Shown: positions 1 to 64,000 of the stretch, in pieces
How the letters are laid out: each line of letters starts with the position of its first letter
How positions within the stretch are numbered: position 1 is the first letter of the stretch
Origin: Alcanivorax jadensis T9
GTDB taxonomy: Bacteria > Pseudomonadota > Gammaproteobacteria > Pseudomonadales > Alcanivoracaceae
Direction: 5' to 3'
DNA: 64,000 nt
Assembly: GCF_000756655.1 (NCBI RefSeq)
Contig: NZ_ARXU01000001.1
Location: forward strand, 434,001-498,000
Notes under the pieces: model-generated
Databases searched by the model: none
Told to the model about the DNA's origin: nothing
Seen by the model: the letters and a program-made list of their open reading frames with translations, nothing else
Position numbers and translations under genes: made by a program

Positions 1-1362
1 CTGTGGATGGTAACTGACCATGCGCAGATGCTGGGGCTGGTTTTCCAGGCTGTCCACCTGGCTGTCAATATCGGCCTCGTTGCGGATAATCCGTTGATCG
101 CTGGCAGGCACATAGACTTCGCTGGCACCAGCAGCGAGATGCAACCTGGCGGCAGCTTTCAATGCCCGTTGCATGGAGGGAAAGTCGGTATCACTGAGCT
201 TGTAGTTGATCTTTTTACGCTCGCCATCCCATTCGATGCTGCCCACATTGTGATCGTGGATCAGCGTCACCAACCCGGCCAGATATTTGGCATTGGCCAT
301 GTAATCCATGAACGGTTTTCCGGTGCCGGGTTCTGCGGCCATGGTTAGCTCTACCAGGCCAGCTCCGCCATCTTCCAGCACAAACCCACCCTTGTCCGGA
401 TGCATAAACTCATCCACATAGACCCCCAGCATGGCACCCCGCCAGGGGTACACAGGTTCCGGGTATCGGGCTGGTACATACAGGGAGGGGTGGCAGGCAA
501 AATTCTTGCCCACCTGCCCTGACCGGTTTGCCAAGCCGCTCTTGAGTAGCAACAAGGGGGTCTGCACTGCCCCGGCCGCCAGAATGACACGGGGCGCAGA
601 CACCGACAGGGTTGCTGCCACGGTGCCGTCATGGCGGGTAATGATTGCCTCCACACCACATGCCTTACCCTCGCGGGTAACAATTTTTTCCACCCGTGTA
701 TCCGCATATATCTGCGCCCCATGAGCTGCCGCCCAGGGCAGATAGGTCACCAGCATGGATTGTTTGCGCTCGGTCTTGCAGCCAGACAGGCAATGTCCGG
801 TGAGGCCACACTGGCGAATATTGCGCTTAAGCGGTTTCACCGACCAGCCCAGTCGATTGGCACCAGCGCGAATCAGACGACCATGCCGGGGAATTTCATG
901 CTCACCGTTATCGTGAACGGCCAGGTTCTTTTCCACTTCGTCGAAATACGGCGCCAGTTCGTCAACGGTGAGTTCACTCAGACCGAAATCCCGCTGCCAG
1001 TCCTGCAGAATAAAGTCCGGGGTTCGGAAACAGACACAGCCGTTGACTACCGTGGAGCCTCCCACACAGGCCCCTTGAAGCACCAGCAAATCGCCGTCGC
1101 TGTTACTCTGACTGCCATGATCCTGATAGAGGGTGTCCAGGCTGTCGGTGAAATTCTCGGTGAAGTCCTTGGAGGGCACATAAGGACCTGCCTCCAGCAC
1201 CAGCACTTTCATTCCCCGTTTGGCCAACTCATAGGCGCTGACTGCCCCACCAGCGCCAGACCCGACGATCACCACATCGGCTTCCAGCTGCAAATGGTCA
1301 CGGGTAACATCACTGGCCTGGTGGACTCGCAAGCCGGAAGCCTGCCATTTCACTTCGCTCAT
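1..1362 (-). CDS. GMC family oxidoreductase (partial, C-terminus beyond window start)
   Basis: FAD-dependent glucose-methanol-choline type oxidoreductase, probably acting on an alcohol, sugar or sterol-like substrate. The reading frame is open from an ATG at 1362 to the window edge, about 454 codons, with no stop. Near residue 25 there is a Rossmann dinucleotide-binding motif (VVIVGSGAGGAVSAYELA), followed by LEAG and then GGSTVVNG, the usual GMC N-terminal signature. Its start overlaps the stop of the upstream gene as ATGA, so the two are translationally coupled. That upstream gene is a Gluconate_2-dh3-like small subunit, a pairing known for membrane-associated periplasmic dehydrogenases. 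The substrate cannot be told from sequence, and the C-terminal catalytic His/Asn region is outside the window. Confidence 0.88.
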   Translation of the reverse strand, partial: MSEVKWQASGLRVHQASDVTRDHLQLEADVVIVGSGAGGAVSAYELAKRGMKVLVLEAGPYVPSKDFTENFTDSLDTLYQDHGSQSNSDGDLLVLQGACVGGSTVVNGCVCFRTPDFILQDWQRDFGLSELTVDELAPYFDEVEKNLAVHDNGEHEIPRHGRLIRAGANRLGWSVKPLKRNIRQCGLTGHCLSGCKTERKQSMLVTYLPWAAAHGAQIYADTRVEKIVTREGKACGVEAIITRHDGTVAATLSVSAPRVILAAGAVQTPLLLLKSGLANRSGQVGKNFACHPSLYVPARYPEPVYPWRGAMLGVYVDEFMHPDKGGFVLEDGGAGLVELTMAAEPGTGKPFMDYMANAKYLAGLVTLIHDHNVGSIEWDGERKKINYKLSDTDFPSMQRALKAAARLHLAAGASEVYVPASDQRIIRNEADIDSQVDSLENQPQHLRMVSYHPQ

Positions 1363-1988
1363 GCCCGCGCCTCCCCATCAGCAACACTGTCAGGCAGCGG
1401 TGCATTACCCAGGTATTCCAGCCCCCACTTGTCACTCACCGGTCCATCGAACTCCGTGGGTGGCCAGGTGGCGGAATCCTGCCAGTAGGCACTATAGACG
1501 AGCTGCTTGATAACCGTGGCCAGGGTCCGCTGGATCACATTGCCCTGGCCCCAACTATCGAAATAGGCCCGGGCATCGTCATCATTCAAATCGACAAACC
1601 GGCTGCCTCGAGTGAGCACCGCAGCGTTATCGAACAGACCCAGTCCGGCCGCCACCTCCTTTCGCGTCAGCGGGTGCAAATGCCCCAGCAGGGTTTGCAC
1701 ATTCTGCACCACTGGCACCTGCTCGCTTGGCAGCAGAGCGGTGCCGTCAACGGGCAACAACACTTGCCGTGCCCGGTTGAAGAGATGGTATTCCGCCTCG
1801 GACAGGCCTCGTACCCAGGCCGGAGCTTCCTGCTTGTCCAGTGGAGAACGGCGCAGCAGGGCAAAGCCCCCGGCGGCCACAGCCGCCACGCCTGCGGAGC
1901 CCAGCAGGCCCCATTTCAGAAACCGCCGGCGGGCCATGCCCTGTTGCCAGATAGCGGAAACCCGCCGCGCCTGAAGCTGGCTTTTCAT
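1359..1988 (-). CDS. Tat-exported gluconate 2-dehydrogenase subunit 3 family protein
   Basis: A 209-residue small subunit that probably partners the GMC oxidoreductase encoded directly downstream, with which it overlaps by 4 bases (ATGA). Residues 19-25 read ARRRFLK, a near-consensus twin-arginine motif, followed by a hydrophobic stretch (LLGSAGVAAVAAGGFALL). This predicts folded export by the Tat pathway and possible retention as an N-terminal anchor. The rest resembles the Gluconate_2-dh3 family, whose members assist secreted FAD dehydrogenases and may help couple them to the respiratory chain. The ATG at 1988 is preceded by GAGGAC. Tat export and pairing are inferred from motif and order; the electron acceptor is unknown. 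Confidence 0.75.
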   Translation of the reverse strand: MKSQLQARRVSAIWQQGMARRRFLKWGLLGSAGVAAVAAGGFALLRRSPLDKQEAPAWVRGLSEAEYHLFNRARQVLLPVDGTALLPSEQVPVVQNVQTLLGHLHPLTRKEVAAGLGLFDNAAVLTRGSRFVDLNDDDARAYFDSWGQGNVIQRTLATVIKQLVYSAYWQDSATWPPTEFDGPVSDKWGLEYLGNAPLPDSVADGEARA

Positions 1989-2106
1989 GGTCTGTCCTCA
2001 ACGCAAAAACACAGCCTTGAAGCTACTCAAAAGACCACATGAATACAATGTGTTTACTCTAACAGGGGAGCTTGACCGCACAGAACAGGCGGCCAGCGAA
2101 AGGCTA

Positions 2107-3027
2107 TCAGAAATCGCCGTTACCGGGGCCGGCCACCGGCACGCTGGGGCCTACCGCCACCGGATCCTGGTGGATAATCACATCCGCCGCCGGATAGGCC
2201 TGGCGAATCCCCTGCTCGATACGTTCAGCCAGGTCATGGGCTTCACGCAGCGACAGGTTCTGATCCATATCCACATGTAACTGGATAAACTGGGTGCGGC
2301 CAGACTGGCGGGTACGCAGGTCATGAAACCCCAGTGCAAGCGAATGCTCCGCCACAATGGCCCCGATTACATCACGTACATCACCGGGAATCTCCCGGTC
2401 CAGCAGCAACTGGATGGACTCACCGGCAATCGACCAGGCGCTGTAAAGAATAAACAGGGCAATCACCAGCCCCATGGCGCCATCCAGCCACAGAAAACCA
2501 TACTGACTGACCACCAGCACCAGGATGATCCCCGCGTTCACTGACAGGTCTGACAGGTAGTGAAGTGAATCGGCCTCGATGGCGGTTGATCCGGTCTCTC
2601 TGACCACGAATTTCTGGATCAACAACAGCCCGAAGGTCAACGCAATGGAAAACACCATCACCGCTACCCCCACCGCATTCTGCTCAATCGGCTGCGGATC
2701 CATCAGTTTGAAAGCAGACTGCTGGATCAGGAATATCGACGAGCCGGCAATGAAGATTGCCTGCCCCAGCCCCGCCAGCGCTTCCGCCTTGCCATGACCA
2801 AAGCGATGCTCTTCATCGGCAGGCACCAGGGAATAACGAATGGCAAAGAAATTGATCAGCGAGGCCAGCGAATCCATCACCGAATCCACCAGTGACGCCA
2901 ACAGGCTCACCGAGCCGGTCATCAGCCAGGCCACCGTCTTGGCTGCGATCAACAGCAATGCCGTAAAGATTGACGCCAATGCGGCGATCATCAAAAGGCG
3001 GTGTTCCCGGCGGGTTTCACTGGTCAT
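2107..3027 (-). CDS. fieF: Cation diffusion facilitator metal efflux transporter (FieF-like)
   Basis: Inner-membrane divalent metal/proton antiporter of the cation diffusion facilitator family (306 residues; E. coli FieF has 300). Six hydrophobic segments lie in the first 210 residues. The metal-site residues are present: DSVMDS in TM2 and HYLSD in TM5, matching the Asp/Asp and His/Asp quartet of FieF. A cytoplasmic C-terminal domain follows, with HDLRTRQSG and HVDMD, typical of the dimeric metal-sensing domain. Substrate is likely Zn2+ or Fe2+, but metal choice cannot be read securely from sequence. It lies 27 bases after nlpD on the same strand, the position where rpoS is normally found. 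Confidence 0.85.
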   Translation of the reverse strand: MTSETRREHRLLMIAALASIFTALLLIAAKTVAWLMTGSVSLLASLVDSVMDSLASLINFFAIRYSLVPADEEHRFGHGKAEALAGLGQAIFIAGSSIFLIQQSAFKLMDPQPIEQNAVGVAVMVFSIALTFGLLLIQKFVVRETGSTAIEADSLHYLSDLSVNAGIILVLVVSQYGFLWLDGAMGLVIALFILYSAWSIAGESIQLLLDREIPGDVRDVIGAIVAEHSLALGFHDLRTRQSGRTQFIQLHVDMDQNLSLREAHDLAERIEQGIRQAYPAADVIIHQDPVAVGPSVPVAGPGNGDF

Positions 3028-3054
3028 GGATGGTTCCGTTGGTGAGCAGAGGGG

Positions 3055-3843
3055 TTATTTCTTCGGCAAATAGGTGAGCGGATCCACCGGTTTACCATCC
3101 TTGCGAATTTCAAAGTGCAACTGGGTACGGAAAGTCCCCGTGGCTCCCATCGCGGCGATCTGTTGGCCGGCCTTTACCGCATCCCCTTCCTTGACCAGCA
3201 TTCTGTCGTTGTGGGCATAGGCACTCAGCCAGCGGTCACTATGTTTGAGAATCAACAGATTGCCGTAACCGGTCAGGCCACTGCCACGATACACCACACG
3301 GCCATCCGCCGCTGCCACTACCGGGCTGTTGGTTTTACCGGAAATGGCGATGCCTTTGCGGCCATGATTGTCACTGGAAAAGGTTTCTACCACCTGTCCC
3401 CCAGCCGGCCAGCGCCAGCTCACCGGGCCCACTGTGGAACCTGCAGACGCAGTCGCAGAGGGTTTGGCCGCAGGTGTTTTTTGCGGCTTGGCGGGTGCCG
3501 GTTTGCTGGTGGGTTTGTCCTGGGCTTTCGGTGCCGGTTTACTGGTACTTGAGGAGGCCGATGAAGTACCGCTGGAGGGTGCTTTCAGCGCCAGGGAAAT
3601 ACGCTGCCCCGGATAGATGGTATAAGGCGCCGGAATCCTGTTGGCCCTGGCCAGCTCCCGATAGTCCCAACCATAACGCCAGGCGATGGAATATAAGGTT
3701 TCTCCCCCGCGCACTTCATGGGTGCCAGCGGTGACCTTGCTGGTTCGTGGCTCTTGACCGTAGATATCAACGACCGGTGCAAAATTTCCCGCACTGCAGC
3801 CGCCTACCATCACGAAGATCAATGCCGTCGCCAGGGCACGCAT
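3055..3843 (-). CDS. nlpD: NlpD-like lipoprotein, LysM + M23 domain
   Basis: Outer-membrane lipoprotein that in related bacteria activates the cell-division amidase AmiC. Residues 1-16 are a lipoprotein signal with lipobox VGGC. A LysM peptidoglycan-binding domain follows at about 44-88 (GGETLYSIAWRYGWDYRELA). Next is a low-complexity Ser/Pro/Ala/Lys linker (about 90-138), then a C-terminal M23 (LytM) domain. The first metal-binding His of active M23 enzymes is replaced (GRKGIAISG), as in NlpD/EnvC activators, so this is probably an activator and not a hydrolase. It sits in the pcm-nlpD neighbourhood, although a DUF368 gene separates it from pcm and no rpoS follows. Confidence 0.88.
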   Translation of the reverse strand: MRALATALIFVMVGGCSAGNFAPVVDIYGQEPRTSKVTAGTHEVRGGETLYSIAWRYGWDYRELARANRIPAPYTIYPGQRISLALKAPSSGTSSASSSTSKPAPKAQDKPTSKPAPAKPQKTPAAKPSATASAGSTVGPVSWRWPAGGQVVETFSSDNHGRKGIAISGKTNSPVVAAADGRVVYRGSGLTGYGNLLILKHSDRWLSAYAHNDRMLVKEGDAVKAGQQIAAMGATGTFRTQLHFEIRKDGKPVDPLTYLPKK

Positions 3844-3931
3844 CAGAATGAGTCGCTACCTGTCGGGTGTTGGCACGCCATTAACCACTCCCTCGAAATG
3901 GCACCGGATTACGGTACCGGAAATTCAATAT

Positions 3932-4840
3932 TTACGAATCCTGCGCAACATTATGCACTGGCGCCAGCCGATACAGTAGCCACACCAGCGTAGCCGCGAC
4001 CAGCCCGGCCAGCAGAGCCAATGCCAATTGCGAACCGTCGCCGGTTTCACTGGCATATTGCGCCGGTGACAACCAACGATCTGCCAGACCTTGTTCACCC
4101 GATACCCGCCAGGGCCAAAGCTTCAGCAACGACCCGGCCATGAAACCCGCCAGCAAGGCCATGACGGTGTCGTGGTAACGGTGCAGAGTCCATTTGAGCA
4201 CATGCACAAAACTCAGTAGGCCGATAGCGCAGCCGGCCATAAAGGCCAGTAACAACGGTATCTCACCTTGCTTCACTGCCTCCAGCACCGGTTGGTACAT
4301 TCCCAGTAAAAGAAGGATAAAACTGCCGGAAATGCCAGGCAGGATCATGGCGCAGATGGCGAGCATGCCGCTGAAGAAGAACACCGTTGCGCCACTGCCC
4401 ACCGCCGACAGCGCCGGCGCCAGCCCGATAGCCACAGCCACACCAGTGCCGGCCACAAAGGCAGCAATCTGAACCGCCCCCCGTTGTTGCAGTGGTTTCA
4501 AGACCAGAAAGATGCTGGCCAGAATCAGGCCACTGAAGAAGGCCCAAACCGGCACTGGATGCGTCTCCAGCAGCCAGGTAATCAAACGCGCCAGCACAGC
4601 AATACTGGTAAAGATGCCCGCCAGCAGGGTCACCAGAAACGTAAGATTGGCCTGACGCCAGAACGCCACAAAGCCTTGCTGATGCCATACCTTCAGCAAA
4701 CGCGGCGTCAGCCCGCCAAGAGTATCAATCAACTCTTCATAAATACCGGTGATCAACGCCAGGGTGCCACCGGACACTCCGGGCACCACATCGGCCGCGC
4801 CCATGGCCATGCCGCGAAAGAAAATACCGGGTCGAATCAT
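3932..4840 (-). CDS. popT: DUF368 undecaprenyl phosphate transporter (PopT-like)
   Basis: Polytopic inner-membrane protein of the DUF368 family, 302 residues with about eight hydrophobic segments. The N-terminus has the family signature RGMAMGAADVVPGVSGGT, and a second, inverted-topology copy (MILPGISGSFILLLLGMY) lies near residue 165. DUF368 proteins have been reported to return undecaprenyl phosphate across the membrane for cell-wall carrier recycling. That role fits the other carrier-cycle genes in this window, uppS and uppP. The symbol follows that work; orthology is inferred from the signatures. Its position between pcm and nlpD is unlike the usual order in Pseudomonas and enterics. Confidence 0.8.
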   Translation of the reverse strand: MIRPGIFFRGMAMGAADVVPGVSGGTLALITGIYEELIDTLGGLTPRLLKVWHQQGFVAFWRQANLTFLVTLLAGIFTSIAVLARLITWLLETHPVPVWAFFSGLILASIFLVLKPLQQRGAVQIAAFVAGTGVAVAIGLAPALSAVGSGATVFFFSGMLAICAMILPGISGSFILLLLGMYQPVLEAVKQGEIPLLLAFMAGCAIGLLSFVHVLKWTLHRYHDTVMALLAGFMAGSLLKLWPWRVSGEQGLADRWLSPAQYASETGDGSQLALALLAGLVAATLVWLLYRLAPVHNVAQDS

Positions 4841-4856
4841 GTTAGTCCTTGAAAAG

Positions 4857-4985
4857 AGCTTCTAGCTTCTAGCTTCTAGCTTCTAGCTTCTAGCTTCTAG
4901 CTTTCAGGATGGGGCCCGCCCCAAACGAAGCGCAACCTCAAGAGCAAAGTGTTTGTTTCACTCGCAGCTAGTAGCTCGTAGCTGC
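4857..4985. repeat. Heptamer-repeat element between pcm and popT
   Basis: Six perfect tandem copies of AGCTTCT plus AGCT lie at 4857-4902. A degenerate partner with the same 7-base step lies at 4965-4985: CAGCTAG, TAGCTCG, TAGCTGC. The right arm begins directly after the pcm stop codon (4986-4988 on the minus strand). Between the arms, GGGGCCCGCCCC (4911-4922) is GC-rich and self-complementary. The element fills the pcm-popT gap. Confidence 0.9.
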
Positions 4986-5648
4986 TTACCGCATCACCCC
5001 ACGCTGGAATGGCACGAAGCGGACCGCATCCAGTGATTGCACATGGAACTGGTCGCCATCACGGTCAACCACAGTGAGGATCTGTTGGCGATCACCGCCC
5101 ACCGGCATCACCAGACGGCCTCCGTCTGCCAGTTGTGACAACAGATCATCAGGAATGTCCGCACGGGCACAGGCGGCCAGGATCGCATCAAAGGGGGCTT
5201 CGCTTTTCCAACCGAAGCCACCATCCGCGTGCTTGAGCTGTACCCGAGCCAGGCCCAGCTTCATCAAACGGTTGCGCGCCTGGTCCTGCAATGGGCGGAT
5301 GCGTTCCACAGAATAGAGGGCGTCACAGAACTGGGCCAGCACCGCCGTTTGATAGCCACAGCCCGTGCCGATCTCGAGCACCTTGGTGGGTCTGCCGTTG
5401 GCGATCAACAATTCGGTCATGCGTGCCACCACCCAGGGCTGGGAAATGGTCTGACCGTGGCCGATGGGCAGCGCCGTATCGTCGTAGGCCTGGTGGGCCA
5501 GGGCTTCTTCGATAAACAGGTGACGCGGGGTATTGCGGATGGCATCAAGCACACGCTCGTCACTGATGCCGGCATCACGCAGCCGTTGCACCAGACGATC
5601 CCGGGTCCGTGCAGAGGTCATGCCGATGCCGCTAAGTTGGATATCCAT
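4986..5648 (-). CDS. pcm: Protein-L-isoaspartate O-methyltransferase
   Basis: Repairs isoaspartyl residues in aged proteins by S-adenosylmethionine-dependent carboxyl methylation; cytoplasmic. The 220-residue product (E. coli Pcm has 208) has the family N-terminal region (NTPRHLFIEEALAHQAYDD), the substrate loop PIGHGQTISQP, and the SAM site EIGTGCGYQTAVLAQ. A longer frame back to a GTG at 5690 exists, but the ATG at 5648 has a good ribosome site (AAGAAG) at proper spacing and gives the family length. Pcm follows truD directly. In most gammaproteobacteria surE sits between them, and here it is absent. Confidence 0.95.
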   Translation of the reverse strand: MDIQLSGIGMTSARTRDRLVQRLRDAGISDERVLDAIRNTPRHLFIEEALAHQAYDDTALPIGHGQTISQPWVVARMTELLIANGRPTKVLEIGTGCGYQTAVLAQFCDALYSVERIRPLQDQARNRLMKLGLARVQLKHADGGFGWKSEAPFDAILAACARADIPDDLLSQLADGGRLVMPVGGDRQQILTVVDRDGDQFHVQSLDAVRFVPFQRGVMR

Positions 5649-5696
5649 CTGTACTTCTTTTGCCTCTGGATGTGCCTCTCGGCGGATCACTCAGGG

Positions 5697-6728
5697 TTAC
5701 CCTGAAGTCTCGGACTCAGGTTTTATAATTTCCGCCATGACTGTCGTGGCAAAAGCGCCTGTGGGCAGCGTAAACGCCAGCTCCAGGCACACTTCCCCTT
5801 CCCTTTCTGCTTGCCAGGACCATTGCAATTCCCGTACCGGCAACCTTGTTGCCCGGCGGGCTTCCTCAACGCCGATGCTGCACAGGCCATCGATCACGGT
5901 GGCATACGGTGCGAGTATCCGCTGTTCCAGTTCCCGGCAAGGGCCAGATGATGCCATGCCCGGCACCCCCGGCAAAGGGGCGGTGGGATGAACCTCACCG
6001 GCAATCACTCTTTCGCCGGCCTCTGTGTCGTCGTCCGCAAGGAACAGGCCGCGGCTACCTTGCGGCTGTAGCAGATCACCGGCCAGTACCCGGTCCCAGC
6101 ATTGCCGGTTAACACGCTCGGCAAGGACCTGGTTGAACAAGTTGCTGCGCACCGCTGACAGCCACAGACCGCGCAGCGCTTTCTTGCGCGGCGCTTCGCC
6201 ACCACACAACCACTCGGTTCCCCGCACCAGGTTGCCGGCACCGCGACCAAAGCGCTGCTCACCAAAATAGTTGGGCACCCCCTGGCGCTCAATGGTGGCA
6301 AGTTGCTGTTCCAGCTGCTGGCGATCTCCCTGGAAATCGGTAACACGAAGCACAAAACCGTTGGCGCGATGGGTACCCCGGTTCAGTTTGCGGCGATGGC
6401 GAAGCCCTTGAAGGCCCCTCAACCCCGGCGGCCAGTCAAACTCCGGGTCCGCCTTGCCGGGCAGATGCAGGCTGAACCACTGACGGGTAATGGCGTACTT
6501 GTCCTTGAGCCCGCTGTAGCCCACCGCCAGGCGATGAACACCCGCCTGTTTGGCCAGTAACAGCGCCACATCCTCAGTATTCCAGCCGGTCTTCTCGATT
6601 TCCAGCCACAGGTGTTCGCCCTCACCTTCCGGGCGCACATGCATGTGCTCGAATACCTGAAAATCTGCCGGAGAGGCTTTCAGCACCCCAGTGGATGCCG
6701 GCCCGCCATGGGCGCAGGGTAGACTCAT
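5697..6728 (-). CDS. truD: tRNA pseudouridine(13) synthase TruD
   Basis: Makes pseudouridine at position 13 of tRNA(Glu) and some other tRNAs. The 343-residue protein matches the E. coli length (349). It carries the TruD catalytic motif [17 protein letters not shown], in which the Asp of GLKDK is the nucleophile, and the downstream [12 protein letters not shown] motif. The start codon overlaps the ispF stop (ATGA), giving a coupled ispD-ispF-truD unit as in Pseudomonas and E. coli. Confidence 0.95.
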
Positions 6729-7204
6729 CGAGACTCCACCAGTACCACGGCCTGCACCGCAATACCTTCCTTGCGGCCGGTGAAACCGAGTTTTTCGGTG
6801 GTAGTCGCCTTGACGGAAACCTGCCCCACCTCACAATCGAGCAGATCGGCAATGCGCTGGCGCATGGCTCTGATATGGGGAGCCAGTTTGGGGGCCTGGC
6901 AGATGACGGTGATATCTGCATTGCCCAATTGCCAGCCGGCCGCTGTCACGTCCCGGTAGATCGCCGCCAACAAGGTGGCGGAATCCGCGTCCTGCCACTG
7001 CGGATCGGTGTCCGGAAAATAGTGACCGATATCCCCCAAGGCCAGGGCACCCAGCAAGGCATCAGACAGGGCATGCAGGGCCACATCACCATCCGAGTGT
7101 GCCTTGAGTCCATGGCTGTGAGGAATTGCCACACCGCCCAGCATCACGTGATCCCCTTCCGTGAACGCGTGCACATCGAAGCCCTGGCCGATACGAATAC
7201 TCAC
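6725..7204 (-). CDS. ispF: 2-C-methyl-D-erythritol 2,4-cyclodiphosphate synthase
   Basis: Fifth step of the MEP isoprenoid pathway, a trimeric zinc enzyme. The product has 159 residues, the same as E. coli IspF. Metal ligands appear in GQGFDVHAF (Asp and His of DVH) and in the [19 protein letters not shown] motif; the C-terminal [15 protein letters not shown] loop is also conserved. Both ends overlap neighbours by four bases (ispD stop and truD start), a tight translational coupling. It uses the product made after IspD, its upstream neighbour. Confidence 0.97.
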
Positions 7205-7914
7205 AGCATGTTCTCCTCGTCGCCCAGCTGGCAGGCCAGATAGAAACGGGCCAGTGCCAGATCTTCCGGGACGGTAACCTTGATATTGTCGCTATGACCC
7301 GCCACCAGCGCCGGACGGCGTCCCACTCTTTCCATGGCAGACGCTTCATCGGTAATACCGGCCAGATCACCTTGCAGGGCATCGTGCAACGCACGAGCAG
7401 GGAACAACTGCGGCGTCAGCGCCCGCCAGATGCAGTCGCGATCCAGAGTGGCGGCAATATGGTTGCCATCATCGGCTTGCTTGATGGTATCCACCACCGG
7501 CAACGCCAATATCGCACCCTGACTGTCGGTCTGGTCGAGCAGGTTCTGAATATCTGACAGCCGTACCAGAGGCCGGGCCATATCATGAACCAGTACCCAG
7601 GCGTTTTCTCCACCCAACTCCAGCGCCCTGGTGACGCCGTTGCGCACGGATTCGGCGCGGGCGGCTCCGCCGCTAACAGTGGCAATACGCGAATGCGTGG
7701 AGACACCCAGCGTCGGCCACCAGGGATCCTGCACGGATACGGCAACCAACACACGGTCGATGGGGGCAAATGATAACAAACGATTGAGGGTATGCTCGGC
7801 CAGGGTCTTGCCGGCCAGTGACAGGTACTGCTTGGGAAAACCCGCCCCCATGCGCTCACCGATACCGGCAGCCGGTACCACCGCATAGAGAGGGCCGTTA
7901 ATGACAGGATTCAC
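7201..7914 (-). CDS. ispD: 2-C-methyl-D-erythritol 4-phosphate cytidylyltransferase
   Basis: Third step of the MEP pathway, forming CDP-methylerythritol from CTP. The 237-residue protein has the nucleotide-binding N-terminus [19 protein letters not shown], then VHDMARPLV and TDEASAMER, all typical of IspD. The start is a GTG at 7914 that overlaps the ftsB stop (GTGA). CTP comes from PyrG, encoded in the same run of genes. Confidence 0.96.
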
Positions 7915-8273
7915 TCACCGCCCCGGGGTTGTTCGAGAATCAGGAAAAAACTTTCACCGTCGCGGATCATGCCCAGATCCTTGCGAGCAATCTCTTCCAC
8001 CGCTTCGGTGCCCTGCTTGAGATCCTTCACGTCGGCGGCCATCAGCCGGTTGCGTTCGTTCAGTTTGGCATTGCTCTGCTTGAGTGTGGCTACCTCTTTT
8101 TCCAGCGTCGCCACATGCCTCAGACTGCCCTCACCAAACCACAGCCGGGCCTGCAGGCCGACAAATACCAGAGCCAACAGGGCAATCACAATCTGCCTGG
8201 CGGGAGACAGCTGCATGGCCTCCCGCTTGCCAAATTCCTTCCCTGCCTTGCTGGTTCTGGTATCCGGCATCAT
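7911..8273 (-). CDS. ftsB: Cell division protein FtsB
   Basis: Small bitopic divisome protein that forms a complex with FtsL and FtsQ. There is a short cytoplasmic N-terminus, one membrane segment (about residues 25-43, RQIVIALLALVFVGLQARLW), the FtsB-like WFGEGS turn, and a periplasmic heptad coiled coil ending in RKDLGMIRDGESFF, which is highly characteristic. The open frame gives 120 residues from an ATG at 8273, abutting the eno stop. A second ATG at 8216 gives 101 residues, closer to E. coli FtsB (103), and has GGGAGG just upstream, although close. Either start is possible. Confidence 0.9.
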   Translation of the reverse strand: MMPDTRTSKAGKEFGKREAMQLSPARQIVIALLALVFVGLQARLWFGEGSLRHVATLEKEVATLKQSNAKLNERNRLMAADVKDLKQGTEAVEEIARKDLGMIRDGESFFLILEQPRGGE

Positions 8274-12082
<3,809 letters not shown>

Positions 12083-12124
12083 CTAGTGGGTTGGTAGCAC
12101 TCTCACCAGTGTAACCGGCACCAA

Positions 12125-12160
12125 TAAAAAAACACCCTGCACGCATGACACGGGCAAGGG
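12125..12160 (-). terminator. Rho-independent terminator or attenuator upstream of pyrG
   Basis: Read on the minus strand, a GC-rich stem (CCCT..GC..CG pairing with CG..GC..AGGG, one bulge and one mismatch) is followed by TG and seven Ts. It lies after recQ and only about 55 bases before the pyrG start. It could end recQ transcription or sit inside a pyrG leader as an attenuator. No clear promoter was seen between it and pyrG. Confidence 0.6.
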
Positions 12161-12399
12161 GCTTTCTGAATCGGGTTGGCCAGCTACGCAAGTGATGGTT
12201 GAACACCTGAAAATTCAGGGGCTTGCGCTACATCAGGACGGGAGGAAATGCTAACAGAAGGCGCCCCTCGCCTCAATCGGAATCGCTCTCGGGAGCGTAA
12301 AAAGTGGCGCGGGCTGATGCATGGCGCAGGTCCACCCTGAGTGGCTCAGGCGTTATTCTGTCTACGGATGCCGCTTTCAACGCTCAGTGGATTGTGGGG

Positions 12400-12452
12400 T
12401 GCGAGTTTCGAAATGGAAAACCGGCCTGACCTTTCGTGACTCGCAACTCCCC
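12400..12452. repeat. Heptamer-type inverted repeat in recQ-pyrG gap
   Basis: TGCGAGT TTCGAAA at 12400-12413 faces TTTCGTG ACTCGCA ACTCCCC at 12432-12452. The arms are inverted and fall into 7-base units. Short and degenerate, but built like the other heptamer elements of the window and sharing ACTCGCA with the copy at 42309. Confidence 0.5.
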
Positions 12453-12515
12453 GAGGCAACGCTGAATTACCTGCACTGCGCCAGGTCGCCGGAATCGAAC
12501 CCTGTGTTCCCGTCG

Positions 12516-14417
12516 TCAGTCGCTCTCACAGGCAGCCAGCACCTCGGAAAATGGCGCACCCATCTGTGACCCGAACGACGGGTGCCGGGCCAGGCGGGCT
12601 CGGCTGGCTCTGGGGCTGGTGATGCCGCAGAGAAAGCGGGCCAACTGCCGGGGAGTGGTCAGAGCCTGGTGGTTTTCCTCACGCATGGCGTGAACCACTG
12701 CCGGGTCCGGTGCACGATGGCGACGGGACGGCAACTGCGGCTGTTCGCCGAGGCAGGCGCTGCACTGACCACAGGGCTGCGCGAGAGTCTCGCCGAAATA
12801 GCCAACCAATGCCTGCTGGTGACAGTCGGCGCTTCCCGCCCAGTCACACACCTGCTGCAGGCGCTGAATATCACGCTGCTCACGCAGGGCAAACTGCTCC
12901 TGCATCCGCACGATCAAGGGCTCGCTTTCCGCTGGCGGGTTGAGCATTCGATACCCCTGACGCACGCCGGCCACCCGTAGCTCGATCATCTGCTGCTGTT
13001 CCAGATAGTTCAGGGCATTGAGGATCCGCAAGCGATCATCGCCCAGTGTCTGGGCGGCGTCGATGGGCCGCAGGGTCAGCCAGATTCGACCCTGCTTGCC
13101 AGTGGCAAACAGACGCTCCAGAAAAGCAGCTCGCTCCGGGTTGAAGCCGGCAAGAATCTCTTCCCTCGATCCCTGAAAAGCCACCTTGTATTCGGTATAG
13201 AACGGCGCCGTGGCGCGGATCACCCCTTCCAGTTCCAGGTAGGTGAGCAAGGTATTGATGACCAGAGGTCGCACATCGAACTGCCCGGATAACTCATGAA
13301 CGGCAAGGTCAAATTGCGCCGGCTGTGCCAACAGCCAGTGAATCAGCGCGGCCAGCGACTCACTGTCCGGGGTATCGCCATAGGTGAAATTCTCCAGCAC
13401 CGTCAGATCATCCGGGTTGGCCAGCAGGTGGCAGTGGGAGGGTTGCCCGTCGCGACCGGCCCGGCCAATTTCCTGCATATAGTTTTCCAGGGATTTGGGC
13501 AGGTTGTAGTGGTAGATCGCGCGAATGTCCGCCTTGTCGATCCCCATGCCGAAGGCGATGGTGGCCACCACGATGTCGGTCTCCCCCGCCATGAACGCCT
13601 CCTGCACCTGATGGCGGGGCTCGTCTTTGAGCCCGGCGTGGTAGGCCTGGGCCTTCAATCCCTGTGCCTGCAAAAAGGCCGCCACTGTCTCGGCGGTCTT
13701 CTGCAAGGTGACATAGACGATGGCGGGCTCGGCAGACCGGCTGGTGAGCTGATCCAGCAGGTACTGATCACGCTCGTCGGTGCGGCAAGGACGCACCGCC
13801 AGGGCCAGATTGGGGCGAAAAAACCCGGTCTGGATATGATCCGCCCCGGCGATGTGGAAACTATCGCAAATCTGCTCTGCCACCTGCGGGGTGGCCGTGG
13901 CGGTCAGCGCCAGCACCCGGCCCACCTTGAGTTTACGGGCTAGCTGCGCCAGTTTCAGATAGTCGGGGCGAAAGTTATGCCCCCACTCGGAGACACAGTG
14001 CGCCTCATCCACTGCCATCATACTGATAGATAGGCGTTTCAACCGGGCCAGGAAACGCTCATTGGCGAGACGCTCCGGCGCTACATAAAGCAGCTTGATG
14101 CTGCCATCGTCGAGCCCTTGATAGATGGCCTGCAATTCTCCGGCATCCACACTGGAATCCAGTCGTGCCGCCGGAATATTCAAACGATTAAGCTGGTCCA
14201 CCTGATCCTTCATCAGTGCAATCAACGGCGACACCACCAGCGTCAACCCATCCAGCATCAATGCCGGCAACTGATAACACAGGCTCTTGCCGCCGCCAGT
14301 CGGAAACACCGCCAGCGCCGAGCGGCCCGCCAGTAGCGCGTCGATGACAGCCTGCTGGCCGGGCCGGAAGGTCTGGAGATTGAATGTCTGTTGCAGTAAT
14401 TGTTGCACGTCTTGCAT
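12516..14417 (-). CDS. recQ: RecQ-family ATP-dependent DNA helicase (variant domain order)
   Basis: 3'-5' DNA helicase of 633 residues. Helicase motifs are complete: Walker A PTGGGKS (about 40-46), DEAH (137-140), TATATP, and motif VI EIGRAGRDGQPSHC (316-329). In E. coli RecQ a zinc cluster follows motif VI at once, then a winged helix, then HRDC. Here the region after motif VI runs into a winged-helix-like segment, and the cysteines come only at about 524, 532, 549, 552 and 555 (CGQCSAC). No HRDC domain is recognisable. It is therefore a RecQ paralogue type, not the classical form. It interrupts the usual tilS-pyrG adjacency. Confidence 0.9.
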   Translation of the reverse strand: MQDVQQLLQQTFNLQTFRPGQQAVIDALLAGRSALAVFPTGGGKSLCYQLPALMLDGLTLVVSPLIALMKDQVDQLNRLNIPAARLDSSVDAGELQAIYQGLDDGSIKLLYVAPERLANERFLARLKRLSISMMAVDEAHCVSEWGHNFRPDYLKLAQLARKLKVGRVLALTATATPQVAEQICDSFHIAGADHIQTGFFRPNLALAVRPCRTDERDQYLLDQLTSRSAEPAIVYVTLQKTAETVAAFLQAQGLKAQAYHAGLKDEPRHQVQEAFMAGETDIVVATIAFGMGIDKADIRAIYHYNLPKSLENYMQEIGRAGRDGQPSHCHLLANPDDLTVLENFTYGDTPDSESLAALIHWLLAQPAQFDLAVHELSGQFDVRPLVINTLLTYLELEGVIRATAPFYTEYKVAFQGSREEILAGFNPERAAFLERLFATGKQGRIWLTLRPIDAAQTLGDDRLRILNALNYLEQQQMIELRVAGVRQGYRMLNPPAESEPLIVRMQEQFALREQRDIQRLQQVCDWAGSADCHQQALVGYFGETLAQPCGQCSACLGEQPQLPSRRHRAPDPAVVHAMREENHQALTTPRQLARFLCGITSPRASRARLARHPSFGSQMGAPFSEVLAACESD

Positions 14418-14445
14418 GAGGGCTCTTCGGTAGTCAGGCGGAAGT

Positions 14446-14469
14446 TCAGAGCAAGAAGGCAGAGGTCAT
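14446..14469 (-). other. Possible 7-residue leader ORF upstream of recQ
   Basis: On the minus strand a strong ribosome site, AAGGAGG, lies 5 bases before ATG ACC TCT GCC TTC TTG CTC TGA (MTSAFLL). It ends 28 bases before the recQ start. The site and ORF lie within a hairpin at 14451-14481 (CAAGAAGGCAG pairing with CTGCCTCCTTG), which could hide the ribosome site. Too short to be certain. Confidence 0.3.
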
Positions 14470-14677
14470 GGCTGCCTCCTTGCAGGTCCAAGACCTCAGG
14501 GTACAGAGCCAAAATCCCCGTCTATATCAGTCAGCGTAGATCAAACCCGTAGGATATTGGCCAAAATTCGGCTCTATCGGTATTCAAGTGGAGGATACAG
14601 GCTTACGATGCTCTCGTTCCTACTGCCTCCTATCTTTCCACAGGGTCCACCGACAGTAACAGCATCCCTTCACGTGA

Positions 14678-15967
14678 CTAGGAAGAGTGCGGCAACAAAA
14701 ACCATTCCTCACAACTCGCAGCCTCTTCGCCATCCGCCAGCCCCACCAGCGGCACCGATACCAGCGTCTCGCCCCGGTATAACAGTGGCCACTGATGACG
14801 CTGCCAGGGGGGCACGCCGGCCGCTCGCCACAGTTCCTTGATGCGCTGGTGCATGCCATTACGCAACAGACGGGCGCCGCCGGTGAAGGGACGCAGAGTG
14901 AGATCACCAGGAGGACGCATCAGGCTTACCCCGCCCTCCTCGGCCATAGTCGCCAATCGCCAGAATGGCAGCGTGGGCGGGGGCGAGTCCGCCGACCAGA
15001 GCAACTCGCCCTGCCAGGGCGCCAAAACGTGACGGGGAAGCAAGTACAGCGCCCCCTGAAACAAGCGCACAGCCCAGTTCCCCCACTCCACCCTGGCCTG
15101 ACTGTCCTGAGCGGCATCCTGCAGCGCCAGTAACTCAGCCAGCACGGCCGCGCTGGGCGCACTGGCACCGCGACGATGAAGCCACCAGCGCAACAGGTTA
15201 CGTTGCCGGGGCGGGCCTAATGCTGCCAGCCCGGGTAGTGGAAACCGTTGGGAACTGACCCCACAGGCGTCGGCATCCTGCTGCGCCCTTTCGTCCAGCA
15301 ACTCACGGGCATCCCCCATGTGCTGGGCAGTGCGGGCCAGGATTTCGTCGGCCCCACGCCAGCGCTGGCGCAGGGCCGGTAAAATGCTGTGGCGCAAATA
15401 GTTACGGCGCAGGGATTGATCCTGGTTGCTGGGATCATCCTGCCACTGCAGGCCCTGCTCATGGGCATGGCGCTCCAACACAGATCTGGGCTGGTCCAAC
15501 AGGGGTCGCCATACGGCTATTTCCTGGCGATGATCCAGGCCACGCATGGCGGCAAGCCCTTGCACGCCCGCACCACGCAGCAAGCGCAGCAGCAGGGTCT
15601 CGGCCTGATCATCGCGGTGGTGGGCGGTAATGACGGTGGCGCCATCCCGGTGGGCATCAGCAAACAGGGCATGGTAGCGCGCCTGGCGGGCGCCAGCTTC
15701 AATCCCCTTGCCCGCCTCCACCTGCACCGCGATTACCTCACAGGGCAATTCCAGACCGGCGACGATCTGCTGGCAATGTTCCGCCCAGTCGCCGCTGTCA
15801 GGCTGTAGTTGATGATTGATATGGACCACCCGCAGGCGAGGACCAAGGCCGGCTTCCACCAGCAGGTGCAGTAATACGGTGGAATCCAGGCCGCCACTGA
15901 AGGCAAGCAACAACGGCCCCGGTGGGGCCTGCTGTGCCAGATCAGAAATCAGGGGTGGGTTTGCCAT
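14678..15967 (-). CDS. tilS: tRNA(Ile)-lysidine synthase
   Basis: Converts C34 of the CAU anticodon tRNA(Ile) to lysidine, so that it reads AUA and is charged with isoleucine. The 429-residue protein has the PP-loop ATP motif LLAFSGGLDSTVLLHLL at about 18-34, followed by HINHQLQPDSGDW and TAHHRDDQAETLLLRLLRGAG, which are TilS-specific. The C-terminal tRNA-binding domains are present. It follows accA, as in Pseudomonas. The gap to the downstream recQ (260 bases) contains nothing gene-like except the possible recQ leader. Confidence 0.95.
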   Translation of the reverse strand: MANPPLISDLAQQAPPGPLLLAFSGGLDSTVLLHLLVEAGLGPRLRVVHINHQLQPDSGDWAEHCQQIVAGLELPCEVIAVQVEAGKGIEAGARQARYHALFADAHRDGATVITAHHRDDQAETLLLRLLRGAGVQGLAAMRGLDHRQEIAVWRPLLDQPRSVLERHAHEQGLQWQDDPSNQDQSLRRNYLRHSILPALRQRWRGADEILARTAQHMGDARELLDERAQQDADACGVSSQRFPLPGLAALGPPRQRNLLRWWLHRRGASAPSAAVLAELLALQDAAQDSQARVEWGNWAVRLFQGALYLLPRHVLAPWQGELLWSADSPPPTLPFWRLATMAEEGGVSLMRPPGDLTLRPFTGGARLLRNGMHQRIKELWRAAGVPPWQRHQWPLLYRGETLVSVPLVGLADGEEAASCEEWFLLPHSS

Positions 15968-16090
15968 GGGGAATCAGATTATCACGCTTGCCGGGACCGG
16001 GTTTGAGCAAAAAGGCGCTGCCGCCTTCGCCATGCAAGCCTAGCTTCCCACAGCATCGTGACTGGCGGCTAGAGGACGGCCGGCAAGCGG

Positions 16091-17062
16091 TTATTCGTCG
16101 GCGGTAGCGCTGACCACGTTGCCGTAGCTCATCAGCCGGTCGTAGCGACGCTCCACCAGTGCCTCAACCTCAAGAGCCTTGAGCTCATCGAGTTGCTTGA
16201 CCAGCGCCTTGCGGATGGCATCCGCCGCCTGTTCATAATCACGGTGAGCGCCACCCAGTGGCTCCTTGATCACCTGGTCGACGATGCCCAGTTCGTGGAG
16301 TCGGCCAGCGGTGAGGCCCATGGCCGCCGCCGCTTCCGGGGCCTTGTCGGCGCTGCGCCAGAGAATAGAGGCACAACCTTCCGGGGAGATCACCGAATAG
16401 GTGGAGAATTCCAGCATCTGCAGATGATCACAGACACCGATGGCCAGCGCCCCGCCAGAGCCGCCCTCACCTACCACGGTGGCGATGATCGGTACTTTCA
16501 GCTGAGACATGACACGCAGGTTGCGGGCAATGGCCTCGGACTGGCCACGCTCTTCCGCATCAATTCCCGGAAATGCCCCGGGAGTATCGATAAAGGTGAG
16601 AATCGGCATCCGGAAGCGCTCGGCCATTTCCATCAGGCGCAAGGCTTTGCGGTAGCCTTCCGGCTTGGGCATACCGAAATTACGACGCACCTTCTCCTTC
16701 ACTTCGCGGCCTTTCTGATGACCGATCACCATCACCGGCTGATCGTTCAGGCGGGTAATGCCACCAACGATGGCCGGGTCGTCGGCAAAGGCCCGATCCC
16801 CGTGCAGTTCATCAAAATCAGCGAAAATCCGCTTGATGTAATCCAGCATGTAAGGCCGTTTGGGGTGACGGGCCAGTTGCGAGATCTGCCAGGCACTGAG
16901 GTTGCTGAAAATGTTCTCGGTAAGCGAAATGCTCTTTTCCTGCAGCTTGGCCACTTCCTCAGAAATGTTGACCTCACTACCACTGCCTACCAATCGTAAT
17001 TCCTCGATCTTCGCTTCCAGATCTGCGATGGGTTGTTCAAATTCGAGGAAGTTCGGGTTCAT
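16091..17062 (-). CDS. accA: Acetyl-CoA carboxylase carboxyltransferase subunit alpha
   Basis: Alpha subunit of the carboxyltransferase that makes malonyl-CoA for fatty acid synthesis; works with AccD as an alpha2beta2 unit. The 323 residues match the E. coli length (319). Typical blocks are [50 protein letters not shown] and [13 protein letters not shown] (oxyanion glycines). It lies after dnaE as in E. coli, with a 236-base gap that contains a heptamer repeat. Confidence 0.97.
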
Positions 17063-17253
17063 ATCTCTGAGCCTGTTTATGGTGTTTTGCTGGCAACACC
17101 GGGAAAAATCGCCCTGTCTGGCGCATGGCTGGCGAAATCGTCATCCCTGATCCCGCCGGAATTGGCCTGCACAAGTGTAGCCGTAACCGGATGACAAGGT
17201 CGAGACGCGAAGCGCACGGCTAGGTTGCAAACTGTTTCAAGGAAATCAGCCAC

Positions 17254-17296
17254 CAGCTTTTAGCTCGTAGTTAGAGGGCTCGTAGCTAGAAGCCGC
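17254..17296. repeat. Heptamer-repeat element after dnaE
   Basis: Units read CAGCTTT, TAGCTCG, TAGTTAG, AGGGCTCG (8 bases), TAGCTAG, AAGCCGC. The array ends 2 bases from the dnaE stop codon. The TAGCTCG unit is the same as one unit of the element beside pcm at 4972-4978, 12 kb away. Confidence 0.8.
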
Positions 17297-17298
17297 TA

Positions 17299-20200
17299 TC
17301 AATACTCCATCCGCACCGCATCTTCGCCGAACTGCACCCGCAGCTCCTCTACCAGGGACTCGTGGGGGCTGATTTTCCAGGCCTCGCCCATCCAGAAACT
17401 GGCGGCAGCGATGGGGTGGTCCAGATCCAGCAGCACCGGGGTACTTCCCCCCTGGTATGGGGCCAGCGTCTGTTGCAGGCGTCGGGGCAGTTCTTCGGAT
17501 ACCGGCACGGCCACGCGCAGGCGGCGGGCGAAAGTTTCCCGGGCCTGGCGCATATCCATGATTTCATCGGCAATCAGGTTGAACCCGCCGGTGTAATCGT
17601 CGTTGCGGACACCGCCTTTGAAGATCAGCAACGCATCCTTTTGCACAAGGTCTCCGTACTCGGCAAAGGTCTTGCCGAACACGGAGACTTCTACCCGCCC
17701 GGTCTTGTCATCCAGGGTCACGAATGCCATACGCTCGCCGCTGCGCTTGCTGCGGGTGATACGCAAGGCCACCACAAGGCCGGCCACCGTTGCCGCTTCA
17801 CCTTTACCCGTGGGTAGCAGCGAGTTGAGCCGGGCGGAGACAAACTGGCGCACTTCGCTCTCATACTGATCAATGGGATGGCCGGTGAGGAACAGCCCCA
17901 GGGTGTCACGCTCGCCGTTAAGGCGGGTGTCGTCATTCCAGGACCGGGCCGGTTTCCATTCCACTGCCGTGGCCGGACTTTCGTCCACGGCACCAAACAT
18001 ATCCATGATGCCGGCAGCCTCATTACGGGCATCCTGGTCGGCGGCGGCGATGGCATCCGGCAAGGTAGCCAGGATCGTGGCGCGGTCATGGAAGCTGGAT
18101 CGTTTATCAGAGGAAGGCGGCCCCAGGTTGTCCAGCACCCCGGCTCGCACCATGGCTTCCAGGGAGCGACGGTTGATTTTCTTCAGATCGATACGACGGC
18201 AGAAATCGAACAGGTCCTTGAAGCCACCTCCGTCGGCGCGGGCGGACACGATAGCCTCGATGGGCCCCTCGCCCAGCCCCTTGATGGCGCCCAGACCGTA
18301 AACGATGTCGCCTTCCGGGTTCACCGTAAAACGGTAACCGCAGGAGTTCACATCCGGTGGCAACACCTGCAAGCCCATGGTCTTGCACTCATCGATGAAG
18401 GTCACCACCTTGTCCGTGTTTTGCATATCCGCCGAGATGGTGGCGGCCATGAATTCCGCCGGATAATGCGCCTTCAGCCAGGCAGTCTGGTAGGCCACCA
18501 GCGCATAGGCAGCCGAGTGAGACTTGTTGAAACCGTAACCGGCGAATTTTTCCACCAGGTCGAAGATCTTCATGGCCAGGTCCGGATCAACGCCCTTGCC
18601 CTTGGCGCCCTCTTCAAAGATGACCCGTTGCTTGGCCATTTCTTCCGGCTTTTTCTTGCCCATGGCCCGACGCAGCATGTCCGCCCCCCCCAGGGTGTAG
18701 CCAGCCAGCTCCTGGGCGATCTGCATCACCTGCTCCTGATACAGGATGACCCCGTAGGACGGCTTGAGAATCGGCTCCAGCCATTCGTGCTGGTACTGCG
18801 GGTCCGGGTAGGCCAGTGGCTCGCGACCGTGTTTGCGGTTAACGAAGTTGTCTACCATGCCTGATTCCAGCGGCCCCGGACGGTACAGGGCCACCAGGGC
18901 GATGATGTCTTCAAAGACATCGGGCTTGAGCTTCTTGATCAGCTCCTTCATGCCCTGACTTTCCAGCTGGAATACCGCGGTGGTATCCCCCTTCTTGAGC
19001 AGGTCGAAACTGGGCGAATCATTCAGCGGGATATGGTCGATGTCGAGATCATCCAGCCCTTCCCGCTGACGCTTGACGTTGGCTGCCTTCACCGCCCAGT
19101 CAATGATGGTCAGGGTCTTCAGGCCGAGAAAGTCGAACTTCACCAGCCCGGCGGATTCCACATCGTCCTTGTCGTACTGGGTCACCAGATTGGTGCCGTC
19201 TTCCTCGCAATAGAGCGGCGCGAAATCCGTCAGCTTGCCCGGTGCAATCACCACGCCCCCGGCGTGCTTGCCCACGTTCCGGGTCAGGCCTTCCAGTTTC
19301 AGCGCCATTTCCCAGATTTCGTTGGCGGAATCCTTGTCGGAGTTCTCGTCGCTTTCCAGGAACTCGCGCAGGGTTTCTTCCTGCTCAAACGCCTTCTCCA
19401 GGGTCATCCCCGGGGTGGGCGGAATCATCTTGGAGAGCCGGTCTGCCAGGCCATAGGGCTTGCCCTGGACCCGCGCCACATCGCGCACCACCGCCTTGGC
19501 GGCCATGGTGCCGAAGGTGATGATCTGGCTCACCGCATCACGGCCGTACTTGTCGGCCACGTAGTTGATTACCCGGTCACGCTTCTCCATGCAGAAATCC
19601 ACATCGAAGTCAGGCATGGATACCCGTTCCGGGTTAAGGAAACGTTCGAACAGCAGGTCGTAGCCAATGGGATCCAGATCGGTAATCTTGAGGGCATAGG
19701 CCACCAGCGAGCCAGCACCGGACCCCCGCCCCGGCCCTACCGGCACCTCGTTATCCTTACCCCATTGAATGAAGTCGGCAACAATCAGGAAGTAACCGGG
19801 AAAGCCCATCTGGTTGATGATATCCAGCTCGAACTTGAGCCGGTCGTCATAGTCTTTACGCTTGCTGGGGTACTCCGGGTCATTTCTGTCCAGCAATACC
19901 TCAAGGCGATCTTCCAGCCCATCCCGGGACAGCTTTTCGAAATATTGCTCGATGGTCATGCCATCCGGAATCGGGAAGTCCGGCAGAAAATTCTCGCCCA
20001 GGCGAATATCCAGAGTACAGCGGCGGGCGATTTCGACGGTGTTTTCCAGCGCTTCCGGCAGATCGGAAAACAGCGCCGCCATCTCATCTTCCGATTTCAG
20101 ATACTGCTCTTCGGAATACTTCTTGGGCCGGCGGGGATCCTCCAGGGTGTTGCCATCGTGGATGCAGACGCGGGCCTCATGGGCCTCGAAATCCCCCCGG

Positions 20201-20859
20201 CGAATGAAACGTACGTCATTGGTCGCCACCACTGGCATCGCCAGTTCTGTCGCCAGCGCCACGGTGGCGTGCAGGCAATCCTCATCCCCCGGCCGGGAGG
20301 TGCGCTGAACTTCCAGATACACCCGATCACCATAAACAGACTGCAGCCAGCGAGCCTGCTGCCGTGCCAGGTCGTTTTTCTCGGCCAGCAACAGCTGCCC
20401 CACTTCGCCCTGGCTTGCCGCGGACAGCACGATTAACCCCTCATGGAGCTCTTCCAGCCATTCTGGCTTGACCAGGGCCCTGCCCCGGTCCTGGTTGGTC
20501 TGCCAGGCGCGACTGATCAGCAGCGTCAGGTTCTGGTAGCCCTGTTCGTTCTGTACCAGGAAAGACAACTTTGCAGGCTCTTCGATATGGGCGCTTTCCA
20601 CCCACAGATCCGCCCCCATCAACGGCTTCACTCCAGCATTCATGGCTGCGGAGTAGAACTTGATCATGGCGAACAGGTTGGAATCGTCCGTCACGGCCAC
20701 CGCCGGGATGGCCTGGCTGGCACAGGTCTTGATCAGTTCCTTGACCCGCACCACCCCGTCCACCAGGGAATAATCGGTGTGCAGGCGCAGGTGGACAAAA
20801 CGGGGGTCACTCAATGGGGTGTTCCTCAGTGTTGCTGTGTTCGTATCGTGTTTCGGCAA
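17299..20859 (-). CDS. dnaE: DNA polymerase III subunit alpha
   Basis: Catalytic subunit of the replicative polymerase, 1186 residues (E. coli 1160). N-terminal PHP domain begins PRFVHLRLHTDYSLVDG. The polymerase palm carries the acidic residues in MPDFDVDFCMEKRD, and GPGRGSGAGSLVAYAL lies upstream. The fingers (YGFNKSHSAAYALVAYQTAWLK), tandem HhH region and C-terminal OB fold (DDKTGRVEVSVFG) follow. It is between rnhB and accA, the standard order. Confidence 0.98.
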   Translation of the reverse strand: MPKHDTNTATLRNTPLSDPRFVHLRLHTDYSLVDGVVRVKELIKTCASQAIPAVAVTDDSNLFAMIKFYSAAMNAGVKPLMGADLWVESAHIEEPAKLSFLVQNEQGYQNLTLLISRAWQTNQDRGRALVKPEWLEELHEGLIVLSAASQGEVGQLLLAEKNDLARQQARWLQSVYGDRVYLEVQRTSRPGDEDCLHATVALATELAMPVVATNDVRFIRRGDFEAHEARVCIHDGNTLEDPRRPKKYSEEQYLKSEDEMAALFSDLPEALENTVEIARRCTLDIRLGENFLPDFPIPDGMTIEQYFEKLSRDGLEDRLEVLLDRNDPEYPSKRKDYDDRLKFELDIINQMGFPGYFLIVADFIQWGKDNEVPVGPGRGSGAGSLVAYALKITDLDPIGYDLLFERFLNPERVSMPDFDVDFCMEKRDRVINYVADKYGRDAVSQIITFGTMAAKAVVRDVARVQGKPYGLADRLSKMIPPTPGMTLEKAFEQEETLREFLESDENSDKDSANEIWEMALKLEGLTRNVGKHAGGVVIAPGKLTDFAPLYCEEDGTNLVTQYDKDDVESAGLVKFDFLGLKTLTIIDWAVKAANVKRQREGLDDLDIDHIPLNDSPSFDLLKKGDTTAVFQLESQGMKELIKKLKPDVFEDIIALVALYRPGPLESGMVDNFVNRKHGREPLAYPDPQYQHEWLEPILKPSYGVILYQEQVMQIAQELAGYTLGGADMLRRAMGKKKPEEMAKQRVIFEEGAKGKGVDPDLAMKIFDLVEKFAGYGFNKSHSAAYALVAYQTAWLKAHYPAEFMAATISADMQNTDKVVTFIDECKTMGLQVLPPDVNSCGYRFTVNPEGDIVYGLGAIKGLGEGPIEAIVSARADGGGFKDLFDFCRRIDLKKINRRSLEAMVRAGVLDNLGPPSSDKRSSFHDRATILATLPDAIAAADQDARNEAAGIMDMFGAVDESPATAVEWKPARSWNDDTRLNGERDTLGLFLTGHPIDQYESEVRQFVSARLNSLLPTGKGEAATVAGLVVALRITRSKRSGERMAFVTLDDKTGRVEVSVFGKTFAEYGDLVQKDALLIFKGGVRNDDYTGGFNLIADEIMDMRQARETFARRLRVAVPVSEELPRRLQQTLAPYQGGSTPVLLDLDHPIAAASFWMGEAWKISPHESLVEELRVQFGEDAVRMEY

Positions 20860-20880
20860 GCCGTCCCGGTCAGTGCCAGC

Positions 20881-21519
20881 TCAGGCATGGGCACCGAGAA
20901 TTCTGGCCACCGGCGCAAAGGAGCGGCGATGTTGGGCCAGAGCACCATGTTGTTCCAGCGCGGCCAGATGCACCTTGGTCGGGTAACCCTTGTGGCGGTC
21001 GAAACCATACTGGGGGTGTTGCTGGTGAAGCTGCTGCATTTCACGGTCGCGAGCCACCTTGGCCAGAATGGAGGCCGCAGAAATCGCCGGTACCCGACCG
21101 TCACCCTTCACCACCGCCTCTGCCGGACAGACAAGCTCGGGGACGCGGTTACCGTCCACCAGCACGCCGTGCACGTCAAGGGGCAAAGCCTGTACCGCAC
21201 GCTGCATGGCCAGCAAGGTCGCGTGGAAGATGTTCAGCTCATCGATTTCTTCCGGTTCAGCGCGCCCCAGCGACCAGGCCAGAGCATGAGACTTGATCTC
21301 AACTTCAAGCTGCAACCTTTTCTTTTCACTGATTTTCTTTGAGTCGGCCAGACCGGGTATCGGGTGCGCAGGATCCAGCACAACCGCGGCGGTTACCACC
21401 GCACCCACCAAGGGGCCGCGGCCGACTTCATCCACACCGACCACCCGCATACCCGGCTGCCAACGAAACACGGAAGGAATGAAAGGCTCGGCCAAGGCGT
21501 ATTCGGAAAACGGATCCAT
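20881..21519 (-). CDS. rnhB: Ribonuclease HII
   Basis: Removes ribonucleotides embedded in DNA and cuts RNA in RNA:DNA hybrids. The 212-residue protein has the RNase HII motif [16 protein letters not shown] with the first catalytic Asp-Glu pair, [27 protein letters not shown] and [17 protein letters not shown]. It starts at an ATG at 21519 that overlaps the lpxB stop by one base (TGATG). A second ATG 23 codons in also precedes the core, but coupling favours the longer form. Confidence 0.95.
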
Positions 21520-22673
21520 CAGCTACCTTCCAGCAGTTGGTTGACCGCATCCGCCGCCTTTTCACTGGCACCGCCACGCAGCTGTTCATGCACCGCCCGG
21601 AAGCGGGACTTGAGGGCATCAGCCTGATCCGGGTAATCGAACCAGTGACTCACGGACTCCACAATGGCATCGGTGGTCAGGCCGTCCTGGATCAGCTCGG
21701 GGACCATTTGTTCGCGACAGAGCAGATTGGGCAGCGACACGAATTCGCTTTTCACCAGTCGACTGGCGATGGCATAGGTAATAGCACCCACCCGATAGCC
21801 CACTACCATAGGTTTACCCACCAGCAAGCCCTCAAGGGTAGCGGTACCGGAGGCCATCAGAATCACATCCGCCGCTGCCATCACGGTACGGCTTTGCCCA
21901 TCCACCAGGGTGACCGGTAAATCCGTTGCTGTATCCAGCAGTGCCTGAATCTGTTCACGGCGGGCGCCATTGGCTGCGGGAATCACAAAATGCAGATCCG
22001 GCCGCTGAGCATGCAGGGCCACCATGGCATCCAGGAAAGCAGGCATCAGCTGCCCCACTTCCCCGCCACGACTACCAGGCAGGACTGCCAAAATGTCGGC
22101 GCTTTCCGGCAGACCAAGCTCGACACGCGCCGCCGGAGTATCCGTTTCCAGTGGCACACGATCCGCCAGAGGGTGGCCCACAAAGGACACAGGCACCTGA
22201 TGTTGCTCATAAAAGCGCGCTTCGAACGGCAACAAGCAGAGCATCAGATCGATGCTGCGTTTGATGCCCTTGATACGGCCCTGCCGCCATGCCCACACCG
22301 AAGGGCTCACGTAATGGACGGTTTTCAGACCCTGTGCGTGGAGACGCCGTGCGATAGGGAGAGTGAAGTCCGGGGAATCAATGCCGATGACCACATCCGG
22401 GCGCTCTTCAAGCAGGAAGCTCACCAGTTGTTTGCGCAGGCGCAACAGTTCCGGCAGGTGAGCCAGAACTTCGGTGATTCCCATCACCGAGAGCTTTTCC
22501 ATGGGAAACAGGCTGGAGAGACCGGCAGCCGACATTTCCTCGCCGCCTACACCGATAAAACGGGCACCCGGATAGCGAACCTGCAAAGCCTGCATCAATC
22601 CTGCACCAAGAATATCGCCGGAGGCTTCTCCGGCGATCAGGGCAACAAGCGGAGCGTCCTTGCTGGCTGCCAT
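21519..22673 (-). CDS. lpxB: Lipid-A-disaccharide synthase
   Basis: Joins UDP-diacylglucosamine and lipid X to form the lipid A disaccharide; a GT19 glycosyltransferase at the inner membrane. The ATG at 22673 gives 384 residues (E. coli 382) and follows the lpxA stop by one base. Longer frames reaching into lpxA are not credible. Motifs include [33 protein letters not shown] and PGSRGGEV. It completes the local lpxD-fabZ-lpxA-lpxB run. Confidence 0.97.
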
Positions 22674-22674
22674 C

Positions 22675-23442
22675 TCAGCGGGTGATGCCGCGTTCGGATG
22701 CCTTGAGAGAGTCAATAAGGGCCTGCAGTTCATCCGACGCGTCCATTGCCTCAAGCTCGATCACTGCCTGCTCCAGAGTCAGCCCCTGGCGGTAGATAAG
22801 CTTATAGGCAGTTCGCAGGGACGCGATGGTCTCTTTAGACCATCCTCGGCGCTTCATGCCTTCAAAGTTCATGCTCCGCGCCTGGGCAGGGTTACCTGAT
22901 ACCATGATATAGGCGGGTATATCCTTCAGCACGAAGGAGCAGCCGGAGGTCATGGAGTAAGCGCCTATCTTGCAGAACTGATGAACCCCAGTCATACCGC
23001 CGAGAATCACACCATTACCAACTTGCGCATGACCAGCAACTGAAGCGTTGTTGGCAAAAATACAGTCATCACCAACGATGCAGTCATGGGCTATATGCAC
23101 ATAGGCCATCAACAGATTGCGGCTACCGATGCGGGTCAGAGAATTGTCCTGGATGGTACCGCGGTGGATCGTTACCGATTCACGGATAACGTTATCATCA
23201 CCAATTTCCAAGCGTGTCGGCTCACCCTTGTATTTCTTATCCTGACAATCCTCGCCAACAGACGCGAACTGGAAGATATGGTTATTCTTACCAATGGTGG
23301 TCGGCCCCTTGATGACCACATGGGAGGCGACAACGGTACCTGAGCCAATTTTCACATCAGGTCCGATAACCGTGTAAGGGCCTACCTGCACATCCTCTGC
23401 AAGCTCCGCGGCCGGATCGATAAGGGCGGTCGGATGTATCAT
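22675..23442 (-). CDS. lpxA: Acyl-ACP--UDP-N-acetylglucosamine O-acyltransferase
   Basis: First step of lipid A synthesis. The 255-residue protein begins MIHPTALIDPAAELAEDVQVG and is built of hexapeptide repeats (left-handed beta helix) for about 185 residues. The catalytic His appears in YVHIAHDCIVGDDC. A helical C-terminal domain follows. Length is near the E. coli value of 262. Acyl chain length cannot be predicted with confidence. It is directly coupled to lpxB. Confidence 0.97.
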   Translation of the reverse strand: MIHPTALIDPAAELAEDVQVGPYTVIGPDVKIGSGTVVASHVVIKGPTTIGKNNHIFQFASVGEDCQDKKYKGEPTRLEIGDDNVIRESVTIHRGTIQDNSLTRIGSRNLLMAYVHIAHDCIVGDDCIFANNASVAGHAQVGNGVILGGMTGVHQFCKIGAYSMTSGCSFVLKDIPAYIMVSGNPAQARSMNFEGMKRRGWSKETIASLRTAYKLIYRQGLTLEQAVIELEAMDASDELQALIDSLKASERGITR

Positions 23443-23514
23443 GAAATTTTCGCTTTAATGTTCTGTAAATACAGGGAGTATACGCCAAAAATCGCTGGCT
23501 TATGCCTCCCCGGC

Positions 23515-23955
23515 TCAGACCTTCTGTTCTGCCACCAGCATCTCGGCACTGGCGACGATCTTGCCATCAACCTTGGCCTCACAGGCGAACTTGAGGATAT
23601 TGCGTTTGGCCATGATGAACTCGGCACTAAGATGCAGCGTGTCACCCGGTACAACCCGACGCTTGAAGCGTGCGCGGTCAGTGCCAACCAGCAAATAGAT
23701 AAAACCGTCGCCAGGTTTCTTGTTCTCGGTAACAAAACCGAGGATCCCAGCAGCCTGTGCCATGGCCTCAATGATCAGTACACCCGGCATGATCGGTTCA
23801 TGGGGAAAATGACCATTAAAGAAGGGCTCGTTGATGCTCACGTTCTTGATCGCCTCAATGCGCTTGCCGGGCTCCACATCAAGAACACGGTCAATCAGCA
23901 AAAAAGGGTAACGGTGCGGCAGGTATTCCCTGACCGCCTGAATATCCATCATCAT
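23515..23955 (-). CDS. fabZ: 3-hydroxyacyl-ACP dehydratase FabZ
   Basis: Dehydrates 3-hydroxyacyl-ACP in fatty acid elongation and competes with LpxA and LpxD for the same acyl donors. The hot-dog fold motif [22 protein letters not shown] contains the catalytic His and Glu. [15 protein letters not shown] is the family N-terminus. An ATG at 23955 gives 146 residues; a GTG three codons upstream (23964) is also possible. It lies between lpxD and lpxA, as in nearly all gammaproteobacteria. Confidence 0.96.
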
Positions 23956-23991
23956 GTGTTCCACACAGGCAAGTGCCGCAATACGCGGTCG

Positions 23992-25002
23992 TTAATCGCT
24001 TGAACGTTCCAGTTTGCGCACGCGGCGAGCCAGATCATCAAGATTTCGGAAGCGAGCCACATTTCTACGATAGCGACTCTGGGTATCTACGGGTAACGCT
24101 GAGCCATAAGTACCCGGCTCTTTGATTGAACTCGACACCAGTGACATAGCCAGTATCTGCACCTTGTCACAGACTTCGATGTGCCCGGCAATGCCGGCAG
24201 CCCCACCGATCAGACAGTAGGCACCGATCTTGGCAGAACCTGCAATACCAGCTTTACCCGCGATAGCCGTATGGTTCCCGATCACCACGTTGTGGGCGAC
24301 CTGGATTTGATTATCCAGAATCACACCATCACCGATCACAGTATCTTCAATGGCACCCCGATCCACGGTGGTACCGGCGCCGATCTCCACATCGGCGCCG
24401 ATGACAACACCACCGACCTGATGCAGCTTGGTCCAGCCGCCGCCATTGAAGGCGAAGCCAAAACCATCGCCTCCAATCACGCAATTGCCATGTATGATAG
24501 TGCGCGGGCCCAGTGTCACACCATGATAAATTGTAACATTTGGCCAGATCTTGCACTGATCCCCGATCACTGAACCGGCGCCCACCACGGAATTGGCCAT
24601 GATCACGGCCCCCTCGCCTACCGTTACCCCGGCATCGACCACCGCATTGGGACCGATGGAGGCAGAATCGGCAATCCGGGCCTGGGGATCCACCACAGCA
24701 GAGGGGTGAACCCCCGGCGTTGCTACCGGTGCGGTTTCGAAAAAGGCACTGGCTTGGGCAAAAGACAGATACGGATCTTTCACGATCAGCGCAGGTACCG
24801 GGCAGAACTCCCGCTGGGACTCAGGGATTAACACCGCTGCTGCCCGCGTCTGTTCCAGAAAACTGCGATAGCGGGGATTAGCCAGAAAGGTCAGCTGGCT
24901 GTCCGTGGCAGATTGTATCGTCCCCAGACCGTCTACCGGCTGGTCGGGATCTCCGACCAGCTCGGCACCCAGTTGCCGGGCCAGTTCACCGAGAGTCAGC
25001 AT
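23992..25002 (-). CDS. lpxD: UDP-3-O-acylglucosamine N-acyltransferase
   Basis: Third lipid A step, adding the N-linked 3-hydroxyacyl chain. The 336-residue protein (E. coli 341) has an N-terminal uridine-binding domain (TLGELARQLGAELVGDP) and a long hexapeptide-repeat beta helix. The catalytic His lies in IQVAHNVVIGNHTAIAGKAG. The C-terminal helix ends FRNLDDLARRVRKLERS. The start ATG overlaps the stop of the upstream skp gene. Confidence 0.97.
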   Translation of the reverse strand: MLTLGELARQLGAELVGDPDQPVDGLGTIQSATDSQLTFLANPRYRSFLEQTRAAAVLIPESQREFCPVPALIVKDPYLSFAQASAFFETAPVATPGVHPSAVVDPQARIADSASIGPNAVVDAGVTVGEGAVIMANSVVGAGSVIGDQCKIWPNVTIYHGVTLGPRTIIHGNCVIGGDGFGFAFNGGGWTKLHQVGGVVIGADVEIGAGTTVDRGAIEDTVIGDGVILDNQIQVAHNVVIGNHTAIAGKAGIAGSAKIGAYCLIGGAAGIAGHIEVCDKVQILAMSLVSSSIKEPGTYGSALPVDTQSRYRRNVARFRNLDDLARRVRKLERSSD

Positions 25003-25499
25003 TACTTCATCTTGTTCAATTGTTTGGTCACCGCTTCAGTGATATCCAGATCCGGCTTGGTGTAAATCACTGCCTGAGCGCTGACAACCAGGTCCAAGTT
25101 TTCTTTCTTGGCCACTTCGGCAACGGCGCTTTGCAGTTTAGGTTCCATTTCCTGCAGCAGTTCACGCTGGGCATCGTTAGCACGCTTTTGCAGTTTGCGC
25201 TGCAGGCTCTGGATTTCGATCATTTTCTGCTGACCTTCGGTCTGCATCTGCTCCTGTTGATCAGATGACATGGTCATGCCTTCTTTTTGCATTTTTTCCT
25301 GCATCTTGCCCACTTCTTGACGCAGGCTGTTGAGACGCTGCTCATCGGCACCCAGCTCTTTTTCCAGTGCGCTCATGCGGGATTTTACGTTGTCAGCCGC
25401 CTGAAGCGCACCGATGGGATCAATCACACCCACACGACTTTCGGCCATTGCCAGAGCCGGCAGCATTACAGCAAAAACAGCGATCCATTTTTTCATCAT
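25002..25499 (-). CDS. skp: Periplasmic chaperone Skp/OmpH
   Basis: Trimeric periplasmic holdase that carries unfolded outer-membrane proteins to BamA, its upstream neighbour. From the ATG at 25499, which follows AGGAG at 8 bases, the product has 165 residues. It has a clear Sec signal (MMKKWIAVFAVMLPALAMA, cut before ES). The mature part has the SRVGVIDPIGALQA strand and long charged coiled-coil arms rich in Lys, Glu and Gln. A longer frame reaching into bamA lacks a good ribosome site. Confidence 0.93.
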   Translation of the reverse strand: MMKKWIAVFAVMLPALAMAESRVGVIDPIGALQAADNVKSRMSALEKELGADEQRLNSLRQEVGKMQEKMQKEGMTMSSDQQEQMQTEGQQKMIEIQSLQRKLQKRANDAQRELLQEMEPKLQSAVAEVAKKENLDLVVSAQAVIYTKPDLDITEAVTKQLNKMK

Positions 25500-25509
25500 T
25501 ATTAAGCTC

Positions 25510-27873
25510 CTAAAAAGTCTGTCCCAGAGAAAATTGGAAAACTTCCGTATCATCGCCAGTCTGGTCATTCAGCGCCTTGGCGAGGTTGAAACTGAGCGGG
25601 CCAATCGCTGTCAGCCAGGTCAGGCCTACCCCCACGGAAGTACGCAGGTCTGTGGCTTCGAAGTCGGCCACAATGTCACTGCGTTCGGTTTCAAACACGT
25701 TGCCCGCATCGGCGAACAGGAAGGTTCGCACGCTTCGGGATTCCGGCGCAAACGGCGTCGGGAAAATCAGTTCCAGGCTGGCTTCGGTGAGCAGGTTACC
25801 ACCGATGGGATCCGGGTCCGGGTCACGGGTGCCGTTGAGGAAAAACGCCAATCCTTCAGAACGCGGGCCCAAGGAGCGGGATTCATAGCCACGCACCGAA
25901 CCGATGCCGCCGGAGTAATAGTTCTCGAAGAACGGCAGTACGGCATCGTCGCCATAACCATCCCCGTAAGCCACATCTGCACGGGTGCGCAATGTCCAGC
26001 GCTGAGTGATCGGGAAATATTTCTGGCCGTTCCAGTTCAATTTATAGAAGCCATAGTCCGATCCGGGGACTGCCACTTCCAGTCCAAGACTGCTGGACCA
26101 ACCGCGATCTGGCAACACACCTCTGTTCAGCGTGCTGGTCTGCAAGGAGGCATTGAACTTGTATTCATTGAACTCCCTACCTTCCTTCTCCAGGAAATTG
26201 AAAATATCCACGGCCACGAAATCACCGCTCGTAATATCGGTTTTCTCATAAGTGCCGCCGAAACTCAGCCGTGAGTATTCAGAAATCGGATAACCAAAGG
26301 TCACCGAGCCACCCAGGCGATCCGCCGCATAGGAGGCTACAGAGGTTTCATCAAAATCAATCTTGGAATAGAACAGGCTGAAACCACGGCTTACCCCGTC
26401 CAAGGTGTAGTAGGGGTTGTAGTGAGAAAAGCTGTAGGAATCCCGGATATCCGAACGGCTCAGAGCGAAAGACACCCGATTACCGGAGCCACGCCAGTTG
26501 TTCTGGGTGACATTGGCACCAAAGATAAACCCTGAGGCATCGGAAAAACCCACATTAGCGCCGATGGAACCAGAAGGCTGCTCTTCCACCTTGTATTCCA
26601 CGTCTACCAGATCTTCGGAATTCGGCACACGGGGAGTGTCAGCTTCCACGACACTGAAGTAACCCAGACGCTGCAAACGCTGTCGAGACAAGTCCACCAG
26701 GGAGGTATTCGCGGGTGCCTGTTCAAACTGGCGCAGCTCGCGACGCAGCACTTCGTCATCAGTTTTAGCATTGCCGCTGAAGTTGATACGGCGCACGTAT
26801 ACTTTGCGCCCGGGCTCCACGTAGAACGTCACATCAACGGTGTTGTCTTCATCATTGGCGTTGTGGTCGCGGCCGTTGACCTCGGCAAAGGTATAACCTT
26901 CATTGCCAAGACGGCGCTTGAGCAGGTCATTGGTGTAGGTCACCAGCTGCTGGCTGAACACCTGCCCTTTTTTGACGATCAAGAGCGGCTCAAGCTGTTC
27001 CTCGCCCACCACAAGATCACCCGCCAGGCTCACCTCATTGACGGTGTACTGCTCACCTTCCGCCACGTTGACCGTGATAAACACACTGCGACGATCCGGA
27101 GTCACCGATACCTGGGTGGATTCGATGGAAAAATTGATGTAGCCGCGATCAAGGTAATAAGAGCGCAGCCGCTCCAGGTCGCCACTCAGTTTCTGCCGGG
27201 AATATTTGTCATCACCCTTGATGAAGGACCAGAACCCGGTGGAATTCAGCTCGAAATCCTTTAGCAACTCTTCATCATCAAACAGATCGTTGCCGACAAT
27301 ATTGATATCACGAATACGGGCGGCCTTACCTTCGTAGATCTCGATCTTGAGTCCTACCCGGTTGCGAGGCAACGGCACAGATTCGGTCTTGATATCGGCC
27401 CCATAACGACCCTGGCTAACGTATTGCCGCTCCAGCTCACCGGCGATCGCCTGCAATGTGGAGCGCTGGAAGACTTCACCTTCGGCAAGACCGGCTTCAG
27501 TGAGCCCCTTGCGCAGGTTTTCCTCGTCGATGGACTTGTTGCCGGATAGTTCAATGCGGGCAATGCTGGGGCGCTCAGCCACAACCACTACCAGATCATC
27601 GCCATCACGGCCCAGTTGCACATCCTCGAAGTTGCCGGTGGCAAACAGACGCTGTACCGCATCAACGATCTGATCCCGGTCCACCGTGTCACCTGCCTGA
27701 ATCGGCAATTCCGCATAGACCCGCTCCACCGGCAGGCGCTGAAGCCCTTCCACACGCACATCGTGCACCTTGAACGGCACCAAGGATTCCGCGCTCGCCC
27801 AAGGTGCCAGACACAGGCAGGCTACCGCCAACAGGCCCTTCAGGGGGCGGTTTAGTTTGTCCCCAAATATCAT
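25510..27873 (-). CDS. bamA: Outer membrane protein assembly factor BamA
   Basis: Central subunit of the BAM complex, inserting beta-barrel proteins in the outer membrane. The 787-residue precursor has a signal peptide (about 1-28, ending ASA), five POTRA domains (about 32-430), and a 16-strand barrel with the conserved loop-6 motif SVRGYESRSLGPR. It ends in FQFSLGQTF, a typical C-terminal beta-signal with terminal Phe. It overlaps the rseP stop (ATGA) and is followed by skp. Confidence 0.98.
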   Translation of the reverse strand: MIFGDKLNRPLKGLLAVACLCLAPWASAESLVPFKVHDVRVEGLQRLPVERVYAELPIQAGDTVDRDQIVDAVQRLFATGNFEDVQLGRDGDDLVVVVAERPSIARIELSGNKSIDEENLRKGLTEAGLAEGEVFQRSTLQAIAGELERQYVSQGRYGADIKTESVPLPRNRVGLKIEIYEGKAARIRDINIVGNDLFDDEELLKDFELNSTGFWSFIKGDDKYSRQKLSGDLERLRSYYLDRGYINFSIESTQVSVTPDRRSVFITVNVAEGEQYTVNEVSLAGDLVVGEEQLEPLLIVKKGQVFSQQLVTYTNDLLKRRLGNEGYTFAEVNGRDHNANDEDNTVDVTFYVEPGRKVYVRRINFSGNAKTDDEVLRRELRQFEQAPANTSLVDLSRQRLQRLGYFSVVEADTPRVPNSEDLVDVEYKVEEQPSGSIGANVGFSDASGFIFGANVTQNNWRGSGNRVSFALSRSDIRDSYSFSHYNPYYTLDGVSRGFSLFYSKIDFDETSVASYAADRLGGSVTFGYPISEYSRLSFGGTYEKTDITSGDFVAVDIFNFLEKEGREFNEYKFNASLQTSTLNRGVLPDRGWSSSLGLEVAVPGSDYGFYKLNWNGQKYFPITQRWTLRTRADVAYGDGYGDDAVLPFFENYYSGGIGSVRGYESRSLGPRSEGLAFFLNGTRDPDPDPIGGNLLTEASLELIFPTPFAPESRSVRTFLFADAGNVFETERSDIVADFEATDLRTSVGVGLTWLTAIGPLSFNLAKALNDQTGDDTEVFQFSLGQTF

Positions 27874-29177
27874 GAAAACTGCTTCACCAAGTCGTTGTAA
27901 ATGGCCAGTAGCATAAAGCTGATGACTAGCGTCAGCCCTACCCCTTGCGCGGCCATAAGAAACCGCTCCGGTAAACTGCGACCGCGAATCATTTCAATGA
28001 TTCCAAAGAAAATCCAGCCGCCGTCCAGCATGGGTACCGGGAGAAGATTGATAATACCGAGAGTGATGCTCAGATAGGCCAGCAGCGCCAGAAAACTGGC
28101 GATGCCATAGGACGCGCTCTCCCCGGCCACCTGCGCAATGGTAATGGGGCCGCCCAGATTATCCAGGGACAACTTGCCCGTTACCAGTTTTACCAAGCTT
28201 GCCCAGACCACTTCGCTCTGTTCCGCAAAACGTTCGGCGGCCGCCACAATGGCACCGCCGGCTCCGAATTGCTGCTGGTAAATGCCGCCCATGGCTACGC
28301 CAATACGGCCGAAACTCTGCTCTCCTTCAGTCACTGTTTCCGGGGTGACAGCAAAACGCCGCATTGCCCCGTCTCGCAGCACAGTCAGCTCCAGAGTCTG
28401 GTTCGCAGACACCATGATGGTTTCTTGCCAGGCCTGCCAGCCGCTGACCGGCTCGCCGTCCAGTGCAATCACCTGATCACCGGCGAGCAAGCCTGCCTGA
28501 TCTGCGGCGCTGCCCTCGACAACCTCGCCAATCAGCACCGCCTGACTGATACCCAGTGCATCCAGTGGCAACTTCTCCAGGTCCGCAGACCAGGGCGACG
28601 TATCCAGCTCGCGAACCGCCGTATCACCGGATGCGGTGGCTACCGTTACCGGGAGTTTTTCCTTTTCTCCCAGATGCAGAATCAATTCGTTGTAGAAAGG
28701 ACGCCAGCCCTCAACAGCGGTGCCACCCGCCTCCAGAATGCGGTCTCCGTGGGCAAAGCCGGCCTGTTCCGCCACCGTCCCCGGTGCCACCGGCCCCACC
28801 ACCGCCTGCATGCGACTCTGGCCGAAACCGACCATCAGCAGCCAGTAAATGAGCATGGCAAGAATGAAATTGAATACCGGGCCAGCGGCATAGGTGATCA
28901 CCCGTTGCCAGGCCGGTTTGCTGGAGAACTCGCCCGGGTCACCTTCGGCAGTTTCATCTTCACGGGCATCCAGTGGCTTTACGTAGCCCCCCAGAGGGAT
29001 CCCGCTGATTACCCATTCAGTCCCTTTTTTGTCAGTGAACCGGAACAGCTTGGGGCCAAAGCCCACAGAAAAAGTCAGCACGCGAACGCCAAAAGCACGC
29101 ATGGCGAGAAAGTGGCCCCATTCATGGAAGGCCACAATAATGACGATGGTGACAACAAAAGCCAGAAGCGTCAGCAT
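27870..29177 (-). CDS. rseP: Site-2 protease RseP
   Basis: Inner-membrane zinc protease that cuts RseA after DegS to release sigma-E. The 435-residue protein has the active-site HEWGHF in the first membrane segment, two PDZ domains (about 115-310), and the second metal motif in [10 protein letters not shown] near the C-terminus. Family length (E. coli 450) fits. It sits between dxr and bamA. Genes on both sides are envelope genes, consistent with a role in envelope stress control. Confidence 0.97.
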
Positions 29178-30355
29178 CCGCGTTCCTTGATCAGTTGGCA
29201 GGCCATTTCACGGGCCTGGCGGTCGATTTCCATCACAGCATCCACATCCATACAGGCGGGTGAGGCCTGCTTTTCCAATGTCAGTTCCACGACCGCCGGA
29301 ATGCCCATAAAGTCCAGCTTGCCAGCCAGGAAGGCGGCAACCGCCTCTTCATTGGCGGCATTCAAGACCGCCGTGGCAGTGCCTCCGGCGCGCATGGCAT
29401 TCCTCGCCAGCCCCAGACAGGGAAAACGCTGCAGATCCGGCGCCTCGAAGTTCAGTCCTATCAGGGCGGAAAAATCCAGGCGCTGGGCACCGGATTCCAC
29501 CCGCTCCGGCCACGACAAGCCGCAGGCAATCGGCGTTCTCATATCCGGTGTACCCAGTTGCGCCAGTACCGAGCCGTCCCGGTAGGCCACCATGGAATGC
29601 ACCACACTCTGCGGGTGCACCACCACATCAATCATGTCCGGGGACACATCGAACAACCAGCAGGCTTCGATGAATTCCAGGCCCTTGTTCATCAGGGTGG
29701 CGGAATCCACCGATATCTTCGGGCCCATGTCCCAGTTTGGATGTTTCACCGCCTGCGCCGGCGTCACCGCCGCAAGATCGGCGGTACTGAATTCACGGAA
29801 CGGGCCGCCGGAAGCCGTGAGCAAGAGGCGCTCCACGCCGGCATTGACTCCCTCATCCGGCAAGCACTGGAAGATGGCGTTGTGTTCGGAATCCAGTGGC
29901 AGCAGCGTGGCACCGTGACGCTTTACCGCATCCATAAACAAGGAACCCGTGACCACCAGGGCTTCCTTGTTGGCCAACAGCACTCGCTTGCCGGCTTCCA
30001 CCGCCGCCAGTGTAGGCCTGACACCAGCCGCACCGACGATGGCCGCAACCACCGTATCCGCATCCGGATGAGCCGCCAAATCCGCCAGGGCCTTGGGCCC
30101 GGATAATACCTCAACTTGAGACCCGGCCTCAGCCAGATGGTTCCTGAGTGCCGCCGCCGCCGCCGGGTCGGACATGGCGACAAAACGGGGCCGGACTGTC
30201 TGGCACAGCTCCGCCATCAGCTGCCAGCGGGAACTGGCCGTGAGGGCAAACACCTCATAGCGTTCCGGATGCCGGCGCACCACATCCAGGGTCTGCTGGC
30301 CGATACTGCCAGTGGCACCCAGGATAGTCAGACGCTGTCTGGCAGGAGGTGTCAC
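29171..30355 (-). CDS. dxr: 1-deoxy-D-xylulose 5-phosphate reductoisomerase
   Basis: Second MEP-pathway step, NADPH-dependent. The 394 residues match E. coli Dxr (398). It shows the NADPH site [41 protein letters not shown] and the metal/substrate region [16 protein letters not shown] with [10 protein letters not shown]. The start is a GTG at 30355 overlapping the cdsA stop (GTGA). The target of the antibiotic fosmidomycin belongs to this family. Confidence 0.97.
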
Positions 30356-31176
30356 AGACTGCCTCCCGGCAGGGAAAACCAGTTGAAGCCGGCCAGAGCG
30401 ATGGGTAGGGCCGCAGTCACACTGTCGATGCGATCCAGCATGCCGCCATGGCCGGGCAGGATGGTGCCACTGTCCTTGAAGCCACGCTCACGCTTGACCA
30501 TGCTCTCGAACAGGTCACCCAAAGCGGAAGCCAGTACCGTCAACAGCGCCACAATCATCAGTGGCAGCAACTTGGCATCGAGAAGACCGGCTGCATAGAC
30601 GCCAGCCACCACTGCCAGCGCCAGGGCCACACCACCGGCGAGCCCTTCAATGGTCTTGCCGGGGCTGACCAGCGGCGCCAGCTTGTGTTTACCGAAGGCT
30701 CGGCCGGCAAAATAGGCGCCAGTATCTGCTGCCCACACCCAGAGCAGGATGAACATCAATGCCCAGGGGCCCGCCAGACCCAGCGCGCCGTCGTCCTGGA
30801 GTTGTACGATTGCTGCCCAGGAAGGCACCAGCAACAGCAACCCGACCACTGCCATAAGGGCCGGGCGGTACCAGACACGGGCATTGCCCGGATAACCGAT
30901 AACCAGAATCAGTGCCAGCAACCACCAAACAGGAATAGCATTGAGCAACCAGGCAGGGCGATAGATCTCTGCCAGGGCCATCACCACACCAAGACCGATG
31001 ACCCAACCGCTGCGAACCGCGGCTGACACCTTGCCCATCATGGCCGCCCATTCCCAGCCTGCCGTCAGGAAGAACGCACCTGCCACCAGGGCAAACGGTA
31101 AACGATCCAGTCCGAAGACGGCGCCCAACACAATGGGCAGCAGGATCAGCGCAGTAATCACGCGCAGTTTCAGCAT
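30352..31176 (-). CDS. cdsA: Phosphatidate cytidylyltransferase
   Basis: Makes CDP-diacylglycerol from phosphatidate and CTP, the branch point for all phospholipids. A polytopic inner-membrane protein of 274 residues with about eight hydrophobic segments. The signature [21 protein letters not shown] followed by [14 protein letters not shown] (metal-binding Asp residues) is complete. Its ribosome site, AGGAG, overlaps the end of uppS. Confidence 0.97.
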
Positions 31177-31178
31177 TC

Positions 31179-31958
31179 TTATTCTCCTTTCAATCCGGCC
31201 ACTTCTTCACCTGAGCGTCCAAAACGACGCTGGCGGCCGGCATAATCCTGCAAGGCGGCAGCAAAGGCGTCCGCATCAAAATCAGGCCATAACAGCGGGG
31301 AAAAAAACAGTTCGCTGTAGGCCAGTTGCCACAGCAGAAAATTGCTGATGCGCTGGTCACCGCCAGTGCGGATCAGCAGGTCGGGCAGAGGCAAATCGGC
31401 CATGGCCACATGCTGCCCAAGGACTTCGGCCGTAATTTGATCGGGCGTGATGCCACCCTGCTCCACCTGAATAGCCAGCTGACGGGCTGCCTGGGCAATA
31501 TCCCACTGACCGCCGTAGTTCACTGCGATGACCACCGTCATGCGAGGATTATCGCCGGTCAGCGCCTCGGCGTCGGCCATGCCTTTCTGCAGGTCCTCGG
31601 CAAAGGCACTACGATCACCGATAAAACGGATACGCACACCATGGCCATGCAGCTCTTCCACACGACCGCCAAGGGCCTTGAGGAACAACGCCATCAGGTG
31701 ATCCACTTCCCCTTGTGGGCGACGCCAATTCTCCGAGCTGAAGGCAAACAGGGTCAGCGCTTCGATACCCCGCTCTGCCGCACTGCGGATAATAGTCTGC
31801 ACCGTGGTTTCACCGGCACGATGCCCTTCTTCGCCGGGCAGACCCTGTTTGCGGGCCCAGCGGTTATTACCGTCCATGATAATGGCTACGTGCCGGGGCA
31901 GTTCGCCTTGATGGGAATCGATGTCCGGGGCACTGGAGTGGATGTTTTCGCTGGCCAT
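31179..31958 (-). CDS. uppS: Undecaprenyl diphosphate synthase
   Basis: cis-Prenyltransferase making the C55 lipid carrier for peptidoglycan and O-antigen. Product is 259 residues (E. coli 253). The N-terminal catalytic motif HVAIIMDGNNRWARKQG contains the essential Asp, followed by GHRAGE. Later motifs are TLFAFSSENWRRP and DLLIRTGGDQRISNFLLWQ. The 18-residue N-terminal extension is not conserved. With uppP and popT, three steps of carrier supply and recycling are in this window. Confidence 0.97.
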   Translation of the reverse strand: MASENIHSSAPDIDSHQGELPRHVAIIMDGNNRWARKQGLPGEEGHRAGETTVQTIIRSAAERGIEALTLFAFSSENWRRPQGEVDHLMALFLKALGGRVEELHGHGVRIRFIGDRSAFAEDLQKGMADAEALTGDNPRMTVVIAVNYGGQWDIAQAARQLAIQVEQGGITPDQITAEVLGQHVAMADLPLPDLLIRTGGDQRISNFLLWQLAYSELFFSPLLWPDFDADAFAAALQDYAGRQRRFGRSGEEVAGLKGE

Positions 31959-31982
31959 ACTGCATCCGCCAATAACAAAAAA

Positions 31983-32169
31983 GCGGGCTGACGTGCACCT
32001 GAATCCGTGGTTTCAGCGTGGACGCATGGCGCAAGAATTTGTTGCCACAGGGGATTTTCCGAAGAAGTATCGTATCAGGGAATACGATCGACTGAGGACA
32101 AATTTTCTGTGGCGACAAAGGCTTACGTCAAGCGCCGCGATGAAGTCAGGGATTCAGGTCACAGCCCGC
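31983..32169. repeat. 187-bp imperfect palindrome between uppS and frr
   Basis: Two inverted arms of about 75 bases pair from GCGGGCTG (31983-31990) and CAGCCCGC (32162-32169) inward. The best-matched blocks are ACCTGAATCC with GGATTCAGGT, and TTTGTTGCCACAG (32038-32050) with CTGTGGCGACAAA (32107-32119). The centre holds TCGTAT against ATACGA. It contains no credible gene and fills the frr-uppS gap. Confidence 0.75.
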
Positions 32170-32193
32170 ATCCGTGAATGATGACCGGTTGTG

Positions 32194-32751
32194 CTAAACG
32201 GTCATCAACTCCTCTTCCTTCTCTTTCAAGACCCGATCCACTTCCACCACCATCTTGTCGGTAAGCTGCTGGACAAGCTCTTCCCCGCGGCGCTCCTCGT
32301 CCTCGGAAATTTCCTTTTCCTTGAGCAGTTCCTTCAAGTCACTGTTGGCATCACGGCGAACGCTGCGCACGGAAACCCGTGCCTGCTCGGCTTCAGCTCG
32401 AACCACCTTGACCAGGTCCCGGCGGGTTTCCTCGGTCAACGGCGGCAGCGGTAGCCGGATCAGGCTACCGGAAGTAGACGGGTTCAGACCCAGGTCAGAG
32501 GTCATGATGGCCCGCTCTATCTGCGGAATCAGACTCTTGTCGAAGGGAGAGATGGTCAGGGTGCGCCCCTCTTCCACGGAGATATTGCCAAGCTGCTGCA
32601 GCGGCGTCTCCGCGCCATAGTAATCCACCGTGATATTGTCCAGCAGGCTGGGGTGGGCACGACCGGTACGCACACGCTTCAGCGCGGTATCCAGCGCAGC
32701 CAGACTCTTTTTCATGCGGGATTCTGCATCTTTGCGAATATCGTCAATCAC
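32194..32751 (-). CDS. frr: Ribosome recycling factor
   Basis: Splits post-termination ribosomes together with EF-G. The 185-residue protein is the exact E. coli length. It shows the three-helix bundle signature [21 protein letters not shown] near residues 26-46 and the C-terminal [25 protein letters not shown]. The start is a GTG at 32751 preceded by AGGA. It follows pyrH, the standard pairing, after a 120-base gap. Confidence 0.97.
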
Positions 32752-32871
32752 CGTAATTCCTCGCCTTTCTTTTCAGCAGAGTCTGGAAAGCCTCGAGACG
32801 CCAACCAGACCCTTGTTATGCAACGTCCGCAGCGCGGACAACAAAAACTTCCAACAGCGGCCAGCCGGAGA

Positions 32872-33606
32872 TTACCCGGCTTCCACCAGGGTCCCTTCGC
32901 TGCCACCCAGCATCAGGTTCAGCAGCGCACCCTTCTTGTTCATATCAAAGACACGCAGAGGCATGGAGTGATCGCGGCACAGACAGATAGCCGTCAGATC
33001 CATGACTCCAAGCTTTTTATCCAGCACCTCGTCATAGGTCAAGGTGTCATATTTGATGGCCGCCGGGTTTTTCTGCGGATCATCACTATAGACTCCATCC
33101 ACCTTGGTGGCCTTGAGAACCACATCGGCACTGATCTCAATACCGCGCAGACACGCCGCGGAATCGGTAGTAAAGAAGGGGTTGCCGGTACCGGCACAGA
33201 AGATCACCACTTCACCATTCTTGAGATGGCGATTGGCATTACGATGGTCATAATGCTCCACCACCCCGCTCATGGGGATCGCCGACATCAGGCGAGTGCG
33301 GATATTGGACCGCTCCAGTGCATCACGCAGCGCCAGGCCGTTCATCACGGTCGCCAGCATGCCCATATGGTCGCCTGCCACCCGGTCAAGACCCGCGCTT
33401 TGCAATGCCGCACCGCGGAACAGATTACCACCACCTACTACCAAGCCCACCTGGACCCCGATACCGACGAGCTGACCGATTTCCAGGGAAATCGCATCCA
33501 GCACTTTGGGATCAATCCCGAAGCCCTCTTCACCCGCCAGCGCTTCACCGCTCAGCTTGAGCAGAATCCGGTTATAGCGCGGCGAGCGCTCCTTGTTCGT
33601 CGGCAT
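32872..33606 (-). CDS. pyrH: UMP kinase
   Basis: Phosphorylates UMP to UDP as a GTP-regulated hexamer. The ATG at 33606 with GGAG eight bases upstream gives 244 residues (E. coli 241); longer frames run into the leader hairpin and are rejected. Motifs: [42 protein letters not shown] and the C-terminal [14 protein letters not shown]. Downstream pyrG uses UTP made from its product. Confidence 0.96.
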
Positions 33607-33667
33607 GTCTTGTTCTCCACCACTCATAAGAAAGCGCCACCCATGAATACCCGCTTTTACACTGTTA

Positions 33668-33694
33668 CCGGGCTGGCAGCAGCTGCCAGCCCGG
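33668..33694 (-). promoter_or_regulatory. Perfect 12-bp hairpin in the pyrH leader
   Basis: CCGGGCTGGCAG and CTGCCAGCCCGG pair perfectly around a 3-base loop. It lies between the candidate promoter (33739-33766) and the pyrH start. On the transcribed strand there is no run of Us after it, so it is not a normal terminator. A leader control element or mRNA stabiliser is possible. Confidence 0.55.
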
Positions 33695-33738
33695 CCTTTA
33701 CGCTGCACTCATCTCGCGTCGGTATATGGCCTGCTAGC

Positions 33739-33766
33739 ACAGTACCGCCCCGCACGATGGTTGCAA
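33739..33766 (-). promoter_or_regulatory. Candidate sigma-70 promoter of pyrH-frr
   Basis: On the minus strand TTGCAA (33761-33766) and TACTGT (33739-33744) are spaced by 16 bases. This lies downstream of the tsf terminator and about 135 bases before the pyrH start, so it would make pyrH independent of rpsB-tsf. Confidence 0.45.
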
Positions 33767-33808
33767 GCGCTTTTCCCTGAATCGCCCGTAACAGCCGGTC
33801 AACAGGCG

Positions 33809-33845
33809 AAAAAAACGCCCTGCTGATCTCGCCAGCAAGGCGTTC
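33809..33845 (-). terminator. Rho-independent terminator after tsf
   Basis: On the minus strand AACGCC-T-TGCTG pairs with CAGCA-G-GGCGTT around a 7-base loop, followed directly by seven Ts. It is located about 25 bases past the tsf stop, ending the rpsB-tsf operon. Confidence 0.9.
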
Positions 33846-33870
33846 TTTGGTCATCGATCAGTGCTCAACC

Positions 33871-34749
33871 TCAGCCCTTGGCCGCAGCCTGAACCTCGGC
33901 AGCAAAATCGACTTCTTCTTTCTCAATACCTTCGCCCACAACCAGACGCTCGAAAGCGACGATCTCGGCGCCAGCACCCTTCACCAGGGCACCTACAGAG
34001 GTATTGGGATCTTTCACGAACGGCTGATCCAACAAGCTAACCTCTTTCAGGTACTTGTTGATCCGGCCGCCGAGCATCTTCTCGACGATCTCAGCCGGCT
34101 TGCCTTCCATATCAGGCTGGGCACGGATGATCTCTTTCTCTTTTTCCAGCACTTCCGCCGGAACCTGATCACCGCTGATCACCATCGGGTTAACCGCAGC
34201 CACATGCATGGCCACATCTTTACCCAGCTCGGCATCGCCACCCTTCAGGGCTACCAGCACACCGATACGGCCGCCATGGACGTAAGCACCAATGGCACCT
34301 TCCGCTTCCAGCTTGGCAGCACGACGGATCTGGATGTTCTCACCGATTTTCTGAACCAGCGCCTGACGGGCTTCTTCAACGGTGGAGCCATCTTCCAGCT
34401 TCAACTCGCCAATTTTGGCGGCGTCGGTTTCGCCAGCAGCCAGTGCTGCGCCAGCGACTTTGTCGCAGAAACCCAGGAAATTGTCATCGCGAGCAACGAA
34501 ATCGGTTTCCGAGTTGATTTCCACCATTACAGCCAGGGTGTTGGCGTCGTTGGTCGCAACCACGACACCGCCTTCCGCAGCGGTACGGCCGGCTTTCTTG
34601 GCCGCTTTGGCCTGGCCAGACTTACGCATATCATCAATGGCTTTTTCGATATCGCCATCCGCTTCCACCAGCGCCTTCTTGCACTCCATCATGCCAAGAC
34701 CGGTGCGCTCACGAAGCTCCTTAACCATTGCAGCAGTTACAGCAGCCAT
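33871..34749 (-). CDS. tsf: Elongation factor Ts
   Basis: Nucleotide exchange factor for EF-Tu. The ATG at 34749 follows GAGAGGA and gives 292 residues (E. coli 283). The N-terminal module has [23 protein letters not shown], and the EF-Tu-contacting [10 protein letters not shown] motif follows. Part of the two-gene rpsB-tsf operon, ended by a strong terminator. An upstream extension of 23 codons has no ribosome site and is not used. Confidence 0.97.
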
Positions 34750-34814
34750 GATTATCCTCTCAATTTGGTAAGTTTCGGTAATACAGGCAGGCCGCAGGGG
34801 CCTGCCTCGACGGA

Positions 34815-35573
34815 TCAACCTTCGGCTTTCTCGCCTTGGGCCTCGTCGGCTACCTCGACGAATTCGCTTTCACCACCGGTCTGGTTCTGGGCGTACTGCT
34901 TGCCTTCCAGGATGGTGTCGGCGGCCGCTGTCACGTACAGCTGAATAGCACGGATAGCGTCGTCGTTACCCGGGATCACGTAATCCACGCCATCGGGGTT
35001 AGAGTTGGTGTCCACTACCGCTACAACCGGAATACCCAGCTTGCGGGCTTCCTGCAGGGCAATGTCTTCGTGATCCACGTCGATCACGAACAGGGCATCG
35101 GGCAGACCGCCCATGTCCTTGATACCGCCGATGGAACGCTCAAGCTTGTCCATCTCACGCTTGCGCATCAGGGCTTCTTTCTTGGTCAGCTTGTCAAAGG
35201 TGCCGTCCTGGAACTGGGCTTCCAGCTCGCGATACCGCTTGATGGACTGACGGATGGTTTTCCAGTTGGTGAGCATGCCGCCCAACCAACGGTGATCAAC
35301 GTAGGGCATACCGCAACGCTGAGCTTCTTCGCTCACTGCTTTCTGCGCTGCACGCTTGGTACCAACAAACAGGATCTTGTTGTTGCTGGCAGCCAGCTTG
35401 TTCAGAAACGCCATGGCGTCATTGAACAGGGGCAGGGTCTGTTCCAGGTTGATGATGTGAATCTTGTTACGGGCGCCAAAGATGTAAGCGTTCATCTTCG
35501 GGTTCCAGTAACGGGTCTGGTGGCCGAAGTGCACACCGGCCTTCAGCATATCGCGCATAGTTACGCTGGACAT
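34815..35573 (-). CDS. rpsB: 30S ribosomal protein S2
   Basis: Small-subunit ribosomal protein, 252 residues (E. coli 241). The N-terminus reads [27 protein letters not shown] (only the first block given; signature [15 protein letters not shown] is diagnostic), and [12 protein letters not shown] and [24 protein letters not shown] follow. The ATG at 35573 has GGAG at 9 bases. It is preceded by a 180-base leader and a strong promoter, and is probably controlled by S2 binding to its own leader. Confidence 0.97.
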
Positions 35574-35752
35574 TGTTAATACTCCACTTTGGGTTAGGCC
35601 TCCACGCCCCCGCATAAACCCAACCAGCACCCTGTAAACAGGAATACCAGCACCCGGAGCTATGTGACGGGGCATGTGTGATTTCCTTCCCCACCCAACG
35701 GCGGTTACAATGCGGCACTTGTTGCCACATGGCCGTCGGTGAGCGGGAAAGC
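35574..35752 (-). promoter_or_regulatory. Putative rpsB (S2) autoregulatory leader
   Basis: About 180 transcribed bases precede rpsB. In known gammaproteobacteria the rpsB leader folds into a structured RNA that S2 binds to repress rpsB-tsf. Here a small hairpin with a GGGTGCTGG repeat (two copies around TTCCTGTTTACAGG) and a GC-rich GGGGGCGTGGAGG block occur shortly before the start. Length and place match; the fold was not computed. Confidence 0.5.
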
Positions 35753-35758
35753 GCGCGC

Positions 35759-35787
35759 TTTATACCACAGATGCCCTTTGCGAGCAA
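35759..35787 (-). promoter_or_regulatory. Promoter of rpsB-tsf
   Basis: On the minus strand TTGCTC (35782-35787) and TATAAA (35759-35764) are spaced by exactly 17 bases. They are followed by a GC-rich discriminator (GCGCGCGC), typical of stringently controlled ribosomal promoters. Confidence 0.8.
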
Positions 35788-35870
35788 CGCCAAAGGCGCA
35801 TTGCCGGCACAGAGAGCGCCGTCTCACACCCGCTCAACCCACTGAAATAGCTGGAGTTTCCTCAAGTCTC

Positions 35871-36665
35871 ATGAATGTTGTCATCAAAACCCCCGAACAG
35901 ATCGCCAAAATGCGCGAAGCCGGCAAACTGGCCGCCGAAGTCCTGGAAATGATCGGCGAGCACGTCAAGGCAGGGGTCACCACCGAGGAACTGGACCGCA
36001 TCTGCCACGATCATATCGTCAACAAACAGCATGCCATCCCCGCCTGTCTGGGTTATGGCGGCGCGCCGGGTCGCATTCCATTCCCGAAATCCGTCTGTAC
36101 TTCGGTGAACCACGTGGTCTGCCACGGCATTCCCAATGACCGTAAAGCGCTTAAGAACGGCGACATCGTCAATATCGACGTCACCGTGATCAAGGATGGC
36201 TGGCACGGCGATACCTCCAAGATGTTTTATGTAGGAGAGCCCTCGGTACTGGCCCGCCGGCTAGTAGAAATCACCCGCGAGTGCATGATGGCCGGCATCA
36301 GAATGGTCAAACCCGGAGTCCGCCTGGGTGATATCGGCAACCGTATCCAGAAAATGGCCGAGGGAGAACGCTTCTCAGTGGTCCGCGAATATTGCGGCCA
36401 TGGCATCGGTGAAGGGTTTCATGAAGAGCCCCAGGTGGTGCATTACGGCAAGCCTGGCACGGGTCTTGAATTACAGGAAGGCATGGTGTTCACCATCGAA
36501 CCCATGATCAATGCCGGCAAGGCGGCAAACAAGCTGCTGCCGGACAACTGGACCGTGGTCACCAAGGATCGCAAATTGTCTGCTCAGTGGGAGCACACCA
36601 TCGCTGTAACCGCCGATGGTTACGAAGTTCTCACCGCCCGAGGCGAAGAGACCGATTTGTACTGA
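35871..36665 (+). CDS. map: Type I methionine aminopeptidase
   Basis: Removes the N-terminal Met from new proteins. From the ATG at 35871 the product is 264 residues, the same as E. coli Map. The metal ligands are visible: Asp in IDVTVIKDGWHGDTSKMF (two Asp), His in YCGHGIG, Glu in FTIEPMI and the last Glu in SAQWEHT. A longer upstream frame overlaps the rpsB promoter and is not used. It is divergent from rpsB and followed by glnD, as in Pseudomonas. Confidence 0.97.
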   Translation: MNVVIKTPEQIAKMREAGKLAAEVLEMIGEHVKAGVTTEELDRICHDHIVNKQHAIPACLGYGGAPGRIPFPKSVCTSVNHVVCHGIPNDRKALKNGDIVNIDVTVIKDGWHGDTSKMFYVGEPSVLARRLVEITRECMMAGIRMVKPGVRLGDIGNRIQKMAEGERFSVVREYCGHGIGEGFHEEPQVVHYGKPGTGLELQEGMVFTIEPMINAGKAANKLLPDNWTVVTKDRKLSAQWEHTIAVTADGYEVLTARGEETDLY

Positions 36666-36741
36666 CACGGGCCGCCAACCGGTTTCCTGCCAGTAACCGT
36701 TACGGTTGCTGGCCTGCCCGCAACCCCACCACAGGACATTC

Positions 36742-39414
36742 ATGACCTTCTCCCCTGCCCTGCCCCAGGAACAACTGTTTGAGGCCCTCCAGGAAAGCGC
36801 CCAACCGGGCCAGTATGCCCGCCAGTATCTGGAGCAGGGTCAGGAGCGCCTGAACCAGGCCTTTGCCTCCACCGACATTACCGAGCTGGTCCGCGACCGG
36901 GCTGATCTGGTAGACCAGGTGATGATTGCCGCCTGGTCCCTGTTTGGACTCGCCGAACGCGATGGCGTGGCACTGGTAGCCGTGGGCGGCTATGGCCGGG
37001 CCGAGCTTCACCCCTGTTCTGATGTGGACGTGCTGGTACTGATGGCCGACAGCCCGGATCAGACCCTGCGCGACTGCCTGGAGCGTTTCGTCGCCTTCCT
37101 CTGGGATATGGGCCTGGAAATCGGCCATGCAGTGCGCACTCTGGATGAATGCGTGGAGCTGGCCCGCGAAGACATCACCGTTGCCACCAACATCATGGAA
37201 GCGCGCACCCTGGGCGGGAGCGATACCCTTCGCTTGCAACTGGAAGAGCGTACCGGCCCCGAGCACATGTGGGATTCCGCTGCCTTCTTCGCCGCCAAAT
37301 GGCAGGAACAGGTGGCCCGCCACAAGCGCTTCAATGACACCGAATACAACCTGGAACCGGATCTGAAGAATGCGCCGGGCGGCCTGCGCGACGTGCAAAT
37401 GATCGCCTGGGTAGCCAAACGCCACTTCAATGCCGACAGCCTGGAAGCCCTGGTGGATGTGGGCTTTCTGACCGCCGAAGAATACGGCGTGCTGCGCAAA
37501 TGCCTGGATTATCTCTGGGAAGTGCGCTGGCAATTGCACGTACATACCGAGCGCAACGAAAACCGGCTGCTATTCGATCATCAGCGCCAGCTCGCCACCC
37601 GTCTGGGCCACGAGGATTCCAGCGCCAATCTGGCGGTGGAACATTTCATGAAAGGCTTCTATCGGGTAGCGCTGGCCCTGTCGGTACTCAATGAGATGCT
37701 GCTGCAACTGTTCGACGAGGTAATCCTGCACAACGAGAAGCCGGATCAGGTGCGCCCCCTCAATCGCCGCTTCCAGGTACGCAACGACTACCTGGAAGTG
37801 ACCAGTCCGCAAGTCTTCGAAAAACACCCCAGCGCCCTGCTGGAAGCCTTTGTACTGATGGCCCAGAACCCCCAGCTTAAAGGGATTCGTGCTTCTACGG
37901 TGCGAGCCCTTATCTACAATCGAAGGCAGATCAACGAGGCGTTCCGCAACGACCCGGAAAACACCGGCCTGTTCATGCAGTTGCTGCGCAGCCCCCACGC
38001 CCTTTTTTCGCAGCTGCGACGCATGAAGCGCTACGGTATTCTCGGCAAATACCTGCCGGAGTTCGGCGGCATCATCGGCATGATGCAGTACGACCTGTTC
38101 CACATCTACACTGTGGATGCTCATACCCTGCTGGTAATCAAGAACATGCGCCGGCTGCGCTATGAAGATCTGCGCGAGGAATTCCCGCTGGCCAGCGAGG
38201 TATTTTACCGCCTGCCCAAGCCGGAACTGCTCTACGCCGCCGGCCTTTACCACGATATCGCCAAGGGCCGTGGCGGCGACCATTCCGAACTGGGCGCCGA
38301 AGACGCCATTGCCTTCTGCCAGCGCCACGGACTTACCGCCTGGGATGGCAAGCTGGTGGCCTGGCTGGTGAGAAGTCATCTGACCATGAGCGTGACCGCC
38401 CAGCGCAAGGACATCTCCGACCCGGACGTGGTCTACGAATTTGCCCGCAAGGTGGGCGACCTGGTGCACCTTGATTATCTCTACGTGCTGACCGTGGCCG
38501 ACATCAACGCCACCAACCCCACCCTGTGGAACTCCTGGCGCGCCTCCCTGCTGCGTCAGCTATATACCGAGACCAAGCGTGCCCTGCGGCGGGGCCTCAA
38601 CAACCCGGTGGAAAAACAGGACTGGATCGACGAAACCCGCGATGCAGCAATGAAAATGCTCACCGAGCGTGACCACGATCCCAAAGCGATCGAATCCCTG
38701 TGGGCGAACATCGGCGACGAATACTTCCTGCGCGAAACCCCCCGGGATATTTCCTGGCATACCGAAGCTCTGCTGGACCGGGATGATCCGGAAGACCCCC
38801 TGGTGCTGATCCGCGAATCCAGCCAGAGCGTGCTGGCCGGCGGCTCGCAGATCTTTATCTACACCCCGGACACCCGCAACCTGTTCAGCGCCACGGTGAA
38901 CGCCCTGGACACCCTGGGCCTGACCATCATGGACGCGCGCATCATTACCAGTGCCGACGGCTTCAGCCTGGATACCTATATCGTTCTTGACGAGAACGGC
39001 ACCCCCATTGGCGAGGACTGGCCGCGCATTGAACAGATTCGCAAAATGCTCACCGAGACCCTGAAGCATCCAGAACGCTTCTCCTCCACGGTGAGCCGAC
39101 GCATGCCTCGTCGACACAAACATTTCGATGTACCTACCCAGGTACTGATCAGCAACGATATCGTCAACGACCGCACCGCCGTGGATATCCAGACCCTGGA
39201 TCGCCCCGGCCTGCTCGCCCATATCGGCCGCATCTTCATGCGCTTCGAGTTGCTGGTGCAGAATGCCCGCATTGCCACCCTCGGCGAGCGCGTGGAAGAC
39301 GTCTTTTTTATTACCGATCTCGATGGTGATCCGGTTTCCGACCCGGCCCTGTGTCAGGAGCTGCAGGAAACCCTCATCAAAGAACTCGACGACAAGAACA
39401 ACGGAAACTCCTGA
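36742..39414 (+). CDS. glnD: Bifunctional uridylyltransferase/uridylyl-removing enzyme GlnD
   Basis: Senses glutamine and uridylylates or de-uridylylates PII proteins such as the GlnK encoded at 60.6 kb. The ATG at 36742 (AGGA upstream) gives 890 residues, exactly the E. coli length. The nucleotidyltransferase motif GGYGRAELHPCSDVD is at 82-96. The HD domain that removes UMP has LYHDIAKGRGGDHS near residue 510. Two ACT domains for glutamine sensing follow (SADGFSLDTYIVLD; DIQTLDRPGLLAHIGRIF). All key residues seem intact. Confidence 0.98.
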   Translation: MTFSPALPQEQLFEALQESAQPGQYARQYLEQGQERLNQAFASTDITELVRDRADLVDQVMIAAWSLFGLAERDGVALVAVGGYGRAELHPCSDVDVLVLMADSPDQTLRDCLERFVAFLWDMGLEIGHAVRTLDECVELAREDITVATNIMEARTLGGSDTLRLQLEERTGPEHMWDSAAFFAAKWQEQVARHKRFNDTEYNLEPDLKNAPGGLRDVQMIAWVAKRHFNADSLEALVDVGFLTAEEYGVLRKCLDYLWEVRWQLHVHTERNENRLLFDHQRQLATRLGHEDSSANLAVEHFMKGFYRVALALSVLNEMLLQLFDEVILHNEKPDQVRPLNRRFQVRNDYLEVTSPQVFEKHPSALLEAFVLMAQNPQLKGIRASTVRALIYNRRQINEAFRNDPENTGLFMQLLRSPHALFSQLRRMKRYGILGKYLPEFGGIIGMMQYDLFHIYTVDAHTLLVIKNMRRLRYEDLREEFPLASEVFYRLPKPELLYAAGLYHDIAKGRGGDHSELGAEDAIAFCQRHGLTAWDGKLVAWLVRSHLTMSVTAQRKDISDPDVVYEFARKVGDLVHLDYLYVLTVADINATNPTLWNSWRASLLRQLYTETKRALRRGLNNPVEKQDWIDETRDAAMKMLTERDHDPKAIESLWANIGDEYFLRETPRDISWHTEALLDRDDPEDPLVLIRESSQSVLAGGSQIFIYTPDTRNLFSATVNALDTLGLTIMDARIITSADGFSLDTYIVLDENGTPIGEDWPRIEQIRKMLTETLKHPERFSSTVSRRMPRRHKHFDVPTQVLISNDIVNDRTAVDIQTLDRPGLLAHIGRIFMRFELLVQNARIATLGERVEDVFFITDLDGDPVSDPALCQELQETLIKELDDKNNGNS

Positions 39415-39418
39415 CCCT

Positions 39419-40600
39419 ATGAATCCAGATCTGGAACGGTTGCACCCTTACCCGTTTGAAAAACTGAAACTCCTGTTCAAGGATTTGCCCACCTCGGACA
39501 AGTCGCCCATTGCCCTGTCCATTGGCGAACCCAAGCACCCCTCGCCAGACTTTGTACAACAGGTGCTGGGCGACAACACCGCCCTGCTGTCGCGCTATCC
39601 GACTACTGCCGGCATTCCGGAGTTGAGCGACGCCATTGCGACCTGGCTCAAGCGCCGCTTCCACCTCAACAGCGTGGATGCCAGCAGCCAGGTACTACCG
39701 GTGAACGGCACCCGGGAGGCCCTGTTTGCCTTCACCCAGGCCGTCATTGACCGTCAGCGTCAGCCACTGGTGCTCATGCCCAACCCCTTCTACCAGATCT
39801 ATGAAGGCGCCACCCTGCTGGCCGGTGGCGAGCCCATGTACCTGCCCTGCACCGACGACACCGGCTTGCAGCCGGATTTCGACGCGGTCAGCGAAGACAC
39901 CTGGATTCGTACCCAGCTGCTGTTTATCTGCACTCCCGGCAACCCCACTGGCGCCACGCTTACCAAGGCCCAGCTCAAGGCCCTGATACAGCTCGCCGAC
40001 AAGTATGATTTCGTCATCGCCTCGGATGAGTGCTACTCGGAAATCTACCGGGACAAGCCCCCCGCCGGCCTGCTTCAGGCCTGTGCGGAACTGGGCCGGG
40101 ATGATTACCGCCGCTGCGTGGCATTCCACTCCCTGTCCAAGCGTTCCAACCTGCCGGGGCTGCGCTCCGGCTTTGTGGCCGGCGATAGCGAAATCCTCAA
40201 AGGTTTTCTGCGCTACCGCACCTACCACGGCTGCGCCATGCCCATTCATCACCAGCTGGCCAGCATCGCTGCCTGGAATGATGAAACCCATGTGGAAAAG
40301 AACCGGGCCCTTTATCGGGAAAAATTCGACGCGGTACTGGACATTCTCGGCGGCCCACTTAAGGTATCCGCCCCGGCTGCCGGCTTTTACCTTTGGCCGA
40401 AAACACCGATCTCCGATGAGGAATTCGCCCAGCGTCTGCAAGCGGAGCAGAATGTCACCGTACTGCCCGGCCGCTACCTGTCACGCACAGTGAATGGCAA
40501 AAACCCGGGCAAGAACCGGGTACGAATGGCGCTGGTGGCTCCGCTGGAAGAGTGTGTAGAAGGGGCGAAACGCATCAAGGCGTTACTGGATACGCTATAA
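39419..40600 (+). CDS. dapC: Succinyldiaminopimelate transaminase DapC
   Basis: PLP-dependent aminotransferase in the succinylase branch of lysine/diaminopimelate synthesis, converting N-succinyl-2-amino-6-ketopimelate. The ATG at 39419 lies 4 bases past the glnD stop and gives 393 residues. Class I/II aminotransferase features: NPFYQIYEGATLL, CTPGNPTGATL, SDECYSEIY, and the PLP-binding Lys in SLSKRSNLPGLRSGF. The gene stands with dapD and dapE, which act before and after it, so DapC is the best call over other class I aminotransferases. Confidence 0.93.
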   Translation: MNPDLERLHPYPFEKLKLLFKDLPTSDKSPIALSIGEPKHPSPDFVQQVLGDNTALLSRYPTTAGIPELSDAIATWLKRRFHLNSVDASSQVLPVNGTREALFAFTQAVIDRQRQPLVLMPNPFYQIYEGATLLAGGEPMYLPCTDDTGLQPDFDAVSEDTWIRTQLLFICTPGNPTGATLTKAQLKALIQLADKYDFVIASDECYSEIYRDKPPAGLLQACAELGRDDYRRCVAFHSLSKRSNLPGLRSGFVAGDSEILKGFLRYRTYHGCAMPIHHQLASIAAWNDETHVEKNRALYREKFDAVLDILGGPLKVSAPAAGFYLWPKTPISDEEFAQRLQAEQNVTVLPGRYLSRTVNGKNPGKNRVRMALVAPLEECVEGAKRIKALLDTL

Positions 40601-40605
40601 CATCG

Positions 40606-40781
40606 CCGTAGGAGCGTCGCTGGCGGCGCGATCAAAAACCAGGATCAAAAGCGATTTCACCACAGAGGGCACAGAGCACACAGAGTAAAACCCGTCTTTT
40701 CCTCAGTGATCTCTGTGCCCTCTGTGGTAAACAGCGCTTTTCAGGTTATGGGCTATCGCACCGCCAGCGAGGCTCCTACGG
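40606..40781. repeat. REP-like inverted pair with nested nonamer repeats
   Basis: A 27-base unit beginning CCGTAGGAGC at 40606-40632 returns inverted at 40755-40781 with 25 of 27 matches. The GTAGGAGC...GCGAT pattern is that of Pseudomonas-type REP sequences. Inside is a second inverted pair (40655-40676 with 40711-40731), made of CACAGAG-containing units repeated every 9 bases. It fills the dapC-yffB gap. Confidence 0.85.
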
Positions 40782-40803
40782 AAAGGCTCGAAGAGGAATA
40801 CAC

Positions 40804-41151
40804 ATGGAACTGACCATCTTCGGTATCAAAAACTGCGATACCATGAAGAAAGCCATAAAGTGGCTGGATGACAACGGCGTTGGCTATCACTTTCATGACT
40901 ACAAGAAGGAAGGCGTGCCCGAGCAACGTCTTCGTCAGTGGCTGGAAGCGCTGGGCTGGGAAACCGTGATCAACAAACGCGGCACCACCTGGCGCAAGCT
41001 TGATGACGCGGTAAAAGAATCCATGAACACGGAAAAGGCCATTACCGTGGCGACGGAGAATCCGTCCATCATCAAGCGCCCGATCCTGCAAAACGACCAT
41101 TTCATCCTCGCCGGTTTCAAGGCCGACGAGTGGAAAGACACTTTGAATTAA
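40804..41151 (+). CDS. ArsC-family reductase (YffB/Spx-like)
   Basis: A small thioredoxin-fold protein of 115 residues in the ArsC/Spx/MgsR family. The N-terminus FGIKNCDTMKKAIKWLDD has the family's single active Cys in a CDTxKK context. YHFHDYKKEGVP and IIKRPILQ, common to ArsC-type proteins, follow. E. coli YffB is similar and its gene is also linked to dapE. The function of YffB-type proteins is unproven; a glutathione-dependent thiol reductase role has been suggested. True arsenate reduction is not implied, as no ars genes are nearby. Confidence 0.85.
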   Translation: MELTIFGIKNCDTMKKAIKWLDDNGVGYHFHDYKKEGVPEQRLRQWLEALGWETVINKRGTTWRKLDDAVKESMNTEKAITVATENPSIIKRPILQNDHFILAGFKADEWKDTLN

Positions 41152-41154
41152 GAA

Positions 41155-41182
41155 ACGTCAGACGCCTGACGTCCGACGCATT
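41155..41182. repeat. Heptamer-repeat element after the yffB-like gene
   Basis: Four 7-base units in phase, ACGTCAG, ACGCCTG, ACGTCCG, ACGCATT, start 4 bases after the stop codon at 41149-41151 and end shortly before the dapD ribosome site. Degenerate but clearly period 7. Confidence 0.7.
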
Positions 41183-41196
41183 GAAGAGAGGACACC

Positions 41197-42231
41197 ATGA
41201 GCAACTTTTTCGCCATCGCCCTGGGCTGCGGCACCAAGAACCGCAATGACAACTGGCTGGAAGTGTTTTATCCGGATCCGGCTCTCAATCCGGATGACAA
41301 ACTGGTCGAAGTCATCCGTGAAGAACTGGGTTACCAGGGTGGCAATGCCGCCATCGAGCTGACCCACCGCCAGGTACAGCACATCGCCCGCGAATGGCGC
41401 GAAGCCGGCTTCGAGCACGAAGCCAGCTATGGCGTTGCCTTCCAGGAGTCGGACCGTCCGGTGGTTCTCACCGTACTGGAAACCGATGCGGAGCCCGCGT
41501 CCACACCAGAGGCCTACCTGAAGCTGCAGCTGATCTCTCACCGCCTGGTGAAGCCACACGGCGTCAACCTGTCCGGCATGTTCCCGCTGCTGCCTAATGT
41601 GGCCTGGACCAACGAAGGGGCCGTGGACCTGGACGAACTGCCTGAGCGTCAGCTGCTGGCCCGTCTGAATGGCAAGGTGCTGGAAGTGAACAGCGTGGAC
41701 AAGTTCCCCAAGATGACTGACTACGTGGTGCCCAAGGGCATACGTATCGCCGATACCGCCCGCGTCCGTCTGGGCGCCTATGTGGGCGAAGGCACCACCA
41801 TCATGCATGAAGGCTTCATCAACTTTAACGCCGGTACCGAAGGCCCGGGCATGATCGAAGGTCGCATCTCTGCTGGCGTCTTCGTCGGCAAGGGCTCCGA
41901 CATCGGCGGTGGCGCCTCCACCATGGGCACCCTGTCCGGCGGCGGCAACATCATCATTTCCCTGGGTGAAGGCTGCCTGCTGGGCGCCAACGCCGGTACC
42001 GGCATACCGCTGGGCGACCGCTGCACCATCGAAGCTGGCCTCTACATCACATCCGGTTCCAAGGTGCAGCTGCTGGACGACAAGGGCGAGATCGTGGACA
42101 CCGTCAAAGCCCGCGATCTGGCCGGCCAGTCCGACCTGCTGTTCCGCCGCAACACCACCAATGGTGCCGTGCAGTGTCTGACCAACAAGAGCGCCATCGC
42201 CCTGAACGAAGAACTGCACAAGCACAACTGA
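41197..42231 (+). CDS. dapD: 2,3,4,5-tetrahydropyridine-2,6-dicarboxylate N-succinyltransferase
   Basis: Succinylates tetrahydrodipicolinate in the lysine/DAP pathway. The 344-residue product is the longer type found in Pseudomonas (E. coli 274). The C-terminal half is a hexapeptide-repeat beta helix: VRLGAYVGEGTTIMHEGFIN, SAGVFVGKGSDIGGGAS, LGEGCLLGANAGTGIPLGD. The catalytic Glu region lies in FNAGTEGPGMIEGR. It lies between the yffB-like gene and dapE. Confidence 0.96.
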   Translation: MSNFFAIALGCGTKNRNDNWLEVFYPDPALNPDDKLVEVIREELGYQGGNAAIELTHRQVQHIAREWREAGFEHEASYGVAFQESDRPVVLTVLETDAEPASTPEAYLKLQLISHRLVKPHGVNLSGMFPLLPNVAWTNEGAVDLDELPERQLLARLNGKVLEVNSVDKFPKMTDYVVPKGIRIADTARVRLGAYVGEGTTIMHEGFINFNAGTEGPGMIEGRISAGVFVGKGSDIGGGASTMGTLSGGGNIIISLGEGCLLGANAGTGIPLGDRCTIEAGLYITSGSKVQLLDDKGEIVDTVKARDLAGQSDLLFRRNTTNGAVQCLTNKSAIALNEELHKHN

Positions 42232-42255
42232 GGCACCAAGCCCCGACCGGGCCAC

Positions 42256-42349
42256 CTGTAGGAGCACCTCTCGAGGTGCGAACAAAGGCCAGAAGCGAGT
42301 AACTCGTGACTCGCAACCACCCTTCGCACCTCAAGAGGTGCTCCTACAG
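42256..42349. repeat. REP-like inverted pair enclosing a heptamer array
   Basis: CTGTAGGAGCACCTCTCGAG... at 42256-42282 and its inverted copy at 42323-42349 match in 26 of 27 bases. The interior carries heptamers GCGAGTA, ACTCGTG, ACTCGCA at 42295-42315. Each REP unit has its own palindrome (CACCTC/GAGGTG). It lies between dapD and dapE. Confidence 0.88.
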
Positions 42350-42379
42350 CGGCTTTGAATCACCGATACTGGAATACCC

Positions 42380-43507
42380 ATGTCCCGCACCCTCGACTAC
42401 ACCAAAGAACTCATCCGCCGTGCCTCCGTCACTCCCGAGGACGAAGGCTGCCAGGACTGGATGATTGAAAAACTGGAAGCGCTTGGTTTCCAGTGCGAAA
42501 CCCTGTGGTTCGAGGAAGTGCGCAATCTGTGGGCACGGCGCGGTACGCAAGGGCCGGTGTTTGCCTTTGCCGGTCACACTGACGTGGTGCCCACCGGGGA
42601 TGTGTCGGCGTGGAAGTACGACCCTTTCACACCCACCGAAGAAGGTGATCTGCTCTATGGGCGCGGCACCGCGGACATGAAAGGCTCCATCGCCGCCATC
42701 ATGGTGGCCATTGAGGATTTTGTGGCGGCGCATCCGGACCACAACGGCAGCCTGGCCCTGTTGATCACAGCCGATGAGGAAGGGCCGTCAGTGAACGGCA
42801 CCGTCAAGGTGGTCGAGCATCTGCAGGCCCGCAATGAACACATCGACTACTGCCTGGTGGGCGAACCCTCCTCCACCAACACCGTGGGCGATGTGATCAA
42901 GAATGGTCGCCGTGGCTCCCTGGGCGCACGCCTCACCGTCAAAGGCATTCAGGGGCATGTTGCCTACCCGCACCTGGCCCGCAACCCGGTCCATGATGCG
43001 ACACCGGCCCTGGCCGAGCTGGCCGGCACCGAATGGGATCAAGGAAACGATTTCTTCCCGGCCACCAGCTTCCAGATTTCCAACATCAACGCCGGCACCG
43101 GGGCCACCAATGTGATCCCCGGCACCTGCGAGGTCATTTTCAACTTCCGTTTCTCCACGGAACTGACCGATGCCCTGCTGCGCGAGCGTACCGAGGCGGT
43201 CCTGGACAAACACGGCCTGGATTACGACCTGCAATGGACCCTGTCCGGGCAGCCGTTCCTCACCGATCGCGGCGCCCTGGTGGATGCTGCCGTCACCGCT
43301 ATCCGTGATGTCACCGGCCTCGACACGGAACTGTCCACCGCCGGCGGCACCAGCGACGGACGTTTTATTGCCCCCACCGGCAGCCAGGTAGTGGAGCTCG
43401 GGCCCACCAATGCCACCATCCACAAGGTGGACGAGCACACCAGCATCAGTGAGCTGGATACGCTGACCGGAATCTACACCCGCCTGCTCGAAAAGCTGAT
43501 GCAGTGA
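42380..43507 (+). CDS. dapE: Succinyl-diaminopimelate desuccinylase
   Basis: Di-zinc hydrolase that releases LL-diaminopimelate, the next step after DapC. The product of 375 residues is the E. coli length. Metal ligands: His and Asp in [13 protein letters not shown], bridging Asp in GRGTADMKG, the catalytic and ligand Glu pair in [12 protein letters not shown], and C-terminal His in KVDEHTS. The dimerisation domain lies in the middle ([19 protein letters not shown]). An unbroken cytoplasmic enzyme. Confidence 0.97.
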
Positions 43508-43604
43508 ATCGCCAGCAGAAATAGGCATCAAGCCGACCTCTCCTACAGGTGCCCCGGATTATCCGTTACCATGCTCGGTAACGTGACACTGCCAGGGAAC
43601 GACG

Positions 43605-43805
43605 ATGTGGCTGCATGAAATTCCGGTTGGCGGACTGCTGATCAGCCCCATGGTGCTATTCGTGCTGCTGGGCATGATGCTCACCCTGTTGACCTTCCTG
43701 CTGCTGCGCAAACTGGGTTGGCATCAGCAACTCTGGAAAAGTGCCTGGGTCTATCTGTCACTGTTTATCTGCTTTGTAGCCCTTTTCCTGAGAGCGCTGA
43801 GTTAG
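43605..43805 (+). CDS. DUF1656 small membrane protein
   Basis: A 66-residue, two-helix inner-membrane protein (hydrophobic about 15-35 and 43-63) of the DUF1656/AaeX type, starting MWLHEIPVGGLLISP. Members are nearly always the first gene of an operon with a HlyD-type adaptor and an FUSC-domain exporter, as here; the next gene begins 9 bases later. Its role is unknown; a structural or assembly part of the pump is inferred. Confidence 0.85.
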   Translation: MWLHEIPVGGLLISPMVLFVLLGMMLTLLTFLLLRKLGWHQQLWKSAWVYLSLFICFVALFLRALS

Positions 43806-43814
43806 GGACAATTC

Positions 43815-44693
43815 ATGCAACAACCGCTACGCATTCTGCTCACCGTAGTTCTGGTCATTCTGGCCCTGCTGGCCGGCAACTGGGTGTGGAATTATTACCT
43901 CTATGCTCCCTGGACCCGCGACGGCAAGGTGCGCGCCGAGATCATTACGCTATCCCCGGATGTGTCCGGCTGGGTCAGCGAGCTGCACATTCGTGACGAC
44001 CAGACCGTGCAACAGGGCGATCCCCTGTTCCGGATTGATGACATCCGCTACCGGGCCACACTTGCCCGGGCCGAAGCCCAACTGCTCCACGAGCAGGAGT
44101 CCCTGCGCCTGGCGGAACATCAATACGAACGGCGCAAACGCCTGCACGCCGGCAACAGCATCAGCCGTGAAGAACTGGACAGTGCCCGTATCGAGGCCCA
44201 GCTTGCTGCCGCCAATGTGGCGCTGGCCGAGGCAGAACTGGCCAGCGCCAGAATCAACCTGGAACGAACCCGTGTGGAAGCTCCCGCAGACGGCACTATC
44301 GTCAACCTGACCCTGCAGCAGGGTAACTTCGTTAATCAGGGCACGCCGGTAGTGTCGATGGTCAAGACTGGCAGCTTCTATGTCACCGGCTACTTCGAGG
44401 AAACCAAGCTGCCCATGGTGGAAGTGGGCCAGCGGGCCACAGTGGTACTGATGAACGGCGCCCGCAAACTGCGCGGCAAGGTCACCAGCGTGGGCCAGGC
44501 CATCGCCAATGCCAACACTCAGACTGACGGCCAGCTATTGCCCCAGGTCCAGCAGACCTTCAACTGGGTGCGCCTGGCCCAGCGCATTCCTGTGCATATC
44601 GAGCTGGACCACATTCCCGATGACATTCTGCTGGCCGCTGGCATGACTGCCACCGTGCGCCTCCACGAGCAGGACACCAAGAGCGAGCAATGA
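43815..44693 (+). CDS. HlyD/EmrA-type efflux adaptor (AaeA-like)
   Basis: Periplasmic membrane-fusion protein linking an inner-membrane exporter with the outer membrane. The 292-residue product has one N-terminal membrane anchor (about 7-27), the lipoyl/barrel-sandwich half motif VSGWVSELHIRDDQTVQQGDPLF, an alpha-hairpin coiled coil (about 75-140), and a second lipoyl half RVEAPADGTIVN. It overlaps the FUSC gene (ATGA), so the pair is coupled. Closest well-studied relatives are AaeA of the hydroxybenzoate pump; the substrate here is unknown. Confidence 0.87.
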   Translation: MQQPLRILLTVVLVILALLAGNWVWNYYLYAPWTRDGKVRAEIITLSPDVSGWVSELHIRDDQTVQQGDPLFRIDDIRYRATLARAEAQLLHEQESLRLAEHQYERRKRLHAGNSISREELDSARIEAQLAAANVALAEAELASARINLERTRVEAPADGTIVNLTLQQGNFVNQGTPVVSMVKTGSFYVTGYFEETKLPMVEVGQRATVVLMNGARKLRGKVTSVGQAIANANTQTDGQLLPQVQQTFNWVRLAQRIPVHIELDHIPDDILLAAGMTATVRLHEQDTKSEQ

Positions 44694-46786
44694 AACTGGA
44701 TCCGCGACTGGCTGTTCTGCTCACTCCTGACCGCCAGTCTGTCCTGTTCGCCGCCAAGGGCGTCATCGCCATGGCCCTGGCACTCTATCTGTCCATGCTG
44801 CTGCAACTGGACCGGCCCTACTGGGCGCTGATCTCCGCCGTGTTCCTGCAAGTCCGCCCGGAAACCGGGCTGGTGATTGAAAAAGGCTTCTGCCAGATCG
44901 GCGGCACCCTGGTAGGCGGCGCCATGGGCCTACTGATCCTGGCCTGGCTACTCCCCTACCCGGCCCTGGCCATTGGCGCACTGACCCTGTGGATCGGCCT
45001 CAATGCCGGCGCCTCCGCCTGGGTGCGCCAGGCTAATTTCATCTACGGTTTCGCCATGGCGGGCATCACCGCCACCCTCATCGTGGTGCTGGCCATCGCC
45101 GACCCGGCCAATACCTCCAGCCTGGGCATATTCCACATTGCCAACGCCCGGGTCAGTGAGATCATTCTCGGCGCCGTCTGCGCCACTCTGGTAAGCAGCC
45201 TGCTGTGGCCAGTACGAGTCAGCGGTCTGCTCAAGGAGCATGCCCGCACCGCCCTCAACCAGACACTGGCCTATCTGGAACTGGAACTGGACCCGACGGG
45301 CACTCACGCCAAACGCCACAACCAGGTGGATACCCTGCTGCAGGGTATTTTTGCGCTCAGTGATGACAGCAGCGCCGTTCACTACGAGGGCAGCCATGGC
45401 CCGGGGCGGGCCCGGGCGGCTACCGTGATCTGCCACAAAACCCTGTCACTGGTAGCCCGCATCCGCGTGATCGGGCGCCTGATGCGTAACCATGATGATC
45501 TGCTCACCCCGGCCTTGCGCGACCTGCTTGATGCCTTGCGCACCGCCTTCCAGCGCATGCGCGAAACCCGCTCCGCCGAGCAGGCCATGAAAGAAGCCCA
45601 GACCCTGCGCCAGCAACTGCGCGAAGCCCGCGGCGAGCAAGCCGAGGATGCCCCGCCTCTGCAGCGGCGCTTCTTCCAGGTCAGCCAGAACCTGACCGCT
45701 GACCTGATCCTGGCTCTGGAGGCCAACCGTGCCCTGCATTTCAGCCATGAAGTGCAACTGCGGCCACAGGGCCTGCGGCCTTACCGGGATCTGCAGATCG
45801 CCGCCGCCGTGGGCCTGCGCAGTGCGCTGGTGTTTGCCCTTGCCGCCGGTCTCTGGGTAGGCACTGCCAGTCCCATGGCCATCATGCTGATGATCATGCC
45901 GGTCATGTTCACCATTCTCTTTGCACGTCTGCCAGAGCCGGATCAGGTGCTGAAACGGGCCACCTTCAGTTCTGTGCTGGCCACCCCGGTGGCCCTGTTT
46001 TTCACCCTCCCCCTGCTGGCGCTCAATAACGGCAACTTTCCCCTGCTCATCCTGATTCTCGGCGCGCCTTTGTTTGTCGGCCTGCTGGCCATCAGCAAAC
46101 GCCTGACCCTGCCCCTGGGGCTGGGCTTCTGTACGCCCTATATCATTCTGGTGCAGCCGGGCAACGCCATGGATTTTGACGTGGCCCGGGTGGCCAGTAA
46201 CGGCCTGGCAATCACCGCAGGAATCGCCATCGCCTTCCTCATGTTCCGGCTGATTACGCCCCCCAATGGCCCCAACCTGCGCCGCCGACTGATCCGCCAG
46301 ACCGCCACCGACCTGACCTTGATGGGCAATACCTCTGCGACCACGACGGGCACCGCCAACATCAATGAGGAATGGTTCAATGCCCGCATGGCCGACCGTC
46401 TGCGCTGGCTGACCATCTGTGACAAGGCCCTGCCCGAGGCCCAGCGCCATTTCACGGACCTGGGCCTCACCGGACTGAACCTGGGCCAGGTTTCCCTGTG
46501 GATTCAAAGTCGCCTGCGCAGCAATGCAACACCCGCGCTGCTCGACAGCGCCGATCGCTGGCAACTGGCCCTGGCTGCGGCCTACCAGGCCTGTTCCCGT
46601 GGCGCCGTCGACCAGGGCTTTCGCCAGCAATCGGAAAGGCTCAAACTGGCTATGGACGATGCTGGCAACCTGGCTCAGCGTGACCGTGAGTTGATTGCCG
46701 GCGCCCTGGAACGCATTGCCCTGACCTTCGAGCGCATGGCGTTCCGGCTGACGGAAGCGCAGCAAAGCCGTGGCGTCACCGCCTGA
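44690..46786 (+). CDS. FUSC-family exporter (AaeB/fusaric-acid-resistance type)
   Basis: Inner-membrane exporter of 698 residues with two membrane blocks (about 20-180 and 370-520), each followed by a soluble helical region. The first soluble part has coiled-coil character (QTLRQQLREARGEQ). The family includes AaeB (aromatic acids) and fusaric acid resistance proteins. With the DUF1656 and HlyD genes it forms a three-gene tripartite pump lacking its own outer-membrane channel. No LysR-type regulator is adjacent, unlike the E. coli aae locus, so inducer and substrate are open. Confidence 0.87.
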   Translation: MKLDPRLAVLLTPDRQSVLFAAKGVIAMALALYLSMLLQLDRPYWALISAVFLQVRPETGLVIEKGFCQIGGTLVGGAMGLLILAWLLPYPALAIGALTLWIGLNAGASAWVRQANFIYGFAMAGITATLIVVLAIADPANTSSLGIFHIANARVSEIILGAVCATLVSSLLWPVRVSGLLKEHARTALNQTLAYLELELDPTGTHAKRHNQVDTLLQGIFALSDDSSAVHYEGSHGPGRARAATVICHKTLSLVARIRVIGRLMRNHDDLLTPALRDLLDALRTAFQRMRETRSAEQAMKEAQTLRQQLREARGEQAEDAPPLQRRFFQVSQNLTADLILALEANRALHFSHEVQLRPQGLRPYRDLQIAAAVGLRSALVFALAAGLWVGTASPMAIMLMIMPVMFTILFARLPEPDQVLKRATFSSVLATPVALFFTLPLLALNNGNFPLLILILGAPLFVGLLAISKRLTLPLGLGFCTPYIILVQPGNAMDFDVARVASNGLAITAGIAIAFLMFRLITPPNGPNLRRRLIRQTATDLTLMGNTSATTTGTANINEEWFNARMADRLRWLTICDKALPEAQRHFTDLGLTGLNLGQVSLWIQSRLRSNATPALLDSADRWQLALAAAYQACSRGAVDQGFRQQSERLKLAMDDAGNLAQRDRELIAGALERIALTFERMAFRLTEAQQSRGVTA

Positions 46787-46920
46787 AATCGGCCCGAACA
46801 GCACTAGCCACAATGTCTACTCTGTGTTTACCTATGTGCCTTTCCCGGAGTCAGACACTGGCCCTCTCAGAACAGCCCGCAGGCCGCCTTTGCGACCTGC
46901 CGTGATGGAGACTTCCTCAC

Positions 46921-48519
46921 ATGACCGCGCAAGAAAAACTGGATAGCAAAACCGTACTGGACACCAACCCGGCCACCGGCACCGCCGTGGCCGAGCTGAA
47001 TGAAACCGATCTGGCCAAACTGCCCGAGATCATGACCCGGGCCCGTGAAGCCCAGGCGATCTGGGCGGCCAAATCGTTCAAGGAACGGGCTCGCCATATC
47101 ACCATGATGCGCAGCTACATTGTCGACCGCGCCGACGACCTGGCTCGCACCGTCAGCGAAAGCAACGGCAAGACCCTTACCGATGCCCTGGCCACCGAAG
47201 TGCTGCCCTGCGCCCTGGCCTGCAAGTGGTATGCGAACAACGCGGAAAAATATCTGAAAGAGAAGAACCGCCCCGGCGGTAGCATCCTGTTCTTCAACAA
47301 GAAGACCCACATGCTGCGTGTACCACTGGGCGTGGTGGGCATTATCAGCCCCTGGAACTATCCGCTGTCGATCCCCTTCGGTGAAATCGTCATGGGCCTG
47401 ATGGCGGGTAATGCCGTACTGCTGAAAGTGGCCGCTGCCACCCCGGCAGTCGGGCGCGCCATCGAGCAGATCATCGCCGCCGGTGAATTGCCTGAGGGTC
47501 TGTTCCATCACATCGTCGGCTCCGGCTCCAAAGTGGCCACTGGTTACTTTGAGAATGGCGTGGACAAGCTGTTCTTCACCGGCAGCGTCCCCGCCGGCAA
47601 AACCCTGATGGCCCAGGCCGCTGAAACCCTCACTCCGGTATCCCTGGAGCTGGGCGGCAACGACCCCATGCTGGTGCTGGAAGATGCGGACCTGGAACGG
47701 GCCACCAACGGTGCCGCCTGGGCCGGTTACCAGAATGCCGGTCAAAGTTGTGGCGGTGTGGAACGGGTGTATGTGGTGGACGCGGTCTACGACCAGTTCG
47801 TGGATCTACTCGCCAAGAAGACCCGCCAGCTGCGTCACGGGGTAGGCTGCAACGATTTCAATGTAGATATCGGCAGCCTGACCACTGCCGGCCAGCTTCG
47901 CACCGTGCAGCAACACCTGGAAGATGCCCTGGCCAAAGGCGCCCGTATCGAAGCCCAGTCCCGCCCGGTAGGCAACGTGGAAAACGGCTTCTTCCACCCG
48001 GCGACGCTGCTGACCAATGTCACCGACGACATGCTCACCATGTGCGATGAAACCTTCGGCCCCCTGATTGCCGTGCAACGCGTGGCTAACGAAGAAGACG
48101 CCATCCGCAAGGCCAACGAATCCAAGCTGGCACTGACCTCCTCCGTGTGGACCAAGAACAACAAGCGTGGCCGCGCCATTGCTGCCCGTCTGCAGTCCGG
48201 GGTCACCACCATCAATGATCACCTTTACAGCCACGGCCTCTCCGAAACCCCCTGGGGCGGCTGGAAGGAATCCGGCATCGGCCGCACCCACGGCCCGGAA
48301 GGCCTGGAGGAGATGACCCAGGCCAAAGCGGTCAACTGGGACATCCTGCCCTCCAAGCGAAACATCTTCTGGTACCCCTTCGACGAAGCCACCTACAACG
48401 GCATCAAGAACGCCCTGCACTTCGTCTTCCCCAAAGGCCTCGGCCAGATGCTCAGCGCCTCACTGAAACTCACCCCGTTCCTGGTGAAGAAAATGTTTAC
48501 CAAATGGAAAACGGATTGA
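46921..48519 (+). CDS. NAD(P)-dependent aldehyde dehydrogenase with C-terminal tail
   Basis: Oxidises an aldehyde to the acid. The 532-residue protein has the cofactor and catalytic features of the ALDH fold: the Asn in ISPWNYPLS, FTGSVPAGK, the general-base Glu in LELGGNDPM, the nucleophile Cys in NAGQSCGGVERV, and ETPWGGWKESGIGR near the end. The last 45 or so residues form an extra tail with hydrophobic and basic stretches (FPKGLGQMLSASLKLTPFLV), which may hold it at a membrane. In an alkane degrader a fatty aldehyde would be a likely substrate, but that is inferred. It is alone between a pump operon and a terminator. Confidence 0.88.
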   Translation: MTAQEKLDSKTVLDTNPATGTAVAELNETDLAKLPEIMTRAREAQAIWAAKSFKERARHITMMRSYIVDRADDLARTVSESNGKTLTDALATEVLPCALACKWYANNAEKYLKEKNRPGGSILFFNKKTHMLRVPLGVVGIISPWNYPLSIPFGEIVMGLMAGNAVLLKVAAATPAVGRAIEQIIAAGELPEGLFHHIVGSGSKVATGYFENGVDKLFFTGSVPAGKTLMAQAAETLTPVSLELGGNDPMLVLEDADLERATNGAAWAGYQNAGQSCGGVERVYVVDAVYDQFVDLLAKKTRQLRHGVGCNDFNVDIGSLTTAGQLRTVQQHLEDALAKGARIEAQSRPVGNVENGFFHPATLLTNVTDDMLTMCDETFGPLIAVQRVANEEDAIRKANESKLALTSSVWTKNNKRGRAIAARLQSGVTTINDHLYSHGLSETPWGGWKESGIGRTHGPEGLEEMTQAKAVNWDILPSKRNIFWYPFDEATYNGIKNALHFVFPKGLGQMLSASLKLTPFLVKKMFTKWKTD

Positions 48520-48521
48520 GG

Positions 48522-48685
48522 CAGTGAATAGTTAACAATTAATAGTGAACAGTTTCGCGGAACAGGTTTGAACTGTTTTGAAACGCAAGAGGCCGCGTCC
48601 AAATCATGGACGCGGCCTCTTTGTTTTCAGTCCAGAAGGCGCGAAACCGCGCCGCTGTTAACTGTTCACTATTAACTATTCACTG
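48522..48685. repeat. Heptamer-repeat inverted arms around a terminator
   Basis: The left arm 48522-48554 reads in units CAGTGAATAGTTAA, CAATTAA, TAGTGAACAGTT. The right arm (48655-48685), read in reverse, is CAGTGAATAGTTAA TAGTGAACAGTT AACAG. The two differ by exactly one 7-base unit (CAATTAA). The right arm includes the last codons and stop of the DyP gene (AGTGAATAG). A terminator lies in the middle. Confidence 0.9.
48589..48627 (+). terminator. Rho-independent terminator after aldehyde dehydrogenase
   Basis: GAGGCCGCGTCC and GGACGCGGCCTC pair over 12 bases around a 7-base loop, followed by TTTGTTTT. It serves the plus-strand ALDH gene and possibly also the facing DyP gene, though the T-run on that side is poor. 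Confidence 0.9.
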
Positions 48686-49548
48686 ATCTTATCAAGCCAC
48701 TCCTGATCTGGCGCATACCACCACGAGCCCATCACCGGGCGAGTGTAGTCCAGCAGGCGGTCTTTGACGGTATCGTCGGCGATGCCGTACATGCGGCGAA
48801 GCAGGTAGTCGTAGCGATCCAGTTCGCAGCAGAAGGCCAGGAAGTACAGGCCGTGTTCACTGCTGTCGCCGTAGGGGACCGAGCGGCGCCACATTTTTTG
48901 GGGAACACCATCGCGATCCACATCGGTGCGGCCCACATGGGCATTCGCCGGCATGCGTTCTTCGTCAAACTCCACTGCATCTTCCTTGGTGCGGCCGAAC
49001 ACGTTTTCCTGTTCGTTGACCGGCAGTTGGTTGAATTTCTTCAGGTCATGAACCCACTTCTGGGTCAGCACCCAACTACCACCGGCACCGGGGTGTGGCT
49101 CGGCAATGAAGGCGGCCTCTTCTGCCTTTTCACCGGTGGGATTGCCAATGCCATCGACAAACCCGGTCAGGTCACGCATGTCGTGGTAGACGAAGCTGTT
49201 CAGCTCCAGCTGCGTGGAAAGCAGCTCGCCCACGGTATCGCGTACCTGCATGCCGGTATCGAATAGATCACCGCGCTCTTTCGCCTGCACCCAGACCCAC
49301 AGATCCCCCTGGGTTGCCGGCACATGGCCTTCCAAGGAAAACGGCGGGAAGCTGAAGCGGGTGTCCAGTTGCTCCCAGAGGGCTGGCCCGAACGCCATCA
49401 ACACCGGTGTCTTTTCACTTTTCAGCGAATTCAGCTGGTGCAAAGCGGCTCTGACTGCCTGCATCTCCTGGCCACTGCCAAGGCAGAATTCGAAGAACAG
49501 ATGATGTTGATAACTACGATCAAAAATCCCCGTTTGCGGTGTCGACAC
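48676..49548 (-). CDS. Dyp-type heme peroxidase
   Basis: Dye-decolorising peroxidase of 290 residues. The hallmark GXXDG motif is GFVDG at about 129-133, and the region MPANAHVGRTD likely contains the heme-ligand His, followed by RRSVPYG. No Tat signal is seen, so it is probably cytoplasmic or encapsulated; no encapsulin gene is adjacent. The GTG at 49548 was chosen because AAGGAG lies 6 bases upstream; a TTG 8 codons earlier is weaker. Its last two codons and stop are part of a repeat arm. Physiological substrate unknown. Confidence 0.9.
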   Translation of the reverse strand: MSTPQTGIFDRSYQHHLFFEFCLGSGQEMQAVRAALHQLNSLKSEKTPVLMAFGPALWEQLDTRFSFPPFSLEGHVPATQGDLWVWVQAKERGDLFDTGMQVRDTVGELLSTQLELNSFVYHDMRDLTGFVDGIGNPTGEKAEEAAFIAEPHPGAGGSWVLTQKWVHDLKKFNQLPVNEQENVFGRTKEDAVEFDEERMPANAHVGRTDVDRDGVPQKMWRRSVPYGDSSEHGLYFLAFCCELDRYDYLLRRMYGIADDTVKDRLLDYTRPVMGSWWYAPDQEWLDKISE

Positions 49549-49746
49549 CGTTAACTCCTTAGTCCTTATCAATAAACTGCCAACAGTCTAGCAAGGCTAC
49601 CTGACTTGTTCCCGTGAATATAACGGTATACTGGACCATGGTACGAGTTGGCAGACGCAATTCTGAAACAAATTGAAATATGCGCTGGTGTTCCCTGCCC
49701 AGGGCTTTCGCTACACTTGCGGCACACTAGTTAACTGAATCCGACT

Positions 49747-52248
49747 ATGACACCTTGGCTTGGCCTGGATCGCCTGGGCTTCTTCCTGATCCGCATTTTC
49801 CTGCGTTTGTGCACACGTGCTAACGCGCTGCCTTCCAACCCTGACGAACTGCAACTTGCCCCCAATACCCCGGTGGTCTATGTGCTGCGTGATCGCTCTG
49901 CCGCCGATGCAGCAGCAGCGGATCAATCCGCACGACAATTGGGCCTTGCATCTGCACTGCATGGGTTGACGCTGGGCAAAAGCCACCTGAGCCATAGTTA
50001 CTTCCAGCTGTACCGGCGCAAATTCAGTAATGGCCGGCAGCGAACCCCCGTGTCACCGCCACGGCTGGAAAAACTGGTCAGCGCACTACGCGCCAATCCC
50101 GAAGCCGATGTACAGCTGGTGCCGGTATCGGTGTTCTGGGGCCGCCGTCCGGAAAAGGAAAGCTCTCTGTGGCGCATTCTGTTTTCCGACAACTGGTCGC
50201 CGGCGGGTTTCATCAAGAAATTCTTTATCATCGTCACCCAGGGCCGGCAGTTGTACGTCCATTTCAGCAAGCCCATGTCCCTACGCACCCTGGTGGATCA
50301 GTGCCCCACGGACGAACAGACCGTGCGCAAGGCCTCCCGCATTCTGCGTGTGCATTTTCGCCGTCAGCAGGAAGCCGCCATCGGCCCGGATCTGTCGCAC
50401 CGTCGCACCCTCACCAATACCGTGGTGGACTCCATCCCGGTACAGGAAGCCATCCGCGCCGAGGCCCAGCGCCAGGAAACCAGTATCGAGAAGGTGGAAG
50501 CCAAGGCTCGCCATTACGCCATGGAAATCGCCGCGGATTACTCCCATACCGTCATTCGGTCTCTGGAGTTGTTCCTGAACTGGGTCTGGAACCGGCTTTA
50601 TGCCGGGGTCAGGTTGTACAACATGGACAACCTGACCAAGGTAGCCGGTGATCACGAAGTGATCTATGTGCCCTGCCACCGCAGTCATATTGACTACCTG
50701 CTGCTGTCATTTGTGGTATTCCGCAATGGCCTGGTACCGCCGCACATCGCCGCCGGCATCAACCTGAATATGCCCATCGTCGGGACTATCCTGCGACGGG
50801 GCGGTGCTTTCTTCATGCGCCGCAGCTTTCGTGACAACCCCCTGTACGCCACCGTTTTCAGCGAATACCTTCATACCATCACCGTACGTGGTTACTCCAT
50901 CGAGTACTTCGTGGAAGGTGGGCGCAGCCGTAGCGGCCGAATGTTGAAGCCGCGCACCGGTATGCTCGCCATGACTCTGCGCAGCTTTCTGCGTGATGCC
51001 CGCAAGCCGATTGCCTTTGTGCCGGTTTATGTGGGCTATGAGAAAGTGATCGAATCAGGCTCCTATATCGGCGAGCTGCACGGCAAGAAAAAGCAGAAGG
51101 AATCTGTCGGCGGGCTGATGAAATCCCTGGCGGTGCTGCGCAGTCACTTCGGCCAGGTGCACGTGAATTTCGGTGAGCCCATCAAGCTGGTGGACTTCCT
51201 CGACGAGCATCACACCGCCTGGCGCAGCGAAGACCTGGCTGCCGATGAAAGCCCAGCCTGGTTCAAGCATGTGGTCAATGAACTCGGACAGGAAGTGGTG
51301 GAATCCATCAATGCCGCCGCCGTCGCCAACCCGATCAACCTGCTCAGCCTGGCCCTGCTGGCGTCGCCCAAACACACCATGGATGTGGCCCAGTTACGCC
51401 AGCAGCTGAACCTCTACATCGCCCTGCTCAAACAGGCTCCCTACAGTGACAGCGCCTCCATCGCCACGGATGATGCTTCAGCCATCATCCAGTATGGGCT
51501 GGACAACGAGTTCCTGGAGCGCATCGAGCACAAGCTCGGCGATGTGGTCACCACCGATGAAAAAACGGCCCTGCAGATGGCCTATGTCCGCAACAACAGC
51601 CTGCACCTGTTTATTCTCCCCGGTCTGATCTGCTCGCTGGTGATGAACGCTCGCTCTATCAGCATTGACACCCTGCAGAGCATGGTGCATTTGCTCTACC
51701 CCTTCCTGCGCAATGAATACTATCTCCACTGGCAGGACGGCGACGACCTGTCCCGGGCGGTCAGCAAGACGGTGGATGTGCTGGAGAAGGAACAGCTGAT
51801 CAGCCGCGAAGACCATTGTCTGCACGGCGCCCCTATCCACACCCATGAATCCGACATGCTGGACCATCTAGGCCAGACGGTCATGCCGTCTCTGGAGCGT
51901 TACTATCTGACCATTCGCCTGCTGGTTCAGTACGGCTCAGGCATGCTCACCGCCGACCAGCTGGGGGAACTGGCTCACCAGACCGCGCAACGACTGTCGC
52001 TGCTCTACGAGTTCAACTCTCCAGAATTTTTCGACAAGGTGGTGCTGAAAAACTTTATCAGCCAGTTGTACGGTACCGGCCTGGTCACCACGAACGATGC
52101 CGGCGCCCTGGTGTTTGACGAGAAACTGGAATCGCTTGACGATGAAGCCCGCCGTATCCTCAGCCCGGATATCAGCGACGCCATTCAACGGGTGACGCGG
52201 GTGACAGACATTGAGCACCTGGTGGAGCCGGCCTCCTCTGCTTCCTGA
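49747..52248 (+). CDS. plsB: Glycerol-3-phosphate 1-O-acyltransferase
   Basis: First step of phospholipid synthesis, acylating glycerol 3-phosphate at the inner membrane. The 833-residue product matches E. coli PlsB (807). Acyltransferase motifs: CHRSHIDYLLLSF (HX4D, motif I) near residue 315, GGAFFMRRSF (II), FVEGGRSRSGRML (III) and VPVYVGYEKV (IV). The N-terminal 300 residues and C-terminal 350 residues are PlsB-type helical regions. Monocistronic, ended by a two-way terminator. Confidence 0.97.
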   Translation: MTPWLGLDRLGFFLIRIFLRLCTRANALPSNPDELQLAPNTPVVYVLRDRSAADAAAADQSARQLGLASALHGLTLGKSHLSHSYFQLYRRKFSNGRQRTPVSPPRLEKLVSALRANPEADVQLVPVSVFWGRRPEKESSLWRILFSDNWSPAGFIKKFFIIVTQGRQLYVHFSKPMSLRTLVDQCPTDEQTVRKASRILRVHFRRQQEAAIGPDLSHRRTLTNTVVDSIPVQEAIRAEAQRQETSIEKVEAKARHYAMEIAADYSHTVIRSLELFLNWVWNRLYAGVRLYNMDNLTKVAGDHEVIYVPCHRSHIDYLLLSFVVFRNGLVPPHIAAGINLNMPIVGTILRRGGAFFMRRSFRDNPLYATVFSEYLHTITVRGYSIEYFVEGGRSRSGRMLKPRTGMLAMTLRSFLRDARKPIAFVPVYVGYEKVIESGSYIGELHGKKKQKESVGGLMKSLAVLRSHFGQVHVNFGEPIKLVDFLDEHHTAWRSEDLAADESPAWFKHVVNELGQEVVESINAAAVANPINLLSLALLASPKHTMDVAQLRQQLNLYIALLKQAPYSDSASIATDDASAIIQYGLDNEFLERIEHKLGDVVTTDEKTALQMAYVRNNSLHLFILPGLICSLVMNARSISIDTLQSMVHLLYPFLRNEYYLHWQDGDDLSRAVSKTVDVLEKEQLISREDHCLHGAPIHTHESDMLDHLGQTVMPSLERYYLTIRLLVQYGSGMLTADQLGELAHQTAQRLSLLYEFNSPEFFDKVVLKNFISQLYGTGLVTTNDAGALVFDEKLESLDDEARRILSPDISDAIQRVTRVTDIEHLVEPASSAS

Positions 52249-52268
52249 GACCGGCAACCGTAGCTGAC

Positions 52269-52302
52269 AAAAAATACCCGCCAAATGGCGGGTATTTTTA
52301 TT
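52269..52302. terminator. Bidirectional terminator between plsB and the beta-barrel gene
   Basis: AAAAAATACCCGCC and GGCGGGTATTTTT pair around AAAT. There is an A-run before and a T-run after, so it works for both the plus-strand plsB and the minus-strand gene facing it. Confidence 0.93.
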
Positions 52303-52322
52303 TCCGGGCACACAGCCAACCG

Positions 52323-53039
52323 CTAGATGGCAATGGAAACACCCAGGCTGTAGTTGATGCTCTCCAGATCCATTTCCAGTTCCCGGGACAGTGCCACCGT
52401 ACCGCCAACCCCATTGGCCGTATCACCACTTTCCACGGTACCGGCATCCACATAGAAAATGGAGAAATCCACGGAGGCCGCATCACTGAGCCAGTAGGCA
52501 ACACCCCCACCAAATTTGAAGGCAAATTCGGTGCTGCCACCGTCTTCAATGGTTGCAGATGCGCCACTAACGAAAACGGTCATATCCTCCAGTTCGTTAT
52601 CGGCAAGACCGATACCCGCCCCTACATAGGGGTCAAAGGCCCCGGTGCCACGGTCATTCATGAAGTGGTAGTAGCCATTGATCATGAGAAGATGACTGGT
52701 GGTCTTGGCCTCGAACGTCCCCGCCTCTGAAGCCCCGCCGGAGCTGACGGTAACGCCATCGTCTTCCTTGGACGCCAGAGAGAAATCCAGTGCAACTTCT
52801 GCGCGCAAGTTGGGGGAAAGCCAGGTACCACCTGCTACGCTAAGATAATCCGTACCACCCGGATCGTACCCATCGATGGCCAGAGTCTCTTCTGAAGGAC
52901 TCGCAACCGTAAAATCCATATCTTGTTCATCGTAATCGGCAAGGCTATAGGCAAACCGCAGGTAGTTATCGGCCATGGCAGATGCCGGCAAAACCAGAGG
53001 CAATGCCGCAGTCAACGCAAGCAAACGGAAGGTATTCAT
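52323..53039 (-). CDS. Outer-membrane beta-barrel protein (OmpW/OmpA-barrel-like)
   Basis: A 238-residue precursor with a clear Sec signal (about 1-23, PASAMA before DNYLRFAYS). The mature part alternates polar and hydrophobic residues with Gly- and Tyr-rich strands (LRFAYSLADY, LLMINGYYHFMND, FDPYVGAGIGLAD, FKFGGGVAYWLS), as in 8-stranded barrels of the porin/OMP_b-brl family. Function unknown. It ends LGVSIAI and not with an aromatic residue, which is unusual for a BAM substrate. It stands alone on the minus strand. Confidence 0.8.
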   Translation of the reverse strand: MNTFRLLALTAALPLVLPASAMADNYLRFAYSLADYDEQDMDFTVASPSEETLAIDGYDPGGTDYLSVAGGTWLSPNLRAEVALDFSLASKEDDGVTVSSGGASEAGTFEAKTTSHLLMINGYYHFMNDRGTGAFDPYVGAGIGLADNELEDMTVFVSGASATIEDGGSTEFAFKFGGGVAYWLSDAASVDFSIFYVDAGTVESGDTANGVGGTVALSRELEMDLESINYSLGVSIAI

Positions 53040-53185
53040 TATCTTATCCTCATGCTTAAAGTGTCATTCCTTAACAGCAACACATCAGGTGCACCTTTGA
53101 CGCTATCAAAGCGACATCATTGTGTCTATTTTATGATCAATTCATGAATGCGTTACAGGATGGACTAGTTGCTCAGCGATTCGGG

Positions 53186-53908
53186 CTACTCATAGACATC
53201 AAAACGAATAGCCTTGCCGGCAATCTGATGATGAGGGCTGCGTTTTGCCAGCGGTTCAGCCTTGCCGGGCCGTTTGACCACCACCCGATGCGGATCAAGA
53301 CCAAGCGCCCATTCCAGCAACGCCGCTTCTTCGTTCTGATCGGGATAGGCTGCCAATTGCTGAAGCCATTGCAGGTCTTTTTTTACCGCCGCACTTTTGT
53401 CCCGCGATGGAAACATGGGATCAAGATAGACCGCATGCAGCGGCGGCAAGGTGTGCGCGCCAGCATCCGCGCAGGGTAGCAACTGCATGGCGGCAGCGAG
53501 CTCTGCAGGCGCCCGCCGCAAGCCATCAGCCAGCATGGCATGGAGAATCGGCGAGCGTTCCGCCAGCAATACCGGAAACCCGGCCATGGCGATCAGGGCC
53601 GCATCCCGGCCCAGGCCAGCGGTGGCATCCAGAACAGTAAAGGTTTCTTCCCGGGGTTTTCCCAGCGCCTTGATCAACCGCTCGTGGCGAACCCGCTCCG
53701 CCGTCAGTCGGTAGCCCTGTTTGCCATCATTAAAGCTGACGCTCAAGGGAGTTTCCCGCCCTTGCGGTCGCCACAGGCTGAGGCGCTCCTCATGCCAGCC
53801 CAGCACCAGCGGCAGGCCCAGTTCCACCGCTCTGTCCGCCTCTTCTACCGGCGTACCGGGAAGCCCGTCAGGGCACCCGGGTAACAGACCCAGCACCGTA
53901 GCCAGCAT
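53186..53908 (-). CDS. rsmJ: 16S rRNA (guanine1516-N2)-methyltransferase
   Basis: Methylates G1516 of 16S rRNA. The ATG at 53908, 4 bases past the uppP stop, gives 240 residues (E. coli RsmJ 250). The SAM-binding motif TVLDATAGLGRDAALIA and the catalytic-type YLDPMFPSRDKSA are family-specific. A longer frame reading back into uppP has no good start signal. Paired with uppP in one transcription unit. Confidence 0.92.
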   Translation of the reverse strand: MLATVLGLLPGCPDGLPGTPVEEADRAVELGLPLVLGWHEERLSLWRPQGRETPLSVSFNDGKQGYRLTAERVRHERLIKALGKPREETFTVLDATAGLGRDAALIAMAGFPVLLAERSPILHAMLADGLRRAPAELAAAMQLLPCADAGAHTLPPLHAVYLDPMFPSRDKSAAVKKDLQWLQQLAAYPDQNEEAALLEWALGLDPHRVVVKRPGKAEPLAKRSPHHQIAGKAIRFDVYE

Positions 53909-53912
53909 GGAA

Positions 53913-54710
53913 TCAGGCCAGCCACGCCAGTAGCGCAACGCCAAGAACCAGGCGGTACACCACAAACGGCAGCATGCCGATGCGCTCAAGCAGACGAATG
54001 AAGAACACAATGGTCAGATACGCCGTAATCGCACTGACCACCGCACCCAGGGCCATCAGTCCCCAGTCCACCGCTACCTGCTGCTCGACAAGATCCTTTG
54101 TCTTGAGCAATCCCGCACCAAGAATGACTGGAATGGAAAGCAGAAAGGAAAAGCGGGCAGCGTCCTCGCGCTTGTAACCCAGCGCCAGTGCCGCCGTGAT
54201 GGTAATACCGCTACGGGAGGTACCGGGAATCAGTGCCAGAGCCTGGGCCAGGCCGATAAAAATGGCGCCAATGACCCCCAGTCTCACCAGACTGAACTGG
54301 CGCTTGCCGAACGCATCGGCAGCCCACAGCAACGCGCCAAACACCAGGGTAGTAACGGCAATCACCAGTGCAGAACGCAACTCCCGTTCAATCCAGTCAT
54401 CACCAACAAAGCCGAACACCACCGCAGGAATGGTAGCCAACACCACCAGCAGTCCCAGTTTCAGGTCGTCGTTCATGGTGCGCTGGGTCACCGCTTTGCC
54501 GGCACCGCCGACCATGGCAAAAAGATCCCGGCGGTAGTAGGCCATCACCGCCATCAGGGTGCCCAGGTGCACGGCCACATCAAAGGCCAGCCCCTGATCG
54601 GGCCAGCCCAGTACCTGAGACGGCAGAATCAGATGGGCAGAACTGGAAATGGGAAGAAACTCGGTAAGTCCCTGTATCAGGGCAAGCACCAGGGCCTGGA
54701 ACCAATCCAT
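53913..54710 (-). CDS. uppP: Undecaprenyl-diphosphatase
   Basis: Dephosphorylates undecaprenyl diphosphate on the outer face of the inner membrane, returning the carrier made by UppS to the monophosphate form. The 265-residue polytopic protein has the two active-site signatures QGLTEFLPISSSAHLIL (about 14-30) and PGTSRSGITITAAL (about 171-184). BacA-type. PopT, encoded at 3.9 kb, may flip its product back. Confidence 0.97.
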   Translation of the reverse strand: MDWFQALVLALIQGLTEFLPISSSAHLILPSQVLGWPDQGLAFDVAVHLGTLMAVMAYYRRDLFAMVGGAGKAVTQRTMNDDLKLGLLVVLATIPAVVFGFVGDDWIERELRSALVIAVTTLVFGALLWAADAFGKRQFSLVRLGVIGAIFIGLAQALALIPGTSRSGITITAALALGYKREDAARFSFLLSIPVILGAGLLKTKDLVEQQVAVDWGLMALGAVVSAITAYLTIVFFIRLLERIGMLPFVVYRLVLGVALLAWLA

Positions 54711-54730
54711 GGAATGTCCTTATTGAATGG

Positions 54731-54765
54731 AACGTCAGTAACGGGAACGAGTTGCGAGGGGCGAT
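54731..54765. repeat. Heptamer-like element upstream of uppP
   Basis: Five units with 7-base phase: AACGTCA, GTAACGG, GAACGAG, TTGCGAG, GGGCGAT. A nested hairpin with GACGGG/CCCGTC outer and GCGC inner stems follows at about 54771-54804, then TATCGCAACGTT, which partly mirrors the array. Degenerate; the weakest long example. Confidence 0.5.
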
Positions 54766-54817
54766 AATCAAGACGGGTGAAGCGCTTTGAAGCGCGATTC
54801 CCGTCTATCGCAACGTT

Positions 54818-55255
54818 TTACTCTTCTGTGGCGGTGATTTTGTAACCCTGCAAAAATTCCGGGGGCATGCGGCGGGGCTTACCGGAATCCAGTGCCACAC
54901 ACACCCAACGGGTGCGGCCGCGCAGCAGGGTTCGCCCGTCTGATTCGCGAACAATCTGGTAACGGCGCGTGATACTGATGCGCTGGTCGTTTTCCACGAT
55001 CCAGGTACCGATCTTCAGGTGTTCACCTTCAAAGGCCGGCGCCAGGTAATCCACTTCGGTATGCCGGGCCACCATGCCCCGGTTGAGCTTCTGGTACAGA
55101 TCCCAGCCCAACCCAAGGCTGGCGGTATGATCCCAGGCAATTTTCTCCATGAAACGCAGATATTCGGTGTTGTTCACATGCCCCATCACGTCGATGGCTT
55201 CGGCCGGCACAGTCACCGCCAGTTCATGGACATTGGGAAGGTCCCAGTTGATCAT
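54818..55255 (-). CDS. Acyl-CoA thioesterase, 4HBT/YbgC type
   Basis: Hot-dog-fold thioesterase of 145 residues, probably cleaving an acyl-CoA in the cytoplasm. The catalytic Asp is in VPAEAIDVMGHVNNTEYLRFMEKIAW, with the HVNN motif of 4-hydroxybenzoyl-CoA thioesterases. ITRRYQIVRESDGRTLLRGRTRWV is the family's second half. It overlaps tsaB (ATGA), which may reflect co-translation but gives no clear functional link. Natural substrate unknown. Confidence 0.88.
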   Translation of the reverse strand: MINWDLPNVHELAVTVPAEAIDVMGHVNNTEYLRFMEKIAWDHTASLGLGWDLYQKLNRGMVARHTEVDYLAPAFEGEHLKIGTWIVENDQRISITRRYQIVRESDGRTLLRGRTRWVCVALDSGKPRRMPPEFLQGYKITATEE

Positions 55256-55926
55256 CGTACAGCTCCCTGAATTACCTGATCACGAAGATAGACCGGCTGC
55301 GCCAGTTCTGCACTGACACCCTGCCCGCGCTGGAAACCGGATAATGCCAGCTGCGCCACCGCTTTCGCATGAGGATGCACGTCAGCCTCACAGTGACTTG
55401 CGCCATAGGCCTGGCAAAGGGCCTCACGATAGACCAGCCCGGAGCCGATAATCATCCAGTCTTTTTGTGGCAGAGATGGCAAGGTATCCGGGTGAAACAA
55501 GCCGTCACCGAGCACGGGGCTGGCAACGCCATCCTCACAGGCATAGGCACCCAGATAGACCTCTCCCATACGCGCATCGAACACCGCGATCACATCCCGG
55601 TGTGGCGTCGTCTCCTGGGCGCTGAGTGCACAGGCCGCCAGAGTAGACACCCCGATCACCGGCAAGTCCGCCGCAAAGGCCAGCCCCTGGGTAACCGCAG
55701 CCGCGACCCGCACACCGGTAAAGGCACCGGGACCATGGCCAAAGGCAATGCCGTCCAGCTGGCGAAGCGACAGTTGCGCTTCCGCCAGCAGTGCTTCCAC
55801 CATCGGCAGCACCCGTTCGGTTTGACGACGTGGCGCCTGCTCGAAATATTCGAGCACCTCGTCGCCATCCATGATGGCCACCGAACAGGTTTCACCGGCG
55901 GTTTCCAGAGCCAGAATTCGTGTCAT
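55252..55926 (-). CDS. tsaB: tRNA t6A biosynthesis protein TsaB
   Basis: Partner of TsaD and TsaE in making threonylcarbamoyl-adenosine at position 37 of ANN-decoding tRNAs. The 224-residue protein (E. coli 231) is an ASKHA-fold inactive homologue of TsaD: ILALETAGETCSVAI, FGHGPGAFTGVRVAAAVTQGLAFA. Overlaps both neighbours (ATGA with yoaA stop and with thioesterase start), giving a yoaA-tsaB-thioesterase coupled unit, similar to E. coli yoaA-tsaB. Confidence 0.95.
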   Translation of the reverse strand: MTRILALETAGETCSVAIMDGDEVLEYFEQAPRRQTERVLPMVEALLAEAQLSLRQLDGIAFGHGPGAFTGVRVAAAVTQGLAFAADLPVIGVSTLAACALSAQETTPHRDVIAVFDARMGEVYLGAYACEDGVASPVLGDGLFHPDTLPSLPQKDWMIIGSGLVYREALCQAYGASHCEADVHPHAKAVAQLALSGFQRGQGVSAELAQPVYLRDQVIQGAVR

Positions 55927-57878
55927 GATTCCATCTGTTCCGTTGTCTGCCCTTCTTGCTGCCGGGCCAGGTAATCGAAAAACCGTTGTACCACGTCCAG
56001 CTTCCGGGTGCGGGTCATGTTGGGCAGACTGTTCACAAAGAGTTTTCCGTAGCTGCGCGTCAGCAGCCGGGGATCCGCCACCACCAACAGGCCGGTATCC
56101 TTGGGATCACGAATCAGTCGGCCGGCACCCTGGCGCAATGCCAGCACCGCCTGGGGCAACTGATAATCGCGGAAGGCATTGCCACCATTGCGATTGATAT
56201 GTTCAATGCGTGCCGCCGCCACCGGGTCACCCGGCGAGCCGAACGGCAGTTTATCAATAATCACGCAACTGAGTGCCTCGCCACGCACATCAATGCCTTC
56301 CCAGAAACTGCTGGTGCCCAACAGCACCGCGTTACCTTTTTCCCGGAAGCTGTCCAGTAACTCCCGTCGACCGGACTCCCCTTGCACCAGCAACGGATAG
56401 TCCAGACGGGGGCGTAGCAACTGGGCCGCTTCCCGTAATGCTCTGTGACTGGTGAAAAGGAAAAAAGTGCGACCCTTGGCGGCATTGATGACCGGCACCA
56501 TGGCATCGCAAAGCGCCGCGGTATAGCCGGGATCGTTCGGCGCCGGCAGGCCGTCAGGGGCATAAAACACCGCCTGGCGTTTGAAATCGAACGGGCTTTC
56601 CAGCCGCAGGGTGGTAGCCGCGTCCATGCCAAGGCGCTTCTGGATATGCTCAAAGCGCCCGCCCACAGACAGAGTCGCCGAGGTAAGCACCCAGCTGCAC
56701 GGCTGACGCTCGCGCTGGGCACGCAGCTGGGCTGCCACGGACAGGGGCGTGCTGTGCAGCACCACAGTCCGTTTGAAGGTTTCAAACCAGTACACCCGGT
56801 TGGGCTGTTCCCCTTTCAGGTAGGCCGCCAGGCAGTCCACTTGCTCGCTGGCACGACGGGCACAGGCCTCCATTCCCCGGCTGGCCTTGGCCAGGGGGCC
56901 AAGGAACATTTCCAGATCGCGCAGGGCCGTTAGCAGGGTCTCGCCCGCTTCGATGACAGTCTCTTTCTCCGCCACCTCGGACCAGGGCTCCCGACGCTCG
57001 CCGTCGCCCAGGCTCAGGCGCAGATCCAGGCAGCCCTTTTCCACCGCTGCAATCAACTGGTTCAGACGCGCCAGATCGGCAGCGGTCTGCCCGGCTTCGG
57101 ACAAACTATCACGGCCCAGTTCCTGGACCTGTCGGGTGCTCAAGGTATCGCCGAAAAAAGCAGCAGCGATTTCCGGCAGCTGATGCGCCTCGTCGAAGAT
57201 CACCGTGTTGGCACTGGGCAGCAGTTCCGAGGCCGAGCCGTTACCGCGCAAGGCCGCATCGGCAAAGAAAAGATGATGATTGACCACCACCAGGTCCGCT
57301 TCCTGGGCTTCCTTGCGGGCCTTCATCAGCGGGCATTCCTGATAGTTGGGGCAATCTGTGCCGAGACAGTTGTCGGCAGTACTGGTTACCCAGGGCCATA
57401 CCGGCGCGTCTTCGGGAATCTGTTGCAGCTCGGCGATGTCACCGGTTTTGGTACGACCAGCCCAATGGGCCACGATCTGCAACTGCTCGGCGGTTTCCCG
57501 AGTCAGAAAACGGGCCTCTTCCTGATGCAGGGTCATCCGGTAGGGACAGAGATAATTGGCGCGCCCTTTCAACAGCGCCACCTTGCGCGGCAGCCCCAGA
57601 GCTTTCTTGACCAGCGGCACATCCTTGAAAAAAAGCTGATCTTGCAGACTCTTGGTGCCGGTGGACACCAGTGTCGGCCCCTCCGACAACAGGGCCGGCA
57701 CCAGGTACGCCAGGGTCTTGCCGGTACCGGTTTCCGCCTCGACCATCAGGGTGCCACCGGTGCCGATCACCGCATCCACTGCGTCCGCCATGGCCAGTTG
57801 CGGTTCACGGGGCTGATAGCCCGGCAAAAGCGGCGCAAAGCGCGTCAGATCGGTAAGATGGTTACGGGCGCTGGTCAC
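55923..57878 (-). CDS. yoaA: ATP-dependent DNA helicase YoaA (DinG/XPD-like)
   Basis: Superfamily 2 helicase with an iron-sulfur cluster, linked in E. coli to DNA repair with HolC. The 651-residue product (E. coli YoaA 636) has Walker A EAETGTGKTLAYL, four cluster cysteines (CPYRM near 110; CLGTDCPNYQEC near 170-180), the DEAH motif FDEAHQLPE, and the C-terminal motifs SFWEGIDVRGE and RQGAGRLIRDPKD. It starts at a GTG (57878) with AGGA upstream. The tsaB linkage favours YoaA over DinG. Confidence 0.93.
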   Translation of the reverse strand: MTSARNHLTDLTRFAPLLPGYQPREPQLAMADAVDAVIGTGGTLMVEAETGTGKTLAYLVPALLSEGPTLVSTGTKSLQDQLFFKDVPLVKKALGLPRKVALLKGRANYLCPYRMTLHQEEARFLTRETAEQLQIVAHWAGRTKTGDIAELQQIPEDAPVWPWVTSTADNCLGTDCPNYQECPLMKARKEAQEADLVVVNHHLFFADAALRGNGSASELLPSANTVIFDEAHQLPEIAAAFFGDTLSTRQVQELGRDSLSEAGQTAADLARLNQLIAAVEKGCLDLRLSLGDGERREPWSEVAEKETVIEAGETLLTALRDLEMFLGPLAKASRGMEACARRASEQVDCLAAYLKGEQPNRVYWFETFKRTVVLHSTPLSVAAQLRAQRERQPCSWVLTSATLSVGGRFEHIQKRLGMDAATTLRLESPFDFKRQAVFYAPDGLPAPNDPGYTAALCDAMVPVINAAKGRTFFLFTSHRALREAAQLLRPRLDYPLLVQGESGRRELLDSFREKGNAVLLGTSSFWEGIDVRGEALSCVIIDKLPFGSPGDPVAAARIEHINRNGGNAFRDYQLPQAVLALRQGAGRLIRDPKDTGLLVVADPRLLTRSYGKLFVNSLPNMTRTRKLDVVQRFFDYLARQQEGQTTEQMES

Positions 57879-58020
57879 ACGATGTCCTGAGGATGACAGA
57901 AAGGAAGCAAGCCACAGAGCATAGCATTAGACGCCACAAGCAGCACGCCTCACGCAACGCGGAAAACCCGCCAACGGACGGTTTCTGTGCTCAGGCATCC
58001 CACACCAACGGAGGCACCCC

Positions 58021-58560
58021 ATGGACTACACCCTGATCATTCTGGCTGGCGGCCAGGGAAAACGGGTCGGCGGCGCCGACAAGGGATTAGTGGAGCTGGA
58101 TGACAAGCCGCTGATCGCTCACCTGCTGGATCACGTGGCACCCTCCCCGACCCGTATCGTAATCAGTGCCAACCGGAATCAGGCCACCTACCGGCATTGG
58201 GCCGACCAGGTGGTCAGTGATGAACGGGACGGGTTTCAGGGGCCCATGGCCGGCCTGGAAGCAGCACTGAATGCCAGCCAGGGGCTCTGCCTGTGCCTGC
58301 CCTGCGATCTGGTGCAGGCTCCCACCTCACTGCCCGGCGACCTGCTGAAAAAAGCCGGCCCGGAGCACATCTGCGTGGCCCAGGATCCGATCCGCCGCCA
58401 ACCTCTCTGCCTGGCGTTGCATGCGGAGCACTGGCGGGACTCCCTGCACACCTATCTGGATAGTGGTGGCCGCAGCGCCTACGGCTGGCTGGATCAGGTA
58501 TCGGTTCACCCGGTGGCCGTGGCCTCGCCTCTGCAGAACCTGAATCACAAAGAGATATAA
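58021..58560 (+). CDS. mobA: Molybdenum cofactor guanylyltransferase
   Basis: Adds GMP to molybdopterin-Mo to form the bis-MGD cofactor. The 179-residue protein (E. coli 194) has the nucleotide-binding start IILAGGQGKRVGGADKGLVEL, GFQGPMAGLEAAL, and the metal-binding LPCDLVQAP. Its presence implies bis-MGD enzymes (such as nitrate reductase or formate dehydrogenase) elsewhere in the genome. Divergent from yoaA. Its stop codon is followed directly by a heptamer array. Confidence 0.93.
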   Translation: MDYTLIILAGGQGKRVGGADKGLVELDDKPLIAHLLDHVAPSPTRIVISANRNQATYRHWADQVVSDERDGFQGPMAGLEAALNASQGLCLCLPCDLVQAPTSLPGDLLKKAGPEHICVAQDPIRRQPLCLALHAEHWRDSLHTYLDSGGRSAYGWLDQVSVHPVAVASPLQNLNHKEI

Positions 58561-58668
58561 GTAACGAGGAGCGAGGAGCGAGGAGCGAGGAGCGAGGAGC
58601 GAAAAGATTAACCAAAACAACCCGTCGTGGCTCTGCTTTTCGTAACTCGTAACACGCTCCTCGAAACT
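58561..58668. repeat. Heptamer-repeat element after mobA
   Basis: GTAACGA followed by five perfect GGAGCGA units (58568-58602) starts on the first base after the mobA stop. An inverted partner lies at 58641-58668: CGTAACT, CGTAACA, CGCTCCT, CGAAACT. Its CGCTCCTCG is the complement of CGAGGAGCG in the left array. Confidence 0.9.
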
Positions 58669-58679
58669 GATTCCCCCAG

Positions 58680-58709
58680 AAACAACAATGCCCGCACAAG
58701 GCGGGCATT
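58680..58709 (-). terminator. Terminator of the SCP2 gene
   Basis: AATGCCCGC and GCGGGCATT pair around ACAAG; read on the minus strand the stem is followed by GTTGTTTCT. It lies about 40 bases past the SCP2-protein stop. Confidence 0.8.
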
Positions 58710-58745
58710 GGGGAAAGACTCCAGATAAACGACAGTGTCGTTATA

Positions 58746-59132
58746 TCAGGCAGTCACTTCCTGGATCTGCTTCATCAGGGCAACCTGGTCAGCAGAAGGC
58801 TGGGCGGTTTGCAGCGCCATCAGCTTGCTCATGTCGCCTTCGATACGGATCTGGCCACTCATGAAGCCCTGCATACCGGCGGACTGGTCACCTTCGATGA
58901 AGATACGCTTGGCCAGATCAGCCGGCAGGATCATGGTAGTCGGCGCGTCAGCGTGATGACCTTCTTCGATCATGCCTCCGACCAACGCCATCTCCTTGTC
59001 GCCACCATCGCCGGACACAGTGATGTTGATTACCAGATCTGCCAGGGCAGCCGGAGTTTCCACATCACCGGCACCGTCACGGATCTCTTTTACTTTCGCA
59101 AACCACTCGTCAGACAAAAATTCCAGGCTCAT
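58746..59132 (-). CDS. SCP2 sterol-binding domain protein
   Basis: A 128-residue stand-alone SCP2 domain. The fold binds lipids such as fatty acids, acyl-CoA and sterols in a hydrophobic tunnel. The typical C-terminal block is AGMQGFMSGQIRIEGDMSKLMAL. No signal peptide, so cytoplasmic. It stands alone with its own terminator. Stand-alone SCP2 proteins are common in lipid- and alkane-degrading bacteria; an intracellular lipid carrier role is inferred. Confidence 0.88.
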   Translation of the reverse strand: MSLEFLSDEWFAKVKEIRDGAGDVETPAALADLVINITVSGDGGDKEMALVGGMIEEGHHADAPTTMILPADLAKRIFIEGDQSAGMQGFMSGQIRIEGDMSKLMALQTAQPSADQVALMKQIQEVTA

Positions 59133-59274
59133 TCTTATATCTCCTTAACCTATCGTTGTGGCTTCGACACCCCGTGTAATCAGGCATCACCATTCAAACA
59201 AGCGTTCGAAACTTACCCGTACCTTATAGAAAGGCCCAGAGGGTGGCAATAGCCGTACAAGCGTCTATCGGGGA

Positions 59275-59305
59275 CAAAAAAACCCGGCGCAAGGCCGGGC
59301 TTTTG
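59275..59305 (-). terminator. Rho-independent terminator of glnK-amtB
   Basis: Read on the minus strand, AAGCCCGGC pairs with GCCGGGTT around a short loop and is followed by a run of Ts (TTTTTTTG). It lies about 25 bases past the amtB stop. Confidence 0.9.
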
Positions 59306-59327
59306 GGTCGTTGTCATGCAGTGGTAA

Positions 59328-60617
59328 TCAGAGGTCGTAACCACGCTCTTCGTGCAGGGCAATATCCAGACCCTGGGTTTCTTCGTCGCTGTCCACACGC
59401 AGCTCCGAGAACAACCCAACCAGCTTGAGCAACACCCAGGTCACCACAGCGGTATAAACGAACGTGGCCACCACGCCCAATGCCTGTACCCCGAACTGAT
59501 CCAGCATGGTGAATTCCGGCTTGGCAAAACCGTAACCGGAGAACAGCCCCAGTTCCGTGGACGCAAAGATACCGGCAAACAAGGTACCGAGAATGCCGCC
59601 TACCCCGTGCACCGGGAACACGTCCAGGGAATCATCGATCTTCAGCTTGTGCTTGATGAAGATGACCGAGTAGAAACAGATCACACCTGCAGACAGACCA
59701 ATCACCAGCGCTGCTGCCGGCCCGACAAAACCGGATGCCGGGGTAATGGTACCCAGACCCGCCACCATGCCGGTGGCGATGCCCAGTGCCGAGGGCTTGC
59801 CGAACTTCTTCCACTCCATGGTGATCCAGGCCAGCGAGCCTGCCGCCGCGGAAATGTGCGTGACCAGCATGGCCATGGCAGCGTCGCCGCCGGCGGCCAG
59901 TGCAGAGCCACCGTTGAAACCGAACCAGCCCACCCACAGCATGCCGGCACCGGTCACGGTCATGGTCATGTTATGCGGCATCATGCCTTGCCCGGGAAAA
60001 CCCTTTCGGCCACCCAGCACCAGTGCCGCCACCAGCGCCGCCACACCGGCAGTGATGTGCACCACGGTGCCGCCAGCAAAGTCATACAGACCTAGGTCAG
60101 CCAGCCAGCCGCCGCCCCACACCCAGTGGCAGACGGGCACATACACACCCAGCAGCCAGAGCACGGAGAACGCCAGCATGGGTCCGAAACGCATGCGCTC
60201 GGCAAAAGCACCCACGATCAGCGCAGGAGTAATAATGGCAAAAGTCATCTGGAACAGGCCGTGCAGGCTTTTCGGCAGCGTGCCTTCCAGAGTGTCTTTA
60301 CTGATACCGGCAAAGAACGCGTGATCAAGACCACCGATCCAGGCATTCATGCTGCCGCCATCGGAGAACGCCAGCGAGTAACCACAGATCAGCCATACCA
60401 GCGATACCGCACAGGTAATGGCAAAACACTGCATCAACACGGAGAGTACGTTTTTACTCCGCACCAGGCCGCCATAGAACAGGCTCAGGCCGGGAATGGT
60501 CATGAACAGCACCAGCGCGGTGGCCGTCAGAATCCAGGCGGTGTCGCCGGTATCCAGGCCATCGGCCAGGGCCAGGGATGGAAGCATCAACAGTACAGCA
60601 AGCAGTTTTTTCATCAT
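59328..60617 (-). CDS. amtB: Ammonium transporter AmtB
   Basis: Trimeric inner-membrane ammonium channel. The 429-residue precursor (E. coli 428) has a signal sequence (MMKKLLAVLLMLPSLALA) and 11 membrane segments. Twin pore histidines appear in GGTVVHITAG and FPVHGVGGILG; the family motif DFAGGTVVHI is intact. The ATG at 60617 lies 7 bases past the glnK stop with GAGGGG upstream. When nitrogen is sufficient, GlnK is expected to bind and close it. Confidence 0.97.
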   Translation of the reverse strand: MMKKLLAVLLMLPSLALADGLDTGDTAWILTATALVLFMTIPGLSLFYGGLVRSKNVLSVLMQCFAITCAVSLVWLICGYSLAFSDGGSMNAWIGGLDHAFFAGISKDTLEGTLPKSLHGLFQMTFAIITPALIVGAFAERMRFGPMLAFSVLWLLGVYVPVCHWVWGGGWLADLGLYDFAGGTVVHITAGVAALVAALVLGGRKGFPGQGMMPHNMTMTVTGAGMLWVGWFGFNGGSALAAGGDAAMAMLVTHISAAAGSLAWITMEWKKFGKPSALGIATGMVAGLGTITPASGFVGPAAALVIGLSAGVICFYSVIFIKHKLKIDDSLDVFPVHGVGGILGTLFAGIFASTELGLFSGYGFAKPEFTMLDQFGVQALGVVATFVYTAVVTWVLLKLVGLFSELRVDSDEETQGLDIALHEERGYDL

Positions 60618-60624
60618 CGCCCCC

Positions 60625-61055
<431 letters not shown>

Positions 61056-61124
61056 GTAATATTACTTTTTAATTTCAGTGACTTGGCCGCATAACACCCC
61101 AAATATGCACCACAATAGAACCGT

Positions 61125-61141
61125 TGCACCACGCAGATGCA
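61125..61141. promoter_or_regulatory. Candidate NtrC enhancer site
   Basis: Minus-strand TGCAT-CTGCG-TGGTGCA matches the E. coli glnA NtrC site pattern TGCAC-N5-TGGTGCA at all but one fixed base. It lies about 104 bases upstream of the start expected from the sigma-54 candidate, the usual enhancer distance. Another TGGTGCA half-site lies at about 61106-61112. Confidence 0.55.
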
Positions 61142-61264
61142 CAGATTTAATGCATTAAAGCATTCCAGGATGATGCAGCGAGGGAAAATTCAGGAAAGCA
61201 GAAAGCAATATGCACCAGCAAGACGCAGCGCATCGACATACGAAGGGATTAAGGAAGGAAATAT

Positions 61265-61293
61265 CACGCTTTCCCCAGCCCGGGGAAAGCGTG
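61265..61293 (-). terminator. Strong hairpin after the CnoX-like gene
   Basis: CACGCTTTCCCC and GGGGAAAGCGTG pair perfectly over 12 bases with a 5-base loop. On the minus strand ATATTTCCTTCCTT follows, a weak T-tract. Lies right after the stop at 61302, so a terminator is the best reading. The remainder of the 338-bp gap (60964-61301) holds the glnK control region and no gene. Confidence 0.7.
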
Positions 61294-61301
61294 GCGGCAG
61301 A

Positions 61302-62171
61302 TCAATACAGGTAATTGAACATCTTGCGACGGTATTCGCTGGCCAGCGGGTCACCCTTGGGCAGGCATTCGAATACTTCCAGCAGCGCGCTGCGGGCAAT
61401 GCCGTCGCGGAAATCCCGGTGCTCGCTCAACAGTTGCAGCAACGCCTCCAGGCCAGCCTGGAACTGGCCGGCTGCCGCGGCCTGCAAACCAAAGGCATAG
61501 AGATCTTCCGGGTTCGGCTCATCGCTGATGCGTTGACGCAGCTCCGCCAGAGAACGGCTCTCGCCCTCCAGTTTTTCCAGCAGGGCAAAGCGGGCACGGA
61601 ACGGCCGTAATGGCTCCACGTCCTCGGTGACCTCCGCCAGCACCGACTGGGCCTCGTCCAAACGTCCTTCACCCAACAAGAACTCCACCAGCATAGCCCG
61701 GATCGCGTGCTTGTCAGGGCTCTGCTGTAAGGTCTGGCGTAGTGCAGCTTCCGCCTGCTCACCATGGCCGGCGTCGATGGCCATACGGATCTGCTCGATA
61801 AACCCTTCTTCCTGCTGTTGCTCGGCAGCTTCCGGGTCCACCACCGGGGCCAGCCACTGGCGCAACGCCCCTTCTGTCTGGGCACCATCCAGCTCGCTGA
61901 CCAATTGCCCCTGATACACCAGTTTCAGGCTGGGCAGGCTGCGCACCCCGAACTGGCTTGCCAGCATTTGCTGCTCATCCGCATTGACCTTGGCCAGGAT
62001 CACCTTGCCCTGGTACTCATTGACCAGGCGCTCCAGTATCGGTGCCATCTGTTGGCAGGGCTGACACCAGCTGGCCCAGAAATCCACAATCACCGGCACC
62101 TGCCGGGACTGCTCAAGAATTTGCTGAATGTTCTGTTCAGTTGCTTCAATGATGTAGTTGTTCGGTTGCAA
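61302..62171 (-). CDS. cnoX: Thioredoxin-TPR chaperedoxin (CnoX/YbbN-like)
   Basis: Thioredoxin domain (about 1-115) followed by a TPR-like helical domain, the layout of CnoX, a holdase that protects proteins from chlorine stress and cooperates with GroEL. Active site is WCQPC (Cys36, Cys39), so the redox pair is present, whereas E. coli CnoX has SQHC. The C-terminus (DPLASEYRRKMFNYLY) matches the E. coli ending. A TTG at 62171 was chosen since AGGAG lies 9 bases upstream and it gives 289 residues (E. coli 284); an ATG at 62225 adds 18 residues without family support. Confidence 0.88.
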   Translation of the reverse strand: MQPNNYIIEATEQNIQQILEQSRQVPVIVDFWASWCQPCQQMAPILERLVNEYQGKVILAKVNADEQQMLASQFGVRSLPSLKLVYQGQLVSELDGAQTEGALRQWLAPVVDPEAAEQQQEEGFIEQIRMAIDAGHGEQAEAALRQTLQQSPDKHAIRAMLVEFLLGEGRLDEAQSVLAEVTEDVEPLRPFRARFALLEKLEGESRSLAELRQRISDEPNPEDLYAFGLQAAAAGQFQAGLEALLQLLSEHRDFRDGIARSALLEVFECLPKGDPLASEYRRKMFNYLY

Positions 62172-62387
62172 CGCCTTGCTCCTGAAAGCCCTAAAACTGT
62201 GACAATTGTAAGGTATGACCGCCATTAAATCCGGTTAAATCCTGTGCAACTGATCACTTTCACGGGTTAGACTCAAAGAGGCTGAGTCAATTAGGCTTCA
62301 CGCCATGTACATGACACATGAGTACGCTGGACCGTATTCAAATTTACCTGAGTTCACAGGCTCGGGTTCACGGCAAAGGAGATCACC

Positions 62388-64000
62388 ATGCTTAGCCTGT
62401 TGGCTATTGTAGTGTTAATTGCCACGCTGATGACCTTGTTCTATCAGCGCATCAGTCGCGGCATCGGCAGCGCGGTTTTTGTAGTTGTCTGGCTGTTGAG
62501 CGCCTTCCTGGCCCCCTGGCTGGTTCACCCGGTTTCACTGATCCTGCTGGCCGCCGGCGTTGCTCTGCTCAACCACGTTGATCTGCGCCAGAAGTTCATC
62601 AGCAAGCCGGTCTATAATGCTCTTGGCAAGGTCATGCCCGCCATCGGCGACACCGAGCGCGAGGCCATTGAAGCCGGTACTACCTGGTTCGAGACCGACC
62701 TGTTTTCCGGTCGCCCGGACTGGGAAAAATTCGCCCATATTCAGTTTTCCACCCTCACCGATGAAGAGCAGTCCTTTGTGGACAATGAGGTCCAGGAACT
62801 GTGCGACATGCTGGATGAGTGGAAAATTTTCCACGAGCTGAGAGACCTGCCAGAGGAAGTCTGGGATTTCCTCAAGCACAAGGGCTTCTTCAGCCTGATC
62901 ATCCCCAAGGAATACGGCGGCAAGGCATTCTCCCCCTATGCCCAAAGTCGCATCATGAGCAAGATTGCCACGCGCTCACTGACCGCCGCCGTTACCGCCA
63001 TGGTCCCCAATTCCTTGGGCCCCGGTGAACTGCTCGCCGAGTACGGCACCCAGGAACAAAAAGATCGCTGGCTGCCCGGCCTGGCCAAGGGCGACGAGAT
63101 CCCCTGCTTCGGCCTGACCGGCCCGGAAGCGGGTTCTGATGCTGGCGCCATCCCCGATACAGGGGTTATCTGCAAAGGCAAAATCGACGGCAAGGAAGTG
63201 TTGGGCATGCGCCTGAACTTTGCCAAGCGCTGGATCACCCTGGCCCCGGTGGCCACGGTGGTAGGTCTGGCCTTCAAACTCTACGACCCGGAGAAACTGC
63301 TCGGCGACAAGGAAGAGCTTGGAATCACCTGTGCGCTGATTCCTGCTGACACTCCCGGGGTGGAAATCGGCCGTCGCCACTACCCTGGCTCTCCGTTCAT
63401 GAACGGCCCCATCAACGGCAAGGATGTGTTCGTACCGCTGGATACCATCATTGGCGGGCCAGACATGGCCGGTCGTGGCTGGCGCATGCTGATTGAATGC
63501 CTGGGTGCCGGTCGCGGTGTCTCCCTGCCCGCCCTGGCCACTGCCAGCGGCGAAGTCGGTTACCGCATGACCGGTGCCTTCGCCCGTATCCGTCGCCAGT
63601 TCAACACGGCGGTAGGCCAGTTCGAAGGCGTGCAGGAAGCCTCTGCCGAAGTCGCCGCCATTGGCTACACCCTGGAAGCCTACCGTCACCTGGTGACCCG
63701 TTCACTGGAAGATGGTGCGCCTTCAGTGGTCACCGCCATGGCCAAGTACCACGCCACAGAAATGATGCGTGAGCTGATTAACCACGGCATGGACATCGCC
63801 GGCGGGCGCGGTATTCAGTTGGGCCCCCGTAACTTCCTGGCCCTGCCCTATCAGTCCACCCCCATCGCCATCACCGTGGAAGGGGCGAATATCCTCACCC
63901 GCTCGTTGATGATCTTCGGTCAGGGCGCCATGCGCTGCCATCCATACCTGTATGACGAATTGCAGGCGATCCAGGCAGAAGACAAGAAGCAGGGTCTACA
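62388..64000 (+). CDS. fadE: Acyl-CoA dehydrogenase FadE (partial, C-terminus beyond window)
   Basis: First dehydrogenation step of fatty acid beta-oxidation. The frame is open from ATG at 62388 (AAGGAG 7 bases upstream) to the window end, 537 codons (E. coli FadE 814 total). The N-terminus has two membrane segments (about 3-18 and 28-60), as in FadE. Then MPAIGDTEREAIEAGTTW, VPNSLGPGELL, TGPEAGSDAGAIPDTG, GLAFKLYDPEKLLG and ITVEGANILTRSLMIFGQGA, all matching the long FadE class. No clear FadR- or PsrA-type operator was recognised in the 216-bp divergent gap with cnoX. Confidence 0.95.
   Translation, partial: MLSLLAIVVLIATLMTLFYQRISRGIGSAVFVVVWLLSAFLAPWLVHPVSLILLAAGVALLNHVDLRQKFISKPVYNALGKVMPAIGDTEREAIEAGTTWFETDLFSGRPDWEKFAHIQFSTLTDEEQSFVDNEVQELCDMLDEWKIFHELRDLPEEVWDFLKHKGFFSLIIPKEYGGKAFSPYAQSRIMSKIATRSLTAAVTAMVPNSLGPGELLAEYGTQEQKDRWLPGLAKGDEIPCFGLTGPEAGSDAGAIPDTGVICKGKIDGKEVLGMRLNFAKRWITLAPVATVVGLAFKLYDPEKLLGDKEELGITCALIPADTPGVEIGRRHYPGSPFMNGPINGKDVFVPLDTIIGGPDMAGRGWRMLIECLGAGRGVSLPALATASGEVGYRMTGAFARIRRQFNTAVGQFEGVQEASAEVAAIGYTLEAYRHLVTRSLEDGAPSVVTAMAKYHATEMMRELINHGMDIAGGRGIQLGPRNFLALPYQSTPIAITVEGANILTRSLMIFGQGAMRCHPYLYDELQAIQAEDKKQGL

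Follow-up and report, generated by a model that had tools for sequence, protein, structure and literature searches.

Intergenic DNA of Alcanivorax jadensis T9 contains a dispersed family of palindromic gene-end elements whose arms are built from heptamers with a period of 7. We analyzed a stretch of 64,000 nucleotides (C1:434001–498000; hereafter the window) together with samples of its genome (G000; 3.63 Mb in 29 contigs) and 16 genomes of the same genus (G001–G016), with genes called by a home-made script. For one protein of the window, two named relatives, at 96% and 93% identity, come from Alcanivorax MAGs. The best-defined element, which we call type T, is most likely a two-way stop-and-terminate module, as judged from its sequence. 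A sequence-only reading of the window had proposed a dispersed family, correctly, and a strict 7-base period, which is real.

In an unselected sample of 764 kb from this genome (C1:1–400000, C2:1–280000, C3:1–20000, and the window), 29 tracts scored 12 or higher at lag 7, compared with 0–3 at each of lags 1–6 and 8–13; lag 14, a harmonic of 7, gave 15. When only intergenic tracts were counted, lag 7 gave 25, lag 9 gave one, and lags 4–6, 8, and 10–13 gave none. Dinucleotide shuffling of 441 intergenic stretches produced no tract in 19 of 20 runs and a single tract in the other, compared with 27 observed. The comparison of lag 7 with lags 5, 6, 8, and 9 that the earlier reading had recommended therefore showed a strong lag-7 excess when run on tracts. 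Across the intergenic DNA of the genome as a whole, the simple match rate had no clear lag-7 excess (0.263, equal to the rates at lags 9, 14, and 18; 0.267 at lag 3), and the signal resides in tracts, not in the overall intergenic match rate. Stretches of 200 kb from sister genomes contained 16 (G016), 15 (G003), 30 (G012), and 2 (G001) lag-7 tracts with scores of at least 10, and 0–3 at lags 4–6 and 8–11.

These tracts are mostly the inverted arms of dispersed palindromic elements rather than isolated microsatellites. Inverted intergenic arms in the genome had autocorrelations of 0.38, 0.42, and 0.35 at lags 7, 14, and 21 and of 0.17–0.29 at other lags, bearing out the inverted arms that had been noticed in the window. 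Inverted pairs with period-7 arms occurred in 36 of 398 intergenic regions, compared with 1, 3, 1, and 6 regions for periods 5, 6, 8, and 9. Tandem 7-nt units above chance, as in heptanucleotide simple sequence repeats, were present, and many arms were short and imperfect.

The units fall into about nine recurring heptamer classes, to which 93 of 95 elements could be assigned using class seeds set by eye (labeled A through I, with an additional A' next to A). Each class has fixed positions and two or three variable ones, and the variable positions recur within a class; positions 4 and 7 of class B, for example, vary in 24 and 23 of 25 elements, respectively. Units do differ among elements, but a different heptamer at each site, as first claimed, is too strong a description, and the notion of a free sequence is only partly true.

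Of eight sites originally listed in the window, three exceeded chance by lag 7 alone (4857–4903, 48655–48684, and 58565–58602) and five did not. At the first, a class-E arm (4857–4903, plus strand) has grown into an AGCTTCT tandem array that exceeds the length in G016 by 28 nt, or four units; a core (4904–4965) separates it from an unexpanded inverted class-E partner (4966–4983, minus strand), which lies 2 nt from the stop of a minus-strand gene ending at 4986. A class-I arm with a GGAGCGA array (58561–58602, plus strand) directly follows a stop codon (58558–58560) and has an inverted class-I partner (58641–58663, minus strand); this element is absent at the orthologous place in G016 and G003. 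A short class-H palindrome of ACGTCAG/ACGCCTG units (41155–41178) has a lag-7 score of 7, a chance level in that about six tracts of such score are expected per window, and its orthologous place lacks heptamers in G002, G004, G006, G010, G012, and G014. The sites at 12400, 17254, 42295, and 54731 were undetected by lag 7 alone. The last three are backed by fuller versions at the orthologous place in sister genomes: class-E arms adjoining a stop (17255–17294) have orthologues in G016 and G003 that are 7 nt apart from each other, a class-I remnant nested in a REP pair (42294–42317) is fuller in G003 and G015, and a class-I element (54731–54772) is fuller in G003 and absent from G012. Short class-I-like inverted arms at 12400–12449 were recognized by eye only.

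The remaining site is a type-T element (48522–48685). Elements of this type are about 163 bp long. Their arms mostly have four heptamers each and are followed inward by a GCGCG junction, linkers that vary, and a central hairpin that is conserved; the order proposed for the superfamily is an arm of about four heptamers, GCGCG, linker, hairpin, linker, CGCG, and inverted arm. Here, the left arm (48522–48552, plus strand) has four class-B heptamers (AGTKAAY) plus 3 nt and begins 2 nt past a stop codon (48517–48519), and the inverted class-B right arm (48655–48685, minus strand) overlaps the stop of a facing minus-strand gene that ends at 48676. The 31-nt arm length is our own cut; flanking sequences show four units for most arms and three for some. 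Between the arms, the central hairpin (AAGAGGCCGCG...CGCGGCCTCTT; 48587–48621) is A-rich on its 5' side and T-rich on its 3' side. A stable hairpin, an A-rich 5' flank, a T-rich 3' flank, and convergent neighboring genes, the features of a bidirectional intrinsic terminator, all occur in type T, and the hairpin looks like a two-way terminator. Pairing in the hairpin persists through double changes.

Type-T relatives are widespread in the genus. Among the matches listed, the 166-bp element at 48520 has dispersed relatives at 72–82% identity, with 46–81 matches per genome in 15 of 17 genomes, 19 in G001, and 22 in G002 (both strands counted, best 40 candidates per genome scored). Using 24 elements to build a profile, and then scanning the sample from which they came, we found 41 copies in about 1.96 Mb of DNA belonging to five genomes. 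With strict filters and the best 64 candidates scored, a type-T model based on sequence only was found in 29 of 45 family genomes, comprising 16 of 16 searched genomes of this genus, 12 of 13 of a second, and the single genome of a third, and in none of five other genera of the family. The model also gave end-to-end alignments to three class-D elements of G012 (E values of 4e-6 to 5e-5), and a 147-bp class-D query found full-length copies at 69–75% identity.

Several observations link these elements to gene ends. First, type-T copies lie between convergent genes in 36 of 41 cases, compared with a background of 214 of 1366 adjacent pairs, and convergent placement is more frequent for classes A, A', B, and C (22/31) than for other classes (22/62; Fisher p 0.002), counts that include some loci present as orthologues in two or three sister genomes. 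Second, with arm edges taken from ungapped alignments and the home-made gene caller, 73 of 135 stop-side edges fell in the arm itself or at most 4 nt beyond it, whereas 9 of 53 start-side edges fell within 15 nt; for class-assigned elements, 106 of 133 stop-side edges were inside the arm or within 15 nt. The sequence-only reading had placed most sites next to stop codons and had asked for a check of this preference, which holds up. Third, among the 58 of 82 type-T arms whose class could be called, 48 carried stops in all three frames when read inward and 7 when read outward (shuffled 0.23). For all heptamer elements, the corresponding numbers were 62 and 17 of 190 arms (shuffled 0.10). A stop array as the sole explanation was rejected, as inward stops are scarce or absent in classes F, G, and I, which nevertheless have the same arm pattern; in classes D, E, and H the average number of frames stopped is below two. 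Truncation of genes by the elements was likewise rejected: in ortholog comparisons for genes whose stop forms within an arm, 8 of 10 proteins differed by at most one residue, one by 6, and one by 30 (an unexplained gene call), a weak comparison because several orthologues carry an element themselves.

We consider the chance about even that the sites are copies and remnants of one palindromic superfamily, that type T forms a two-way stop-and-terminate gene end, and that the arrays arose by runaway slippage. In this model, type-T arms, mostly of classes A, A', and B, would present stops in all three frames to the adjoining gene, and the central hairpin would terminate transcription arriving from either side. 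Because 7 is 1 modulo 3, three successive units would suffice to place a stop-bearing heptamer in each frame in turn. The exact heptamer could then vary freely, provided that it includes a stop. The same would hold for any other period that is not a multiple of 3, so stops do not single out the number 7. A common arm class might be kept if alleles arrived whole by insertion or recombination and slippage within arms re-homogenized the units, and the long arrays would be runaway slippage during replication. We infer that selection keeps the stops and the terminator, with homogenization by the proposed route.

The two arms of a type-T copy usually share a class. Both arms could be called in 28 of 41 copies, one arm in 10, and neither in 3. 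Twenty-five of the 28 had the same class in both arms, compared with a mean of 9.7 and a maximum of 17 after shuffling, a comparison that again includes some loci present as orthologues in two or three sister genomes; of the discordant copies, one was E/F and two were B/A' at a single locus. Cores stay alignable across classes. Among 20 copies, with pairs of core identity >0.9 left out, same-class pairs had identities of 0.746 in the core and 0.833 in the arms, and different-class pairs 0.695 and 0.422. Arm class is thus largely decoupled from the core. The conserved hairpin probably carries much of the core match between copies.

Alternatively, what is kept might be a stem, of RNA or DNA, by which the arms close off the intergenic unit for 3'-end protection, processing, or cruciform formation. 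In 66 elements, complementarity between arms recurred at each 7-nt step (0.87 in the best register, which was taken as zero by choice, 0.69–0.73 at ±7 and ±14, and 0.17–0.27 elsewhere), and changes on both sides were seen in 17 of 37 predicted pairs in the hairpin and class-defining arm positions, as such a stem would predict. However, in 16 copies, some of them orthologous, agreement between an element's own arms (0.843) was no better than after same-class swaps (0.853). The two arms therefore share class, not sequence; individual base-pairing of arms was rejected as the kept feature, and we regard the stem as improbable. Class sharing independent of the core could also reflect a class-specific trans-acting system, either a short-template enzyme or a factor whose binding specificity evolves, that rewrites or selects the heptamers of both arms to one class. 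We think this unlikely, if slightly less so than the stem. If it were true, bacterial gene ends would be marked generally by a fixed period with exchangeable heptamer codes, of which the GGGAATC repeats of Xanthomonas and the TAACTGA repeats of Beggiatoa would be single dialects.

Elements vary between sister genomes in presence, orientation, and class. At the locus of the 4857 element, for example, the 17 genomes have class E (G000, G016, and G009), class F (nine genomes), class D (G012 and G005), class I (G004), a decayed element (G001), or none (G002). This turnover raises the possibility, which we hold to be clearly less probable than the stop-and-terminate model, of MITE-like mobile elements, in which arms would be terminal inverted repeats with several 7-bp sites for a putative transposase or recombinase, and placement at gene ends would reflect tolerance of insertion, since many arms offer a stop whatever the frame. 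Several features fit mobility: the copies are dispersed, nearly constant in length, and bounded by terminal inverted repeats; orthologous sites may hold or lack an element; and the same positions vary throughout a class, as at positions 4 and 7 of class B. The element at 48520 fits as well, its match in G003 being 91% identical and inverted relative to its gene. The lack of recent copies tells against mobility. Among the listed matches of the 48520 element, apart from the same locus in sisters, none exceeded 82% identity, and for 46 elements with differently trimmed ends the best non-orthologous core identity was 0.74, compared with orthologous values of 0.73–1.00. Recent transposition was rejected, as the 46 sampled elements included no close non-orthologous pair, and we do not file the elements as MITEs because near-identical non-orthologous copies are lacking. 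Moreover, no target-site duplication was seen by eye in the flanks of 49 class A, A', or B type-T arms, arm class is largely decoupled from the core, and four Y1 transposase loci that we examined had no heptamer arms. The initial statement that the family is unlike REP or MITE elements is accordingly half right: near-constant-length dispersed palindromes do look MITE-like, but inspection by eye showed no target duplication and the sample contained no near-identical paralogue.

REP/BIME elements moved by RAYT transposases are a still more remote source, which we consider highly improbable. Y1 transposase matches were present in 16 of 17 genus genomes, and G001, the sole genome without one, is almost free of heptamer tracts, as the association would predict. 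However, GTAGGAGC- or GTGGGAGC-type REPs flank locus L198 and the one of three own-genome Y1 loci that we examined, a different repeat accompanies L199, and L200 has none; the four loci have no lag-7 tract above a score of 8.5. In addition, G001 retains type-T copies (two in 200 kb, with decayed arms) despite having no Y1 match. With four of about 60 Y1 matches examined and found beside other repeats or none, a REP/RAYT origin was rejected. These other palindromes, GTAGGAGC..., which we take to be REP/BIME elements, are also dispersed and intergenic in the same genomes but have a different sequence and lie around a Y1 transposase gene.

Long arrays, one of which, on C12, has roughly 48 copies of its unit, probably arise by replication slippage. 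In the closed genome G003, the sign of the GC skew switches near 0.75 and 2.75 Mb. Relative to this division, each of the 12 AAGCTAC/AAGCTAG arrays that scored at least 16 in the G000 and G003 samples is on the leading strand; five of them come from stretches chosen for holding such arrays on either strand, and the 12 occur in ++, --, and convergent gene settings. Among the matches listed, the G003 arrays agree with this bias except at 1.07 and 1.26 Mb, each the site of a minimal match of 18 nt. Class-E ACGAGCT arrays were found twice on the leading and three times on the lagging strand, the latter all within one 20-kb stretch, and arrays of other classes show both orientations. In alignments between sisters, 3 of 15 gaps inside tracts were multiples of 7 (7, 28, and 140 nt), 7 compared different or inverted elements, and 5 were of 1–3 nt; the three multiples of 7 are length differences between homologous arms. 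The lag-7 excess, the gaps of 7, 28, and 140 nt, and the strand bias would all follow if the tracts were plain heptanucleotide slippage arrays, made by a polymerase in 7-nt steps, with no element and no function. Such a process leaves unexplained the arms of about four units, their inverted pairing, the alignable common core, the convergent context, the class concordance, and the 12 gaps that are not multiples of 7. We consider plain slippage very improbable as a full account, disfavored for the elements and likely for the long arrays. The earlier idea of a common mechanism that writes 7-base units at gene ends is conjectural; slippage in replication can explain long arrays but not inverted arms of about four units, nor arms that share a class while differing in detail.

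Reports of a bacterial excess of period 7 go back to 2007 or earlier (as cited in PMC4692102). Mrazek et al. (2007) described it for long simple sequence repeats of heptanucleotides (as cited in PMC4679880 and PMC4692102), and Mrazek and co-workers proposed polymerase slippage in 7-nt steps (as cited in PMC4679880); our tracts share the excess, slippage is proposed here too for the long arrays, and the passages citing that work describe no element architecture. The GGGAATC repeats of Xanthomonas have conserved and variable positions, mostly four units, and 70 and 75 inverted close pairs in intergenic DNA, at a mean of 28 nt from the 5' neighboring ORF (Rehm et al., 2015; PMC4692102). Long repeats are not at the same genes in two species, and the available part of that paper interprets the repeats as G-quadruplex formers and reports no leading- or lagging-strand preference (PMC4692102). 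Alcanivorax arms resemble them in having about four units, inverted pairs, and proximity to the upstream ORF end. In Xanthomonas, however, the portion available describes one G-rich class, whereas Alcanivorax has about nine classes in core-bearing elements, class consensus units without GGG and hence without G-quadruplex-capable G-runs, and strand-biased AAGCTAC/AAGCTAG arrays. The Beggiatoaceae TAACTGA repeats are direct, have one favored sequence, and lie mostly just upstream of start codons, with one indirect repeat in the accessible text (MacGregor, 2015; PMC4679880), unlike the inverted pairs at stops described here. Correia/NEMIS and RUP MITEs are palindromes of about 100–200 bp, and the 155-bp Correia repeat and RUP have stops in all frames; terminal repeats and target duplications are tabulated, with no 7-nt periodic arms described in the available sections (Delihas, 2007; PMC2229807). 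The full-text literature covered, which includes few subscription papers, contained no multi-class paired heptamer architecture, and a literature search with six sample arm strings found no paper containing them. As far as the accessible accounts go, earlier period-7 cases were explained singly, as G-quadruplexes, sites for translational regulators, or slippage. That a single genus has so many heptamer classes built into the same architecture is an argument that period and symmetry count for more than the sequence itself. The genus also lends itself to comparison, through a species in which the few type-T copies sampled have decayed arms, and two of its array types carry a replication-strand signal.

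Beyond the genus, single-class patterns were rare. A class-E pattern was found in 9 of 46 genomes of the family, each of them belonging to this genus, an F pattern in 2 of 114 genomes of the taxonomic class, and a B pattern in 3 of 199 genomes of the phylum, the last two counts including the genome studied here; single-class patterns cannot detect other classes, so this rarity does not fix the breadth of the family. In 200 kb from other genera of the family, coding DNA included, there were 6 lag-7 tracts, compared with 11 at lag 6 and 11 at lag 9; a further 120 kb contained none at lag 7. At gathering scores, Rfam matched only t44 RNA in the window, and a plasmid search with a class-F element matched the neighboring gene and no relative of the element. 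Class B was present in 52 IMG/VR stretches. A strict class-B inverted partner accompanied only 4 of 66 query arrays there, and the class-B loci had 156 lag-7 tracts, up to 66 of them the query arrays themselves, compared with 3–20 at lags 4–6 and 8–11.

The source genome carries a near-perfect tandem array of ~48 TAGCTTC copies on contig C12 (stretch L055, 9424-9763), which adjoins a stop codon and offers a convenient marker of unit gain or loss. Paired heptamer arms also occur in another genus of the family (L178 12608-12743; L186 4295-4400), where one pair has arms of the AGTGAAA class with a different hairpin between them. Lag-7 tracts are abundant overall in the IMG/VR stretches that hold class-B (AGTKAAY) arrays (L213-L264), and this general richness suggests that heptamer-rich lineages exist elsewhere.

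G001, a genus genome nearly without heptamer tracts, contains two copies of the type-T element, in which two heptamer arms surround a central hairpin, and the arms of both copies have decayed (L115 487-644; L116 8402-8532), possibly reflecting natural loss of arm upkeep. Matches to a Y1 transposase were found in 16 of the 17 genus genomes searched, with G001 as the sole exception. One such match (L029, near 15110-15861) has a TAA inside its reading frame and is flanked by a REP family made of GTAGGAGC...GCGAAC pairs.

The same REP family occupies 42256-42349 of the window and numerous other intergenic regions. Additional inverted intergenic families exist, as exemplified by CACCACAGAGGGCACAGAG (window 40601-40803) and CGTAGGGTGCACTGAGCC (near C1:221456 of the source genome). 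The window also encodes a t44 RNA (RF00127) at 35593-35698 on the minus strand.
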